DNA from: Rhodocollybia butyracea
Taxonomy: Eukaryota; Basidiomycota; Agaricomycetes; Agaricales; Omphalotaceae
Direction: 5' to 3'
DNA length: 64,000 bases
Assembly: GCA_015501585.1 (NCBI GenBank)
Contig: JADNRY010000260.1
Location: forward strand, 1-64,000
In this document: positions 1 to 64,000 of the stretch, in pieces
How the letters are laid out: the number at the start of each line of letters is the position of its first letter
How positions within the stretch are numbered: position 1 is the first letter of the stretch
The notes under the pieces: generated by a model
The model's input: only the letters and a program-made list of their open reading frames with translations
What the model was told of the DNA's origin: nothing
Databases searched by the model: none
Position numbers and translations under genes: made by a program

Positions 1-605
1 GGACAGGTGGTAGGCTGAGAGCTCAGAATCGATCCCTTGAATAAGATGTGAGATGGGACTGCTAGCAGGGGTGCCATCCGGCTTACGAAGGCAGATGGGG
101 GAGGAGAGGTCAAGGTCAGAAGTGGAGATATTGAAGAGACCGGCAACGAAACGCTTGATGATTGCTTCGCCGTTGCGGCTGCTGGAGATTCTTGCAGTCA
201 GCAATCGTGGCGATGAGAGGGTTTTGGTCAACTGGAGTTTCTCGCCAGGCCTTGGCCTGGAAGGGGTCAAGGCCATCGAGTACTACCTTGATATTCCTAC
301 CCGTGATGAAGGGAAAGTCACCTGGGAGGGCATGCATCATCGCAGGCAGACGGGACGGACGACCGTCGAAGGTGCCAAAGGGGAAGCGAATAACAGGTAC
401 CTCCTCTTCGACACGGATTGGTGTGCGGGATTGATGTTGCGCAGGAGGGGGGGTGAGACGAGGGCGAGGTTCAGGGTGAGGAACAAAGGTAGGTTCTACT
501 TGACCACCAGCACCGTGGAGTTTCTTTGCGGGAGGAGCATCAAGTTGAGGCGCGCAGAGGAGGGTTTGGGAGTGGATTGGTTGCTGGGGGTCACAGGTAT
601 CTCAC
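1..605 (-). pseudogene. Unrecognised protein fragment, frameshifted, runs off the left edge
   Basis: On the minus strand a proline-rich open frame enters near 605 and reads to about 180 (segments such as IRFPFGTFDGRPSRLP and GDFPFITGRNIKVVLDGLDP). The same style of protein then continues in another frame to position 1 (GEAIIKRFVAGLFNIS). I found no GT-AG intron that joins the two frames, so a single-base indel is the simplest reading. I do not recognise the family. The fragment is next to a large Ty3 element and could be part of another transposon, perhaps an antisense cargo gene, but that is inference. Positions 606-861 hold no convincing coding sequence. Confidence 0.35.
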
Positions 606-861
606 GGAGTCGCGGTGTGCTAGCGAGAGGCTCGTCATAGTACAGATACTACAACATTATAATAATTATGGTTTACAGTTGTTCTGTGCAATTTGTAGAG
701 TTTCTATTACTCTTAAAAGCAGGAAACGAGGGTGTAAGCATATTTATATCAAGAGACAGTGGTATACATTCAATGTAGCGTCTCGGCCACGGTGACTAAG
801 GTAGAACTAATGGAAGAAGGTAGGTAGATGAACAATAGTGTGTGGTTCAATACGACAACGG

Positions 862-2701
862 TATTAGGCCTAAAATCGGCCTAAGGCGTGTAACCGTACA
901 TTTTGACACTTTGTACGTGTTATACAATGCAATAAGAGAGTTATACGGAGCCCGAGCGTGATAGCTGTTGCCGAGGCAAAGAACTTAACAATAATACTCA
1001 GCGAGCCGTGAAGGTATGCCCACAAGCGTAGCCTAGAGCCAAGCTAGCAAGGATACCTGGGCTGCCCGGAGATGTAATGCTAGATCGTCAATCTAGTTAT
1101 ACCCAAAGAGTGTAGACTCTCTAAACTACAGGACATCTCAAAGCGGGACAAGTACTAAGCCAATGCGTTACTCGAGGAAGGAATTATGAGGGAAGGCATC
1201 CCTCGCACTAAGACCCCCAACGAGCTATGTTAAGATGTGGACTTTACAGTCCGTAACAATGGACCAGAACAATCCCAAGGGAAACCGTAGAGGTCTATTC
1301 GCGGCACCGGTCGTAACCGTGAGGACGGTAGAAACATACTTAGCGGTCCTACGGAAAGCTACGCGCCGGGATAGCCTTGGCAAATCAAAACATTTGATCT
1401 TAGAAATCATACACGGAGGTCTTATCCGTTAAAGCCGACTATCGGGAATCACTTGTACATACTCAGCGCAGTTGCTCGAGATTGTCATAAGTGGTGTCGT
1501 TGGAAAGCTAGATAACAGGCCTTCTCGAGAGAATGTTAATCACACTCAGGATGGACAGAACTATCCGAGGAATAGAATGAAACTCACCCAAGGGAACTGG
1601 GCGGCGAGTGATCATGAAGCGCAAAGGTACTTCCTGACCCCGGAGAATTGTGGAGTAATCGGAGAAACCTCGCTCGGATCAAAACACTCTAAAACTATGT
1701 TAATCCTCACGAAATCATATTTTACCTCTGATATATACCCAAGAATGGACTATTTCTTTATCGTGTGTACCATATATAGGCTGGAGTTTCCTTTCCGAGC
1801 CAGATTCCTCTGTTCCACTCTCTTTCCGTCTCTCTCCGTATCTGTTTCATCTATTTTTCGTATTAAACTCTCTCTACTCAGTATATAAGCCAGATATATT
1901 TATTCAATAAGACAAGTTTCTTGCCCTCGACTTGACTGCTAAGACCAGTGCTCCGTAGAACGTCCCCACGGGATCAGTAGCGTGACGCCTCCTGACTTGG
2001 TTATCTTAAGAAAGTAATAAACTTCACGTGCTTCGCAAAGCCCATTTATATCTTGATCGAATTTAAGTGTGTAGAGTTCTCTCGAACTCCAGATCAACTC
2101 AAATCTAGTTGCTTCCTTAGAGGGGACAGCTTCTAGTAAGGGATTATTCGGCTCCAGAGTGAGGGTTCCTTAGTTGACTTCTTCACGAAGTTAGACGAGC
2201 CACTAAGATTGTGGTACGAGTTCCTAGTGATTAAGTTCACTTACAATATCGTAGCTTGGCCCAGAGTTTGGTTGAGGACTTTACGGAGTCACAGCAGCTA
2301 GTGCCAGAGTTTGCCTAGGGTTGTTGACAAACCTCGAGATTACTATTCTAGCTAGAGCCAGAGTTTGCCTAGGAGAATCTTAGTTTCGTTGTATTGGTTT
2401 TGGTTTTGGTTAATTGATTTGGACATTCACACCTGGTTTCCTCGTACACTCGTACACCCCAACTAGGCTTCTCTCGACTTAGTTCTAAGAGTTGTCTAAG
2501 CTTAGTTACCCACGTTAGCGCTACAGTCTTGAACCTGGAGCAGTCGCGCGCGTACATCCGATATTACAAAGCTTTCCCTCGGGAATCTCTGACAACCCGC
2601 CCTCGCTCCCTTACATATCGATAGTCTGGTTAGGTGCGGTAGTGTTTTTGTTAGGTTGTTTTATAGCACCTTTCGCATACCTACACGTAAATACCCAAAT
2701 A
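862..2701 (+). repeat. 5' LTR of the large Ty3 element (1.84 kb)
   Basis: Matches 29498-31338 over its full length with about 30 differences. It starts TATTAGGCC and ends CCCAAATA, so the termini are TATT...AATA rather than the usual TG...CA. A TATA-like TATATA lies at about 1773-1778 and an AATAAG signal at about 1906-1911, consistent with U3, R and U5. The short open frames inside the LTR recur in both copies and have no recognisable product. Confidence 0.85.
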
Positions 2702-2703
2702 TC

Positions 2704-2720
2704 TGGAGCCCACCGCGAGG
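2704..2720 (+). other. Primer binding site of the large Ty3 element
   Basis: TGGAGCCCACCGCGAGG begins 2 nt after the 5' LTR end. It would pair with the 3' end of a tRNA reading ...GGTGGGCTCCA. I have not identified the tRNA. Confidence 0.65.
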
Positions 2721-2721
2721 G

Positions 2722-5700
2722 GTGGAATCTAATTTTATCGGATTTTACTACAAACCTAGTCCTTGGGTTAGTAGAGTTCATCTTCTTTGTCCTTCGTTCG
2801 CTAGTCCACAAGATTAGTGATCCCTCGGATAATACACCTGATTCAGAGTCATCTCTTTCCGGAGTAGGCGAACTTCCTGATCCGGGAACATCTGAATTAA
2901 GACGCAGTAAAAGAGTACCTAAACCTCGAGAACGATATAATAGTAGTGTCGAACCCGAACGTCGACCTCCTTTTTCTGTCACTCGAGCAGGATCTAACAC
3001 TCCGTCTTCACGCGGATCTAAACCAAGCATAGTCCGTGCGACTTCTGAAACAACTCACGTTGCCAAGAAGTCTTTAAAAGGGAAAGCGAAAGCAGATCCC
3101 ACTGATACTACTCAAGCCAGTTCACGTACAAGGGGTGCTCCAGCCCGTGTGCAAGATAACTTGACTAGTCAACCTTCATCTTCATCTTCATCTCTTCCTC
3201 GTATTCCCGAGGAAATCTCTCAGTTAGCTACAGCAGTTAACCAACTCTCGTCTTCTATTTTAAACAATCTTACAATGAGTACTACTACAAGCAATAACAA
3301 CCCGGGTTCGAGCGGGAACACTGGAGGTTCGAGTGGTTCTGGCGGATCTGGTGGTGCAGCTCCCACGGGAACAAATGCTACGGTTGCACAATTGTTTGGA
3401 GACAAAATTAAATTTAACACAAGATGAGCTCGATGAATATAACTCGAAGTACCTTCCTAAGCGTAGTAAAACGGCGACACTATTTAATAAAGATGATCCA
3501 TCTATGTTGAATGGTTGGATTGAGGATACTACTCGATTCATTGCCGCGGCAAACATTACCAAGGAAGCAGCGAAAGTGGCGTTGGCGTTGGACTGGATGA
3601 CTTATTCCACTCGGGAAGCATACAAGTATCTACCCTCCGTCGAAACTCCTAATTTGCAACAGTTCTTCAGAGATTTACGAGCAATCTTCTCTGAATCGGT
3701 AGATAGTGAGCTTGGTTCACGCCAAGAGCTCGAGATCTTAACCGGGAAGTTCACACCTCTGGACATTGGTAAACATCAAAAGATCATGATGTATAACCGA
3801 GAGTTTAAGAATCTCGTGGATAAGCTGATGAAACCGCCGGCAATCCTCCAACGCTGAAGCTGTCAAGGCATATCTTGTGCCATGAGCGAAAGGTTGTATT
3901 TAGCGATTTCCGCGCGTTTGTCACAGAATGTTACACATGTTCAGTTGTTGTCTCGTCGCCGTGAAGATCCTTATCTACTTTCAGAAGTCATGGAAGCAGC
4001 CGAGAGTCCCAATTTCAGAACCCTCGATACCTATTATGGTAACGGAGCTCGTCCAACTGGATCTCAAGGTGTTCCTGACTCTGCCGAAACTTATAGTCGA
4101 GGTGCATTATCGTTCAGATTCTCTCCTCATCTTCCAGAGACCACTCCCGCGGATCCCGTGAAAGTGGAACCTAAGCAGGAAGAAGTGTCGGAAGTTCTCG
4201 CGGGAATCGCCTCGATTAAAGATACTATCGCTCTGAACAGGAAAGAGACTAATTTAGTCTTGGATGGTCATCAAAAGGCTATCTCCTCGATGATGAGCTT
4301 AATGAAGGATAATATAGAATCCAAACGCTCAGGATACACGTCAACGCAAGTTGCTGCGCCGCAGAATACCTCGAAGACCATTCCGGATTGGGGGCAGGGT
4401 TGTTTTATGTGCGGGTCACTAGAACATCGCATGTCGGAGTGCCAATTCTTTAATTCCTACAAGGATAAAGGTTGGTTAGTTCCTGACACTACTCCCGGGT
4501 CGAAGAAGTATACTTTGCGCGATGGTACGCCGTTGCCGAGGAACGACCCTAGTGAATCTCGCCCAGAAAAGATTGCAAGGATTGCAAAATCTAAAGGCTG
4601 GGATAAGGGTGGAACCAATGCATTCTTTGTCGAGGAAGAAGACTACTTGGATACCGAGGAGCAAGAGCCTCACCTCACTTCGTTTTTGGCTTCCATGAAA
4701 AAGCTAATGGAGGAACATGAGACGAACGGTCGTTATATCGCCGGCTCCGGGGAATCCAAGGAGTCGGGAAACTAATTGCTTCGGTGATGCAGGGTAGAGT
4801 CACTAGAGGAAATACTCTAGGCAAGCAGGCAGACTCGAAAAAGCCCACATCTACGAAGGAATTGGTTAAGAAGGTAGGCCCGCCAACGAAAGGTACCCTT
4901 AGGGAACCCCTAATTGAAAAGCCACCACCTAAAAGCCCTGCTATTAAAGAGAAACGTAAACAAGTGGAAGTCGTGATTCCCGTGAAAAAGAAGTTTGTTG
5001 AGAAAGCTGTTGTCGGCGACGATGACGAGTTCTCTCGAGATGGAACTGGAATTATCCTTGATAAGGAAGCTGACAAAGAGTTCGCTCGGAGTCTGGCTGA
5101 ATTAAGGGAAGAAGCTCCTATTCCCGAGAATACTAAGGTTACTCATAGACCATTCGACGCGGTGAAACCACATGCGGTTTATCCCATTCCACGCAATCAA
5201 CCACGTCTAGAAACCCAAGATAAAGACAATCCTGTCAAGGAGAAGTCTGTCGAGGATAATGGACCCAAATTTAATATTAGAAGTGGATTTCACTTACCTG
5301 GAGCCGAGGAAGAAGTCGCTTGAAAGTTGTTCGATGCAGAAGTAACGCTGACATCAGAGGAGCTATTAGCGCTGAGTCGTCCTCTCCAGAAAATTATGTT
5401 AAGGAAAGCTAGGAACGTCAGGGTAACTCCTACTAAGAGGAAGAATGCTTATGTTAGTACTCTCCTCGAAGATGGCACTGAAGTACCTGAGGAGCTGGAA
5501 CTTCCTCGCAGGAACGAATTCGATAGTTATATCTCCATGGATAGCATTAAGCTTGATAGTGAAGAAATCTTCGAAGTCCTCGAGCATAACCATAATGGTT
5601 TGAAGGCCGGTTCTATTGTACAACGGGACCCTGTTGAAGCCTTTAAAGCAGACTTACCCGAGGGTGACGAGCGCCGTAATTTGGTAATTGTCGCGGGAAG

Positions 5701-6628
5701 ATCTAGCAGTCTCCGGTGTATTAACACAAAGATCAATCGTAGCAATAGATCGTCAGACTGCTGTAGAGTTGAATTTGGTCTGGGACCCTACTGTAACAAT
5801 TTGTCTGCAGGATGTACACGGAGGTCTCGAGGAAACCGCAGGTCTTGCGAGAAATGTTCCTTTCCAAATTGGTGAAATTACAATCTATCTGCAACTGCAT
5901 GTGCAACAGCGGGCACCATTCGAAGTGCTGATTGGTAGGCCATTTGACGTTCTCACGGAATCCGGGATAAAGAATCATGCGGATGGTAGCCAAGAGGTGA
6001 CAATTACGGACCCCAACACCGGGAATAAATGTACTATGGGTACACATATTCGCTCTACGAGATGAAGACTTAGGACTGACAATCCCGAGTTCAAACCCAA
6101 ACTAGTTCCGGAGCATGCAGGAAGTAGTAACAATCCCGTCAAGGAGGAACAGGGAAATTTTTAAACCTCGAGGATCTGAGTAGCGATCAAGGAGAGGTAG
6201 AATTTGCTATGAGTTTCCATTTTGACGATAATAGTGATATTGTATGTGATGGATATAAGTTCGCAGAAACGGGTCAGTTTTCCGAGCAGGAGTTAAGCGA
6301 GGCCTATGTCATGGCTTCGAGAAATTTCATTGCGCAGAAAGCTCCCGAGGACGATGAGCTTATTGAAGCCTACGTAAATAAACAACTAGTGGATGGAAAT
6401 AGACGAGTATTCAACGCTCACAAAGAAGGCTTGGACTACGAAGAACCCGAGGAAGGTCCTGTACTAGTAAATAGAGAGGAATTGCCCGACTTTGATGACC
6501 ACGCGAAAGCCTTCGCCGGATTCACTACGAAACCGGAACTAATGAGCGGCATGCTGTCTTCAGGAAGGGTGATGCTAAAAGTACGAAAAGGGAGACTCCT
6601 AAGTTTCCTGGTTCCCCACAATTTGTAA
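2722..6628 (+). pseudogene. Decayed gag and protease of the large Ty3 element
   Basis: Pieces of one Gag-Pro polyprotein lie in several frames with stops between them. They are a Ser/Gly-rich N-terminal region (to 3427), a capsid-like helical part (about 3430-3857), a further part (3882-4775) with an intact CCHC zinc knuckle (C-x2-C-x4-H-x4-C, about 4399-4443), a Lys-rich linker (4784-5323), and a protease-like segment (about 5690-6065) with the family phrases SIVAIDRQTA and FEVLIGRPFDVL. The protease Asp-x-Gly triad is not readable in the current frame. This Gag-Pro type is common in Agaricomycete Ty3 elements. At least four frame breaks mean no functional Gag can be made from this copy. Confidence 0.75.
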
Positions 6629-6660
6629 AAGGTGGAAAACCTCGTCGCAGCATACCCAAA

Positions 6661-9600
6661 TTGCCTCCTAGGCCTCTGTCTGACCTTCCACGAGTAAAAG
6701 ATTATACCTATACGCCGTATACAAAGCCCGAGAGTTATGAACCGTGCAAGAATTCAATTCCTCGGAAAAGAACTGCAATTAAAGATCCCAAGAATGGGAA
6801 GGTTTATGATTTGGTCGATGCTTTTGGCGCAAAGAAATACAAACCAGTTGGTGTCAAAGTACATCCTGTGAAAGCGGATCTACCCGAGGAATACAGAGTT
6901 CGACGGTGTATCACCGGCAATCCTCTCGAGGGAATGCCTGAATTATCACCCAATCCGCCTGAGTTCACTCCAACCGGACGCTACACACAGGAAAGAAAAG
7001 AGATTATCGATGAAAATCACTCAGAGGATTTCCTATGGCCGGAAGAAAGGAAGTTGATTCATCACTTCATGATGCTTCAGGAACAAGCGTTTGCCTGGAA
7101 TGCAGAGGAAGCTGGTACCTTCAAGGAAGAATTCTTCCCCGCGGTTAAAATTCCAGTACTCCCGCATGTTCCGTGGGTCATTCGTAACATTCCAATACCA
7201 CCCGGGATCTTCGAGGACGTGTGTAAGATAATAAAACAAAAGATTGATGCAGGAGTTTACGAACCTAGTAGTGCCTCCTATCGCTCAAAGTGGTTTTGCG
7301 TAGTTAAAAAGGATGGAAAAAGTTTACGTTTGGTCCATAGTCTGGAACCGTTGAATGAAGTTACTATACAACATTCTGGTGTACCGCCGGCCCCGGCTGA
7401 AGTCTCTAGGGACTTCTGTAGTCGAGCTTGTGGAGCTACTTTCGATCTCTATGTCGGATACGATGAGAGGCCATTAGCAGTTTCCTCGAGGGATCTAACG
7501 ACCTTTCAAACACCTTTTGGACCACATAGGCTCGTGAAATTACCAATGGGATGGACAAATTCCGTACCAATCTTCCACGACGATGTAACCTATATCCTAC
7601 AAGACGAAATTCCACATGTTACAGTCCCCTATATCGACGATGTTCCCGTAAAAGGTCCGCATACTAGGTACGAACTTCCAGACGGAGGTTACGAGACCAT
7701 ATCAGAGAACGCCGGGATACGACGATTTGTTTGGGAACACATGCAGAATGTTAACCGGGTGTGTCAACGGATGAAATATGCCGGGGGTACTTTCTCGGGG
7801 AAAAAGTCTTTCATTTGTAATCCTGAAATTATCGTCCTAGGACACCGTTGTACTTACGAAGGCAGGATGCCTGAGGCTGGGATTGCTGAATCAATCTTGA
7901 CTTGGCCCGAATGCAAGAATAAGCACGACGTACGAGCTTTTCTTGGGACTGCTGGACAGTTGCGAATGTTTATCGAGAACTACGCAAAGAAGGCAATGCC
8001 CTTGACCAAGTTAACTAGTGACATGGATTGGGAATGGGGAGATGAACAACGGAAAGCAATGGACGCTCTCAAGGATGGTGTAAGGAATGCCCCGGCACTC
8101 CGAAACATTAACTATGAGTGGGACATTTGTCTCGCAGTTGACACTTCTTACAAAGCAGTGGGATGGTTTATTTATCAAATAGATCCTGACGATCCTAAAA
8201 AGAAGTATTTTAATTACTTTGGATCAACTACGTTAAACGAGCGGGAAGCCCGGTTCTCTCAGTCTAAGAGAGAACTCTATGGTCTCAAACTATCATTACA
8301 ATCAAGCTATTACTTAGTCTATGGCTCTCGACGAATGACCGTGGAGACTGATGCAAGCTACATCAAGGGTATGTTAGATCATCCCAGCTGTGGTCCGAAC
8401 GCTACAATCAATAGATGGATTGAGGAGATCCGTAAGTTCCACTTCAAGATTTTACATGTGAAGGGTATTTTGCACGGACCAGATGGTTTGTCACGGAGAC
8501 CTCCAGGCGGATATCAGTCCCCTCGACCACCAATCGACCCAGATGACTATGAAGATTACGATGATGGAGCTCCCGTTGAACTTATCATGGGTGAAGGGGC
8601 CAAAGAACCTTTAGATTTTGAGTCCTTCAAGGACGACATTGACCCACGCAGTGGTTACCTTGGTGAGCTAGCTTGTCATCCTGAGGACATCCAGGAAGAA
8701 CTCCAGGAAGCCCTCAATGACGAGAAAGCATCCGAACGTCACCGAAAATCGCTGATCAAAAGTCACGGTGAAATCTACTCTTCGTTCAGTCAAACACTTC
8801 ATATTCCACAAGACTCCGCGGAATGGAGGGCTGATAACCCTTACCCTCGGGAACGTCGGTCGGAATGGGGAAATAAACTAGATGATATGTTACCTACTAT
8901 TGCCAAGTGGCATACAGGTGATGAGAAGGATATCACAGAAAACATGAGCGCACCGGAAGCCCGAAGCTTTTTGCGTCAAGCAAAGAAATTCTTCGTGGAT
9001 AAGAAAGGTCGGCTTTATAAGAAAGCTACTGAGGAAGGTGCTCAGCATCAATTAGTGGTTAGTCCTGACCGTCGAATGTATATGCTACATTGCGCACATG
9101 ATAGCTTAGCACATAAAGGAACGTTTGCTACCCGCGAGTTCCTGGATCGACGTTTTTGGTGGCCTGATATGGAAAGCGACGTACATTGGTATGTTGGCTC
9201 TTGCATTCCTTGTCAGAACCGTCAATTACGCCTTCTGAAGATTCCCCCGGTCGTAACACATACTCCCTCATTGTTCCAGAAAGTGCATGTTGATACTATC
9301 AATATCACACCCGCGAGCAATAGGTGTAAGTATATTGTTCACGCTAGGGATTCTCTGTCAAGTTGGTCAGAAGCCCGGGCCTTACCGCAAGAAAACGCGA
9401 AGTCCCTGGCCGAGTGGTTCTTTGACGACATAATCTGTCGTTGGGGATGTCCCGAGGAAGTTGTCACGGATAACGCCCCGGTGATGTTAGCCATGGTTAA
9501 CTGGCTCGAGAATAAATATGGAATTCGAGGGATCCGGGTCTCGCCATATAATTCCCAAGGGAATGGCAAAATCGAAAGAGCGCACTTTGATATTCGACAG

Positions 9601-10452
9601 GCTCTGGTAAAAGCAACGGGCGGCGATATCAAGAAGTGGTTCTACTTCCTTAAACATGTATTATGGGCTGATAGAATAACGGCGAGGAGAGGTTTTGGTT
9701 GTTCACCATTCTTCTTGGTAACCGGCGCGGAACCATTATTACCTTTTGATATCGTTGAGTCTACATGGTTGGTAAATCCACCAGATCGTATCTTGACTAC
9801 CGAGGAATTATTGGGTTATCGTGCACAGGCCTTGTCAAAACATAGAACCTTTGTCGAGGGCATGCGAGAGCGTGTCACTGAAAATAAGAGAAGAGACCTA
9901 AGGGAGTTCGAGAAGAAGTATCGCCATGTCATCTTCGACTACGATTTCAAACCCGGGACGCTTGTTCAGGTTAGAAATACAGCAATCGAAAAGAATCTTG
10001 ACAGGAAGATGTTCCCTAGATATATGGGACCGATGGTCGTTATCCGTAGAACTAGGGGAGGTTCTTACATTATCGCGGAAATGGATGGTACCGTGTTGAA
10101 AAGCAAAGTTGGTGCATTTAGGGTCTTACCCCACCGTTCCCGATACAAACCTATGGACTTACCCGAGGATATACATGATCTCATCGACTTGACCAAGGAT
10201 CAGTTAGACACCATGGTAAACGATGGTGATGACGATGAGGATGTGGAATTTATCCGTAAAGGGGGGGACCCCTTGTTTGATCAAATCCCTACCTTGAGAA
10301 GACCAGTAGACGGTGATGAAGTGGTTTATAACCCTGAAGACCCGGACTCTGACGAAGATTCAAGCGAGGAAGAGATTATACCGGAGACAGACGAAGCTCC
10401 TCGTGTCAGAACACGCGCAATGCGAAAAGTGATACCTAATAATGAACGCTAA
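6661..10452 (+). CDS. Ty3/gypsy Pol: reverse transcriptase, RNase H, integrase
   Basis: A single open frame of 1263 codons without an ATG at its left end, so it is presumably translated as part of a longer Gag-Pol. Reverse transcriptase has PMGWTNSVPIFHDD and the catalytic YIDD at residues 324-327, followed by VPVKGP, a phrase typical of a basidiomycete Ty3 clade. RNase H begins with LAVDTSYKAVGWF. Integrase has an H2C2 finger (HCAHDSLAHKG...CIPC) and catalytic D878, D937 and E972, with the canonical 35-residue D-E spacing. The C terminus is acidic and has no chromodomain. The frame is intact although upstream gag is broken. It ends 446 bp from the end of antisense gene A, with which it converges. 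Confidence 0.9.
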   Translation: MPPRPLSDLPRVKDYTYTPYTKPESYEPCKNSIPRKRTAIKDPKNGKVYDLVDAFGAKKYKPVGVKVHPVKADLPEEYRVRRCITGNPLEGMPELSPNPPEFTPTGRYTQERKEIIDENHSEDFLWPEERKLIHHFMMLQEQAFAWNAEEAGTFKEEFFPAVKIPVLPHVPWVIRNIPIPPGIFEDVCKIIKQKIDAGVYEPSSASYRSKWFCVVKKDGKSLRLVHSLEPLNEVTIQHSGVPPAPAEVSRDFCSRACGATFDLYVGYDERPLAVSSRDLTTFQTPFGPHRLVKLPMGWTNSVPIFHDDVTYILQDEIPHVTVPYIDDVPVKGPHTRYELPDGGYETISENAGIRRFVWEHMQNVNRVCQRMKYAGGTFSGKKSFICNPEIIVLGHRCTYEGRMPEAGIAESILTWPECKNKHDVRAFLGTAGQLRMFIENYAKKAMPLTKLTSDMDWEWGDEQRKAMDALKDGVRNAPALRNINYEWDICLAVDTSYKAVGWFIYQIDPDDPKKKYFNYFGSTTLNEREARFSQSKRELYGLKLSLQSSYYLVYGSRRMTVETDASYIKGMLDHPSCGPNATINRWIEEIRKFHFKILHVKGILHGPDGLSRRPPGGYQSPRPPIDPDDYEDYDDGAPVELIMGEGAKEPLDFESFKDDIDPRSGYLGELACHPEDIQEELQEALNDEKASERHRKSLIKSHGEIYSSFSQTLHIPQDSAEWRADNPYPRERRSEWGNKLDDMLPTIAKWHTGDEKDITENMSAPEARSFLRQAKKFFVDKKGRLYKKATEEGAQHQLVVSPDRRMYMLHCAHDSLAHKGTFATREFLDRRFWWPDMESDVHWYVGSCIPCQNRQLRLLKIPPVVTHTPSLFQKVHVDTINITPASNRCKYIVHARDSLSSWSEARALPQENAKSLAEWFFDDIICRWGCPEEVVTDNAPVMLAMVNWLENKYGIRGIRVSPYNSQGNGKIERAHFDIRQALVKATGGDIKKWFYFLKHVLWADRITARRGFGCSPFFLVTGAEPLLPFDIVESTWLVNPPDRILTTEELLGYRAQALSKHRTFVEGMRERVTENKRRDLREFEKKYRHVIFDYDFKPGTLVQVRNTAIEKNLDRKMFPRYMGPMVVIRRTRGGSYIIAEMDGTVLKSKVGAFRVLPHRSRYKPMDLPEDIHDLIDLTKDQLDTMVNDGDDDEDVEFIRKGGDPLFDQIPTLRRPVDGDEVVYNPEDPDSDEDSSEEEIIPETDEAPRVRTRAMRKVIPNNER

Positions 10453-10897
10453 CGTGTTCGCGGGATTTATAACACTATGCATTTCCTTGCCATGGAAAGA
10501 AACTTACCTTTGTGTCGAAGTTATGTTAATCTCGCGAACTCCGTGTTATCATCAATACACATGGATTTATTGGGCTTTTAAGACTGTAATAGTCAGAGGC
10601 CTATGTTAAAGATATAAACGAGTGACTATAGGCTTAACTAGTACTGGAATCGAATTGCCGGAGCTCACAGGCTACCAGGCGAAGAAGATAAAGAGACTGT
10701 AAAAACTGTGGTTTCTCGAGAGAAAGTTTATTTAAAGAATTCGACTAGAAGCTCGGTTCAGACAACGATATAGTGTCCAGAGAGAAAAACTTACAAGTTA
10801 TTTACCACTCCAACGATGCTAACAGGGAGGATTGACACATCGCACACTCCATCCCTGTACATTCACAACAACCAATGCTCACTGAAGGCATAGTGGA
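10453..10897. other. Spacer between convergent pol and gene A
   Basis: 445 bp with no coding potential that I can see. It would contain the 3' UTR of gene A. Confidence 0.5.
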
Positions 10898-12528
10898 TTA
10901 ACGCCCGCTTGTCTGACGATGTTCAAGGGAAAGTTGACGTACACCTTCTACCATTTCTGAGTCCTCTCTGAACTTCAAAAGGTGGACCAAGCTGTCTGTG
11001 ACTTTCTGAGCTTGGAGAGCACGAGCGTAAAAGACCTGGGTCTTGCTCAGGTTCCCGAGATACTTGTTCCTATGAATATTCAAGAGAACATTGAGATTGG
11101 TATCGGTCATCGAGGCAAAGTCGAGTTCGCCAAATTGGCCGGTCAAAGAAGCAAGGAATTGCTTGGCCACAACGCATTCACGTCGCGCACGGGTAACTGC
11201 GTAACCGATGTAAGTCGGATTTGTTAAAACATGTTATAAATACTCACCAGCATCCTCGGGAGAGCTATCAATGAGCTCAGCGTTGAAACGCATGCGCTTT
11301 CCGTACTCATTGACAAGACTGGCCACTTCATTGGCAACAGGCGTTTCCTCGACTTTCCTCTTAAGTGATGAAGTACTCACTTCACCGGAAGCCTATGTGG
11401 AGACGTCAGCCAAAGTGTTTACAGGGCCCGAGGAAAGGATCTAAGTACCTTGGCCTTCGAGGACTTCCTAGACTCTCGGGTCTTCTTCCTCGAAGCCTGA
11501 GCGCGAGCCAGCGCGTCAGTAATTTCCGGGGGATCCTGGAACTCTTTAGTCAGTACAACCGCTCGTTGATTCCAAGCCCGAGAGCCAAATGGTCCTTTTG
11601 GGAGAGGCAAGCCCAAGCGTGAATGATAACACTACGGTTCCTTCAGCACAGTTATCGTGGGATCCGTACAGGCGCACGCTTCATGGATTTTATAATATAT
11701 GTTAAGAAAAGAGAACTTACAAATGCGATCTGCGTAGCGGGATGATCTTCCTCCATGGGTTCGTCCTCGTCGTCGATGAGAATGGTACCTTTAGAGCTAC
11801 TAGAGCTTTTAGTCGACTTCGAGGGTTCTTTGGACTCCTTGGAGAACGAGATGGTAGAAAGAGCGGCGGATTTTGCCGCATAATCGGTGGTCTTGTCATC
11901 GTTGGCAGCACTGGAAGCCCCTACATCGTGTTTAGACGGAAGGCAGTAGTCCAGGATGGTAGCATAGCGAGGAGGCTTACCGCGAGTAGTGGTGAAAGGG
12001 CCCGGCCCTGTAGTACCAGTGAACCCCAAGGAAACCTTCTTCGACGCCGCCTGGATCGGTATCTATAAGTGTTTGTTCTCGGATATGTTAAAACGGGCTT
12101 ACCAGCGCAAGGTTGAGCTCGTTGATGAAATTGCCGAGGCGCACAGCAGTCGCAGAATGAGCAGTCTTAGCGCTGGGACAGATCTTCATCGCGTGGAGAA
12201 GGAGATCATGTCCTTGTTCAAGGACACCAACATTCGCGGGGAATTTGAGTACTTTCTCCTTATGAAAAGACGTGGTCTATGGAGGCAGGATATCAAGGTC
12301 AGGCTTCCGTGGAAAAGGCAAAAAGAGGCTCACAAGAAGATCGACATGCTTTTGTACAGTACTAAGAACCTCTGCCTGAAGGAGAGTCTGATCCTCGACG
12401 TACTCGATTGCATCACGGAGCCGACTGGTAGCCTCTTTGAGTGTTCTGGTGGAGGCGACGATGGCTTCCATAGTATTCTTCATGAACTGCGGTTTGTCAT
12501 CGGTATTTTGGGTGTTCTTGGAAGACAT
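10898..12528 (-). CDS. Gene A: antisense six-exon cargo gene of the large Ty3 element, 445 aa, family not recognised
   Basis: The model joins exons 12528-12334, 12276-12103, 12062-11721, 11631-11449, 11392-11248 and 11196-10898. All introns are GT-AG (40-89 nt) and the coding total is 1338 nt, divisible by three, with a clean stop. The N terminus is helical (STRTLKEATSRLRDAIEY). The middle is Ser/Lys-rich with a SUMO-interaction-like ILIDDEDE near residues 220-230. Basic, NLS-like stretches follow (KKTRESRKSSKAK, LKRK). The C terminus is helical (KVTDSLVHLLKFRED). The gene lies between pol and the 3' LTR on the opposite strand. Its introns would not be removed from the element's own genomic RNA, which could explain why they persist. 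No enzyme motif is visible. It could instead be a captured host gene. Confidence 0.75.
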
Positions 12529-13589
12529 TGCAGAGAGACTTGTAGTTCGAGGAGAAGTTTTCTGAGAACTGGGTCTTGAAATGTTTTTCGCGGACGCTTT
12601 TATAGGTTAATGTCTTAGAGCGACGGAGTCCTACGGGTCCCCGGCGCGTTCTGAAACCCAAGTGCTCAACTGAGGACAGTTGATATCATTAGTTTGGGGG
12701 AGGGAAGCGCATGGTGCCAAGACACCATAGCTCCAGGCAGTCCACCATCACGAGGAGAATTTTGAATTTATTCAACAACATCTATGACCAAAAATAGGAA
12801 CCATAACATTGCTCAACAAAAGGGAGAACACTAGGCAAAACATAAAGCGAACGCTTAAAGAGTATTAGAAGCGGCACGGGGAAACCTACCGCAGGTACCT
12901 CACCGCGATAATTCTCCGGAAAACGCAAACGCTAGGAAAAACCTTACACCCATGATATCGAGCATCAATGGATTTCATTTTGACGGTCATCACTATGCCC
13001 TAAACAGGACCTGATCCAAGATTGGATGTTGTATTGAAAGAATGTCAATATCTAGGGAAAGATTGCATCGCACCCAGCTTACTTAGGGATGATGAGTCTT
13101 CTCTAGGCTTTCCCTCGAAGACTTGATTACACCTTTAACGAACCGTATAGGTTCCCAAGGGCGGGAATTCAAGTCATAAAAAGCTTTCCGCGAGTATACT
13201 CCCACATGCTACAAAGAGCTGGTACGGTACTCAAGGAAAACTTATGTTATTATAACAAAACTCTCGAGAATAGGCTAGCATGCTGTAAGCCTTTCCGAGA
13301 GTAAACTTAAGACTTAGGAAGTCACTCGAGTATGATATGTACACAGTGACCCGAAGGTCTTGATATTGATAGGCTTTATTTACTATATTCTAAAGGTGCC
13401 TATATACCTAAAGAATACTACGATACTGCCCCAGAGAGGGGAGACAATAGAGAAATCCCCATGCGAGGGGCGAGCAACGAAACACGATATGAAAAGAAAA
13501 TTTATTTAACGTCCGAGGACGAACAGCAATGCCCACGGCAGACCCAGACCCGAGAAGACCACAAACTTAGGAGGAGTGATCTTGGCATC
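12529..13589. other. Intergenic region between antisense genes A and B
   Basis: Holds the probable promoter of gene A (its start is at 12528), an internal copy of the polypurine motif (12685-12702), and the likely 3' UTR of gene B near 13400-13589. No other coding sequence is convincing. Confidence 0.5.
12685..12702 (+). repeat. Internal copy of the polypurine tract motif
   Basis: ATCATTAGTTTGGGGGAG matches 29479-29496 exactly over 18 nt. The 29479 copy directly precedes the 3' LTR. This copy is followed by unrelated sequence, not by an LTR. Confidence 0.8.
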
Positions 13590-14207
13590 TTACGATATCT
13601 CAACTCCCTCCATAAGTTCGTCCTGGGCTTCATCCCGGTCACCGCCAGACGACGTACGAAGAGAACGAGGACTCCCGCGAGGACTAACCATGACCGGCGA
13701 CTGTTCACCTCGAGGACTCCCTGGAGAAAGAATGACCGAATCTTCCACTGGAAGACTGGTTGTTGAACGAGTTGGAGAGTCCAGAGGAGGAGTAGTAGCC
13801 GGAGGGACTTCGAGCGTATCCTCGGGAACAGACCCATCGGGCGCTGGAACAACGGCGACCCGGATGTTCTTGCTAAGGAACTGTTCATACCGTTCATTAG
13901 TCTTGAAACGGAAGTCCAAGTCCCATCCCATGAAGGAGCACAAAAAGCTCCAGTGCGTGAGGTCCAACTGGTTCTCGGGGAATGTTGGAACATAGGATTC
14001 CACGAAAACGAGCGGGTCCTTGCCAATGTGACGGAGCTCCTGAACTTCGCTCTGCAGAGAGGTAAACAGCTTCTCGACCATGCGGTTGAGTTGGTTGCGG
14101 GTCTCGATGGCAGTGTCATAAGCCTCGCGAACACGAAGGACAGTGCTGACTTGCCGGGCCACGTCTATGATAATGTTAGTTAGTAGAAAGTCAGGAAGCA
14201 TTAATTA

Positions 14208-14212
14208 GTACT
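14208..14212. repeat. Left target site duplication of the nested element (GTACT)
   Basis: GTACT at 14208-14212 directly precedes the nested LTR and is repeated at 26788-26792 directly after the other LTR. Removing the element and one copy restores a 51-nt GT-AG intron of gene B (GTGAGTACTAAT...TACTAACTAAC...CATAG). Confidence 0.95.
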
Positions 14213-15152
14213 TGTGAAGAGTCGAGTACAAATCTCCTTTGCCACCAATGTCAATAGGTTCAGTAAGTAACTGGTTCACTAGGCAATGAATTAGCCTAGG
14301 GGTTGAAATATATTTAATGAATACAATCTAAAGAATTATTGTTAGGGCGTAAGTATTACTGGGAAAGCTTCAGTAATCTTCAGGGTTGCTGGGATAATTC
14401 AAGCGTTGATACTATTGGTAAGTCGTCAATAGTATTCGAGGTTTCGAGTCTTCACTATATTGGGATTGACGTCAATATAGGCTTCAAACTATCCACTTAT
14501 CTGGTATGTACTCAGTAAGTATTTAGTTAGGGATGTATGTACTCAAGGATATTCACTCAAGTAAAGTTCAGTTGCAAGTAAGGTGTATTCACGTAGTGAT
14601 GGTTACAAAATAAGAAGTCTGGGGAACCAGAATCGAAATACCATGCATTTTATAGTGTTTCGGGGTACTCCCGGTTCCCTAAATATGACTCGATCTAACT
14701 AAAGATGACTTATCTACTTATTTATTTAAGGCTTTACTACCTACTATAATCCGTGACCATAATGGTGTAATATTGACTCGTTGTGTAATCAAGTCAACCA
14801 TATACAGCTGCGCCTTGACTCGGAAGTCCTAATTGCGCTCCGATCGGTGGTGTACTTCCAGAAGGGTATCATTGATCCCATTGATCAAATGTTGATTTCG
14901 TTGTTTAGCCATCCGATCGGAACATAATAAGTAAGCGCCAGTTGAGCGCTCGCTTCCCTTCCTTACTTCGGGTCCCATACTTTTGGATTCCAATCAGTTA
15001 CAGTGACTTTAAGTAATAGTAACAACCTGGAATACTCGTTACAGTGTCAAGTATGCCTTAGGTACAGTAGAACTGTTAATATGTACACTTTAATGGCAAG
15101 GGAGATGTAAGAATGCAGGAATATGGTGTGACTGCAGGTTCGATTCCTGACA
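14213..15152 (-). repeat. 3' LTR of the nested element
   Basis: 940 bp and collinear with 25848-26787, with one difference noticed by eye (GTACAAATC versus GTACGAATC). Confidence 0.95.
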
Positions 15153-15785
15153 GTATTTCCCCCTTCAACAAGACCGAGCTTTTGAGGTCTGATTTCTGAG
15201 TAGTCTCCTAGTCCTGGTCTCTTACTGCTGATTTCTTAATAATGGGACTACCGGTTAGGTGTTAATTTCTCACACCCATCGATTGTTCGGAGGGGCAAAG
15301 CTGCATTTAAACCTTCCCCATATAGTAGACTCTTTGTCCGTATATCCTATTCCATCGATAATCTGGGGTATGAAAATACAACAGACAGAATTTTTGCAGG
15401 AGGTTGTGAGTAGATTAGGGAAAGCTTCGAAGTTTCCTGACACCGGTTAAGTCATTGCATTACAATGCTTGCCTCGTTGCATTAGGGTGACCTATTCCTG
15501 TGAGCAGCCTTGCTTATTATGGATTTATCCCAAGAGTTTTCGCGTTCAATACCATGCGTCTCCTTGCTCTGTGGGAGCAATTATTCCTTAACTGTTCCGA
15601 AAATCGGTTTATCGTTTCTTCTTGCGCAATTCTCATCAGTTTACGAGTCATAGATGGTGTTGCTATTCATTAACACCGTTCCGGAGGTTGGCCAATCCGC
15701 CCTCTTAAAAGGCCTGAGGTTTGAGTGTTTATGATCAAGGTCCTTGTTGTCCTTTGCGCTTTGAATCACTCTATCAGTCCCACTC
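15153..15785. other. Polypurine tract and upstream region of the antisense gene (nested element)
   Basis: In element orientation GAAGGGGGAAATAC (about 15166-15153) abuts the 3' LTR start and is the polypurine tract. The rest, about 620 bp, has no coding potential and would hold the promoter of the antisense gene starting at 15786. Confidence 0.65.
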
Positions 15786-17289
15786 ATGACATCTACTGCT
15801 TCTAACATTATGATGGTATCTCCCCATCGTACCGGGTCTACTCTCCCTCCCTATGAGGCTGCATCCCAGACCTTAAACTCTTCCACTTCTGAGCCGTTGG
15901 ATCAGGCCGTGATGCGCCAGGTTCTGGCGCATCTTGCTGAGGACCCTCGGTTAGCTGAATTGAACTTTGATATTCCTGGTTTGGGACGTACTACCTTCAA
16001 CGTGAATCATCTCCCAATCTCCGTTGTTCAAGCTCTATTAGCAGTAGCACTAGCTGTGAACACCGAGGTAGACCGCAATGATGAGTGAGTAACTAATTCT
16101 GTTCTCTTGTATCGTCAATTGAAAGGTCATTTCTAGTGCGACTTTCCGACTGTCCATAGAGCAACATGAGCGCGATGCAGGGTCTGCGGAAACCATCGCT
16201 AATTTGGAGATGTATGTAATTCCTCCCTTTTTCCGTTGATCTTCTTAGCTAATTTGTTTTTAACAGTTCCAACGCTGCTCTTTCCGCACATGCACAGCAA
16301 TTCGAAGAGGACTACTACACTTTGGATAGTAAATATAATAGTTTGTTGGGGTATGTCATCCGTTTCACTTTCCTTGTATGTGACTAACACTTGGTTATAG
16401 ACAATACACCAAGCTCGAACAGAAGATGGATAAATTACGTCGACGCCACCGCACCGATGGTCGTGTTAGGAAGGTGGTCAGGGAGTCTGGAGACCGCATT
16501 CATGCTCTCGAAGATGCAAATCACTCTCTTCAAACAGATAACGGATTGTTAGTGGCCCGGAGTGATGACCTTCAGGGACGCTTAGATGAAGCCGAGGCAT
16601 TGGTCCGCAATTGTCGGCAGGAGCTTGTTTTGCTTCAAGCCACTCATGCTACATCGATCCGTGACTATAATCAGCTAGTCATCATGTACCAGCACGTATC
16701 TGCCTATCTTCAGTACTACATGGGCGCCTCAAAAGATCTTGCCATGGTAGTACAGACTTTCGCCAAAAGTAACTTGGCACACTTCATGGTAGCTATCGCG
16801 GATGATCTAGATAAGGCTCGCATACATGCTTGTGAAATGGTCTGGAAGGATCAGGATTCTGCCAACGATGTTCGTACTCAGATTATTGATGACCTGGATT
16901 GTTTGTCATCGATGGTGGATGCCGCGATGAAATCCTCTAACGCCGTTCAGAAATTTGATTCTCGTATCGGGAACCCGGTTGAATTTTCAACCCGTTTCGT
17001 TCCCATGTCCGGTTCCTATGCCTGGGACCTTGCTCAAGGTGAATATGTGTTCCGTCGGGTAGTTGACAATCTTCCTGCTTTTTTGACTGGCGCCATGTCA
17101 GCTAAGGCGATGGGTAAACGCGTTAGATTCGACGATGAAGTTTCCGTCTCTGAGGATGGGAACTTGGTATACCCTAGTCCTAGGATTTTGGAGTCTCCCG
17201 AGTACCAGCCTTATTCCCCCGTTCTATCTCCTTTATCTGTTCAATCGTCTGATTCTGATATTCGTGAAATCCTTCCCTTCGATGTATAA
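15786..17289 (+). CDS. Antisense four-exon cargo gene of the nested Ty3 element, 448 aa coiled-coil protein
   Basis: Exons 15786-16084, 16137-16211, 16267-16350 and 16401-17289, all with GT-AG introns of 50-55 nt, give a 1347-nt frame with a clean stop 66 bp from the pol stop. The predicted protein has a short N-terminal region (MTSTASNIMMVSPHRTG), then long heptad-like helices (LEDANHSLQTDNGLLVARSD, LQGRLDEAEALVRNCRQEL), and a basic-then-acidic tail (GKRVRFDDEVSVSEDGN) ending in Ser/Pro-rich sequence. It is antisense to gag-pol and sits between pol and the 3' LTR, exactly as genes A and B do in the host element. I see no sequence similarity to them and do not recognise the family. The nearer exon 2 acceptors lead to stops; the TTCTAG at 16136 keeps the frame open. 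Confidence 0.75.
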
Positions 17290-17355
17290 TTTCAAATTCC
17301 TTAAACAGATTAGTACATTTTAAATAGAATTGTACATGGAATTCAATTGACTGCT

Positions 17356-19995
17356 TCACTGTGTTTGTGTTTCGCGTTCCCATTCGGATTCCTTAAGTTT
17401 ATTCTTCTCGGGATGGAGAAAATGGAACTCCTCCACCGACTCTTCAGCCCTGGGTAAGTGTGCAATAGGTTCCCATGTATCGTGTTCCGGGCCATATCCT
17501 TCCCATCGGATGAGATACAACATCTTCCCTCTAACTCTCTTACAATCCAATACCTCTTTAACTTCATATTCTTCTCCTCCATCTAGTTCTACTGGGGGTT
17601 GGGGTGCTGATTTCCTAGCAGGAAAATATTCGGGTGGTTGTACATTTAGTAAATCAACGTGAAATACATTGTGAATTCTTCCCATTATTCCTGGCAATTC
17701 TAGCCTGTAAGCATGTGTTGATATCTTATCTTTGATCTTAAACGGCCCGAATTTCTTGTAATCCAATTTCTTGGATGGGCGTTTAGTTTTGATATTCCTT
17801 GTGTTTAGCCACACCTTTGTTCCTACTCCCCACTCGGAACTCTCTTCTCTTCGCTTCTTATTAACCTGCTTCTCATATTGTGTGTTAGCCCTATGTATCT
17901 CTTCCTTTAAGTATTCATGAACCTGTTTCAATTCCCTTGCCTTAAGATGAGCCTTATGGCTAGGAACCGCCTTCAGAGTTAGTGTTAGTCTAGGATGATA
18001 TCCTTTATTGGCAAAGAAGGGAGTAACACCAGTAGCATCACTAGGTGTATTATTGAACACAAACTCTGATAAAGGTAGCCATTCCACCCAATCATCTTGG
18101 TCATAGTTAACAAACATCCTAAGATATTGTTCAAGGGTTTGATTTGTTCTTTCAGTTTGTCCATCAGTCTGGGGGTGGTATGCTGTTGATAAATTCTGTT
18201 TAATCCCAAGTAATGTGCACAATGATGTCCATAGTTTGGAGGTAAAGAGTGTTCCACGATCTGATATTATGTCAACTGGAAGGCCATGTTTCGAGAATAC
18301 ATCCCTTATGAACAATCTTGCTAGCTCATCAGATTTATCTGTAGTTCGGCATGGTACGAATATGGCTTGTTTAGTGAGCCTACATACTACTACCATGATC
18401 GCATCATAGCCCTCTGACATGGGGAGCTCTACAATATGGTCAACAGATATTGAGCTCCAAGGTCGTTCCCCTATTGGTAAGGGTTTCAGTAGCCCAAATT
18501 TCTTTAGCCTTATTGCTTTCCCTCTTTGGCAGTCATGACAGGCAAGTACATATCGTTTAACATCCTTGTGGAGTCCTGGCCAGAAGTAGGTCCTTAGAAT
18601 CAATTTCTGAGTCTTCCTTATCCCTGGATGTCCCCTTAATTTATGATCATGATGTACTTGGAGGATTCTTAGTCGGAGTTCCTCAGGTACATATATTCTA
18701 CCATCTCGGAGTAGTAATCCATTCTCCACTTTGTACATTCCGGGGTCATCTGAGTTGGCTACTTTCTCCATGTGTTCCCAGTATTGGTCGTGAGTTGACT
18801 TTCGGATTTTGGCAATGTCCGCTTCATCATTGAGTATTATGGAAGCCAACAATTGCTCTGGGTTTAGAAGAATTTTTTGATTGTTTTTGTTGGCTTGCAC
18901 TATTCCCCCCTTTTTAGGATAAACATCCGCTCGTCGGGTGAGTGCATCCGGTTTCATTCCCAGTCGACCTGGCCGGTAATTAATATGGAAGTTGAATCCT
19001 GATAAGAATTCTGACCAACGTGCTTGCCTCCTTGTCAAATTCTTTGTTGTAGTGAACCACTGTAGATTATTGTGGTCAGTAAATACTTCAATTTTATACC
19101 TTGCTCCTTCCAAGTAAGCTCTCCATTGCTTGAATGATTCCACAATTGCTAACATTTCCTTGTCATATATGTCGTAATTTAGTTCAGCCGCTACTAGGCC
19201 ACGCGCAAAAAATGCAATGGGGTGGAATTCTCCTGTCTCCGGGTTGAACTGAGATATTACTGATGCATCAGATTCCACAATAATGGGTAAGTCTGTCCTA
19301 AAATGTCGTAGTACCGGGGCTTCGGTGAACGCCCTTTTTAGTAGGTCAAATACAGACTGGCATTCTACACTCCATTTCCATTCAGTATTTTTCTGCAACA
19401 ATTTAGTTAGTGGTTTCACAATCCCTGAAAAATTGTCTATAAATCTTCTGTAAAAGTTAGCAAATCCTAAGAAGGATTGTAATTCTTTCAGAGTGGTTGG
19501 TTCTGGCCATTTCATTACTGTCTCTACTTTCTTTGGGTCCATCCTTATGCCTTCTGGGGAGACAATTACCCCCAAATACTCTACCTCTGTAGTGTGGAAT
19601 TCACATTTTTCTGGCTTTACATGTAAGTCCTGATCTTGTAGTCTCTGTAGGACCTGCCTAACATGTTCTTTGTGTTCCTTTTTGTTATTGGAGTAGATCA
19701 ATATATCATCCAAGTAGACCACCACAAAATTGTCTGTTAGGTCATGGAAAATATCATTCATAAAATACTGGAAGTATGATGGTGCATTAGTTAGCCCAAA
19801 CGGCATTACTAAATATTCATATGATCCATATCTAGTCCTGAATGCAGTTTTCCACTCATGGCCATCTGCTATCCGAATATTATTGTATCCAACTCGTAAA
19901 TCCAGTTTGGTGAATATTTTTGCCTTGCCTAATTGGTCAATGAGGTTGCCTATTAAAGGGAGGGGATACCTGTTCTTTTTAGTTAGTTTGTTCAA
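17356..19995 (-). CDS. RT, RNase H, integrase and chromodomain of the nested Ty3 element
   Basis: An 879-codon frame. RT shows KLDLRVGYNNIRI, MPFGLTNAPSYFQYFMN and catalytic YLDD. The first RNase H motif reads VESDASVISQ where related elements usually have ETDASDFA-x-GAVLSQ, so about 6-7 residues appear missing. Integrase has an H2C2 finger (HPGIRKTQ...CHDCQ) and a D-D-E core ending YHPQTDGQTERTNQTLEQ. The C terminus carries a chromodomain (EYEVKEVLD...YLIRWEGYGPEHDTWEP), which in chromoviruses directs integration to marked chromatin. The true start lies upstream, but the link to protease is broken by a deletion near 20030, so full-length Pol cannot be made from this copy. Confidence 0.9.
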   Translation of the reverse strand: MNKLTKKNRYPLPLIGNLIDQLGKAKIFTKLDLRVGYNNIRIADGHEWKTAFRTRYGSYEYLVMPFGLTNAPSYFQYFMNDIFHDLTDNFVVVYLDDILIYSNNKKEHKEHVRQVLQRLQDQDLHVKPEKCEFHTTEVEYLGVIVSPEGIRMDPKKVETVMKWPEPTTLKELQSFLGFANFYRRFIDNFSGIVKPLTKLLQKNTEWKWSVECQSVFDLLKRAFTEAPVLRHFRTDLPIIVESDASVISQFNPETGEFHPIAFFARGLVAAELNYDIYDKEMLAIVESFKQWRAYLEGARYKIEVFTDHNNLQWFTTTKNLTRRQARWSEFLSGFNFHINYRPGRLGMKPDALTRRADVYPKKGGIVQANKNNQKILLNPEQLLASIILNDEADIAKIRKSTHDQYWEHMEKVANSDDPGMYKVENGLLLRDGRIYVPEELRLRILQVHHDHKLRGHPGIRKTQKLILRTYFWPGLHKDVKRYVLACHDCQRGKAIRLKKFGLLKPLPIGERPWSSISVDHIVELPMSEGYDAIMVVVCRLTKQAIFVPCRTTDKSDELARLFIRDVFSKHGLPVDIISDRGTLFTSKLWTSLCTLLGIKQNLSTAYHPQTDGQTERTNQTLEQYLRMFVNYDQDDWVEWLPLSEFVFNNTPSDATGVTPFFANKGYHPRLTLTLKAVPSHKAHLKARELKQVHEYLKEEIHRANTQYEKQVNKKRREESSEWGVGTKVWLNTRNIKTKRPSKKLDYKKFGPFKIKDKISTHAYRLELPGIMGRIHNVFHVDLLNVQPPEYFPARKSAPQPPVELDGGEEYEVKEVLDCKRVRGKMLYLIRWEGYGPEHDTWEPIAHLPRAEESVEEFHFLHPEKNKLKESEWERETQTQ

Positions 19996-20039
19996 TGCCC
20001 TATAATCAACACAAAGTCTCAGGCTGCCATCCTTCTTTT

Positions 20040-21427
20040 TTACTCTTTCAATGCCTTGAGCTCCAATTCAGACATGTTATACAATTTCCCCAATGGTGGT
20101 AATTTGTTATCTTCCGTGTTTACCTCAATATCATAGGGACGATGTGGCGGTAGAGTCTTGGCTTCTCCTGCTGCAAATACCTTTGCAAAATCATGGTACT
20201 CTACTGGCACATATTTGGTTAAGGTTTCTTCATCACTTGCTAAAGAGGCTCGTTCCGGTACTTGACCCGTAAGTTTGATTTTGTTTTTCGGAGTGATCGG
20301 AGTGATCGGAGCTTCTGCGTTGGTGTCTAGCGGCGGAGTGGTAAGTTTGTTTAGCTCTTCCCACTCGTGGATCTCCCCACTCAGCTTGTAGTGCAAAGTA
20401 AATGTTTCACACCCTGATTGGGCAAGTTTTGCAAATGCTGCCGCATTTACTATCCCAAATTTGGGTCCACCTACGGTATCCCTCCAGCGTGTGTTATGGT
20501 TGCGCCTAGGAAACTGTCTTTTCTCCCCTCTGATTGATTCCTTCTCTCTGTCTCTTTTCCTTTTCTTATAGGTTTTGTGGTCCTCTTTTCGCTGTTCTTT
20601 TCTCTTAATCTTATAATATTCCTCTAGTTCATCAATATGCAAAAGTAGAGGGTCATTTAGAGTCAGTCCTGGCCATCTAGGTAGACACTCTTCTTTGACC
20701 TCCTCAATTAACACTGATGTCCCCAATTCCTGTTTATGGGTTTTTTCACTACCACACTGTCCACTTTGGTTGGGTTTAGTCTTTCTGTACTCCTGGTATT
20801 CATCTTCTCTCAATAAAATTGGGTCTTGCAGACTTAGTGTTGGTAATTTGTCTTCCTTTTCTGGTATTACTTCTATAGTTGGTCTAGGCCAATTTATATT
20901 CTGTGTAGCATGACTGAAGATTGAGGATCCACTGTCTACAGTTACTGCTGCTAGCTGAATGCCCTGTTGGAAGGATACCTTAAGTTGCTTCCAATCTATT
21001 GCTGGATTAAATTTTCGTAGCCAAGGAAGGCCCAAAACCACGGATGCACTTGGGTGAAGTTTTGTTACTAGGAAGGTTACTCTCTGAGTAGTTCCATCCT
21101 CAAAGAAAATATTTGTTTCTAGTTTCTGAGTTATTTTCCCTCCTGATGTCAATTCTCCGTCAAATAACGTCAAGGGTATCGGTTCTGGTAATGTTATTAG
21201 TTGGTTTTTGAATTTATTTGCTAGAGTTTCGTCAACAAACTCCCTAGACGCCCCTGAGTCTATTAAGGTATAACAAGGATTTGACTCCTTACTATGGAAG
21301 TTTATGGGTAGTAAAAGAGAATTTTCGGATGTGGAGTTTAAAGTAATGGAAGTTGCAAACAATCTTTCGGAGCTCACTGCTCTAAGACCCCGAACCGCTC
21401 CTTCATGGTCTTCGGAGTCCTTGGCTA
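20040..21427 (-). CDS. Protease and linker part of nested Ty3 Pol, truncated before RT
   Basis: Entered by -1 frameshift from gag. The aspartic protease motif LIDSGASREFVDE is intact, and PSASVVLGLPWL fits the conserved downstream region. A long charged linker follows. The frame ends at a stop right after ELELKALKE. Related chromoviruses continue here with about 25-30 residues of the RT N terminus before VKKKDGSLRLCVDYRALN. That phrase appears immediately after the stop in another frame, so a short out-of-frame deletion has joined the two parts. Confidence 0.8.
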
Positions 21428-24400
21428 GTTTCCCGAGTCATTGTCTAGCATTTCCAATATCGGATCGTCCATGTGTACTGGTTCATCAAAGCCTTCAATG
21501 TCCAAGTATACTGCATCTTCTAGTTCATATTCCTCCATAAATGCTCCTCTTGCAGTAATAGATTTAGGTCCATTTTTTCTGAAGTGTTCGCGGTATCGGT
21601 GCTCTTTAGAGCCACATATCCCGCATTCCCCGCTTCTCATACGTCGGTTCCACTCATCCTGTGGTATTCGCGGGTAAGTACTTGAGGATTCCTCTACTGT
21701 ACTTGTAGTGGTATTACTTTCGGTAGTGGCTTCTAATAGTACCTCTTCTTGATTTTCTTCATGGGCTGCTGCTCTACCTGTGGCAGTAGTTGGGGTGGTC
21801 CTTTGATTGTATCGAAGATTTGGGGGTTTTGTGTTTGCCTCTGGAGTTTTGGTGTAGTTTACTGCTGTAGAATTATTGTTAGTGTTGTTTGTCCAGTTGC
21901 GCATTACTCCCAATCCTATTTCGCTAAATGCCTGTTTAGCACTGTCCAACCGCATCAGTTTTTGGACCACTCCAGCAAATGTTTCTGGTATATCTCCATG
22001 ATCCACCAGACGGCTCCGCAGGTCGGATCGGATTTGTTTAAGCATTCTCCATCGGAGTGCATTGTCATTATAATTAGTTAGCAATGCAATGTCCTCAAAT
22101 CTTACCAAGAAATCTGCAAAAGCTTCAGACCACCGTTGAATACAACCATCCAGTTTGGATTGAGCAGTAAGTACTTCATCGTGAAGTCCAAACATTTCCT
22201 CAAACAGTGTTAGGAAGTTATTCCAAGTAGTGAGAGCTGGGATGTGTTCTCCACTCCTTTGCTTCCGCATTAAATTCTGGTGGTAACGCTTAGCTGGCCC
22301 CTTCATATTAGAAGCCGCAAATGCAATTTTGGCCACATCATTGTTGTAGATCCTAGACTTGGCTGTAAAAATATTTTCACAACTGTCCCGGAATTCACGC
22401 CATTCCTCTCTATTTTCTCCTGAGAAAGGGGTTGGTTTGGTGATGTCCAATTTTGCCTCACGGTTCATTTCCTCTTTCTCCCTCTCCCTTCTCTCCTTCT
22501 CTTCAGTGATCTCACCATTTCTTACTTCTCTTCCGTCGCGGCCATCACGGCCATCTCTCCCCCTCTGGGAGTATCTTCCACCCCATCCCCTCCTATGTCC
22601 TTGCCAACTCCTCCCATCACTGTCAGATTCCGAATCCCCATAATATCCATTACCTCCCCCATTTGGCGAGCCTCCTCCTCCATTTCCATCTCTTATGGGT
22701 GATGTACTTCGGCTAGAATTAGCTCTGTTGGAAGTATATGATGTGTGCCGGTTTCCATTGTTAAATGGCGGTCCACTTCTTCTTCCTCCTGTGCCCACCT
22801 TCAAGTGAGTATTCCCATACTTTGAGTTTTGTGGTGTAATAGCCTCCTCATCACCACTGTTAGGTGCAGAGCTATAGGGGTCTGTTGGGGGGTGACCACC
22901 ACCTCCTCTTCGTCCAGTCTCCTGAGAGTGCAGTTTCATGATCTGTTGGTTGTTAGTGGCATTGTTATTTTCTGTCTCAGGGCTGTTACCCCTGGTGTTA
23001 CCTGATTTATCCTTTGATGGGGGGCTCCTATTTCCACTTGTCACATCCATATCTTGCTCACTATTATTGTGCTCCAACTTTTGCATGTCACTCCCCTTGC
23101 TGTTAATATAAGAATTTTCACTATTGAAAGAAGGATGATCACTCCATGGCTTGTATCCATTTCCCTCTAATTTAGTGGAGATACTTCCATAGTCACCAGA
23201 AGTTGTGATGAAAGGATCTTTATTGTCTCTCTGCTTCTGTTGTTGGCTTGATTCTGTGTCAATAGACTCCTTTCTTTTCCCTTTATTGGGAATATAGGGA
23301 TATTCATATCCTGATGGTCCTGCAGTTGAAGTTCCTACTCCAGGTCTGGTATCCCTCTTGTAAGGATTCATGTAAGTAGAAACACTTTCTTGTATTGCCT
23401 GATGTGGAGGTAGATCTTTCACAAAGTCTCCAGTTACTGGTCCTGAGTTTGTCCTTTCTGAGATTTCAGGGTCCCTTTCAGGCGTAGTGGGGGGTGTTAC
23501 AATTCCCCTAGGGTTTGGTTCATTTTCTTTCATTCTTTTCCACTCCATACCTCTTTTCTTACTATGATTCACAGATTTTTCCTGAATCATAGTTTGAATT
23601 GTAGATGTATTGGTTTCTTGTTCATTGATGGATGCCCTTTTAGTATCCTTTCTCCACTGTAAAAATTCGGCAGTTAGTTCAGTTATGGATTGGTCTTCCT
23701 CAGGCTGTTCAATGTTAGTTTCTCCATTACTTGTACTTAACCTTTTAGGTCCTTGTTGTTGGAAGCTTCGGGCTAATGCCAATTGTTGTTGATATTGTTT
23801 CCAGTCCTGTTCTAGATATGGGGGGACCGGATCGGCCTCATCTGAGTATTGACGTTCCGGGGGAATTTCCTCCCAAGCTTCTCCTGTAGTACTGGTACTG
23901 CCATAGCGCATGCGGCGTGGAATTAGGCTTGGCCGGGGTGGAAATTCCACTTCCGAGCTGGACGTAATATTTGCCACATTCATAGGTTCTTCTTGAATTA
24001 TCTGTTGCCTTGGTGCCCACGGCGTGTCACGTCGAGCTCTCCTATGCTGGTTTTGATTTAGGGGAGTTATCCCATGGTCTTGCGCAGGTGATAGTAAGGA
24101 AGATTCCTCCCCCAATGGTGTTGGAAAGGCATCTTCAATTGAGCCTTGATAACCAATGTCTGATTCCCTTAGCCTGCTATTACTCCTTCCCTGACTGGAA
24201 CTTTGATTTGATACTGCCAGGGTTATTTCCGAGGGGAATGATGAATCTTCAATGATTTGGGCAAACTCTCGTCTCCTAGTCTCGAGTTCCAGACCTAAAA
24301 TAATATCAATATTATCTCCTTGGAATACCTGGGATAATTCAGGAGTAAATGAATCTTTATTAACGTTGGCCAGATCCCTTAACATCCGTAACCAACCGAT

Positions 24401-25816
24401 TGGTGTTCTGCGTGAATTGGGTGTAAATCCAAGTCTTTCCAGTAACACTCTAGCTCTGTTTCCTAGTGTGCCTAGTCCCAAACGCATCGCTTCAGCTTCT
24501 AGTCTTCTTCTCCTTTCTTCATCAGAGCTATATGCTGTATGACTACTACTAGGTGATCGAGTAGTCATAGGGGATAGCATTTCCATATTTGCTCTTAACT
24601 GTAGAATTCTCCTCTTAGTACTGATCACTTCGGGAGGAGATTGGTGAGGAGATTCTACTATAGATGAAAGCCAATCATTATTCTCAACAATGTTGCGATA
24701 GGGTTGCCCTCGAATAGTACGTACATAATGATTAAGCAGCCGTGCATTTCGGGGGTCTCGTATATTGTTTGCTAGATTAAGAGGAAGTTCATAAAGTGGG
24801 TTTGTAGCCAATGTTTCCAGTAGCCATAACCATCCTACTGCCGTTCGCTCCCCTTGGTCTTGTATACCCAATCTAACGAGTAGATCCCTGACAAGGCGTG
24901 CCATTTCATGTAATTGTTCTCGAGTTCTCCTATATTCTTCCCTATCTCTTAATTCCGGGAATTCACTCTGAGTAAAGTTGAGTGGTTCTTGAGAAGAGTG
25001 AACGCGTAAATTGTCATTATAACTATCGGGATTTTCCCCCATAATTGCACGGTACTGTTCCGCATAATTTCTGGGTCGGGATAAATTTATATCCGTGTCC
25101 CGTGGAGTAGAGTGATCAATAGGTGTATCCAAGAAAATAAACCTTTCCCTAAAATGTTCTGACCCCTCTCGACCTTGAGATGGCGTGACTATAGGCATTT
25201 GGGATCCAGTCTCTTGAGGATAGACCACTACTTCGGAGATACGGTCTTCTCCTAACGATTCTGATGGATGATTCGCTTCACGAAAAACATTTGATGTGTC
25301 AGGTGGTTGCGATGGAGCGGTCATGTAAGCCGTGGGTGTATGCGGCAACTCCTGTGTTCGTTCCACAAGTTCTGCAAGTAATTGCTGTCCCATACTTGGT
25401 GGAGAGACAGTCAATCTAGACGCCGGGGCATCAATCTGATTTTCCAACTCCGTTTGTAAATCAACTTGATAAGGTTCCGGGCGTATAGGCATCCCAGCAG
25501 ACTCTCTTGTGTAGTATTGGTGTTGAAAAGAACGTTCCGGTTCCGTTGGGGCCTCTATGTTTCCGAAGGTCGTTAATCGGGCCGCACGCAATCGCGTCGG
25601 AGATAATGACATAGATCGGTTCCGGGGATTTCGTCCCAAAGGCCAGCCGCGTTCAGGGAAGTATAGTGGCGTATTTTCCGTGGTTGTCGCTTGTGATGGT
25701 TGATTTGTGACTCGTCGTATGACATTCGAGTCTGGTGTGATCATATGGACAGGATAAGAGATTGATTGTGTAGCCAATCGTTCCATTTCTTCACGGGTCC
25801 GAGTAATTGTAGTCAT
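21425..25816 (-). CDS. Gag of the nested Ty3 chromovirus, 1463 aa with a long N-terminal extension
   Basis: The typical Retrotrans_gag region is near the C-terminal end (KPTPFSGENREEWREFRDSC onward), followed by a zinc-knuckle-like C-x2-C-x4-H-x4-H in which the last Cys is replaced by His. Most of the protein is a roughly 1000-residue extension rich in Ser, Asn, Pro and Gln, with Gly-rich and RDGRDGRDGR tracts. Residues about 303-388 and 443-532 look like two copies of one helical domain (LLVRLGIQDQGERTAVGWL and LLERLGFTPNSRRTPIGWL). The stop TAG at 21425-21427 comes directly after a GGGAAAC slippery heptamer, which would give Gag-Pol by -1 frameshifting. The frame is fully open, as expected of a recent insertion. 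Confidence 0.9.
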   Translation of the reverse strand: MTTITRTREEMERLATQSISYPVHMITPDSNVIRRVTNQPSQATTTENTPLYFPERGWPLGRNPRNRSMSLSPTRLRAARLTTFGNIEAPTEPERSFQHQYYTRESAGMPIRPEPYQVDLQTELENQIDAPASRLTVSPPSMGQQLLAELVERTQELPHTPTAYMTAPSQPPDTSNVFREANHPSESLGEDRISEVVVYPQETGSQMPIVTPSQGREGSEHFRERFIFLDTPIDHSTPRDTDINLSRPRNYAEQYRAIMGENPDSYNDNLRVHSSQEPLNFTQSEFPELRDREEYRRTREQLHEMARLVRDLLVRLGIQDQGERTAVGWLWLLETLATNPLYELPLNLANNIRDPRNARLLNHYVRTIRGQPYRNIVENNDWLSSIVESPHQSPPEVISTKRRILQLRANMEMLSPMTTRSPSSSHTAYSSDEERRRRLEAEAMRLGLGTLGNRARVLLERLGFTPNSRRTPIGWLRMLRDLANVNKDSFTPELSQVFQGDNIDIILGLELETRRREFAQIIEDSSFPSEITLAVSNQSSSQGRSNSRLRESDIGYQGSIEDAFPTPLGEESSLLSPAQDHGITPLNQNQHRRARRDTPWAPRQQIIQEEPMNVANITSSSEVEFPPRPSLIPRRMRYGSTSTTGEAWEEIPPERQYSDEADPVPPYLEQDWKQYQQQLALARSFQQQGPKRLSTSNGETNIEQPEEDQSITELTAEFLQWRKDTKRASINEQETNTSTIQTMIQEKSVNHSKKRGMEWKRMKENEPNPRGIVTPPTTPERDPEISERTNSGPVTGDFVKDLPPHQAIQESVSTYMNPYKRDTRPGVGTSTAGPSGYEYPYIPNKGKRKESIDTESSQQQKQRDNKDPFITTSGDYGSISTKLEGNGYKPWSDHPSFNSENSYINSKGSDMQKLEHNNSEQDMDVTSGNRSPPSKDKSGNTRGNSPETENNNATNNQQIMKLHSQETGRRGGGGHPPTDPYSSAPNSGDEEAITPQNSKYGNTHLKVGTGGRRSGPPFNNGNRHTSYTSNRANSSRSTSPIRDGNGGGGSPNGGGNGYYGDSESDSDGRSWQGHRRGWGGRYSQRGRDGRDGRDGREVRNGEITEEKERREREKEEMNREAKLDITKPTPFSGENREEWREFRDSCENIFTAKSRIYNNDVAKIAFAASNMKGPAKRYHQNLMRKQRSGEHIPALTTWNNFLTLFEEMFGLHDEVLTAQSKLDGCIQRWSEAFADFLVRFEDIALLTNYNDNALRWRMLKQIRSDLRSRLVDHGDIPETFAGVVQKLMRLDSAKQAFSEIGLGVMRNWTNNTNNNSTAVNYTKTPEANTKPPNLRYNQRTTPTTATGRAAAHEENQEEVLLEATTESNTTTSTVEESSSTYPRIPQDEWNRRMRSGECGICGSKEHRYREHFRKNGPKSITARGAFMEEYELEDAVYLDIEGFDEPVHMDDPILEMLDNDSGN
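21428..21434 (-). promoter_or_regulatory. Programmed -1 ribosomal frameshift site (GGGAAAC)
   Basis: In the gag frame the heptamer reads G GGA AAC and is followed at once by TAG. Slipping back one base enters the protease frame (GKLAKDSEDHEGAVRGLRAV), which is open through to the protease. Downstream, CCGAA and GACC could pair with TTCGG and GGTC in crossing order, a possible pseudoknot. AAGACC with GGTCTT could instead form a simple hairpin. Confidence 0.65.
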
Positions 25817-25834
25817 TGAATATATTGCAACAAG

Positions 25835-25846
25835 AGACTTCTTATT
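25835..25846 (-). other. Primer binding site of the nested element (self-priming type)
   Basis: AATAAGAAGTCT starts 1 nt after the 5' LTR end. It does not begin with TGG, so it does not match a tRNA CCA end, but it is fully complementary to 26255-26244 in the LTR. Confidence 0.65.
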
Positions 25847-26243
25847 ATGTGAAGAGTCGAGTACGAATCTCCTTTGCCACCAATGTCAATAGGTTCAGTA
25901 AGTAACTGGTTCACTAGGCAATGAATTAGCCTAGGGGTTGAAATATATTTAATGAATACAATCTAAAGAATTATTGTTAGGGCGTAAGTATTACTGGGAA
26001 AGCTTCAGTAATCTTCAGGGTTGCTGGGATAATTCAAGCGTTGATACTATTGGTAAGTCGTCAATAGTATTCGAGGTTTCGAGTCTTCACTATATTGGGA
26101 TTGACGTCAATATAGGCTTCAAACTATCCACTTATCTGGTATGTACTCAGTAAGTATTTAGTTAGGGATGTATGTACTCAAGGATATTCACTCAAGTAAA
26201 GTTCAGTTGCAAGTAAGGTGTATTCACGTAGTGATGGTTACAA

Positions 26244-26255
26244 AATAAGAAGTCT
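26244..26255 (-). other. Putative mRNA 5' end and self-primer of the nested element
   Basis: AGACTTCTTATT in element orientation is a perfect 12-nt complement of the PBS at 25846-25835. In Tf1-type elements the first nucleotides of the mRNA pair with the PBS and prime reverse transcription. Confidence 0.6.
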
Positions 26256-26282
26256 GGGGAACCAGAATCGAAATACCATGCA

Positions 26283-26289
26283 TTTTATA
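26283..26289 (-). promoter_or_regulatory. TATA box of the nested element's 5' LTR
   Basis: TATAAAA in element orientation. It ends 28 nt upstream of AGACTTCTTATT (26255-26244), the segment complementary to the PBS. That is the spacing expected if the mRNA starts at this segment. Confidence 0.6.
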
Positions 26290-26787
26290 GTGTTTCGGGG
26301 TACTCCCGGTTCCCTAAATATGACTCGATCTAACTAAAGATGACTTATCTACTTATTTATTTAAGGCTTTACTACCTACTATAATCCGTGACCATAATGG
26401 TGTAATATTGACTCGTTGTGTAATCAAGTCAACCATATACAGCTGCGCCTTGACTCGGAAGTCCTAATTGCGCTCCGATCGGTGGTGTACTTCCAGAAGG
26501 GTATCATTGATCCCATTGATCAAATGTTGATTTCGTTGTTTAGCCATCCGATCGGAACATAATAAGTAAGCGCCAGTTGAGCGCTCGCTTCCCTTCCTTA
26601 CTTCGGGTCCCATACTTTTGGATTCCAATCAGTTACAGTGACTTTAAGTAATAGTAACAACCTGGAATACTCGTTACAGTGTCAAGTATGCCTTAGGTAC
26701 AGTAGAACTGTTAATATGTACACTTTAATGGCAAGGGAGATGTAAGAATGCAGGAATATGGTGTGACTGCAGGTTCGATTCCTGACA

Positions 26788-26792
26788 GTACT
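26788..26792. repeat. Right target site duplication of the nested element (GTACT)
   Basis: Matches 14208-14212 exactly. It also forms part of the splice donor region of gene B exon 7 on the minus strand. Confidence 0.95.
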
Positions 26793-29030
26793 CACTAATC
26801 GGTGCGTTCTCTGCCGACTTGTACGTATTGTTGAGCACCTCGACTAGTTCCGGCACATGAAAGGTGTCTGAACAAGGTTGGTGCGACGTAGCACAGTTTG
26901 GACATCCAGTCCCATACTTACGGTTACTGTGTTCGTCACAGGCATACGAGCAGTCCGGCTTATCCTGCTTATCCTCTCCCTTGGTACCCTTGGTATGGCA
27001 ACCGCCACACTGGATGCAAGGGTTCTCACGGATAACAGCCGGAGTCTGAAAATCATGTTAAAATTTAAATTATCGATAAACTGAAAACTTACTCGACACA
27101 ATGCGCGGTTCGCTCGGACAAAGTCCAACCAAGACATTTGGTGATCGCCCGTGCTGAGTGCAGGAAGATCCTTGAAGGCATCTAACTCAGGAGTAAGGCC
27201 CCAAGTGAGCTCAGCCTTAAAGAGTTCCTTTGGCTTCTGCAATAAAAAGGCCGAAGTGTTAGTCTTGAAAGGTAGAGAAAAACGGAATAGAACTTACTTG
27301 GGTCCCCTTGGGGACAATCTCGTCAAAAGACGGCAGATCCATGGCATCACGCTCGAAATGAACAATCACGGTGCGGTATTCTCGAGATCCACTCTTTGCG
27401 AACTCTTTGGATGATTGTGCAGCGAGTCTCTTGAAGATGTTGTCGAGGTCAACGTTTCCCACATCTCCCTCGGGAACAAGGAAAACCAAGTTCTCGGGCG
27501 GAGTATGCACAGGTGTAGGTTCACGAGAAGACTCCGCAAGTGGGGCCCCCTTGATCTTAGAACTGGAAGCCACGGGAACGGGGATCTCGACAACCGGATT
27601 GGACTTCTTGACAGTCTTGAGTTTAGGAGCGGGACGAGGGACAGGAAGGGATGCAGCCTCGATTTCTTCCGTGGGCTAATTCTGACGTTTGCGTTTCAGT
27701 TTGGGCTAGGAAAAATGAGACAGTCAGAATCCGGGAAAAGAGAAAGGAGAGTAGGAACTCACGGTGATCACGGAGGGGTCCCCCTCTTTGCCTTTGCCTT
27801 TGCCTTTCGGCTCTACTATCCTATCCTTTCCTTTAGTCGAGACTGAAGCATTGCTCCCTCTCGCCGGACCTTTTGCTTTCAGAGCCTTCGAGGTCATCGA
27901 AGGTCTGGTCGCCGAACTAGTTGCCAATTTAGATGTGACAGTCGCTGGTTTAGCCTTGGGCTCAGCTTTCACTTTGACCTCAGCCTTTGAGGGAAGTGGA
28001 GGTTTAGACGAAGTCTTCTTGGCAACTGTAGCACTGCGAGTAGAATGACGAGGGATCTTGCGGGATTCCGAGGAGTCCTAAAAAGAAATATTAAAAGTTA
28101 AAAGGATAACAATATAAATAAAACGGGGAAAAGGTACCTCTGAGTTCACGGAAATAGCCTCGTAAGGCGATGCCCTGTCCTCGGAAGGACCGTCTTCATC
28201 TGAGGCTTCTTCCTCCTCCTCCTCGTCGGTAGGTTCACCGGTGTCCAGCCGACTAAAGTGGAGGTCACCTTGAGTTAATAACCACGCCGATTCACAACAT
28301 CCCTGGTCAAAAGGGAGAGGAATGGGAAGGTCGGGTGTCTGTCCGCGATGGAGGGCGCTCGCCTAGGAAAAGTTAATAAAAAGAAAAGATAAAGTTAGTG
28401 CGAGCCACGTACCAGGATCCGGTCAATAAGAGCCCCATCCAAGTACCAGCTTGGTTCCGTGTCGTTGAGCTGTAAAGCGCTTCGGACAGCGGCGGAAAGG
28501 CGTTGGGCAGCAGCAAAAATGCCTTCGATAATTAAAGGAACATTCTTATGTCCCACAACATGGGTACGGAGGAATTTCTATCATAACATAAGATAAATAC
28601 GTTAATAAAGGACAAAAAGGGGGCTTACCAGTCGATTAGCGAGAGCAATAAAACTGGTACGGTATTCTTTCGCCTTGGGCAAAGACGGAGTCCACTCGGG
28701 GTCCTTGGCTGCCTCGAAGAGTTGAGGGTTAAAGCGTTGCTGAACAGCAGTAGCACAGGCCCATATCATCCGTGCAGAATAAGCCGAGGGGACGTCCCTT
28801 TTGTCGAAACCAAGACCCCGGGTTGTTGGAAAAAGAAAGAATTGGTTTGCGTAGCGTCGGCGGCATTGTCGAATCTCGCAACAAGATGGCTGGCCAGTTC
28901 ATAGAAGGATGGAAGTACGCGTTTTAAAGTCATCTAGAATGTCCGAGGAATTGTCTTCACATGTTATGGACAAGTACATATCGACGAGCGAGTCGGGAAG
29001 AAGGTCACACTGCTCTCGGTCGGCAAGCAT

Positions 29031-29478
29031 GGTGGTAAGAGATGATGATGGGACTTGTTGAAAATTTCCAACATTGTCTTATTAATAGGTCATTGCCCGA
29101 AGCCGTAGCCGAAGTGACCGGCATCTGTCTTAAGACGTAAAACAAACATATCACAAAATACGAATGTGATGAAGGCGTTTTCAGAGTTCTCGGAGACTTA
29201 ACACGTTAAACTTAAACGAAAATGTTATCGAGGAAATGATTGGAACCCCCAATCAGGAGTCTAGGCGCCCGCAGCATATGTTGTCTTGTAGATCAATTCA
29301 ATTGTTGACACCTGATTCACATAAGCGCCCGACGTCGAGAATGATCCCAGTTAAACTTAGGGGTAGTACATCCAGACTAGTCCGCGGGAAAGGAATTAGA
29401 ATGCTAAATGCCGAGAACATAAAAGGGATTGCTAGCAGAGTCGATCCTAGGCTTGGTGGGCTGACCGGGGACGGTCAG
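29031..29478. other. Non-coding region between gene B start and the polypurine tract
   Basis: No coding sequence is supported. The segment is upstream of gene B and probably contains its promoter. Confidence 0.5.
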
Positions 29479-29496
29479 ATCATTAGTTTGGGGGAG
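29479..29496 (+). other. Polypurine tract of the large Ty3 element
   Basis: ATCATTAGTTTGGGGGAG lies 1 nt before the 3' LTR start at 29498, the position expected for plus-strand priming. Confidence 0.75.
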
Positions 29497-29497
29497 A

Positions 29498-31338
29498 TAT
29501 TAGGCCTAAAATCAGCCTAAGGCGTGTAACCGTACATTTTGACACTTTGTACGTGTTATACAATGCAATAAGAGAGTTATACGGAGCCCGAGCGTGATAG
29601 CTGTTGCCGAGGCAAAGAACTTAACAATAATACTCAGCGAGCCGTGAAGGTACGCCCACAAGCGTAGCCTAGAGCCAAGCTAGCGAGGATACCTGGGCTG
29701 CCCGGAGATGTAACGCTAGATCGTCAATCTAGTTATACCCAAAGAGTGTAGACTCTCTAAACTACAGGACATCTCGAAGCGGGATAAGTACTAAGCCAAC
29801 GCGTTACTCAAGGGAAGGAATTATGAGGGAAGGCATCCCTCGCACTAAGACCCCCAACGAGCTATGTTAAGATGTGGACTTTACAGTCCGTAACAATGGA
29901 CCAGAACAATCCTGAGGGAAACCGTAGAGGTCTATTCGCGGCACCGGTCGTAACCGTGAGGACGGTAGAAACATACTTAGCGGTCCTACGGAAAGCTACG
30001 CGCCGGGATAGCCTTGGCAAATCAAAACATTTGATCTTAGAAATCATACACGGAGGTCTTATCCATTAAAGCCGACTATCGGGAATCACTTGTACATACT
30101 CAGCGCAGTTGCTCGAGATTGTCATAAGTGGTGTCGTTGGAAAGCTAGATAACAGGCCTTCTCGAGAGAATGTTAATCACACTCAGGATGGACAGAACTA
30201 TCCGAGGAATAGAATGAAACTCACCCAAGGGAAACCGGGCGGCGAGTGATCATGAAGCGCAAAGGTACTCCTGACCCCGGAGAATTGTGGAGTAATCGGA
30301 GAAACCTCGCTCGGATCAAAACACTCTAAAACTATGTTAATCCTCACGAAATCATATTTTACCTCTGATATATACCCAAGAATGGACTATTTCTTTATCG
30401 TGTGTACCATATATAGGCTGGAGTTTCCTTTCCGGGCCAGATTCCTCTGTTCCACTCTCTTTCCGTCTCTCTCCGTATCTGTTTCATCTATTTTTCGTAT
30501 TAAACTCTCTCTACTCAGTATATAAGCCAGATATATTTATTCAATAAGACAAGTTTCTTGCCCTCGATTTGACTGCTAAGACCAGTGCTCCGTAGAACGT
30601 CCCACGGGATCAGTAGCGTGATGCCTCCTGACTTGGTTATCTTAAGAAAGTAATAAACTTCATGCGCTTCGCAAAGCCCATTTATATCTTGATCGAATTT
30701 AAGTGTGTAGAGTTCTCTCGAACTCCAGATCAACTCAAATCTAGTTGCTTCCTTAGAGGGGACGGCTTCTAGTAAGGGATTATTCGGCTCCAGAGTGAGG
30801 GTTCCTTAGTTGACTTCTTCATGAAGTTAGACGAGCCACTAAGATTGTGGTACGAGTTCCTAGTGATTAAGTTCACTCACAATATCGTAGCTTGGCCCAG
30901 AGTTTGGTCGAGGACTTTACGGCGTCACAGCAGCTAGTGCCAGAGTTTGCCTAGGGTTGTTGACAAACCTCGAGATTACTATTCTAGCTAGAGCCAGAGT
31001 TTGCCTAGGAGAATCTTAGTTTCGTTGTATTGGTTTTGGTTTTGGTTAATTGATTTGGACATACACATCTGGTTCCCTCGTACACTCGTACACCCCAACT
31101 AGGCTTCTCTCGACTTAGTTCTAAGAGTTGTCTAAGCTTAGTTACCCACGTTAGCGCTACAGTCTTGAACCTGGAGCAGTCGCGCGCGTACATCCGATAT
31201 TACAAAGCTTTCCTCGGGGAATCTCTGACAACCCGCCCTCGCTCCCTTACATATCGATAGTCTGGTTAGGTGCAGTAGTGTTTTTGTTAGGTTGTTTTAT
31301 AGCACCTTTCACATACCTACACGTAAATACCCAAATAA
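29498..31338 (+). repeat. 3' LTR of the large Ty3 element
   Basis: About 98% identical by eye to 862-2701. It is followed immediately by Ty1/copia coding sequence. An open frame starting in this LTR (31278) runs into the copia sequence by chance and should not be taken as a real fusion gene. Confidence 0.85.
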
Positions 31339-34300
31339 CGACTTTGAAGATAGTTGGCTACGGGAAAGCTCAGAAGTCTTTCATACACGAAGGAAAGATT
31401 ATTGTAATTACCTTTGAGGAAGCTTTCCACTCCCCATCTGTGACTTCCGACCTAATCTCGATCTCCAAGCTATGCGACAGAGGGATGACTGTCGCGTTTG
31501 GTAAACAATCTGTAAAGTTTTATTCCGACTCCGGAGATCATATCCTGACAGGCTACAGACATGGTGGCCTCTACCGTTTGCAGGAGAAGGAGGCATCAGC
31601 GTTGGTAGTAAAGTCAAGAACTCTTGATAAGCCAGTAGATCTTGAGGGATGGCACCGACGCTTCGGTCATGCAGGCGTAACGAGGATTCGACTTGCGCTG
31701 GAGAAAGGCTTGCTGAACGGACTCAGAGTAATCGGAGATCCGAACATGAAACCACCTGAATGTGATCCCTGTCACATTGGTCAAGCTAAACGCAGAGCCT
31801 TCGATGGGAAGACAGAACTGGAGAGAAGGATACTAGAGAGAATTCATATCGATCTCACTGGACCGATGCGTACTTGTGCTTTGGGAGGATTCTTCTACTC
31901 TATGCCTATTGTGGACGGATGCTCGGCTATGACGAAGGACTTCTACTTGATGAACAAGGAGTCGTCGTCAACACTCGCGGCGTTGGAGAAGTACAAGGCT
32001 CTCGCTGAAAATGAGACCGGAGAGAAAGTATTGAACGTTCGGGTCAACGGTGGTAAAGAATTTAGCAGCGGTCCTTGGCTTAAGTGGGCGGAGGAACATG
32101 GGATAAAGCTTGAAGTTACTCCTGCATATTCGTCAGCGGCGAATGGTCTGGTAGAGAGAAAACATGGAGTTACCTTTGACCATGTACGTACTATCCTCTA
32201 CGAATCAGGCCTACCCCCTTTCCTTTGGACATACGCCTGCGCCTATATTGTCTATACGGAAAACCTACTTCCGGCCGCTAGAACAGGGTATAAGATCCCG
32301 GCCGAGCTTTGGTACAAGAAGAAGATGGACGTTACGCACCTACGTCCTTGGGGAGCTTACACTTGGGGCACGATAGTCGATGGATCTCCTGGAAAGCTGG
32401 ATCCGCGTGGGTTTGCGGGCCGTATGATAGGATATGGCGAGAGAGGTGTGTATTTGCTCTATCTGTCGTCAGGCCGTGTCGTGGCGAGTAGGGATGTGTC
32501 CTTTGACGAGAGGTTTCGAGCTGCTCTGCCCTCAGTTGCAGGGGAGAGGGGAGACGAGAGCGACGGAGAGGTTGAAGAAGAAACTCAACATCTCGACGAC
32601 GTCAGGGCAACTGATGTCGGAGACAGCTCCGTGATTCCCGAGCCCGTGATCTCCGAAACCTCAAAGGTACCCGATCAAAACTTACAACTTTGCCGCTCCT
32701 CTCGAAATCGAACACCTTCAGCAATTGCGAAAGCTAGTTCAGAGTCCGAGACTAGGGAGAAAGAAGGCAGCAAGGCCAGACACGAATGGGCAACAGACAC
32801 TCAAAGACCGAGGGCAAACTTCATAGCCCTTTCCGAACATCTACCTACCGAGGTCGATGATAAGTTCAACACTGCTCTCTCAGCAATCGGGCTCCCACCT
32901 GTTCCGAAGTCATATGCGAAGGCCATGGATAATCCGACTCGCTGGACCCCAGCGATACAGAAGGAGATTGAGAGAATGAAGGAGTTTGAAGTCTTTGGAC
33001 CACTTCAAGACCCGCCACCGGGAGCGACAATTCTCAATCCGCTCTGGGTATTCGCTCATAAGCTCAATGGGTCGGGGGAGATCGTCGACGAGAAGGCACG
33101 TTTGGTAGTAAATGGTGGTACCCAGGTAGAGGGGAAAGACTACTTTGAAGTCTTTGCTGCCGTTTTGCGCTTTGAGTCCCTTCGTATTCTTATTGCTGTC
33201 TGGATCACTCTGGGTTATTTTATTTGGCAGATAGACTTCGCCTCAGCATACCTCAATGCCGATATAGAAGAAGAGATGTATATTCGACCACCCGAAGGCT
33301 TTGAAGGAAGAGGAACAGGGAAGGTAATGAGGATGAAGAAATCCTTGTACGGGTCTATGCAAGCAGGAAGGAACTGGTGGAAGCTTCTTGATGCGACGTA
33401 CAAAGACCTAGGTTACCACCGATCCCAAGCCGACCAATGCGTTAGGACCAGGAAGTCAGGCATCGGGGAGACAATGACGGGCACGTATACTGATGATACT
33501 CTTGGAGGTTCTTCATCGAAGGAGGAAATGGATCGAGCAAAGGAGGAGATTGGGAGCAGATATAGGATTAAGGAGACAGATACAGTCCAGTTTGCGCTAG
33601 GTATGCGATTGGTCCATGACAGAGAATCGGGAACGGCTACACTCTCGATGCCCGCGTATTGGGACCAGCTCTTCACGAGGTTCGGACTACAGGACTTGAA
33701 ACCGAAATCGACGCCTTATCCACCTGGTCTTAAACTCACCAAAGACCAGTCTCCCAAGACCGATGCTGAACGTCACTTCATGAAGGACAAGCCATATGGA
33801 GAGCTACTAGGTGGAATACAGTTTGGCCAAGGAGCTTGCCGTCCAGATTTCGCGTTCGAAACGAATGATTTAGCTCAATTCTCTCAGGATCCTGGACAAG
33901 CTCATTGGAATGGTCTCATTCATCTCTGTCGATATATCATCGGGTCCAAGGAGCGTGGTATTGTATTCAGGAAGTCGGATACGGGTCTTACTCCCAAGAC
34001 ATACTGCGACGCGAATCACGCTGCATGCACGGATACCCGGCGGTCGGTTACGGGGGTTCTGACTATGCTCGCTGGAGGTCCAGTCTTCTGGATGTCGAAA
34101 CAACAGGACGTCGTTGCGCTTTCTACCACCAAATCGGAGTATATTGCTTATGGGAAGGGCGCTCAACAAGCGAAGTGGGTACACAACTTCATGTCCGAGA
34201 TTGGTTATCCTTCCCCCTTCCCTCTCAGCTCTTTGCCGATAATAAAGGCGCTATCGCGATCTCAGGGAATCCGAAGTTTCATCAGCGAGTCAAGCATATC

Positions 34301-34471
34301 GATATTCGTTTCCATTTCCTTCGAGACTTGGTTGAGGCTGGAGAAATCAAGATCGACTATGTCCCTTCTGAGGACAATCTGGCCGACATTCTTATGAAGC
34401 CTTTGGGGACTACGCTTCATCGTTGCATAGTTGGTCTGTTGGGGATGAGTGATGGCGATGGGCGAAACTAG
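31339..34471 (+). pseudogene. Ty1/copia Pol, 5'-truncated and decayed
   Basis: Begins abruptly at the LTR edge inside the protease-to-GAG-pre-integrase region. Then come the integrase zinc part (WHRRFGHAGVTRIRLALEKG...CDPCHIGQAKR), the integrase core (HIDLTGPM, RVNGGKEF, ANGLVERKHG), copia RT (WQIDFASAYLNADIEEEMYI, SLYGSMQAGRNWW, catalytic box YTDD) and RNase H (DANHAACTDTRRSVTG). The second integrase Asp is Asn (RVNGG where RxDGG is usual), so integrase should be inactive. A frameshift near 34230 moves the end of RNase H (LFADNKGAIAIS, VKHIDIRFHFLRDLVEAG) to another frame. Gag and the protease active site are absent. A G-rich run after the stop (about 34468-34480) may be the polypurine tract. 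Confidence 0.85.
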
Positions 34472-34861
34472 GGGAGCTTCGTTACTGGGAGTTCCGCCCC
34501 CCGCCCTTTGATCTCAGGTCAGAAGGGATGTATTTCAATATAGGAAGGTTTACCCCCCAGGGGGTTCCGATGTTTCTCCATGTCTTATTTTATTTATCCA
34601 GCCTATTCGTTCATCCGAGTGCCTTGTTCCTACTTGGCAGTTTCGAGTATCTTACTTATATACAGGATTAGTTATCCTTAGCCCTCAGACGTTTGTACAT
34701 GTACACTTCTGAGGGTGAGTTACTTTATTTATATTTCTGTATTCACTTACTTACGCTGGTACTTGTAGCGCGTACTTATAAGTTCTACAGGTACATATCT
34801 ACTTCAATACGAGATGTTTGTACACGTACACTTCTGAGGCGCATACTTATAAGTTCTACAG

Positions 34862-35010
34862 AGCTTGAACCCGGGATCCTTCTTCTGGTCGCCATCAAGT
34901 GGTATCACGCACGCGTTCCAACCTGCTTTCCTGTCCCGTTTATGCTCTTTGTTGTTGTGTCTTTGCTTTCGTTTTCGTTCTGTCTTATACGTCCTTCTGT
35001 TCCCATTGCA
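34862..35010 (+). repeat. Dispersed repeat, copy 1
   Basis: Starts GAGCTTGAACCCGGGATCC and resembles about 40628-40780 (GAGCTTGAAGCCGGAATCC) in the same orientation, with small indels. The nature of the repeat is unknown. Confidence 0.6.
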
Positions 35011-35267
35011 TCCTATATGATTCTAATTTGTTTCAACGTTAGCACAATCCCAATCTCTTTTAGTCCATATCAAGATTTACATAGATCTTGCCATCCGAGT
35101 TCCTGCATACAGGAACATTCATGTAAGGGCCGGTGGCCAGAGTCCTTAGGTCACACGCGTGAACACTACAAAAGCTATGCGATTGTGTACTCAAGGTGCG
35201 AAAGAACTAGCGTAATTAGCTAATTGTACGGTACTTAAGTAGACAAACTGAATAGGAATAGAAATAA

Positions 35268-35289
35268 TATCTTATCAATTGATAAGATA
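35268..35289. repeat. 22-nt perfect palindrome
   Basis: TATCTTATCAA followed directly by its exact reverse complement. It could be a protein-binding site or a cruciform-prone scar; nothing around it tells which. Confidence 0.6.
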
Positions 35290-35964
35290 AGGTAATTGGC
35301 GTACAACACCATGGGCCGCGCGCGTAGGGCGTGGCCGGCTGTTATCAGAATGGTGAGGGGGGTAGGCAGAAGTGGAGGCGTTACAATTCACCATTACCAC
35401 TACTGCAGAGCTGTATTGTTGTTGTGTAAAATCTTCATCAAGATTTGGTTCAATAAGAAGTAACGCTGTCATCCCCGCCTTCAAGTTCTTCACCGCACAG
35501 TCTCCCATAGTGTACCCTTCATTTTTGATTTCAAAATAAAGGAACATTTTTTTTGAAACTGACGACTTCACGCATCCCAGTTGCTGATCGCGGCTGTGTA
35601 GACTCCACGCTGACGAGCGTTAACCTGCGTTAACTAACGTTTAACTAGAGAGAGCCATATAACCAGAGCTAGAGATTCATAAAATCGGTGCATTTTCCTT
35701 CTGAAAGCATTCATAGTTTATTTACGTGAAGTTTCACAGAACTTCCTTGAGTATGCTATAGATTCAAACCGGAGAATGTTTGGTTCACGAGCCTAGGCAC
35801 ACGTCTCCGGTACTTCGGAGGCTAATCAAAGGGGCGGAACTCCACTCGCATGAAACGTTGGACAAATTACTATAAAGCAGTGTGCGAGCTGGAGCAAATT
35901 CTTTCCCACTGCTGGTTCAGTACACACTTTACTCAACACCCAAAGACCCTTCATCTCATTTTCA

Positions 35965-37467
35965 ATGCGTATGATCACACGTATCCATTACCTGGAGCTC
36001 ATCTTCTTCTCTGTGTTCATCTTTGCCGTGCATGGAATGCCCACCCGCGGGCCCGAGGTAGATTTAACGAGCCCACTTTCATTTCAGTTATTCACGACTC
36101 TTTAGAAACCCCAACCCCTGAAATATTTTGCGACTATTCTCAAAGAGGACTTCTCTCCAGTTCTGGCAGGCGTCACACAGGGCACGAAACAGCAGATTAC
36201 TGGAATGATAAAGAACATTGACTTGCCAGGCCATAAGAACATTGACTTGCCAGACCATAAGAAATTCGATATTCATTACAACACTGAAAAAGCGACGTAT
36301 GGAACGCAGGACTTGCAAGTCCCTGGCTATCAACAGATGATTCGTGTTGTGCTCCAGGGAGGGACCGCTTGTAATAAGTATCCGTGTTTCGGGTGGATCT
36401 GGCTTAGAGAAGGATCTGGCAAGGATTCTGGCGTCATCGGTTCAATCTTCAGCCTGAGCATCGACTCAAATGGTCTTCAGGACTGGGACAGACATTCGTA
36501 CCGGAAAAAATATCGATGGGATACATCAGAAACTGTGGAGGTTTTGGACGTTGAAAAGCTGGGAGAAAGTTCCATTATTGAGTTTGAGAACGCTCAAGGC
36601 TCTTGGCTGACCAAGTGGAGTACGGTGACAGAGCTCAAGGTCAAGCGCTGGAAAGATAAAAATTCAAAGTTGGGCACGTTGAAGTCGGCACCGTCGCGCC
36701 CGAAGTCAGGCTCAAGATCGGCACAGTTGGGCACAAAGTCAGCACATTTGGGCTCAAAGCCGGGGAAACAAACTCAGAACAAAAAAGCAAAGGGTAAGTA
36801 AGCTAAAATCATAGCCGCCGAGCTGATTTACGATCCCAGAGAATCATATCTCAGCGAAAAAAGACGGTAAGCAGGCTAGCATCGGGTGTGCTGAGCTGAA
36901 ACACTAACCATTGTGGTGACAACAGCAGATCCTCAGTCGGCCAATCCCTCCAGCGGACATTTGCCCCCCAGCTCAGAGTCAAGCGGACATCGAGAACAAT
37001 ATAGTAAGCAGGCTAACATTGGTTGCGCTGGGCTGAAACGCTAACCATTGTGGTGACAACAGTAGATCCTCAGCTGAAAGACCCCAAGTTCAAGTTCAGC
37101 GGATATTGGCCCGCCATCCACGAGCACGAGTCGGCCGGGTATCAAGAACAAACTGGTAAGCGGGCTAACATTGAGTGCGCTGAGCTGAAGCGCTGACCAT
37201 TGAGGCGACAACAGTAGATCCTCAGCTCCTAGCCATTTCCTCCAGTGGACATCAGCCCCCCATCCCAGGTATACAATCGACCATCCGAGGATCCATGGGT
37301 CATGTAGGCATACCGCACACGCAGGGTAAGGCCAAGCCAGTTTGGAGGATTAGCCATTGAACTCTATGATCTTAACAGCCAGTTCTGAGCAGCCTCTGGA
37401 AGCCCCCATGTCAGAAGAGGAAAAATCAAATTTTACAAGTATGTACATGGCGTCTGGCAGTGAGTAA
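35965..37467 (+). CDS. Predicted secreted protein with micro-exon tail, paralogue 1 (7 exons, 392 aa)
   Basis: Exons 35965-36057, 36106-36793, 36840-36866, 36926-37003, 37063-37155, 37215-37325 and 37379-37467; every junction is GT-AG and keeps the frame. Exon 1 encodes a signal-peptide-like start (hydrophobic core LELIFFSVFIFAVHG). Exon 2 encodes the main domain, with GGTACNKYPCFGW as its clearest conserved motif, an internal HKNIDLP repeat and a Ser/Lys-rich end. Exons 3-6 are short (27, 78, 93, 111 nt) and all flanked by phase-1 introns. Exons 4-6 each begin with the same DPQ codons. Introns 3, 4 and 5 are each exactly 59 nt and nearly identical. The family is not known to me. A secreted role is inferred only from the leader. 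Confidence 0.75.
36867..37214 (+). repeat. Intron-exon repeat units in secreted-protein gene 1
   Basis: Introns at 36867-36925, 37004-37062 and 37156-37214 are all 59 nt, start GTAAGC and end with GTGACAACAG or GCGACAACAG. Related introns occur in the paralogue at 38717-38773, 38837-38890 and 38960-39010. The exons between them share only their first 11 nt and a loose SSGHxPP. Confidence 0.85.
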
Positions 37468-37986
37468 GGGAGAGTATATCTAGCTTCGACATATGCAGAT
37501 TCGTATATCCGCCGTAACAAGAGTCCCTGCCATTTGTGAGTACTTGAGTCGTGACCTCCAAAGAAAGGAACATTGGAACTGACAACTTCGCGCGTCCGAG
37601 TTGCTGATGACGGCTGTGTAGACTCCACGCTACTAGACGCTACTCCACGTTGGTGAAGAGCGTAAAATAAAGTTTAGCCCTAGCTAGAGATTTATAAAAA
37701 TCGGTGCCAGATTTTCTTTCTGCAGTGCTGCATTCCTGTCATAAATTATTTACGGTTTCGTAGAACCTCGACTAATGCTTAGAGAACGGCCAGTTCAAGT
37801 GCCAGGCACACGTCTCCGGTACCTCGGAGGCTAATCAAGGGGCGGAAATCCAGCTAACTCCAGCCGCATGGTCACGAAACGTTGGACAAATTACGATAAA
37901 AACAGCGGGCGGGGCAAATTCTCTCCCAACTGCTGGCTCAGTTCAAACTCACACAGAACGACCGAAGACCCTTCGGCTCATTTTCA
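37468..37986. promoter_or_regulatory. Intergenic region and duplicated promoter block of paralogue 2
   Basis: About 37570-37865 repeats the block upstream of paralogue 1 (GGCTGTGTAGACTCCACGCT, then GGCACACGTCTCCGGTAC). The genes therefore duplicated with their 5' flanks. No other gene is seen. Confidence 0.6.
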
Positions 37987-39307
37987 ATGCTTATGGCCCC
38001 GCGTGTCCATTGCCTGGGGCTCATTTTCTTCTCTGTACTCATCTTTGCCGTGCACGGGATGCCCACCCCCACGCACGACGTTGCGCAGGTAGATTTAACA
38101 AGCCAGCTTTCATTTCATTTATTCACGACTACAGTTAGCCACCCAAATATGTTGTGACTATTATCGATATTAAGAACTTCAAAGTAGTTCCGGAAGGACT
38201 CACCGAGACCACAAGAGATAGGATCGGCAGGATGATTAGGGAGATACTTGGCAACCCGGAAAAGTCCCCGAGAGCCCGTATTGAGCACAACACTGCAACA
38301 TTGACCTCCTTTACGAGCAAAGACTACCCAGTTTCGAACTTTCAATACATGGTGGTTCATTTTGTGATCCAGGGAAGTACCCCTTGTGACAAGTATCCAT
38401 GTTTCGGGTGCATACGGTCTGCTGGGCGCATCTATGGTTCAATCTTCAGCATGAGCACCGACGGTACATGGGAAAGAGTTCCGACTGACCTTGCGAAGTG
38501 GGGATCAGACGATTTCGGTAGAGAGTTTAAGAAGACTGAAGACGAATGGATGAACAAGTGGAATACGGTGACCTCGTTGGGTGTCATGATATTGGAAAAC
38601 AGTCGTAAGGGCATTCTGGACGGTAAGCAAGCCAATATCCTGTGATATTATATAGCTGCTGAGCTGGTTTACGATCCTAGTGGGATACGCGCTCTCCGTT
38701 CTAGCGGGGCAAAATGGTAAGCATGCTAACATCGGGTGCGCTGCGCCGACCGTTGAAATGACGATGGCAGCAGCCCCAAAGACGGACCACCACAGCAAAT
38801 CTCCCACTCCCGAGCCACCCAGTCCGCAACACAATCGTACGCAATAATCTGATATTGGATGCGCTGAGCTGACCACTGAGGTGACAACAGCTATCGTGCC
38901 AGGTATTACGCTGTTCAACAGACCCTTGAACGGGCATGCTGACTTTCGGAAACAAGAAGGTAAGCAGGCTAACATCGAGCGTGCTGAGCTGACCATCGAG
39001 GTGAGAACAGTCCAGGGTGATTCTGGACTACCGAAAATCTCCAAGGATCCCTCCTATGATCCCTTCATGGGTCATGATCCGGAAGACCCATACAGCTTAA
39101 GCCTACATGGACATCAAGTGAGAGATAACCGCTGAGCTGACTGTATGATCTTGGAGCGATAGCGGATTCTACCAAAGGACTTCATGGGTAAGCAGGTCAG
39201 CACTGAGTGAGCTTATAGCTGACGATGAAACAGGAGTCCAGGAGCTAAAGAGGACTGGAGAGATTACAGCCGCTGAGCTAGGGGCCTGTGGTTTGAAATC
39301 TCTGTAA
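37987..39307 (+). CDS. Predicted secreted protein with micro-exon tail, paralogue 2 (8 exons, 319 aa)
   Basis: Exons 37987-38088, 38139-38622, 38681-38716, 38774-38836, 38891-38959, 39011-39117, 39163-39187 and 39234-39307. Frame is kept across every GT-AG junction to a stop at 39305. The leader is signal-peptide-like (CLGLIFFSVLIFAVHG). The main exon shares the GSTPCDKYPCFGC motif with paralogue 1, but much of the rest has diverged. Exons 3-5 are 36, 63 and 69 nt and phase 1-1. Their sequences differ almost completely from those of paralogue 1, while introns 3-5 keep the CTAACAT, GCTGAGCTGA and ACAACAG-type pattern. The last three exons are less certain because intron 6 is phase 0. Confidence 0.7.
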
Positions 39308-40226
39308 AGACGGTTCTACCGTATACTTATTCTTGTTTTCTGAATGCTCGTATTTCCTCGCTCTGTCAGATGTTACGTTTCGATACGTCGTCGCGTATGA
39401 TCGCTTACCAAAGTCATGAACCAGACCCTATGTTCTTAGATGGCATCTTGAAACATGGCGCCAAAGTTAAAGACCTCGCGTCGGAGGGAGGAACAACTAT
39501 ACATGGTGAAATCCGTAGCGCCACGAGAATCTTGTAGCCAATATCGTTGCATATTGAAAGACACTTGGAAAGGGACAAGCACGTACTTTGACTTTCGAGA
39601 TAACCTCATTTTTGGTTGCATCCGGTGCTCTGTTCGTTGCCAGCTATCGCGATCCAAAAGACGCGTTTTCCGCCTCCTCCGGCATTGTTGACATAAAGAT
39701 ATTCAAGGTTCCAGTAAGGATGAAAGAATTCCACCATTTGCTAAGGTTTGGAATCCCGGTCTGGTTTCCGCCCGAGATCTGTGCGTCGCGTTCGATTTGT
39801 TTTTGGAAGATTGAAAGGGCAATTTTGGAGTATCGCCGAAACGAATGCTGTATAAATTATTCAGATAAATAAGAGAATAACGAAGATGATGAAACAAGTT
39901 CTTGCATTAAGTTACTAGAGCTTGTGAGCCGAGCGCCAATTTTTTTGGCGCTCACGGTCTCTTTCCTTGTACCCGGACACTGGACAGCAGTCTCGCACGG
40001 TAATTCTCGAGAAGTCGTACACTTGATAGGCCTGCATAGCTTTTAACAGTATCAGAACATATGGTTATTTCCTCTATGGACCTTGCTATATATGGAACTA
40101 AGCTCGGCAGGAATTCTACGTCAGACGTTTTCCGCAATTTGCACAGCAAGAGGCAAGAGTCATATCGGGTCCCGACACAAGTATAAATTCAATCTGGCGT
40201 ACTTTGTTTTGGACCATTGAGCTCCC

Positions 40227-40583
40227 ATGCCATCCTCACCAAGTTCATCGATATCTGTCGTCCGACAGTTATTGAAGGACTGGTTCTCTATCGATAATGA
40301 CAACGACATTATATCCGTCTTTGGGTTCGCTGTGCTCTCTGCTCTCATAGTTTTCACTGTTTTTCTTGGTGCGATGCTTGCCCTATTATTCACTTCCTTA
40401 AACTCATGGATGTATCGCACAGTGATTATTTCAGTTCTGCTGATCTTCAGCTCTGGAGATCGCAGCAACACTCCAGCCAGTGTCACCGAGGCCAAAAGAG
40501 CTTACTATGGCCAGAGCTTGCGGAACTCTCGTGTCGCTGGCAGCCAGAGTCCCGCCGCTTCCGTTCGCAGTCGCATTATGTGA
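40227..40583 (+). CDS. Possible small membrane protein (118 aa), weak
   Basis: Starts at ATG 40227 (MPSSPSSSISVVRQ) and has two hydrophobic segments. No family, intron or paralogue supports it, and it lies in repeat-rich sequence, so it may be a chance frame. Confidence 0.2.
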   Translation: MPSSPSSSISVVRQLLKDWFSIDNDNDIISVFGFAVLSALIVFTVFLGAMLALLFTSLNSWMYRTVIISVLLIFSSGDRSNTPASVTEAKRAYYGQSLRNSRVAGSQSPAASVRSRIM

Positions 40584-40627
40584 AGGGAGGACCAAGCACT
40601 TCCGATGCCTTTGTATAGCCAGCCGAG

Positions 40628-40780
40628 CCTGAGCTTGAAGCCGGAATCCTTCTTCTGGCCGCCATCGCTTCTCAAGTGATATCACACACACGTTCCAATC
40701 CGCCTCCCTGCCCCGCCCAACCACTACTCTCTGCTATCTTGTCTTTGCTTTCGTTCTGTTTTCTATATATACGTCCTTCG
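40628..40780 (+). repeat. Dispersed repeat, copy 2
   Basis: Diverged copy of 34862-35010. The two copies bracket the secreted-protein gene pair. Confidence 0.6.
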
Positions 40781-41898
40781 CGATTTAATTGAGGACTTTG
40801 GCCTTGCTTCTAGAGCTTTTTTATCATTCAAGTTATCGCCTACAGTATATATCTGTCACGTTTATATAATTTGTTTCAATGTGTACAGTACGATCCCATA
40901 CGATGCTGGTTCATGCGATATCCATAGCAAGCGGCTGCCGCTGTTGAACTCTTGTTGTGCAACGGTCAATTCACTTCAAAGGGCGCGATTCGCGCTTCGA
41001 CGTACTTAGTTAGCTTCAACTTCAAGCTTCGAGAGTTAATTCGATCGCTCATTGTCACGTGGGCGAAACCATCTCTGTTTCCAACTTCCATGCCTCTCTA
41101 TCAGATGCTAAGTAATGCATTTCCACACACCTCAAAGAATATGTACGACAGGCTACAGCATATCTACCCTTTCTTCTAACATCTTGGATCCAGAATCAAA
41201 TGAAACAGCAATGGTGATGCTGGTTCGTAAAATCGACTCGAGGGATCATGCTCTGCCGCAGAGAATAGTTGAAAGGACAATCTAGTACTCTGGGCTACAG
41301 AATGTACGTGTTTTGCTGTGTTACCGTTCGTGATGCTAAGAAAACATCAGGTATCGGATGCTACATTTCGCTATCTCGCCGCGGACTACTCACCATACAA
41401 TCCCTCAACAATACTATACGACAGGATCCTAAAGCTTAAAGGGGCATCTTGAAACTTGGCACCAAAGTCCTCACGTCGGAGGGACGAAAAACCCATACGT
41501 GCCGAGGAATTCAGTGCCGCGAGCGTCTTGTAGCCAATATCGCTGTACACCCCAAACCTAATACTCGGCATAATGCAATACTTGATTGGGTGACCTTGAC
41601 ATTTTGTAAATCTTCCTTGTCTCCTCCCTCAGCACCTGCCCGTTCAAGGACCAGCGCTATCATCTCCGCACAACGATAGTCCCTGTCGTTTTTACCCTCT
41701 CAGTTCGACTAATACGCGTCTGGAATGTTGATCACGGCTGTGAAGATGCCAACGTTGGCGAAGAATATAAAGTTATAAAGTAGAGCGAATCTAGCCAGAG
41801 ATTCAGATCAGTTGCTTAAAACCATTTCGAACGCACAAAAGTAGGTACATGGTAGAATAGCCATAAACCTTAGCCATAAACCTGGTCTCATAACTATC

Positions 41899-41994
41899 GC
41901 TTCCTTAGCTCAGTCGGTAGAGCGCCAGTCTCATAGTCGAGTAGTGTTGCACTGCTTAATCTGGAGGTCGCAAGTTCGAGCCTTGCAGGGAGCA
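41899..41994 (+). tRNA. tRNA-Met: tRNA-Met (CAU), elongator type, with a 23-nt intron
   Basis: The acceptor GCTTCCT pairs with AGGGAGC before discriminator A. The D arm is GCTC...GAGC, the anticodon loop CTCATA|A, and the T arm GCAAG-TTCGAGC-CTTGC. The 23-nt intron (about 41936-41958) starts one base 3' of the CAT anticodon, the canonical place. The pattern matches elongator rather than initiator tRNA-Met of fungi. Confidence 0.9.
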
Positions 41995-42414
41995 ATATGG
42001 CAACGCTCTTTAGTTTTTTCATAGTTCCTGTTTTCCAAAATAAATAAATTCCTGAGTTTCTCGCGCAAAGAGATCAACTGCCAGTTCGACGCGGCTGTCC
42101 CTACCGAAGATGTCAACAATCAAGTGAAAGGCACTAGCAGCACCCAGAAAAAGAAAGTGCAGATGAGTATGCATCTAAGTACTTGAAAATAATTGTACGC
42201 TGAGAAGAGCCATAACCGAAGTTTGAGTCTGACAGCGTTGAAATAGTGAATTGTGAGCAGAACATCAACACCAGTTTTTTAAACACTTCTCATAGGCTCG
42301 AAAAAATACAACCAAACCCAAAACGTTAAACTAGTAGGATGAGACAATTTATCCCATCTCCGTCTACGCAAAGCCAGCGATGATACCGTCGTAGGCTGGT
42401 TTACTTATCAAGTT

Positions 42415-44416
42415 CTAAACGGACAATGCGGTCAGAAAACAAGAGTAACTATAACGCTTGAAAGGAGTTACATCATCCCAAGGACACGCTGCTCCCATTC
42501 CTGGAATGTACCTATGAATCAGGTCCAAAATGTCAGATAAGTGAGAATAAGACAACTTGTAGGAACATACCAGGGATCCAAGAGAACTAGTGACTTTGGT
42601 CAGTTGATATATTCTGAGAGAGCCAAGAGGATCATACCTTATCAGTGCTAATCGTTCGATGTCAACTCAGTAAATATAGCGCACAAAGAAAGGAAACGAC
42701 ATACTAGTCCCAAATCGTTACCTAGCCATGGAACACATTAATATCCAAAGCCCTAGTAACCTTGAAAGAGAAATGACAGCTTACCCCGACACAGCCCGGA
42801 ACAGCGTTACACGCGGAAATAACGGTCGTATAATCTGTTTTTTGTTGGGCTAGGAGTGCATCCGTTTCAGGTAGCGTCATTCGGATGTCGAGCTCTGTAA
42901 CAGCGACTTCAACGCCCAATGCCACAAATTGCTCCATAGTCTGTTGAATCGTAGAGGGGACTTCGCCAACGATGAAATGAGATTCGAAGCCCACACCGTC
43001 GATGGGAACGCCGCGAGATTTGAGGTCCGAAACGAGTTGCAGCATCGCAGCTGATTTTGCACCTATATGCGCATCTATTTGTTAGTAGATATTCGGGCCT
43101 GCCGATGGGATATTGACCAGTAGACTCAATATTGTAGTCGTTGATCTATAGATGCAAAAATCAGGACTCAGGAAAAATTCAACCCAGAATGAGGTCGACC
43201 CACGTAAAGTTTTGCGTTGGGGTCAGCAGCACGAGCAGCAATAAGAGCAACATCCACGAAAGATGAACCCATTGTGTTGAAGAACACGTCCTGTCGCCAA
43301 GTACCGTCGTCATTGAAAGGTTCTTAGAAAAGGGGTAATTTAGTTGTCGTTCAGCTGAAATTGATAAACATACCGTTGATGATGTCCCAAGCGTCTGCAG
43401 AGAGCGATCAACTTAAAGAACATGCTTGACGATGAAAAACGTACAACTTGAGACGCATCAGCACCGAAGAACTACAAAGAAAGATAATGGAAGAACTTAC
43501 ATATCCCCCGCGTAGTGAGAGACCAAGGTACCGCAGTGGTTTTGCACAACAGCAGTCAAGGTTGCGTTAGTCCAGACGTCGCTAGTTACCCAGCTAGGAA
43601 GCTGGTTATACCAAACACAGTTGTGTCCTGCAAAGCACCTTGTCAGCAAACAGTTCAGCATTGGTCGCATAACAAACCTCGAAGCAACTGCGAGTTTCCT
43701 TGGGCTAAAGCCACGACTGCATCACCTCCTGAAAACGTAAAAGTGCCCTGTTCAGGCTCCGTTGCATCCTATCCCAATAAATAAGTTACTTTTGCAAACG
43801 GAACGACAAAGGTATTCTCACCCATTTCATGCTATTCCCAGGTGTGATCTGGCCGAAAAAGGCGTTGTTGCTGAGCATTGCAACGTAAGGCGCGTCAGTG
43901 AATTCTGGGTTGTCTGTGGCAGATCCAAAGTATTTCTTTCCAGCAGCTTTAGCGACTGTGTTAGTTTTTGCGGTTGAGGTTCCAGTGGGGAGAGGAGCAG
44001 TAGAGGTGCCTGTGCCGCCACTTCCCCTGAGCCGGTGGTTGTAGACTAGTCGTAATATGAGAATGGAGATTTCGGGACATCCAGAGGACGCTACTTACGG
44101 GAAGACACTGGAAGAAGTATGGGTTTAACTCTTCACAGACGTTACTGTAGGATGGTCAGTGTATATCGATATCTATGTGAAAAAGATGCCTACCCAGCTA
44201 CACATGTCTATAATTTCATATTAGTAGCAAATTACTCTGTAGGGAGACTAGACACTGACCGTTGGACCAGACCAGCCTATCCCTCCGCCTACAGAAGAAC
44301 CGACGTTAGGAAAGAAAAGAATCTGGGGGCAAGAGACGCGTACACTGTCCGAATTCTGACGACTGAGCAGCGGCAATGGAGACGAGAGCCAACAGCGAAA
44401 TGAACGAGCTAAGCAT
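42415..44416 (-). CDS. Secreted GH10 endo-1,4-beta-xylanase with N-terminal CBM1
   Basis: A gene with many introns (about 10 short ones). It starts at 44416 with a signal peptide ([18 protein letters not shown]). A fungal cellulose-binding module follows, spread over tiny exons ([14 protein letters not shown], then [14 protein letters not shown]), then a Thr/Ser-Gly linker. The GH10 barrel has [38 protein letters not shown], the acid/base motif WDIINEP (its Glu codon is split by an intron near 43325-43370), [19 protein letters not shown] and the nucleophile in TELDIRM (about 42878-42898). The C terminus has [12 protein letters not shown]. It should cleave xylan outside the cell during plant-biomass breakdown. 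All catalytic residues are present and I see no disabling break. Confidence 0.9.
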
Positions 44417-44877
44417 GGTAATTGGTTGTCGCAATTAAGCGTGTCGCTGGAGAATTCCCCGTCTTGCTTTTAACAGTGTTGAAAGCGGAACATTGTCGCA
44501 GAAAATGAGCTAAAAAAAGAAAGGGTAGTCGGAGAGCTTGGCAGGTACATGGTCATTTGGACAAGCACTACCTGAGGTGTAGTATATAGTAGGACGATGC
44601 CATCGAGAGTCACTGGCCATCGAAGTTCGTTCACTCGGTGTATCAGAGCGTATGAACTATGAGAAGTCAAAAAACATCGGGGACAATTCGGAAGTAGGTT
44701 CCACAGCTCTGTTGTTTTTTCGTGAAATATATAGACGGTCTTATGTATCCAAAGGTTGCTTGAATGACTGAGAGCTGTCGGAAACGGGAGTTGTTCTGCA
44801 CAAGCTGGCGCTAATGTGTGGTGCCCAAGCGCCGAGGTGATTATGAGGTCATCAACTCTCCTTTGTCGTTTCCCTTC

Positions 44878-45784
44878 ATGTTACGAATCAACCGTGTAGA
44901 TGGCTCTCCTTTTAGCGTATACCAAGCTCATCCCTCGCCCTCGACTACAATTCCCACTGACAGCGTAGACGTCCTCGACGAGTATGCGGATTCATCCCCG
45001 ATAAGTTCCTATGAAGTTCAGCGTACCACTCGCGGTCACGTGAACTACTCTTTGGTCCACCCTCTATCACCGCGATCACGCCTTTATGTACGTCTAGTCC
45101 CTTATTCGACTCAGAAACTATATACTCAAAATTTCGCTAGTAATCCAAAGACCGAATCTCGCAATTAGAGAAGGATGTGAAGGAGCTGAAACAAGAGTTT
45201 GCTAAACAGCGAACAGTTTTCGCTTGTTATGAAGTCGCTCAAAGACTTGCAGATGGTGTGTTCTTTTTAGACTTTACCATCCACTGCTGACACTGTTTTT
45301 CAACAGACGCTGATGCTTTGGTCGAACGAATCCTAACGACAACATCATCTTTGATGAACTTCCTTGTGCCCAGTTCTTGAGCTTACACTATGAAGAGCTC
45401 TGTGCTACAGGCCTGGTAAAGGGAGTCCAAGGCCTTGTTAACCGCGGCCTGTTTTCACGTGAGGTCCGTGAACACCTCTTCCTCCGCATCCGTGCACAAT
45501 TGTTGGCAGACAGCGACTCTTTGATCACCAGCTCTATCACTGCTAGTGATATCTGTGGGCTCATTGAACTAGCTGTTGTGTCGAAAGTGATGTCTCTCCT
45601 CCATGCACCCCTTTGTAACCAAAGTGCACATCCTGTGCCAACTTCTGTGGAGCAGCAGCTCTATGCACCAACACACATTCTGTCTCCATCTGGTTTCAAT
45701 GCCTTAGATACATTCTATCCAGATTGTATATCAGCATTGGACATGCTGTTTCCTCCTCCTCAAGATGTGGACACAGACAAATGA
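44878..45784 (+). pseudogene. Unrecognised gene, probably decayed
   Basis: Three parts suggest one former gene: an N-terminal frame from ATG 44878 (MLRINRVDGSPF), a short coiled-coil stretch (QLEKDVKELKQEFAKQ, about 45150-45255) followed by a plausible intron (45256-45307), and a longer C-terminal frame (DNIIFDELPCAQFLSLHYEE, to 45784). The coiled-coil exon does not connect in frame to the last part under any GT-AG choice I tried, which implies a frameshift near 45335. I do not recognise the family. Confidence 0.35.
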
Positions 45785-46399
45785 ATCTTTTACCTCAAAG
45801 TTGTACTTGGTCATAATTATTGCATATTATTGTATCTTTCCTTTTCTCTCTGTTGAATCCATATGAATGTTTCCTGTGCTCATGGTGCTTTGTGCTGAGT
45901 GCTTGCGCAGAGAGAGTTCTGAATCACAATTTTTTGGCCTTCCCTATGGTCTTCTATCATTGTTCATTGCTCATGTACATGCATTGACTGCAACAACACT
46001 GTCCAAGGAGCTGTGGACCACCTGTTCCCTCCACCTAATGATGTTGGCATGCAACTGATAGGTAGGTTTTCTTTCTCATCGTTGTAACCGAAAAGTTCAT
46101 TCAATAGACAAAGTTCATCCGAATGTAAATTGCTCTGTGCAAGCTCTGTGTCTGTTTATTATCATTACCAGCTACACTTTCAACACCGTTTTTGAGACGG
46201 ATACAGGCGCCGGATTGGACGCATGAGTAGTACTATCACGATGCTACTTGGATGCCATCCAGAATTCGACCTAAATTCGACATAGATGATTGCCTGTGCT
46301 CAGAAGAAAGCGCCAATTAAGCTCGCTTGCCGAGGTTGAGTCTGCCTACGGATGCCTAGCGCCCAATAAGCGCGCGGGGCTCAAACTTCAACGTTCAAC
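45785..46399. other. Spacer without a supported gene
   Basis: At about 46005-46055 another frame reads LFPPPNDVG, close to the LFPPPQDVD end of the preceding decayed gene. This hints at a duplicated fragment and nothing more. Confidence 0.35.
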
Positions 46400-47816
46400 A
46401 TGAACACCTCCACCAGCTCGCCCAAGCTAACAGGATCTGGAAGCGTTGAAAGTCATCTTTCTAAAGCTAATCAAAGGCTCCGAATACCAGGCTCTTGTGG
46501 CGATCCCCTATCACTGGATGCCACCAACATCTTACCGAAATACGTTCAAGATCTTCAGCCTAATCTGACGCGCTCAAGTTGGCCAGGTCCTTCTCTATGG
46601 TCTCTAGACATCTCTCTATGGAATGGTCCGACAGATAATAGTCCCGACGCGGCTTCCTTTCCTCGTCGCCTGTATTGTTGGATATTTTCCTGCATCAAAA
46701 TTATTCTGTTTCTCTACTGCTGTTTCTGCCTCTTTTACCCTCTGTTTACGGTTTACGACGTATTTCGCAAGTAAAATTAGGTTTCAAAGTGCATCGGGAA
46801 CTTACATTTCATTTTCTACAGAATCTTCGTCTCATATAGTCACAACAAGTTACAGGAATTCCTACCATCTGTCTGATACTCAAAAGCTGTCTCGCCTTCT
46901 ATCTCATAACACCCACCCTTTTTCCGTCAAACCTTTCGTCAAGCGTGGGTCAACTAGCAATATTTCAGAAACCACGCTGTGTCTCTGGGACTACCATTCG
47001 AATACCTCTCTCAATAACATCATTCAGCTGTCTTCGCACTGGAAAGGTATGTCCTTCTCTCATTGCAGCTATCTATACTCCTTGAATTTTCACGAAAAAG
47101 GCCCAATATCATTGGTTTTGTTCGTGTCGCCGCAACTACACTCTCCTCAGTTGGAACGATGGAAGACAAACGCAAACTTAGCGAACTTATCAGTGCATCT
47201 CGTTAGCAGCGACCAGAGGCTCGAATCGTTCTCACCAAATGTCTTCTTAAACCTAGCCCGTCTACTTGCACCTACCTCCCACGTCATGCTATATCCTGGC
47301 GACATATCCCTTGTGCCTACCGGGTTGACTACCAAAGCAATCAAACTCACCCATCCAGTTTCTATAGTCTCCTTGGATAGTCGAGTAACGTACCCTCCTG
47401 CTCCGCTGTCTCCTGTTCTCACCCTCCGCGACAATTCTCGGTGGTGTACGGAACGATTTACGTTTTCGAATTCTCGCAAGCTGAACTGGGATGAATGTTT
47501 GTGGCAATTCTGGCTCGATACCTACGATCGCATTGGTAGAATCAACGGAACTGTAAATGGAATCCAAGAAGAAAAAGCTCTGGGTATCTTTGCGGTATGT
47601 TGCCGTTCTGCTCAGAAAAATGCGGTCTCATTACCATATCTGTTTAGAAAACTCATCAGCAACAAAGTTCAAGACTGAAGGCAGAAATGTGCGATACGAG
47701 TTTGAAGCGGCTGGTCGTCATGGCTTCGAGGCACACAAAGCAAGAGAAACAGAAAGCTCGATGGTTGAAGCAATTCTGCGGCCAGGCAGGTTCTTGAACT
47801 TTTTCTTCCATAGATA
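46400..47816 (+). CDS. Glycosyltransferase family 49 (LARGE-like) protein, possibly decayed
   Basis: The first exon encodes a cytosolic N terminus and one hydrophobic anchor (CIKIILFLYCCFCLFYPLF), typical of Golgi type II glycosyltransferases. After a likely intron (about 46771-46820) comes a lumenal region with GT49-like phrases: LSSHWKG, a 53-nt intron (47048-47100), PISLVLFVSPQL, NLSVHLVSSDQ, and PNVFLNLARLLAPTSHVMLYPGD. The usual DxD-type site is not clear (YPGDIS stands in its place). The join between the first and second exons needs a frame change I could not resolve, and the C terminus splits over two frames after about 47560. The model is therefore tentative and a pseudogene is possible. 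Confidence 0.5.
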
Positions 47817-47939
47817 AACTTTGTTCACTTGGACGATAGGTTACGGAACTAGAAGATCCAGGAAAATGACCCAGTAATCGTCGGGCCGATCAACAACCAG
47901 CTCAAGAGTTTTCAGTCATTTCTGTACATGCAGTGTTTC

Positions 47940-48340
47940 TTGTTAATCAATGTGTCCTATTCGAGTCCCTTGGCCAGCGTCTGCGTATTTCGGACGATGT
48001 CTATAATACAATTTCTAAGTGAGCAGCGATTGGCGCGAATCGTCATTGCCAACGGTCCTCACATCATGCCATTTACTGGCAACACGTATCTCCTTGCTGA
48101 TTTCACCACCGAACCTCGTTCAACGGCAAAACTTACCAACCCAGTTTCTATAGGTCGCGCAGTATACCCTCCTGCTTCAATTTCGGCTTACACCTAGCGC
48201 CGCATTGGCAGAATCAAGGAAACCGTAAAGGGAAGCCAAGAAAACTGTCGCCTTCTGGATAGAAAATATAGCAAGCACGATGGGCGAAGGGATTCTGTCG
48301 TCAAGCGGGTTCTTGACAATGGTAGACTCTTATCCACCTT
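47940..48340 (+). pseudogene. Decayed second copy of the GT49-like gene
   Basis: The frame with LARIVIANGPHIMPFTGNTY and LTNPVSIGRAVYPPA parallels LARLLAPTSHVMLYPGDIS and LTHPVSIVSL...VTYPPAP of the gene just upstream. The following RRIGRIKETVKGSQE parallels YDRIGRINGTVNGIQEE. It lacks the N-terminal half and has stops, so it is the remnant of a tandem duplication running up to the end of the next gene. Confidence 0.6.
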
Positions 48341-48378
48341 GTGTGAAAACTGGAAGATCCAGGAGAATGATTTAAGCC

Positions 48379-51300
48379 TTAGGCGTCGCCTAGTAACTGT
48401 TTCTCCATTTCGCCTTCGTCAATTTCCTCTTCATCGTGATATGCTGCATAGACATTGTCGATATCGGGCCCATCTACAACCAGCTCCAAGAGTTCTCTTG
48501 CCATTTCTTACATTTAGTTGTTAATCAGTCGGTTCTGAATGTAATCACATCGTCGACTTACCTCGTATCCCCGAAAGCTCGTAACTTTTGTCTGAGTCGA
48601 GCCATTCAGGTATAGGAGCATAACTGAGTCTGCCAAATGTAACGATGAACATGTGCGTAACCCCATTGAACGGTCTCTGTGGCGCATTCTGTAGCTTTAT
48701 CTTGAGCCCGATCTCTGGTTGCACACTGAATACTAAATAGTGAAGCAAGTAGGTGGTTTGGTTTACTGAGCTTATAGTGCTGAAATATCGTAAGTTTTCG
48801 GGTGATCTGATCATGACAAGTGATAACGCACGAAGCGACAGTGGAAGGTGAAGAAACCAACGATTCATCTTCTTCCCAGATCGGAGAGGTCAGGCTCGTG
48901 AGGTATGACACGAGCGATGAGATAGTGGCATAGGTAGATGTGAGGGTAGCGTGTGCGTCCGGATGAGATTGGGATAATACCGCTAAAAGGGTCACGACAT
49001 TTTCTCGGAGGGTTACCGACTGGCCATGCGAACGTTTAGTAGGGCTGGAAAAGAGGGTGAGAACGTTGGCCAGCGTACCTCTGCCCCCTGTCGGTTCTGA
49101 TCAATAAGGAAGAAGCACAACCGGTCAAGTTGCGGGATCTTGGGAGCTAATGGCGCTTGGTTATTTGTTGCGGAAACAGGAAGGGACAGAAGAGATCGGG
49201 CCAAATGTGGATCTGTGGAGTGATAGTAAGAAAATAGCTCTGAGGATACGGGTATAGAATTGTTACATTTGCACATGAGGGTCAGTAGACGCGCCACACG
49301 CGCCAAGAACCAAGATGGTTGTGAATTGTTCAAGAGAACCATGAGAATTTCTTGGTTGCGAGCGATGAAATCCAGCCTATGCAAATTGATGGGGACTACA
49401 CGACTGAAGGTTTCAAGCCGACATACTTTTCTACCGCATCTTCAGGTGTTCTCCAACATAATGATTCGGCGAGTGATAATGCTTGTGCTGCCAGGAGAGG
49501 AGTATCATCGGAGTGTTTTTCAACATCAAGTTGTTGTCTGATGACATCACAGAGCAAGACGAGAATTCGGGGGTTGTTATCCTCGCACTGGTGTAAAACG
49601 GTCGAGATGAATGAAGGTTGTGAGTAGATCAAAGTGGATAGTAGATTCAGCAGCGGTATTAAAGGCAAGATCTATGATCTCATTAGGGCTGTTACAAGGT
49701 GAAATTGCTCCTACTCACCAAGTTTGATAGATTTAAGGCAATTGAGAGTGAGATTAAGCACCGAGCCACGACAGAGATAGCTCGCTCATAGTCGTCCTGG
49801 ATCGCGGTGCTAGCAATGACCTCCAGAATCCGGGAGATATGTGAAGAGTAATCTCCCGGCGCGCCTATAGCTACGGATTGTTCAGCTAAGAGTTGCAATG
49901 TGGGCTGAGGGTAGGAGGAATGTGTATGTGTTAACATAACACGGGTCAACTATGAAATCGTCAGGCAACGAGGGATTGTTGAGGAAAAATACTCTTACTT
50001 CGGCTTTCCAGTTAAAATGCGCTTCATCTAAAGACTCTTCTTCCTCTTCCTCCTCTTCTTCCCCGTCGTCCATTTCAATGTCTCCTCGATCTGGCCGTAT
50101 TGGAGAGCTAGGTAGTTCTTCATTCTTTGGAGACATCTTCTCGACTATCGGAGGAACGTCGATGTCCATCCCAAATCCATGGTCAGGAAATGCACTTTGT
50201 GCTCGTACAGGAGGAACTGAAGCGTTCCGTAGCTCGTCTGCAAAGAGAGGTCGGTGTATCTCTGGGCTTATGGCCTTCTCCTTGCCCAGTATCCGTTTCG
50301 GAGTCGATTCGAGGAAAGAATTTTCGAACCCGGGCAGCATTGCCGTTTTTCGAGACTTCTCTGGCGACCGGAATTGGGGACGTATCAGGGTCCTGATAGG
50401 TGTAGCCTCTGGAGGTAGGTGTCCTGATGAAGATGGACCAGCAGCGCGAGTACCCCAAAAAGGTGTCTGTGTGGCACCAGGCAGCTCACGAGTAACATTT
50501 TTTCGAGCTACAGACATTGGACCTTTCCTTGAACTTTCTAGTTCATGTTGCTATGAGATAGTTAGGATTAGGAAGCGCATGCAAGTGATGGAGCCATACT
50601 CTGAAAATGAACTGGGTTTTCATCCGTTCCATCTCTTCCTTCAAGTCGCGCTGCAGGTTAGTTTGCTTTGCATCCGCCTCATCTTTGGCTGTTTTGAGCT
50701 TGGATATTTGAGTAGCATGATCTTCGGCAGTCTTGAAATGATTAAGTTAGATACTTGATGAAGCTGTGATGCATATACCTTTTGAATGCCCCGCCGTAGT
50801 ACGGCAACCTCTCCAACTTTTGCTAAACGCGCTTCCTCGGCTTCCTTGAGAGCGGCACGTATCTTCTCATTTTCCTGACGAATTTCCTCGAGCTGTTTTT
50901 TGAACTGGTCAATTTCCTCGCTGATTTTTGGTGAAGGAGGAGGAACAGGAGAGGCCGGAGCAGGAGCAGGAGCAAGCTGACGGACAGGAGGAGGAGTAGG
51001 TTCATGACGAGTCACAACATGTGCAGGAAGAGTAGGCTGAGGCTGAGTAGCGGGAAGAGGAAGTACAGGTTGTGTGAGACGCGCAGAAACAGGCGCAGGA
51101 AAACGCTGCGGAGGCCGAGGATCATTATTTGGGGGTTCTGCCAATGCAGAAGCAATTTCTTCGAGTAATCGAGAGTTTCGTGGACGGACAGACGGTTGAC
51201 GAGATCCCGGCTGGTTACGATTGAAAGATGCCCTTTTTTGAACGGCAGTCGCTTTTGGTACATTTCGTGAACTGGTGGCCACTGGCTGCACGCGATTTGG

Positions 51301-51558
51301 CACGCGTCCTGGCGTCAATGAAGGCGAATTCTGAAAAGTATATGAATTTTGAACGACAGAAATTTCTGGAAGTTCATCGAGATCAAAAGAATTGTTGACT
51401 AGATGTCGCCATCCAGTTTCCAGTTTCTGTCGCTTTGCCGGGGGATTTACCGCTGTGGATTCGTGTTTTTTCTCGAGCAAATTCTTTTCAATCTGGTCCA
51501 ACGCTGCCAATGTCTGTTCGTCAAAGTCATCGTCTATGAAATCGTCGAAATCATCCAT
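48379..51558 (-). CDS. rad26: ATRIP/Rad26/Lcd1-like DNA damage checkpoint protein
   Basis: Starts at ATG 51558 with an acidic N terminus (MDDFDDFIDDDFDEQTLAAL), as in ATRIP-type proteins, where this part binds RPA. A proline-rich region follows, then a coiled coil (SEEIDQFKKQLEEIRQENEK and the next exon), another acidic run before 50000, and a long helical C-terminal half (LLAEQSVAIGAPGDYSSHIS, ILEVIASTAIQDDYERAISV, LLSTLIYSQPSFISTVLHQC) over several exons. The last exon ends at the stop 48379-48381 (LLELVVDGPDIDNVYAAY). In this family the protein recruits the ATR/Rad3 kinase to RPA-coated single-stranded DNA. Assignment rests on architecture more than on one decisive motif. It shares a 54-bp gap with UPF2, head to head. 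Confidence 0.65.
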
Positions 51559-51612
51559 GAAAGAAAGTTATAGAAGTCACATGTGATCGCCTTTTCTTGT
51601 TGTCAATCTTTC
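51559..51612. promoter_or_regulatory. Shared 54-bp region between the divergent Rad26-like and UPF2 start codons
   Basis: The two ATG codons face away from each other across 54 bp. At least one transcript must start inside this gap or within the neighbouring gene's 5' part, unless an upstream non-coding exon exists. Confidence 0.6.
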
Positions 51613-54600
51613 ATGGACCAAACCACAGGTTCTAGTAAACTCGACGATGAACGCTCTCGCCACGAGAAACGCGTTGCTCTCAGGCAACAAAACATGAATC
51701 CTGCAACAAAAGGCAATTTTGGCAGTGATTCTATCTTAGACTCCTTGCTCATTTCTCATCAGAGTCCTCAAAGCTGGATTCTTCATTGAGACGTCACACG
51801 GCTCTCATTAAACGGATGCGTCAGTCGATGGCTAGCGATAACCGTGAACAAATTATCAAAGACATCGACACATTATCGCTGGAAAAGTACTTGGATGAAA
51901 TTGTTGGAGCTTCTTTGGACGGAATAGTGAGATGCAAGACCGAAAGAGATGTGTGGAGCGCTGTAGAAGTATGTGGTATGTTTGCGTAGAACTTCACCGA
52001 TTGACCTTGCCTAGATCCTCTCTGCGCTTCATCGGCGGTTTCCTGCAACATTTACTCCGAACTTGGTCTCTTCATTGGCTTCTGCGTTGAGCGTTCCTTC
52101 TCGGGCCAGTCTTTCAAGTCTTACCGTCGAGCAGCGCGATAAGGAAGACTCATCTCGAGTCACTCGGCAGCGCCCTGTGCTCCGAATTTGTTCCGAACTT
52201 GCTTTGGTCGGAGTTGTACGGGATGATCCTGCACGTTCAGGAGGTGAATGGATCATGAAAGCATTGAAGGAAATGGTGGGCATTACATCTTGTTTGATAT
52301 CGTGATAAACTTATGCTCCTGCCAGCTTTCCAATGATCCGACTCTATCTTCCTTGCCCTTGCTGGCTACATTCCTCAAATCATATGCCTATCCCTTCCTC
52401 GGTCTCGCACCCTCCAATACTTCGAAGCAAATCTCCACCGAATCCGAACTCGGTTTATTGTCAGCCACTCAAATGGATGCTCCTCCATCAATCACCGATG
52501 AAGCAGAACAGTTGGTCGAAAAAGACATACGGGATCGCTTCAAGCGCATGTGTGAAGGCTATTTTGATAACGTATGCAAAAAACTGGCTATCGAACATAC
52601 GGTATGTGTTTATCTCATATTTTCATCGAGTCTACCTACCTCTGAATATCTCACAGCGCCTTCAAGAACAAGATCGTCGAAATCACGAGGCCTATATACG
52701 CTCGGGTGAAATATTCGAGGACAGGCAACAGGCATATGAGAAGATGACCAAAGGATACGAAAAATTACTAGCCAATTGTCAGCAGTGAGTATCGCGTTTC
52801 TCTCAGTTTGTCTATTCTCAACGTCTCCTAGACTATCCGAGCTACTGTGCCTACCACTACCAGACCTTCCTAATAACTCACGTAAAAACGATACTCTCCA
52901 GATCGGCGTCAACAACTCAAACGGTTTTGGTGGTGATGACTCGGAGGAAATATACCACGCGGGTGGCAAGTGGGAGGACGAAGAGGAGAGGAAATTCTTT
53001 GAGGAAGTCCAAGATTTGAAAGACTTTGTTCCTAAAAGCGTAATAGGGCTAGATGACGGAGAAAAGACCGTGGACGACAAAACGAGCAAAGCGGAGCAGG
53101 AACAAGAGGAGATGCGGAAACTTGATGAAGAACTGCAGAGATTGGGAGGTGAGAACGGTGTGGAACAAGAGATCCCTTCATCCGTCGACGAAGAAGAGGA
53201 CGAGTGCGTAATTCCAACTCTTTGGTCGTTACACAGGTCTCTAATTTATATTAGTGCGCCCACTCCGACCCCTGGTACACCCAAAGCGTCCAGCCCACTT
53301 GCTTCTCCATTATTGGCGCCTCAAGGGCCTTCACAGCTTCTTTCGGCCCTTCTCACTCGTCTTCCAGACGCCACGAATCGTACTCTAATTGATCAAGCCG
53401 CTGTAGATTTCGCGTTCCTGAACTCTAAAGCTGCTCGTAAGAGGCTTGTCAAGGTACGTATACCATTGATGAAAATGAACGTATTTTTCATCTGTATTTT
53501 CAGTTCCTTGGACAAGTACCCAAAAATCGAACCGACCTCTTGCCCCATTATTCTCGGCTAGTCGCCACCCTGAATCCGTACATGCCTGACATTGGTACTG
53601 AACTAGTCGCCATTGTAAGTACCCCGTTTCTGCGTGTAATAGCCTCCTCCGAAATGTGTTGCCTAGCTCGACGAGGAATTTCGCTATCTTCAACGCAAAA
53701 AGAATGTGGTCAAGGAGCTTTCCGAAGTACGAATGAAGGTGTGCCGTCCATCATAACCGAAACTCGCTAAATTGACACTTTTTAACAGAACATCGTATAC
53801 CTTTCCAATCTTACTAAATTCCGCGTTGTACCAATTCATTTGATTCTGCATATTTTCAAAGTCTGTTTGGATGACTTTTCTGGCATCAACATTGAAAACT
53901 TGGCTTTGCTTTTGGAAGGTTGTGGTCGGTTTCTGCTTCGCAGCGATGACACTAGGGAAAGGTTTGGAACCATGGTGCGTGTTGAACATCGGTATTAACA
54001 CAAAGTCGCTAGTATTCACTCAAATATTTCTAGCTGGAGCTCATGAGGCGCAAACAAAGTATGCAGCACATTGACCAGAGGCAGCTGCTGCTCCTCGAGA
54101 ACGCGTATTACCAGTGCAATCCACCTGAACGTTCCCCGCGTCAAGAGAAGCAACGCTCGGATATGGAACTCTTCATTAGGCATCTTATCTATGATGTCCT
54201 TGCCAGGAAGACTATTGACAAGGTGTTCAAGCTTATCCGCAAGCTTGACTGGGAGGATTCCGTAACCCGTTCGATCCTCTTCAAGATCTTCACCAAACCT
54301 TGGAAAATCAAGTTTGGAAATATTAGCTTGATAGCGATGCTCACCTACGATCTTCAACGATACCAACCGGCGTTTGCTGTGGCGATTGTCGATCAGGTGC
54401 TTGAGGACATCCGTTTTGGGCTGGAACGGAATGTGTATCGCACGAATCAGAGGAGGATGGCTACTGCCAAGTACCTGGGGGAGTTGTATATATATCGGTT
54501 GATTAGCTCGGGGATTATCTTTGATACGTTGTGGTCGATGGTTACGTTTGGACATCGTAAGTTTTTGGCTGTCTTCAATGTACACTCCCTAAAGTGTCGA

Positions 54601-55854
54601 TCCCAGCTGATGGACGACCACTGCCGCATCAGCCCTGTGCTATCGACATGCCAGACGATTTTTTCCGTGTCCGGTTGGTCTGTGTCCTTTTAGACACTTG
54701 TGGAATGTGTTTCGACCGAGGTTCTCAAAAAAAGAAACTCGACAACTTTTTGGTCTTTTTTCAGGTAGTTTCGATTTTCAATGCGGTTTGAGAGTACTGA
54801 CTGAAGGTTTTTACTCAGTACTATATCCACTGTAAAGATCCTCTACCGATGGACGTTGATTTTATGCTCTCCGACTCTCTCGAGGTACACAATTTTTTGT
54901 GTTTTTTTTTTCTTATGGCTATTGACCAGTGAACATAGGCTGTACGGCCAAAGCTTGAGATGCCTAAGACCATCGAGGACGCTGCGGCCGCCGTTGACGA
55001 AATGTTAACAACTGCATTCCAAAGTATAGACTGTAGGTTGCTTTTCAATCTCGGAGTATATTGTAGCTAAAATTGTAACAGTAGCAGGCGACGATAGCGG
55101 CGAAGATAGTGGCGAAGATGAAGACGGAGATAGGAGACAAGATGATGACAGAGAGAAGGAAGAAGAAGGGGACGAGGGAGAAGCAGAAACAGATGAGATA
55201 GTGAGCGTCTTATGGTTTGTCATTGAGAATTGTGCTGACTTTTATTCAAGCCAGAGGAAGACCGTGCTCCATCTCCAGAACAAGCGATTGTACTTTCAGC
55301 CAGCAACAACCCTCAAGAGAATCTTGGTCCGTCAGAGGAAGCTGACGCTGAATTTGCCAAAGAGTTTGCCAAAATGGTCACTGAGTCGTCCGCCGAATCA
55401 AGGAAGGTTGACAAGAAGACGGCTATGGCTCTTTGGGATTCCTCTGTCTTGCCTCCAGCTGTGCGGAAGAAGCGGGCAGATGAGGGAGAGGAGGAAGAGG
55501 AAGCTGACGAGAGCATGATGCACTTCACTGTTGTCACCAAACGAGGAACAAAGCATCAGGCAGGTCATTTGAGATTTTTTACTTCTATTGTTAATATTCC
55601 TGAGCTAGAGTCGTAAACTGGCGGTACCTGCCGAATCTCCATTGGCGATACACACTCGCTCTGCTCAGTTACAAGACAAGGTGGAGCAACAGCAGTTGAA
55701 GCGTCTAGTTTTGGACTATGAACAGCGAGAAGAAGCTGAGGAAATGAAAGGTGAGAGGAACACAATACCAGATCTGTTCATACTAAATCGGGCACTGTCA
55801 GCCCTGGAAGCTCGTAATCGCGCTGGAGCCATTAAAATTCGATATGTTGGATAA
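51613..55854 (+). CDS. upf2: UPF2/NMD2, nonsense-mediated mRNA decay factor
   Basis: ATG 51613 (MDQTTGSSKLDDERSRHEKR) to TAA 55854 over about a dozen exons. The first MIF4G domain includes LKRHTALIKRMRQSMASDNR, LDEIVGASLDGIVRCK and ILSALHRRFPATF. A charged Glu-rich linker and the second MIF4G follow (LVATLNPYMPDIGTELVAIL, VVPIHLILHIFKVCLDDF). The third MIF4G, which binds UPF3 in this family, has SVTRSILFKIFTKPWKIKFG, FFRVRLVCVLLDTCGMCFDR and KKKLDNFLVFFQ. A long Asp/Glu-rich region and the UPF1-binding-like C terminus come last (ESMMHFTVVTKRGTKHQ, LEARNRAGAIKIRYVG). UPF2 bridges UPF1 and UPF3 on mRNAs with premature stops. Nothing in the reading is broken. Confidence 0.93.
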
Positions 55855-56289
55855 CGAAGCCAAGAAACACATTTCGATGACGATCTCACAACTGCTCGAT
55901 ATGGTCGAGTTAATGGCCAGTCTTTCTGGGACTGTCAGACACACATTGGCCTACCGAACGCCCTCGGCGGCTTCGGCGGCTTATGAGCATCTTGCTTCCA
56001 GCTTACTACAGCTTGCTGTGTCCCCCGAGCGTTCCCGCTTGACTCTTGGCCTGGATTTGACCCCCAGAACCTGTACCCCAAATCTCAAGATGATTTCGAG
56101 ATATGTAGTTTAAATAGAAGCTAGTTTTGGAATTCCATCGGACAGGTCTGATGGATGTAGTAGACGTAATTGGTAACATTAACTCACCATGCGAGAAACA
56201 TCAGGCTGTGATGTTTTTCTCTTTCAAAACTCTTTTTTGACTTTTGTTCTCTCTTCTCCATGATCACTGGATAATTTACTTGCTACACC
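55855..56289. other. Intergenic region between UPF2 and the kinase gene
   Basis: About 435 bp. An open frame overlapping the UPF2 end (to 56113) has no family features and is probably 3' UTR. A short inverted repeat occurs near 56340-56375, inside the kinase gene's first exon (GTTAGAACG and CGTTCTAAC-like arms). Confidence 0.4.
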
Positions 56290-57904
56290 ATGGAGGGCGG
56301 GTGTCAGAATAAATCCATGTTTCCTCATACTGTTCAGGACGTTAGAACGACGCCAACTCTCAAAGTTCTAACGTCTGAACGTATTAATCAATATGCGCTC
56401 ATTCGACGTATACCGAGGAATACAGGGGGTACACCTCACGTCGATGTATCGATCTACAAGGACACGACGAATGACAAGGACGTGGTATGTCGTCGAATTT
56501 TCTCACTTTTTATAGTCAATGACATGGCATGATTATGAATGAAGTTGATAAAAGCCGTGAAACGAAAACAGGTTGAAGACAAGTACCGGCAGCTGAGGCG
56601 GAATTTCCAAGCAGGCAACAATCTTCCCAACGGCGAACAAAGTATTCGCAAGGAAATAGATGTGCTCCACCGACTGAGGAACTGTCCTCATGTCATTCAG
56701 CTTCTCGAAACCGTGGACGATCCCAACAATGATCGGGTATTCCTCGGTATGTGCTCTTTGTTTGTGTAACCCGCGAAACGGCTCATGTTTGGTTAGTGCT
56801 GGAATACATGTCTGGAGGAGAAATCCAGTGGAGAAACGAGCATGACGAGCCGACTTTGACGATCGAACAAACTAGACGTATTTTCCGAGATGCCACTATT
56901 GGACTGCAATATTGTGGGTTTCCACCTTTTTATTCTTTGTTGCCCATCTCACGCACCTCAGTACATCATCTCAATATCATACATAGAGACATCAAGCCCG
57001 CCAACTTGGGTGAGTCAAGTTCAGCTACGAGTCCATTGCTTTCACTTTACACGTTATCAAGTCTGGTCTTTTGATCACAGTATAGTAAAAATTATCGACT
57101 TTGGTATTTCACATCACCACGAAGAGGATGCTGTATGTACAGGGTCTTCTACGCGTTTCTACGAGAAAAAATACAGCAGTCCATCGCTATTCACGAATGC
57201 GGAGCTCACGAAGCAGCGTGGCACGGGTTATTTTGTAAGTGCCCTCGGTTAATGTGAAAGGATGTATATCATTTACACCTGCTTAGATGGCGCCTGAAGT
57301 CGCTTGGACTCCACCCGACACTACCATGAGCTCACCTTCAATAGACACGTTATCCGCAACCATTCACACTGATGCCTTCCAAATTCCTGCTAAACGCCCC
57401 GAGATAACAAAGGCAATTGATGTCTGGGCACTTGGCGTGACCTTGTACTGTTTCCTCTTTGGCAAGTTCCCATTCCAGATTACATCAGATGGGAACGACA
57501 ACCAGCACCACACAAGGTACATGCTCTTCCGGGAAATTTGCACCTCAGACTGGATGATTCCGGACACGATGAGTGCAAACAATCTTCCAACTGGAGGAAG
57601 AGTTGCGAAAACTCACAGCGAGGTGATTCACTTGTTGGACTGTATGCTGCGCAAGGACCCGAACACGCGGATTGGCATAGCCGGTGTAAAGGTTAGCGGA
57701 CATTCACTCTTTTCTCTGTCGGACTTACAGTTGATCCCCCTGTAGTCTCATCCTTGGGTGCTAGCTGATATTCACAACTCAAGAAGCTGGCTATCCCACA
57801 CATCGCCTTGTCCAGCACAGGACCACTGGACGAAGCAGGTCGGACAGAGAGTCCTCAACTTGTTTCCAATGATGTACAATTCCCTCTTTTCGTCATGCAA
57901 ATAA
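56290..57904 (+). CDS. Protein kinase of the CaMKK/SNF1-activating (Ssp1/Sak1) type
   Basis: Starts at 56290 (MEGGCQNKSMFPHTVQ) and ends at TAA 57904, with about six introns. The catalytic Lys lies in VLIKAVKRKQ, with the codon series interrupted by an intron. The hinge-side text reads VFLVLEYMSGGEIQW. The catalytic loop is LHHLNIIHRDIKPANL, assembled across an intron (about 56915-56960). The metal-binding loop is VKIIDFGISHH, and the activation end is KQRGTGYFMAPE. The late lobe has IDVWALGVTLYCFLFGKFPF and a short tail after SHPWVLADIHNS. The HRDIKPANL and GTGYFMAPE forms fit kinases that activate SNF1/AMPK. The Gly-rich loop is atypical (RRIPRNTGGTPHVDV), so nucleotide binding may be unusual. 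Subfamily placement is inference. Confidence 0.75.
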
Positions 57905-60176
57905 TCTGGACCCTTCACGTACCATTACTATTAGACATCTGGACTTTTTTTTCTGTTTTTTAACATGCTGATATCTCTACCCATTTTCTTCCCAAACTGG
58001 ACTTTCGCGTATGCAGTTCGCTTCTTAGACAAGACGTGTTGTTTGTATGTACGAATAGCGGGTATTGCAGCGAGCGCCATTTTATTCCCGAACTATAGAA
58101 TTGTTCTACAACGACTAGAGTATAAAAGGAAAGCGAGATTTATTATGCGGTCCATGAGGAACGATAGTGAAATTGGCACAAGTGGCATAGTCGCATGGAA
58201 CGAACCATGCCATTATCAGAAAGATGCTCAATGCGACACCGGGTTTTAGCAGAGAGGCGGGCATTCGGCACAAATTTCTGCCAATCCTTGATTGTGGACT
58301 GATTTTGCCGACACCCCAATTCTCATGTGAGTTCCTTCCTCTGTACACATAAAACCACGCCTCCATTTCATATACTAAAAGGGGTGATTCCTTAGAACGC
58401 TTTTACGCTAACGGCATACAATGTATCAATACTGCTCGCCGGTTCATACAGCTTTCATACAGCTGCTGGTACTGGTGGTGCAGTTCCACGCCACGCTGCA
58501 AGATCAAGATCAAGGACAGACAGGGACAAACCTGGACAGCCAACTAAAGACAGACGCACCAAAGCTGAAAGGGGCGTGAGGGAACCTGACTGGACCTGAG
58601 GGGAGCTGAGGGGACGAGACTGGACGAGAGGGGACGAGTCAAAACTGAAACATGATTTTCCTGACGAGGACCCCTGATTCCAGCGTATTAAGTCCATCCC
58701 ACCCTGTTCACAGCTATTCACGGTCGAAGGAGCGATCTTGCATCATCAATCCTCATCTTTGCAGCAGGGATCGATTGGGGTCTAAGTACTGGGGCGTTTC
58801 AGAAGATTTCCGACCGCAAACCTCCGCAAACCAAGCTGTGATTACTTGCAACGTAAAACAACAACTTGTTTCGTCAAATGTCACCCTAGTTCCCCTCTCA
58901 AAAAGATGTTAGATTTTGTTTCCCTGTGAAAGTAAAACTAGTTTCATGCTGTTACACCGGACTGAATGAGACGGCTGATACATATGTAAAGCCCCCACAA
59001 TACGCGAAAACGGTGGTTGATAGATTTGATCCCAAATACCTGGAACCTGGAGCTACTTATTACTAGTAACTTCTATGGGCCATTCTCGTGAACAGTTCGT
59101 CGAAGCGCGTGGACCCACCACGCACGTTCGCGAGCTTGGACAAGGATGTGTGCTTGATGGCGAGCGAGCTATGGCAGAAATGCCCAGCTACTACAAAATT
59201 CCGGTGATAAGATTGCATGAGGGTGCATGTACCAAGATCGGCTTTGGCGACATTTTACCGCAGACCCAAGTTAACTCTGTAAAGATGGCGGACTTGGGTA
59301 AGTAGTGAAAATTACAATGAGCCTCTAATATGAACAATTCTCTACAACCCTGCTACAGTAGGCTATAGTCGCAGAAAGTATAAGCTTTTAGCCTTTCGAT
59401 AAAAAAAGATCATTTGTTGGGGTCGGAGTAGGTCAGAGTCTAGAGCCTTTGAAATGATAGAGGTCATTTGCACTCCCACAGGTTGTCTTTGCTCCGATAA
59501 ATTCGTGACCCCATAAAAATCGGCGGTGCTTGTTCTTGCTTGTTGCTGAGATGAGAAGGTGGAATAGAGAAAGTCTAGCCTAGTCTGGCGGACCAGCGCA
59601 AACCTCTGAAGGTTTTCTGGCGGACCAGCACAAACCCCTGAAGATTTGAGAAACTTATTATTGAGTACAGGAAGCCAACAGTGCATAAATCGCATGGTGA
59701 GATCTACTTGGACCCCGATAAAGTCCGAGAGGATCTTCGTCCTAACTGAATCATACCGGCCAGGCAGGCTGGAGTTTCAGTGGCGCAACGAGCAAAGCTT
59801 CCATGGTCGACCGCCTTCAGTTCGTCGCCGGGATACATCGTAGCTGCGCGCGTTTCTTTATGTCCAGGCTCAGCCTAACGCGCCGTGTGTGACGGAGATC
59901 ATCTGCTGGCGATCGAGAGCACTTGTGACGGCGTAGGTTCTTCAGCTTACAGTGTGGTGGTGCTAGAAGGTAACGCTGTGGTAAAAGACGACCAAAAGAC
60001 GACACTACAGCAGCGGTGGAAGACAACGCCACAGCAACGTCAAAAGATTAGACATGGCCATGGAAAAGCTGGATAGTTGAAGACTTCTTAGAAAGAGACA
60101 AAGCGCGACACAAAGTCGGTTAACCTCGGTCCGGAAGGTTGTTTAGCGCTAAAAGCGCTCAATCTCATCTCGAACG
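57905..60176. other. Long spacer between kinase and cullin-4
   Basis: No gene is convincingly supported over 2.3 kb. It contains a G/A-rich low-complexity block of GGGGACGAG-type units (about 58565-58640) and a 32-bp tandem repeat (59584-59647). A frame at 59075-59305 (76 codons, PVIRLHEGACTKIGFGDILP) has normal-looking composition and a splice-donor-like end, but I do not recognise it. Confidence 0.5.
59584..59647 (+). repeat. 32-bp tandem repeat, two copies
   Basis: TCTGGCGGACCAGCGCAAAC begins at 59584 and TCTGGCGGACCAGCACAAAC at 59616. The units are almost identical with three substitutions. Confidence 0.75.
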
Positions 60177-63018
60177 ATGAACGTATTCTCATTGCTAGAG
60201 CTTCCGGTAACATCGACCGGCTTTAGCGCTATCTCTAAGCTCGATTATGGAGACAGAATCGGAAAGCAGCTGCACAAAGTAGCCAGAACAGATACAGATA
60301 TAGATTCAGCCTCTGCTTCTAGATCTGGGACTGTTCTACAGTCTGGAATTACGAGGATTCGAATCAGCGGCGGGCAAATTCGTACTAATGTACTTGAAGA
60401 CTCGTTCCATTCCATTCGACATAACATTTCAGTCATCCTGACTCCCTTCGAAAGGCCTGAAATGAGCGAATCATACGAGGCTGTCTCTCTGCGGGCCCAA
60501 TATATTGTCTGTGTTGAGAGAAAGGGTGAAATGCTTTACAACAACTTGCGGAAGGAGCTGGATGCCTGCATGGAGAGGAAGATACTCCCAGGACTCTTGA
60601 AACAAGATGTGAAATGGATCGAGTATATGAGCAAACTGTTTGACTGGTTCCATGATGCAGTTGCCCTACTTCAGTCACTCCTTTCCTTTCTCGATACAGT
60701 TGGCACACAGAGTATAAAGTACGCTGTTCTTACCTACATGTTAATTATCTTCTGATGCTTGCTTAGATCCCTTGCCTATAGTGTCTTCAACGACAGGATT
60801 TTGGGTCGTATCGCGGTTGCACAAAAGTTGCGGGATAGCCTCACCACTTGGACCTCTGCTGATCGGCAGAACTCAGAGGACGAACGGGCATCCCGCGCTT
60901 CCGTTGGTCGTCTTCTCCGTCATCTCATCACTCATGATGTTTTCTATGGTTCCGATGGGTATGAGAAGTTCTTGATCACCGCCACCGAAGAATACTACTC
61001 TGTATTGGCCACTATCCTGACGGATGATATGCATGAACACCCGGCGGAATTCTTTGATACTGCGTACGATCTAGTTGAGGCAGAAGTCGAGAGGGCGGAG
61101 CAGGTCTTTCCAATTGACAGCCGACAGGCGATCAGGGAAGTCACTGAACGATCTCTATTTCTTCTGCCCCATAACCTCGAACAAGAGCATTGGGTCAAGA
61201 AAGTAAGATGGCTAACTACGGCCGAGGCGGTCAAGGGTTATGTCGACAATGGTCGTATCGAGGTATTAGGTAGAATGTACCGCGTTTTCAACAGATTAAG
61301 TGAGGCTAGCTCTAGCCAATTACCCATGATGATTCTGCGTCTCGCTTGGCGAACGTATATACTGGTGCGCTTCTAATACTGATGTGTTTATTTCATTCTC
61401 ACTGTGTTTCAGAACTCCGTCTCTGCCATTGTTAAAAACTCAGTGTCAGACTCGGATTTGGACGAGAAGATGGTACCAGATCTACTCGAGTTTAAAACAA
61501 AAGCCGAAGAGATTATCGGAACTGCCTTCGTGAAAAAAGAAGGTAAGCGAGACACCGAGTTTACCCAAGCTCTATCCGAGGGGTTCGCCTCCGGGTTCAA
61601 GGCTCGGCGTTCCAAGCCGGCAGAGATGCTAGCCAAATATTTGGATGGAATGATGAGGAAAGGACAAGCAAAATTCTCCGAGTCCCTCTCCAAGTCCAAG
61701 TCCAAATCCAAATCGCCCTCTGCTGCCAATGCGATCAATAGTCAAAACGCCCAGGATGCGTTATTCCAATCCCGTCTTGTTCAGGTTCTCAGCCTATACA
61801 GATTTTCGGAAGACAAGGATGTCTTCCGCACGTTCTACCATCGGCAGCTCGCCAAAAGGCTCTTGCTGGGACGGAGCGCGAGTAGCGACGCGGAGGCAGG
61901 AATGTTGAGAATGATGAAAGAGCAATATGACTCGGAATTTGATATGGGGGAGATCATGTTCAAGGATTTATCGCTTTCAGCAGAGATGATGGGTGACTTT
62001 AGGAATAGCGAAATCATGAGAAGGCATCACGAGTATAACGATAACCTGGAGGTTCGGATTTTGCAGAGGAGTGCTTGGCCGTTTGCTTTGGCCAAGAACC
62101 AGATTTTGATTACAGACGAGGTGGGTCGATACCGGTTCTTGATCTGCCTGCTTTAACTGGATGAGCTATTTTAGATGCAAAACCAGCTATCTACGTTCTC
62201 CGAGTACTATAAACAGAAACACAAGAACCGAAAGTTAGACTGGGATCATGCGTTAGGGACGATGTCGATAAAGACTAGGTTCCAACCCGAAAACCAGAAC
62301 GCCGTGGAGAAAGAGCTTTCAGTAAGCCTGTACCAGGGGATCACACTGTTGATGTTCCAGGAGAAGGACAAGATTTCGTTTGCTGAAATCCGCGAGGCAC
62401 AACCTACGTTCGGTATGTTCCCATGTTTTCTTGTACTTTTAGTCTAATTCCGCGGTAGACGACGATGAGCTTCGGCGAACACTCCAGTCTTTAGCTTGCG
62501 GAAAGAAGAAGATATTGCTCAAGAGTCCTCCTGGGCGTGATGTTCACGATGAAGACGAATTCCGATTCAATGACGACTTTGTATCGACTGAGGAAGGGAA
62601 AAAGGCAGGATATAGGATCCACGTCAACAGTATCCAGGCAAAGGTCTCCGTAAGTGCCGCTGCTTTACTCCAAGTACACGCGAACACTCAGTGAATTCTT
62701 GCTCCGACCGCAGGTTAAGGAGTCTGTAACGACAAACAAAAGCATCCAGGACGACCGAAAGCACCTCCTTGATGCTGCTATAGTACGGATTATGAAGGCA
62801 CAGAAGCAGATGAAGTACAGTGATCTACAAATCCAGACTATTGAGGTTGTGAAGAAGCATTTTGCGCCTCAGGTAAGTCCATTTATGCAAAGGGCCTTGT
62901 GTACAGTTGTCATATTTTACAGGTCGAGGAAATTAAACAACGCGTTGAATCACTAGTCGAGGGTGAGTATCTTGAAAGGGTCATTGGGGAGAAAGCAGTG
63001 TTTAGATATCTTGCTTAA
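60177..63018 (+). CDS. cul4: Cullin-4, scaffold of CRL4 ubiquitin ligase
   Basis: Proposed start ATG 60177 and stop 63016-63018, with about six introns. N-terminal cullin repeats include RKGEMLYNNLRKELDACMER, SVFNDRILGRIAVAQKLRDS, LLRHLITHDVFYGSDGYEKF and LTTAEAVKGYVDNGRIEVLG (its start near an intron is approximate). The cullin homology domain has LSLYRFSEDKDVFRTFYHRQ, LAKRLLLGRSASSDAEAGML and MMKEQYDSEFDMGEIMFKDL. The C terminus has DDDELRRTLQSLACGKKKIL and the winged helix with the neddylation site Lys in DAAIVRIMKAQK. ELRRTLQSLACGK and the INQIQ-type segment (here VNSIQAKVSVKES) place it nearer CUL4 than CUL1 or CUL3. A Lys/Ser run (SKSKSKSKSPS) is inserted before the homology domain. In this family it joins DDB1-DCAF receptors to Rbx1. 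Confidence 0.88.
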
Positions 63019-63144
63019 GTAAATTTCGATGGGAGGAATGTTATACGGATATGTCAATATCGAGCAAGTATGCACTATGTACGTTTTGTCGTGTGAACGG
63101 CAGTCAAGGCAAAATGGTATCCACTCTAATCTAAGGCGACAGGA

Positions 63145-64000
63145 TTACCACACCAGCTCACTCTTTCTACACTCCCAGTGATTGCGACCAAATCTCTGCC
63201 ACATATAATCGTTGCCTTTTCCACAGTAGAAACAAATCTGGCGCAACTTTAACATAGACCGTCCCAAAGTTTCAATCGCTTTCAGGATATCCGGGTCGTC
63301 CATCGAGTAGTCCATTGGATCGAAAATTTTCTTCGACTTTGTCCCGAATCGTCTGAGATGTAGAATCACAAGATTGGAAGGGAGCGAAACAAGGGGATAT
63401 CGTTAAAAAATAGCATAGCCTAGATACTGCAAATAAGGAAACCGTATTAACGAACTTTTGTGATGTCCCAATAAACTTTGTTCACATACCTCAAAAGACT
63501 TTATAGGATCAAGAATCTCCAAACTATATGCCCGAAACGTACTGTTGCCGGCGCGCTCTAAAAGATCCTCGTCGTCGGTCGCTTTGACTCCAAGTTTCAG
63601 CTCTTCCAAGTCGGGTGCTAATTCAGATAATAAGTTGAGTATCTGGATGGCCTGTTTCAAAGGGAACGGCCAGAAGGTCTGGAAGATGCGAAGCCTGGAT
63701 GATGGGTTGACGAGGAGTGATTTCAGCAGTCCCTCTTCGGAAGTGGGATAATCTCAGCTTTTGTATCGGTCTCCCGGGGACAAAAGCCGATGTAATTTCG
63801 GGCCGTGCAATCAACGAGGTTATTGGGAACTACATCTGGAGGAATGGGAACCTGGTAAATCGAAATCGGTATTGGGGTTCCACATTCTAGCTTCGATATG
63901 TTGGGGAATAGGCGAAGGAAATAAAAAATAGGTATACAACTGCGGAACTCTTCTTTGGATTTATCATCGGACTTTCCCCAAATCGGAGATGGTTTGAATG
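63145..64000 (-). CDS. Unrecognised protein, partial at the right edge (possibly F-box/LRR-like)
   Basis: Minus-strand exons appear at the right edge (FYFLRLFPNISKLECGTPIP, about 63880-63960), 63720-63490 (FPLKQAIQILNLLSELAPDL, LEELKLGVKATDDEDLL) and 63370-63145 (ETLGRSMLKLRQICFYCGKG, ending RNHWECRKSELVW with the stop at 63145). The spaced leucines, LxLxxLxP-like text and LEELKL resemble the leucine-rich part of the many fungal F-box proteins. The F-box itself would lie outside the window. Exon joins are not settled. Confidence 0.5.

Follow-up and report, generated by a model that had tools for sequence, protein, structure and literature searches.

Antisense intron-rich genes between pol and the 3' LTR of Ty3 retrotransposons in Rhodocollybia butyracea

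Architecture of the locus

The window analysed was a 64,000-nt stretch of Rhodocollybia butyracea DNA (contig JADNRY010000260.1, positions 1 to 64,000). It contained an outer Ty3-type element of about 17.9 kb, in which genes A and B were encoded antisense, with pol on one side and the polypurine tract (PPT) and 3' LTR on the other. An inner Ty3 element carrying gene C lay in the last intron of gene B. Twenty further copies of the outer element were fetched from the genome using gene A as the selection key; counts out of 21 include the window. The features were as follows.

862..2701, plus strand: 5' LTR of the outer element, 1840 nt, TATT...AATA
2702..2722, plus strand: presumed primer binding site of the outer element, assigned by inspection
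6499..10452, plus strand: pol ORF of the outer element (weak RVT_1, RNase H, integrase)
10898..12528, minus strand: gene A, 406 aa, 7 exons (12528-12334, 12276-12103, 12050-11981, 11920-11670, 11535-11449, 11392-11248, 11196-10898), spliced-ORF model
12598..12604, minus strand: TATAAAA box lying some 70 nt ahead of the start codon of gene A, conserved in 21/21 copies
12685..12702, plus strand: internal 18-nt copy of the PPT sequence, exact in 20/21 copies
13589..29030, minus strand: gene B, 8 exons (29030-28629, 28577-28413, 28362-28138, 28077-27763, 27705-27298, 27236-27093, 27045-26796, 14164-13589), by homology to an unbroken copy
14213..26787, minus strand: inner Ty3 chromovirus, LTRs 14213-15152 and 25848-26787, target site duplication (TSD) GTACT
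15786..17289, plus strand: gene C, 448 aa, 4 exons (15786-16084, 16137-16211, 16267-16350, 16401-17289), antisense to the inner element
17356..25885, minus strand: inner gag/pol ORFs, stop to stop (21425-25885, 20040-21437 and 17356-20067, the last with a chromodomain)
29479..29497, plus strand: terminal PPT of the outer element, abutting the 3' LTR, sequence AGTTTGGGGGAGA
29498..31337, plus strand: 3' LTR of the outer element, 1840 nt

A Pfam profile search of the outer pol gave the domain order RT, RNase H, integrase, which is the Ty3/gypsy order. RVT_1 (17.4 bits) and rve (20.4) scored under the Pfam cut-offs, while RNase H and the integrase zinc domain exceeded theirs. No Chromo domain was matched in the outer pol at E up to 1, and the outer element was not classed as a chromovirus. 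The end of the inner pol matched Chromo with an E value of 1.5e-12, which identified the inner element as a chromovirus. With 1 mismatch in 940 sites between its LTRs, the inner element was complete and young.

The internal PPT sequence was missing from one copy only, L028. An old LTR as the source of the spacer between A and B was ruled out; blastn against the LTR, gag-pol and the region following B found no shared sequence beyond the 18-nt PPT copy and chance words of 12 nt.

An earlier note on this DNA had placed genes A and B inside one element bounded by matched LTRs. The LTR pair and the adjoining PPT were recovered, but the flanks of the window copy did not match (5' ...AACGG, 3' ACGAC...); taken as 4-bp duplications, they read ACGG and ACGA, one base apart. 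The 3' flank was a copia element (RVT_2). The uninterrupted copia site was seen in contigs C1349 and C1049, and also in an 80% copy in C909, and the sequence preceding it in all three was unlike the 5' flank of the window copy. The mismatched flanks and the differing empty sites thus indicate that a single clean insertion did not produce the two ends of the window copy, or that they were misjoined. The case that the same note had regarded as fatal to its reading, LTRs contributed by two separate insertions, is therefore present or nearly so in the window copy, but not in C494, which repeated the architecture and had both its LTRs and the TSD GCGC.

Structure and coding signal of genes A, B and C

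The antisense spliced-ORF scores were 28.3 for gene A (at most 11.7 in 20 dinucleotide shuffles), 43.6 for gene B in the C494 copy (at most 15.7 in 20) and 28.5 for gene C (at most 14.4 in 20). In the sense direction, the scores for A, B and C did not beat all 20 shuffles. Chance ORFs as the source of the three genes were ruled out by the antisense scores.

Gene A lay on the strand opposite to pol as first proposed, and the model of 7 exons and 406 aa replaced the proposed 6 exons and 445 aa. For gene B the 8 exons and the strand were retained; the length, proposed as about 817 aa, came to 827 aa when read from an intact copy of the window's type. The window's own gene B was broken in exon 1, by two indels of 1 nt each, and in exon 5, by a stop. 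Only 6 of 18 gene B models read as 8 plain exons, and 5 collapsed within 70 codons. Together with the broken window gene, this indicates that many B copies are broken. The exon 5/6 join was uncertain in the model of L013 and its near copies L019 and L024.

Both B types had a Zn2Cys6-like cysteine cluster; such clusters are common in fungal regulators. Gene B also had a basic stretch, KRKR, and its last exon opened with a long helix. AlphaFold modelling of exon 8 gave a mean pLDDT of 58, with the first helix alone confident. Gene C was predicted to be helical at low confidence, and its exon 4 had a mean pLDDT of 47. Pfam searches gave no match for A, only DUF2937 at E 0.24 for B2, and 15 weak matches for C (E at least 0.025, all under cut-off, none of them PF04195). 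A PDB sequence search with B2 returned no match, and a simple heptad count in A, B and C gave no signal above shuffles. Homology among A, B and C was ruled out, as blastp among them found nothing at E < 0.1 except B1 with B2.

Recurrence in the genome

Gene A matched 40 scored places in the genome, and the 20 that were read all had the same layout. Gene B was present in 19/20 of these copies, the remaining one stopping at a contig end, and a 3' LTR followed B in 18/20. The end of pol lay directly before A in 16/20 and further upstream in two (C487 and C494); the other two ended with their contigs. Copy L026 (contig C472), early scored as lacking B, had B2 matches. A third B type, for which L028 had been a candidate, was ruled out; its B was a B2 form whose exon 1 contained an insert.

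The claim of the earlier note that A and B are cargo and not neighbours was upheld by their recurrence with pol and LTR, by their conservation as proteins and by contig C495, where an interior piece of B without a whole A adjoined element spacer and a cut A, as in a remnant of the element.

Gene C lay tail-to-tail with its own pol clade at 15/16 places, and the remaining place was a contig start. Antisense ORFs behind other chromovirus pols were compared with 15 shuffles each. Those of C567 (24.2, shuffles at most 10.7) and C1309 (25.6, at most 15.4) were clear; that of C591 was barely above its shuffles (17.2 against 16.2), and that of C779 was not above them (19.1 against 19.3).

Divergence of gene B in a uniform backbone

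Eighteen copies were compared, 8 of them with B1 and 10 with B2 alleles; L025 (ending with its contig), L026 and L028 were left out. The mean identity between types was 99.2% for A, 95.2% for the spacer, 56.5% for B, 94.0% for the stretch after B and 96.1% for the LTR. Across 80 between-type pairs, B never exceeded 57.2%, A never fell below 98.0% and the spacer never below 94.6%. LTR pairs went as low as 83.7% between types, but to 82.6% within B2, where some LTRs had inserts. In six B2 contigs matched to the gag query, gag was 96-99% identical to the window and had no divergent tract. No other compared segment varied with B to a similar degree.

B1 and B2 had an identical exon order, with dN 0.43, dS 2.5 and a dN/dS of about 0.17, which is rough because dS is near saturation. 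Between B1 and L018, pN/pS was 0.41 and dN/dS was not computable; comparisons with L018 and L011 were limited to the well aligned part, as the models were partly broken. The low dN/dS gave no sign of positive selection on B, and with so low and rough a ratio, diversifying selection could be argued for solely from the persistence of old alleles.

A flank tree of 17 copies (L012 also left out) conflicted with B type (AU p 0.0023) and needed three B-type changes, two of them forced by well supported branches. The B types were partly clustered on this tree (6/500 shuffles as low). The breakpoints of the allele mosaics were near the ends of B and not at either PPT copy.

These data could also be explained by the recent spread of an active gag-pol-A-LTR backbone that recombined with older relatives, the B alleles then being relics of older families, with no selection on B and a diversity that serves no function. 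Segments 94-99% identical on average beside near-saturated synonymous sites in B fit such a spread, as do the low dN/dS without positive selection and the partial clustering of types, and template switching would yield such mosaics. The bounds for A, B and the spacer across all 80 pairs, the lack of a divergent tract in gag and the three type changes, two of them forced, argue against it, and we regard this explanation as plausible but short of likely. From the sequence comparisons, gene B appears to consist of ancient, recombining alleles in copies whose other segments are on average 94-99% identical.

Selection on the encoded proteins

Gene A had a pN/pS of about 0.2, with values of 0.16-0.24 in 5/6 diverged copies; the pooled value of 0.28 takes in C794 (pN/pS 0.61, degenerate, one stop) and C1049 (one stop). 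Gene C had a dN/dS of 0.08, and its exons were gap-free and 84% identical, compared with 61% for its introns. Like B, both genes are under purifying selection.

This result bears on whether the antisense transcripts do the work, by overlap with the genomic RNA or by dsRNA silencing, and the proteins are secondary. Given their position and orientation, such transcripts must overlap the 3' portion of the genomic RNA, and dsRNA control was proposed for antisense genes of the aORF-3R class (PMC7264820). However, selection on the amino acids of A, B and C, and the far stronger conservation of exons than introns in C, make this explanation improbable.

Discussion

The position and strand of A, B and C, their recurrence, their splice structure above chance, purifying selection and the exchange of B between copies are best explained by resident antisense accessory genes whose B member moves between copies, a reading to which we assign a probability of roughly 0.85. 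On the sequence evidence it is very probable that Ty3 retrotransposons carry the three as resident accessory genes, in antisense orientation behind pol and ahead of the 3' LTR.

Intron-bearing spliced genes resemble host genes, and the cysteine cluster of B is of a type frequent in fungal regulators, as would be expected of host genes captured by transduction or of neighbouring host genes misread as cargo. However, no standalone A or B copy was proved in this genome among the places inspected, C495 (a cut element) and C158 (which ends with its contig); C202, C747, C520, C47, C458 and C780 (B) and C1238, C357 and C555 (A-like) lay outside this check. Gene C lay beside its pol at every place except a contig start, and A, B and C had no Pfam match above cut-off. 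A host origin is thus less probable still than action through antisense RNA. An assembly artefact, in which collapsed or chimaeric repeats create the mosaic and the antisense layout, is very improbable, since although the assembly has 1381 contigs, several ending inside copies, the 3' junction of the mismatched window copy recurs in C303 and the flanks of C712 likewise do not match, the layout was the same in all 20 places read, B1 (8/18) and B2 (10/18) copies had flanks alike in kind, and C494 was complete with its TSD.

Expression of A, B and C as resident accessory genes would start from promoters of their own on the opposite strand, and reverse transcription would leave their introns in place because these go unrecognised in the genomic RNA. 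Retention of introns by a retroelement would thus be made simple by placing the gene on the other strand. The products may be nuclear accessory proteins that regulate the element, a role to which we give an even chance on the features of the sequences. For B, the mechanism we favour is a specificity or interference factor acting on element copies in the same nucleus; old allele classes could then be preserved, since interference would miss copies with a rare B. Copies could exchange divergent B cassettes while co-packaged RNAs are reverse transcribed, through template switching or strand assimilation, and the duplicated PPT flanking B perhaps helps this exchange. This combination of interference and exchange is tentative and on balance unlikely. 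More doubtful is its full form, in which B would be the specificity gene of an interference system. Its ancient allele classes would be kept by negative frequency dependence and would move between otherwise almost identical copies as a cassette with a PPT at either end, allowing copies that differ in B to coexist or to escape mutual control.

Comparison with known systems

Antisense accessory genes of LTR retrotransposons have been on record for decades and are not known to have a function. In this fungus they are rich in introns and subject to purifying selection; they occur as a pair in one element and belong to more than one Ty3 lineage.

According to the available sections of PMC7264820, aORF-3R is a named class of additional antisense genes between pol and the 3' LTR (plant Grande gene23, RIRE2 and PvRetro13), present in most copies and conserved like other element proteins; for Grande, an own promoter and a nuclear product were reported. 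A, B and C share this position and strand and the conservation as proteins, and B (19/20) and C (15/16) also the presence in most copies, A having been the selection key. The outer element has two genes, of 7 and 8 exons, with B in swapped forms; in the same sections, no report of introns, of a spliced antisense pair or of an allelically diverse gene was found for plant aORF-3R genes. The outer element also resembles the Retand lineage, a non-chromovirus lineage with a long region between pol and the 3' LTR and antisense coding regions in all elements (PMC11963269). TRP28 (PF04195) is encoded by 97% of Retand clusters, whereas A, B2 and C had no PF04195 match; the word "intron" is absent from the text of that paper.

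In fungi, the antisense gene brtn in the Boty element of Botrytis was described by Zhao et al. 2011, as cited in the accessible parts of PMC7264820, PMC8365987 and PMC4227169, and Boty of Botrytis cinerea carries a chromodomain (PMC4227169, same limit). On these partial texts, Boty is likewise a fungal Ty3 element with an antisense gene, and shares the chromodomain with the inner element of gene C; its host is an ascomycete, unlike that of the inner element, and the comparison of C with brtn is one of layout. The earlier note had held antisense genes in a fungal Ty3 element to be an undescribed class; with brtn and the aORF-3R class preceding them, this was only partly right. In the portions of the literature available, two intron-rich antisense genes per element, their occurrence in several Ty3 lineages and a gene like B in ancient recombining alleles were not found described.

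Deltaretroviruses have the antisense genes HBZ and APH-2 (PMC11963269), with an antisense promoter within the 3' LTR according to the available part of PMC7264820. These are also antisense retroelement genes with nuclear regulatory products, but the likeness drawn here is one of pattern, and deltaretroviruses differ in occurring in animals and in the site of their promoter. In the interference groups of retroviral env, one gene occurs in divergent, recombining types while the retroelement is otherwise uniform. Their comparison with B is likewise one of pattern only, B being antisense and having introns. If selection does keep the diversity of B, its function would be testable by comparing B types, and retrotransposons would own a gene for self-recognition or control comparable to the env interference groups.

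Nested elements and gene models

The window contained two Ty3-type elements, one nested in the other, with the following features.

862-2701, plus strand, 5′ LTR of the outer element, 1840 nt
6499-10452, plus strand, pol ORF of the outer element
14213-26787, minus strand, inner chromovirus element, two 940-nt LTRs, GTACT on both flanks
29498-31337, plus strand, 3′ LTR of the outer element, 1840 nt

Without the inner element, the outer element measured 17,896 nt. In its pol ORF, the RNase H and integrase zinc domains scored above the Pfam cut-offs and the RT and integrase core domains below them, and the Pfam search gave no match to a chromodomain. The inner LTR pair differed at 1 site in 940 nt. 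The inner gag ORF (21425-25885) had 1486 codons from stop to stop, with about 1000 residues, judged by eye, ahead of the capsid-like part. At 36783-38992 of the window, six copies of a 44-nt unit (64-100% alike), with GTAAG in each and GCTAACAT in most, resembled repeated exon/intron joints.

Genes A and B lay on the minus strand, with the outer pol on one side and the terminal polypurine tract (PPT) of the outer element on the other. In models computed from the genomic sequence, gene A of the window encoded 406 aa in 7 exons; gene B had 8 exons and encoded 827 aa in the unbroken copy L015 and 845 aa in L013, a copy of the other B type whose exon 5/6 join was uncertain. The window gene B was broken: exon 1 carried two 1-nt indels and exon 5 a stop codon. 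Among 18 modeled copies of gene B, 6 gave eight plain exons, 5 collapsed within 70 codons and 7 had odd joins; copy L028 carried a B2-type gene with an insert of about 1.2 kb inside exon 1. The inner element interrupted the final intron of B; with the inner element removed, this intron read GTGAGT...CATAG as in L015, which lacks the inner element. In the antisense direction, spliced ORFs for A, B and gene C of the inner element (modeled likewise) scored above 20 of 20 dinucleotide shuffles of their regions; on the sense strand of these regions, the spliced-ORF score did not exceed all 20.

Copies of the outer element and their insertion sites

Copy searches were confined to the source genome (95.6 Mb, 1381 contigs). 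Gene A was found at no fewer than 40 places (40 of 51 candidates scored), gene B at at least 40 (40 of 58 scored; nine at 66-77% identity) and the outer pol at at least 41 (40 of 68 scored). Remote homologues of the C-terminal part of A (52-59% aa) were present in contigs C1238, C357 and C555. The 3′ part of the element was fetched for 20 copies, which are no measure of the loss rate of gene A because they were chosen by A. The pol end lay directly before A in 16 of them; pol matches lay further upstream in C487 and C494, and the contig ended there in L023 and L027.

The earlier note had taken A and B as cargo of one Ty3 element. For the family this was supported: gene B lay behind A in 19 of the 20 copies (the 19th, L026, by B matches inside the fetched stretch of C472), the 3′ LTR was present in 18, and C494 was complete, with both LTRs and the duplication GCGC. 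L025 stopped at a contig end, and no 3′ LTR was found in the fetched stretch of L026. The window copy itself did not fit, as its LTR pair had mismatched flanks, the 5′ flank ending ACAACGG and the 3′ flank, a copia element (RVT_2), starting ACGACTTTG. The site without insertion was seen in other copies of this copia element (C1349, C1049 and, at 80%, C909), where the sequence ahead of it was unlike the window's 5′ flank. The window outer copy is therefore recombinant or misjoined, and what the note had named as grounds for refutation, an LTR pair from two separate elements, applies to this copy and not to the family. The flanks of C712 were also non-matching. The 3′ LTR/copia junction of the window recurred in C303, which suggests that the pair may represent two haplotypes, or a duplication, of a single locus.

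Of the 12 fetched copies (L010-L027) with a readable 3′ LTR end, 9 had CG at the centre of the next four bases; the four bases preceding the 5′ LTR had it in 5 of 5 (window, L033, L034, L036 and L048). With GCGC on both sides of C494, this points to NCGN as the likely target, with a 4-bp duplication.

Divergent alleles of gene B in near-identical elements

Segments were compared among 18 copies, 8 with type B1 (window included) and 10 with type B2. Between types, mean identity was 56.5% for B, compared with 99.2% for A, 95.2% for the spacer, 94.0% for the segment following B and 96.1% for the 3′ LTR; gag of six B2-bearing contigs (C379, C920, C712, C487, C459 and C494) was 96-99% identical to that of the window. 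In 100-base blocks, copies L010 and L013 shared 96-100% until 3000, 93% over the 300 bases before the B end, 48-77% in most of B, 72% at the B start and 95-100% over the next 2 kb.

B2 was a set of mosaic alleles with 71-100% mutual identity. Over the C-terminal 40% of B, L013 and L014 were 94-100% identical; over the remainder they shared 62-81%, and a weaker difference (87-92%) extended about 400 bases past the B start. L014 and L018 were 95-100% identical over the N-terminal fifth and 83-100% close to the end of B, with 63-88% in the part between. A tree built from flanking sequence (A side and 3′ LTR, 17 copies) rejected B1 as a single clade (AU p 0.0023) and required three changes of B type, two forced by well supported branches; the types were partly clustered on it (6 of 500 shuffles as low). 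The segment identities, the mosaics and the conflict of the flank tree with B type show that old B alleles have been transferred between young, near-identical elements.

Selection on genes A, B and C

Between B1 and B2 (L013), dN was 0.43, dS 2.5 and dN/dS 0.17 over 674 codons; dN/dS was 0.20 for B1 against L024 and 0.17 against L011, and with L018 dS was saturated (pN/pS 0.41), these between-type ratios being rough because dS is near saturation. Among B2 alleles, dN/dS was 0.15-0.21. Gene A gave a pooled pN/pS of 0.16 against seven near copies and 0.28 against six diverged ones, of which five gave 0.16-0.24 and the sixth, a degenerate copy, 0.61. For gene C, the window and C441 gave dN/dS 0.08 over 448 codons, with exons (83.9%, without gaps) more alike than introns (61.3%). 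A, B and C are proteins maintained by selection.

Antisense genes in other Ty3 clades

Gene C (448 aa, 4 exons) lay antisense behind the inner pol. Sixteen places in the genome carried a homologue (54-100% aa, best stretch per place), and at 15 of them a pol end of the same clade lay on the opposite strand within 150 bases; the 16th (C71) was situated where its contig begins. Seen from the pol side, gene C accompanied 15 of 16 inner-clade pol places (best stretch at least 67%; 150 of 217 candidates scored), C535 being without it. Behind four pols of remoter chromovirus clades, the antisense spliced ORFs were clear in two cases, borderline in one and not clear in one; the products of C567 and C1309 matched one another (62 bits), and that of C591 matched gene C (40 bits). 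The pairing of C with its own pol and the ORFs and matches behind other pols indicate that several Ty3 clades of this genome bear predicted antisense genes, and gene C appears to have been inherited together with its pol. GKRVRFDDE of gene C (residues 391-399) is a candidate RVxF motif for docking to protein phosphatase 1; gene A has GKRMRF at residues 291-296.

Possible function and exchange of gene B

The B proteins of L013 and L015 shared the cysteine pattern C-x2-C-x15 (or 18)-C-x15-C-x2-C-x6-C, which we take to be Zn2Cys6-like, and a KRKR stretch; the last exon opened with a confidently predicted long helix. Cysteine spacing, KRKR and helix suggest that B could be a Zn2Cys6-like nuclear protein that dimerises and may bind nucleic acid. 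No comparable variation accompanies that of B in LTR, gag or A, which makes a second B or a host factor a more probable partner of B than any other part of the element, and for this reason a role in interference or self-recognition is favored, at a probability of about 0.3. A neutral sweep of the element backbone, which would explain the diversity of B, is slightly likelier than this though short of even odds, and B could have other regulatory roles.

All 21 copies examined had a TATA box about 70 nt ahead of the start of gene A. In 20 of 21, an exact 18-nt duplicate of the PPT lay between A and B (window 12685-12702; terminal PPT 29479-29496), a possible central PPT, so that B has a PPT on either side. 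The two PPTs could start plus strands on either side of B, and the B cassette could be exchanged through them between co-packaged genomes; this route is weakly supported, because the breakpoints seen fall closer to B than to the PPTs.

Comparison with known systems

PMC7264820 reviews the aORF-3R class of plants, additional genes that lie antisense between pol and the 3′ LTR, and also names Boty of Botrytis and Sclerotinia; PMC11963269 describes antisense additional genes in every recently active Retand element that it studied. For brtn, passages of PMC8365987 and PMC4227169 cite Zhao et al. 2011. The main text of PMC3248453, on fungal LTR elements, lacks the word 'antisense'. In titles and abstract openings of mainly non-subscription literature, neither intron-rich antisense genes in basidiomycete elements nor allelic diversity of antisense element genes was found. 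The view that A and B form an undescribed class thus holds in part: the aORF-3R position is known, but the intron-rich antisense genes in a basidiomycete element and the allelic diversity of B are new as far as found, and A and B are accordingly placed as a variant of aORF-3R.
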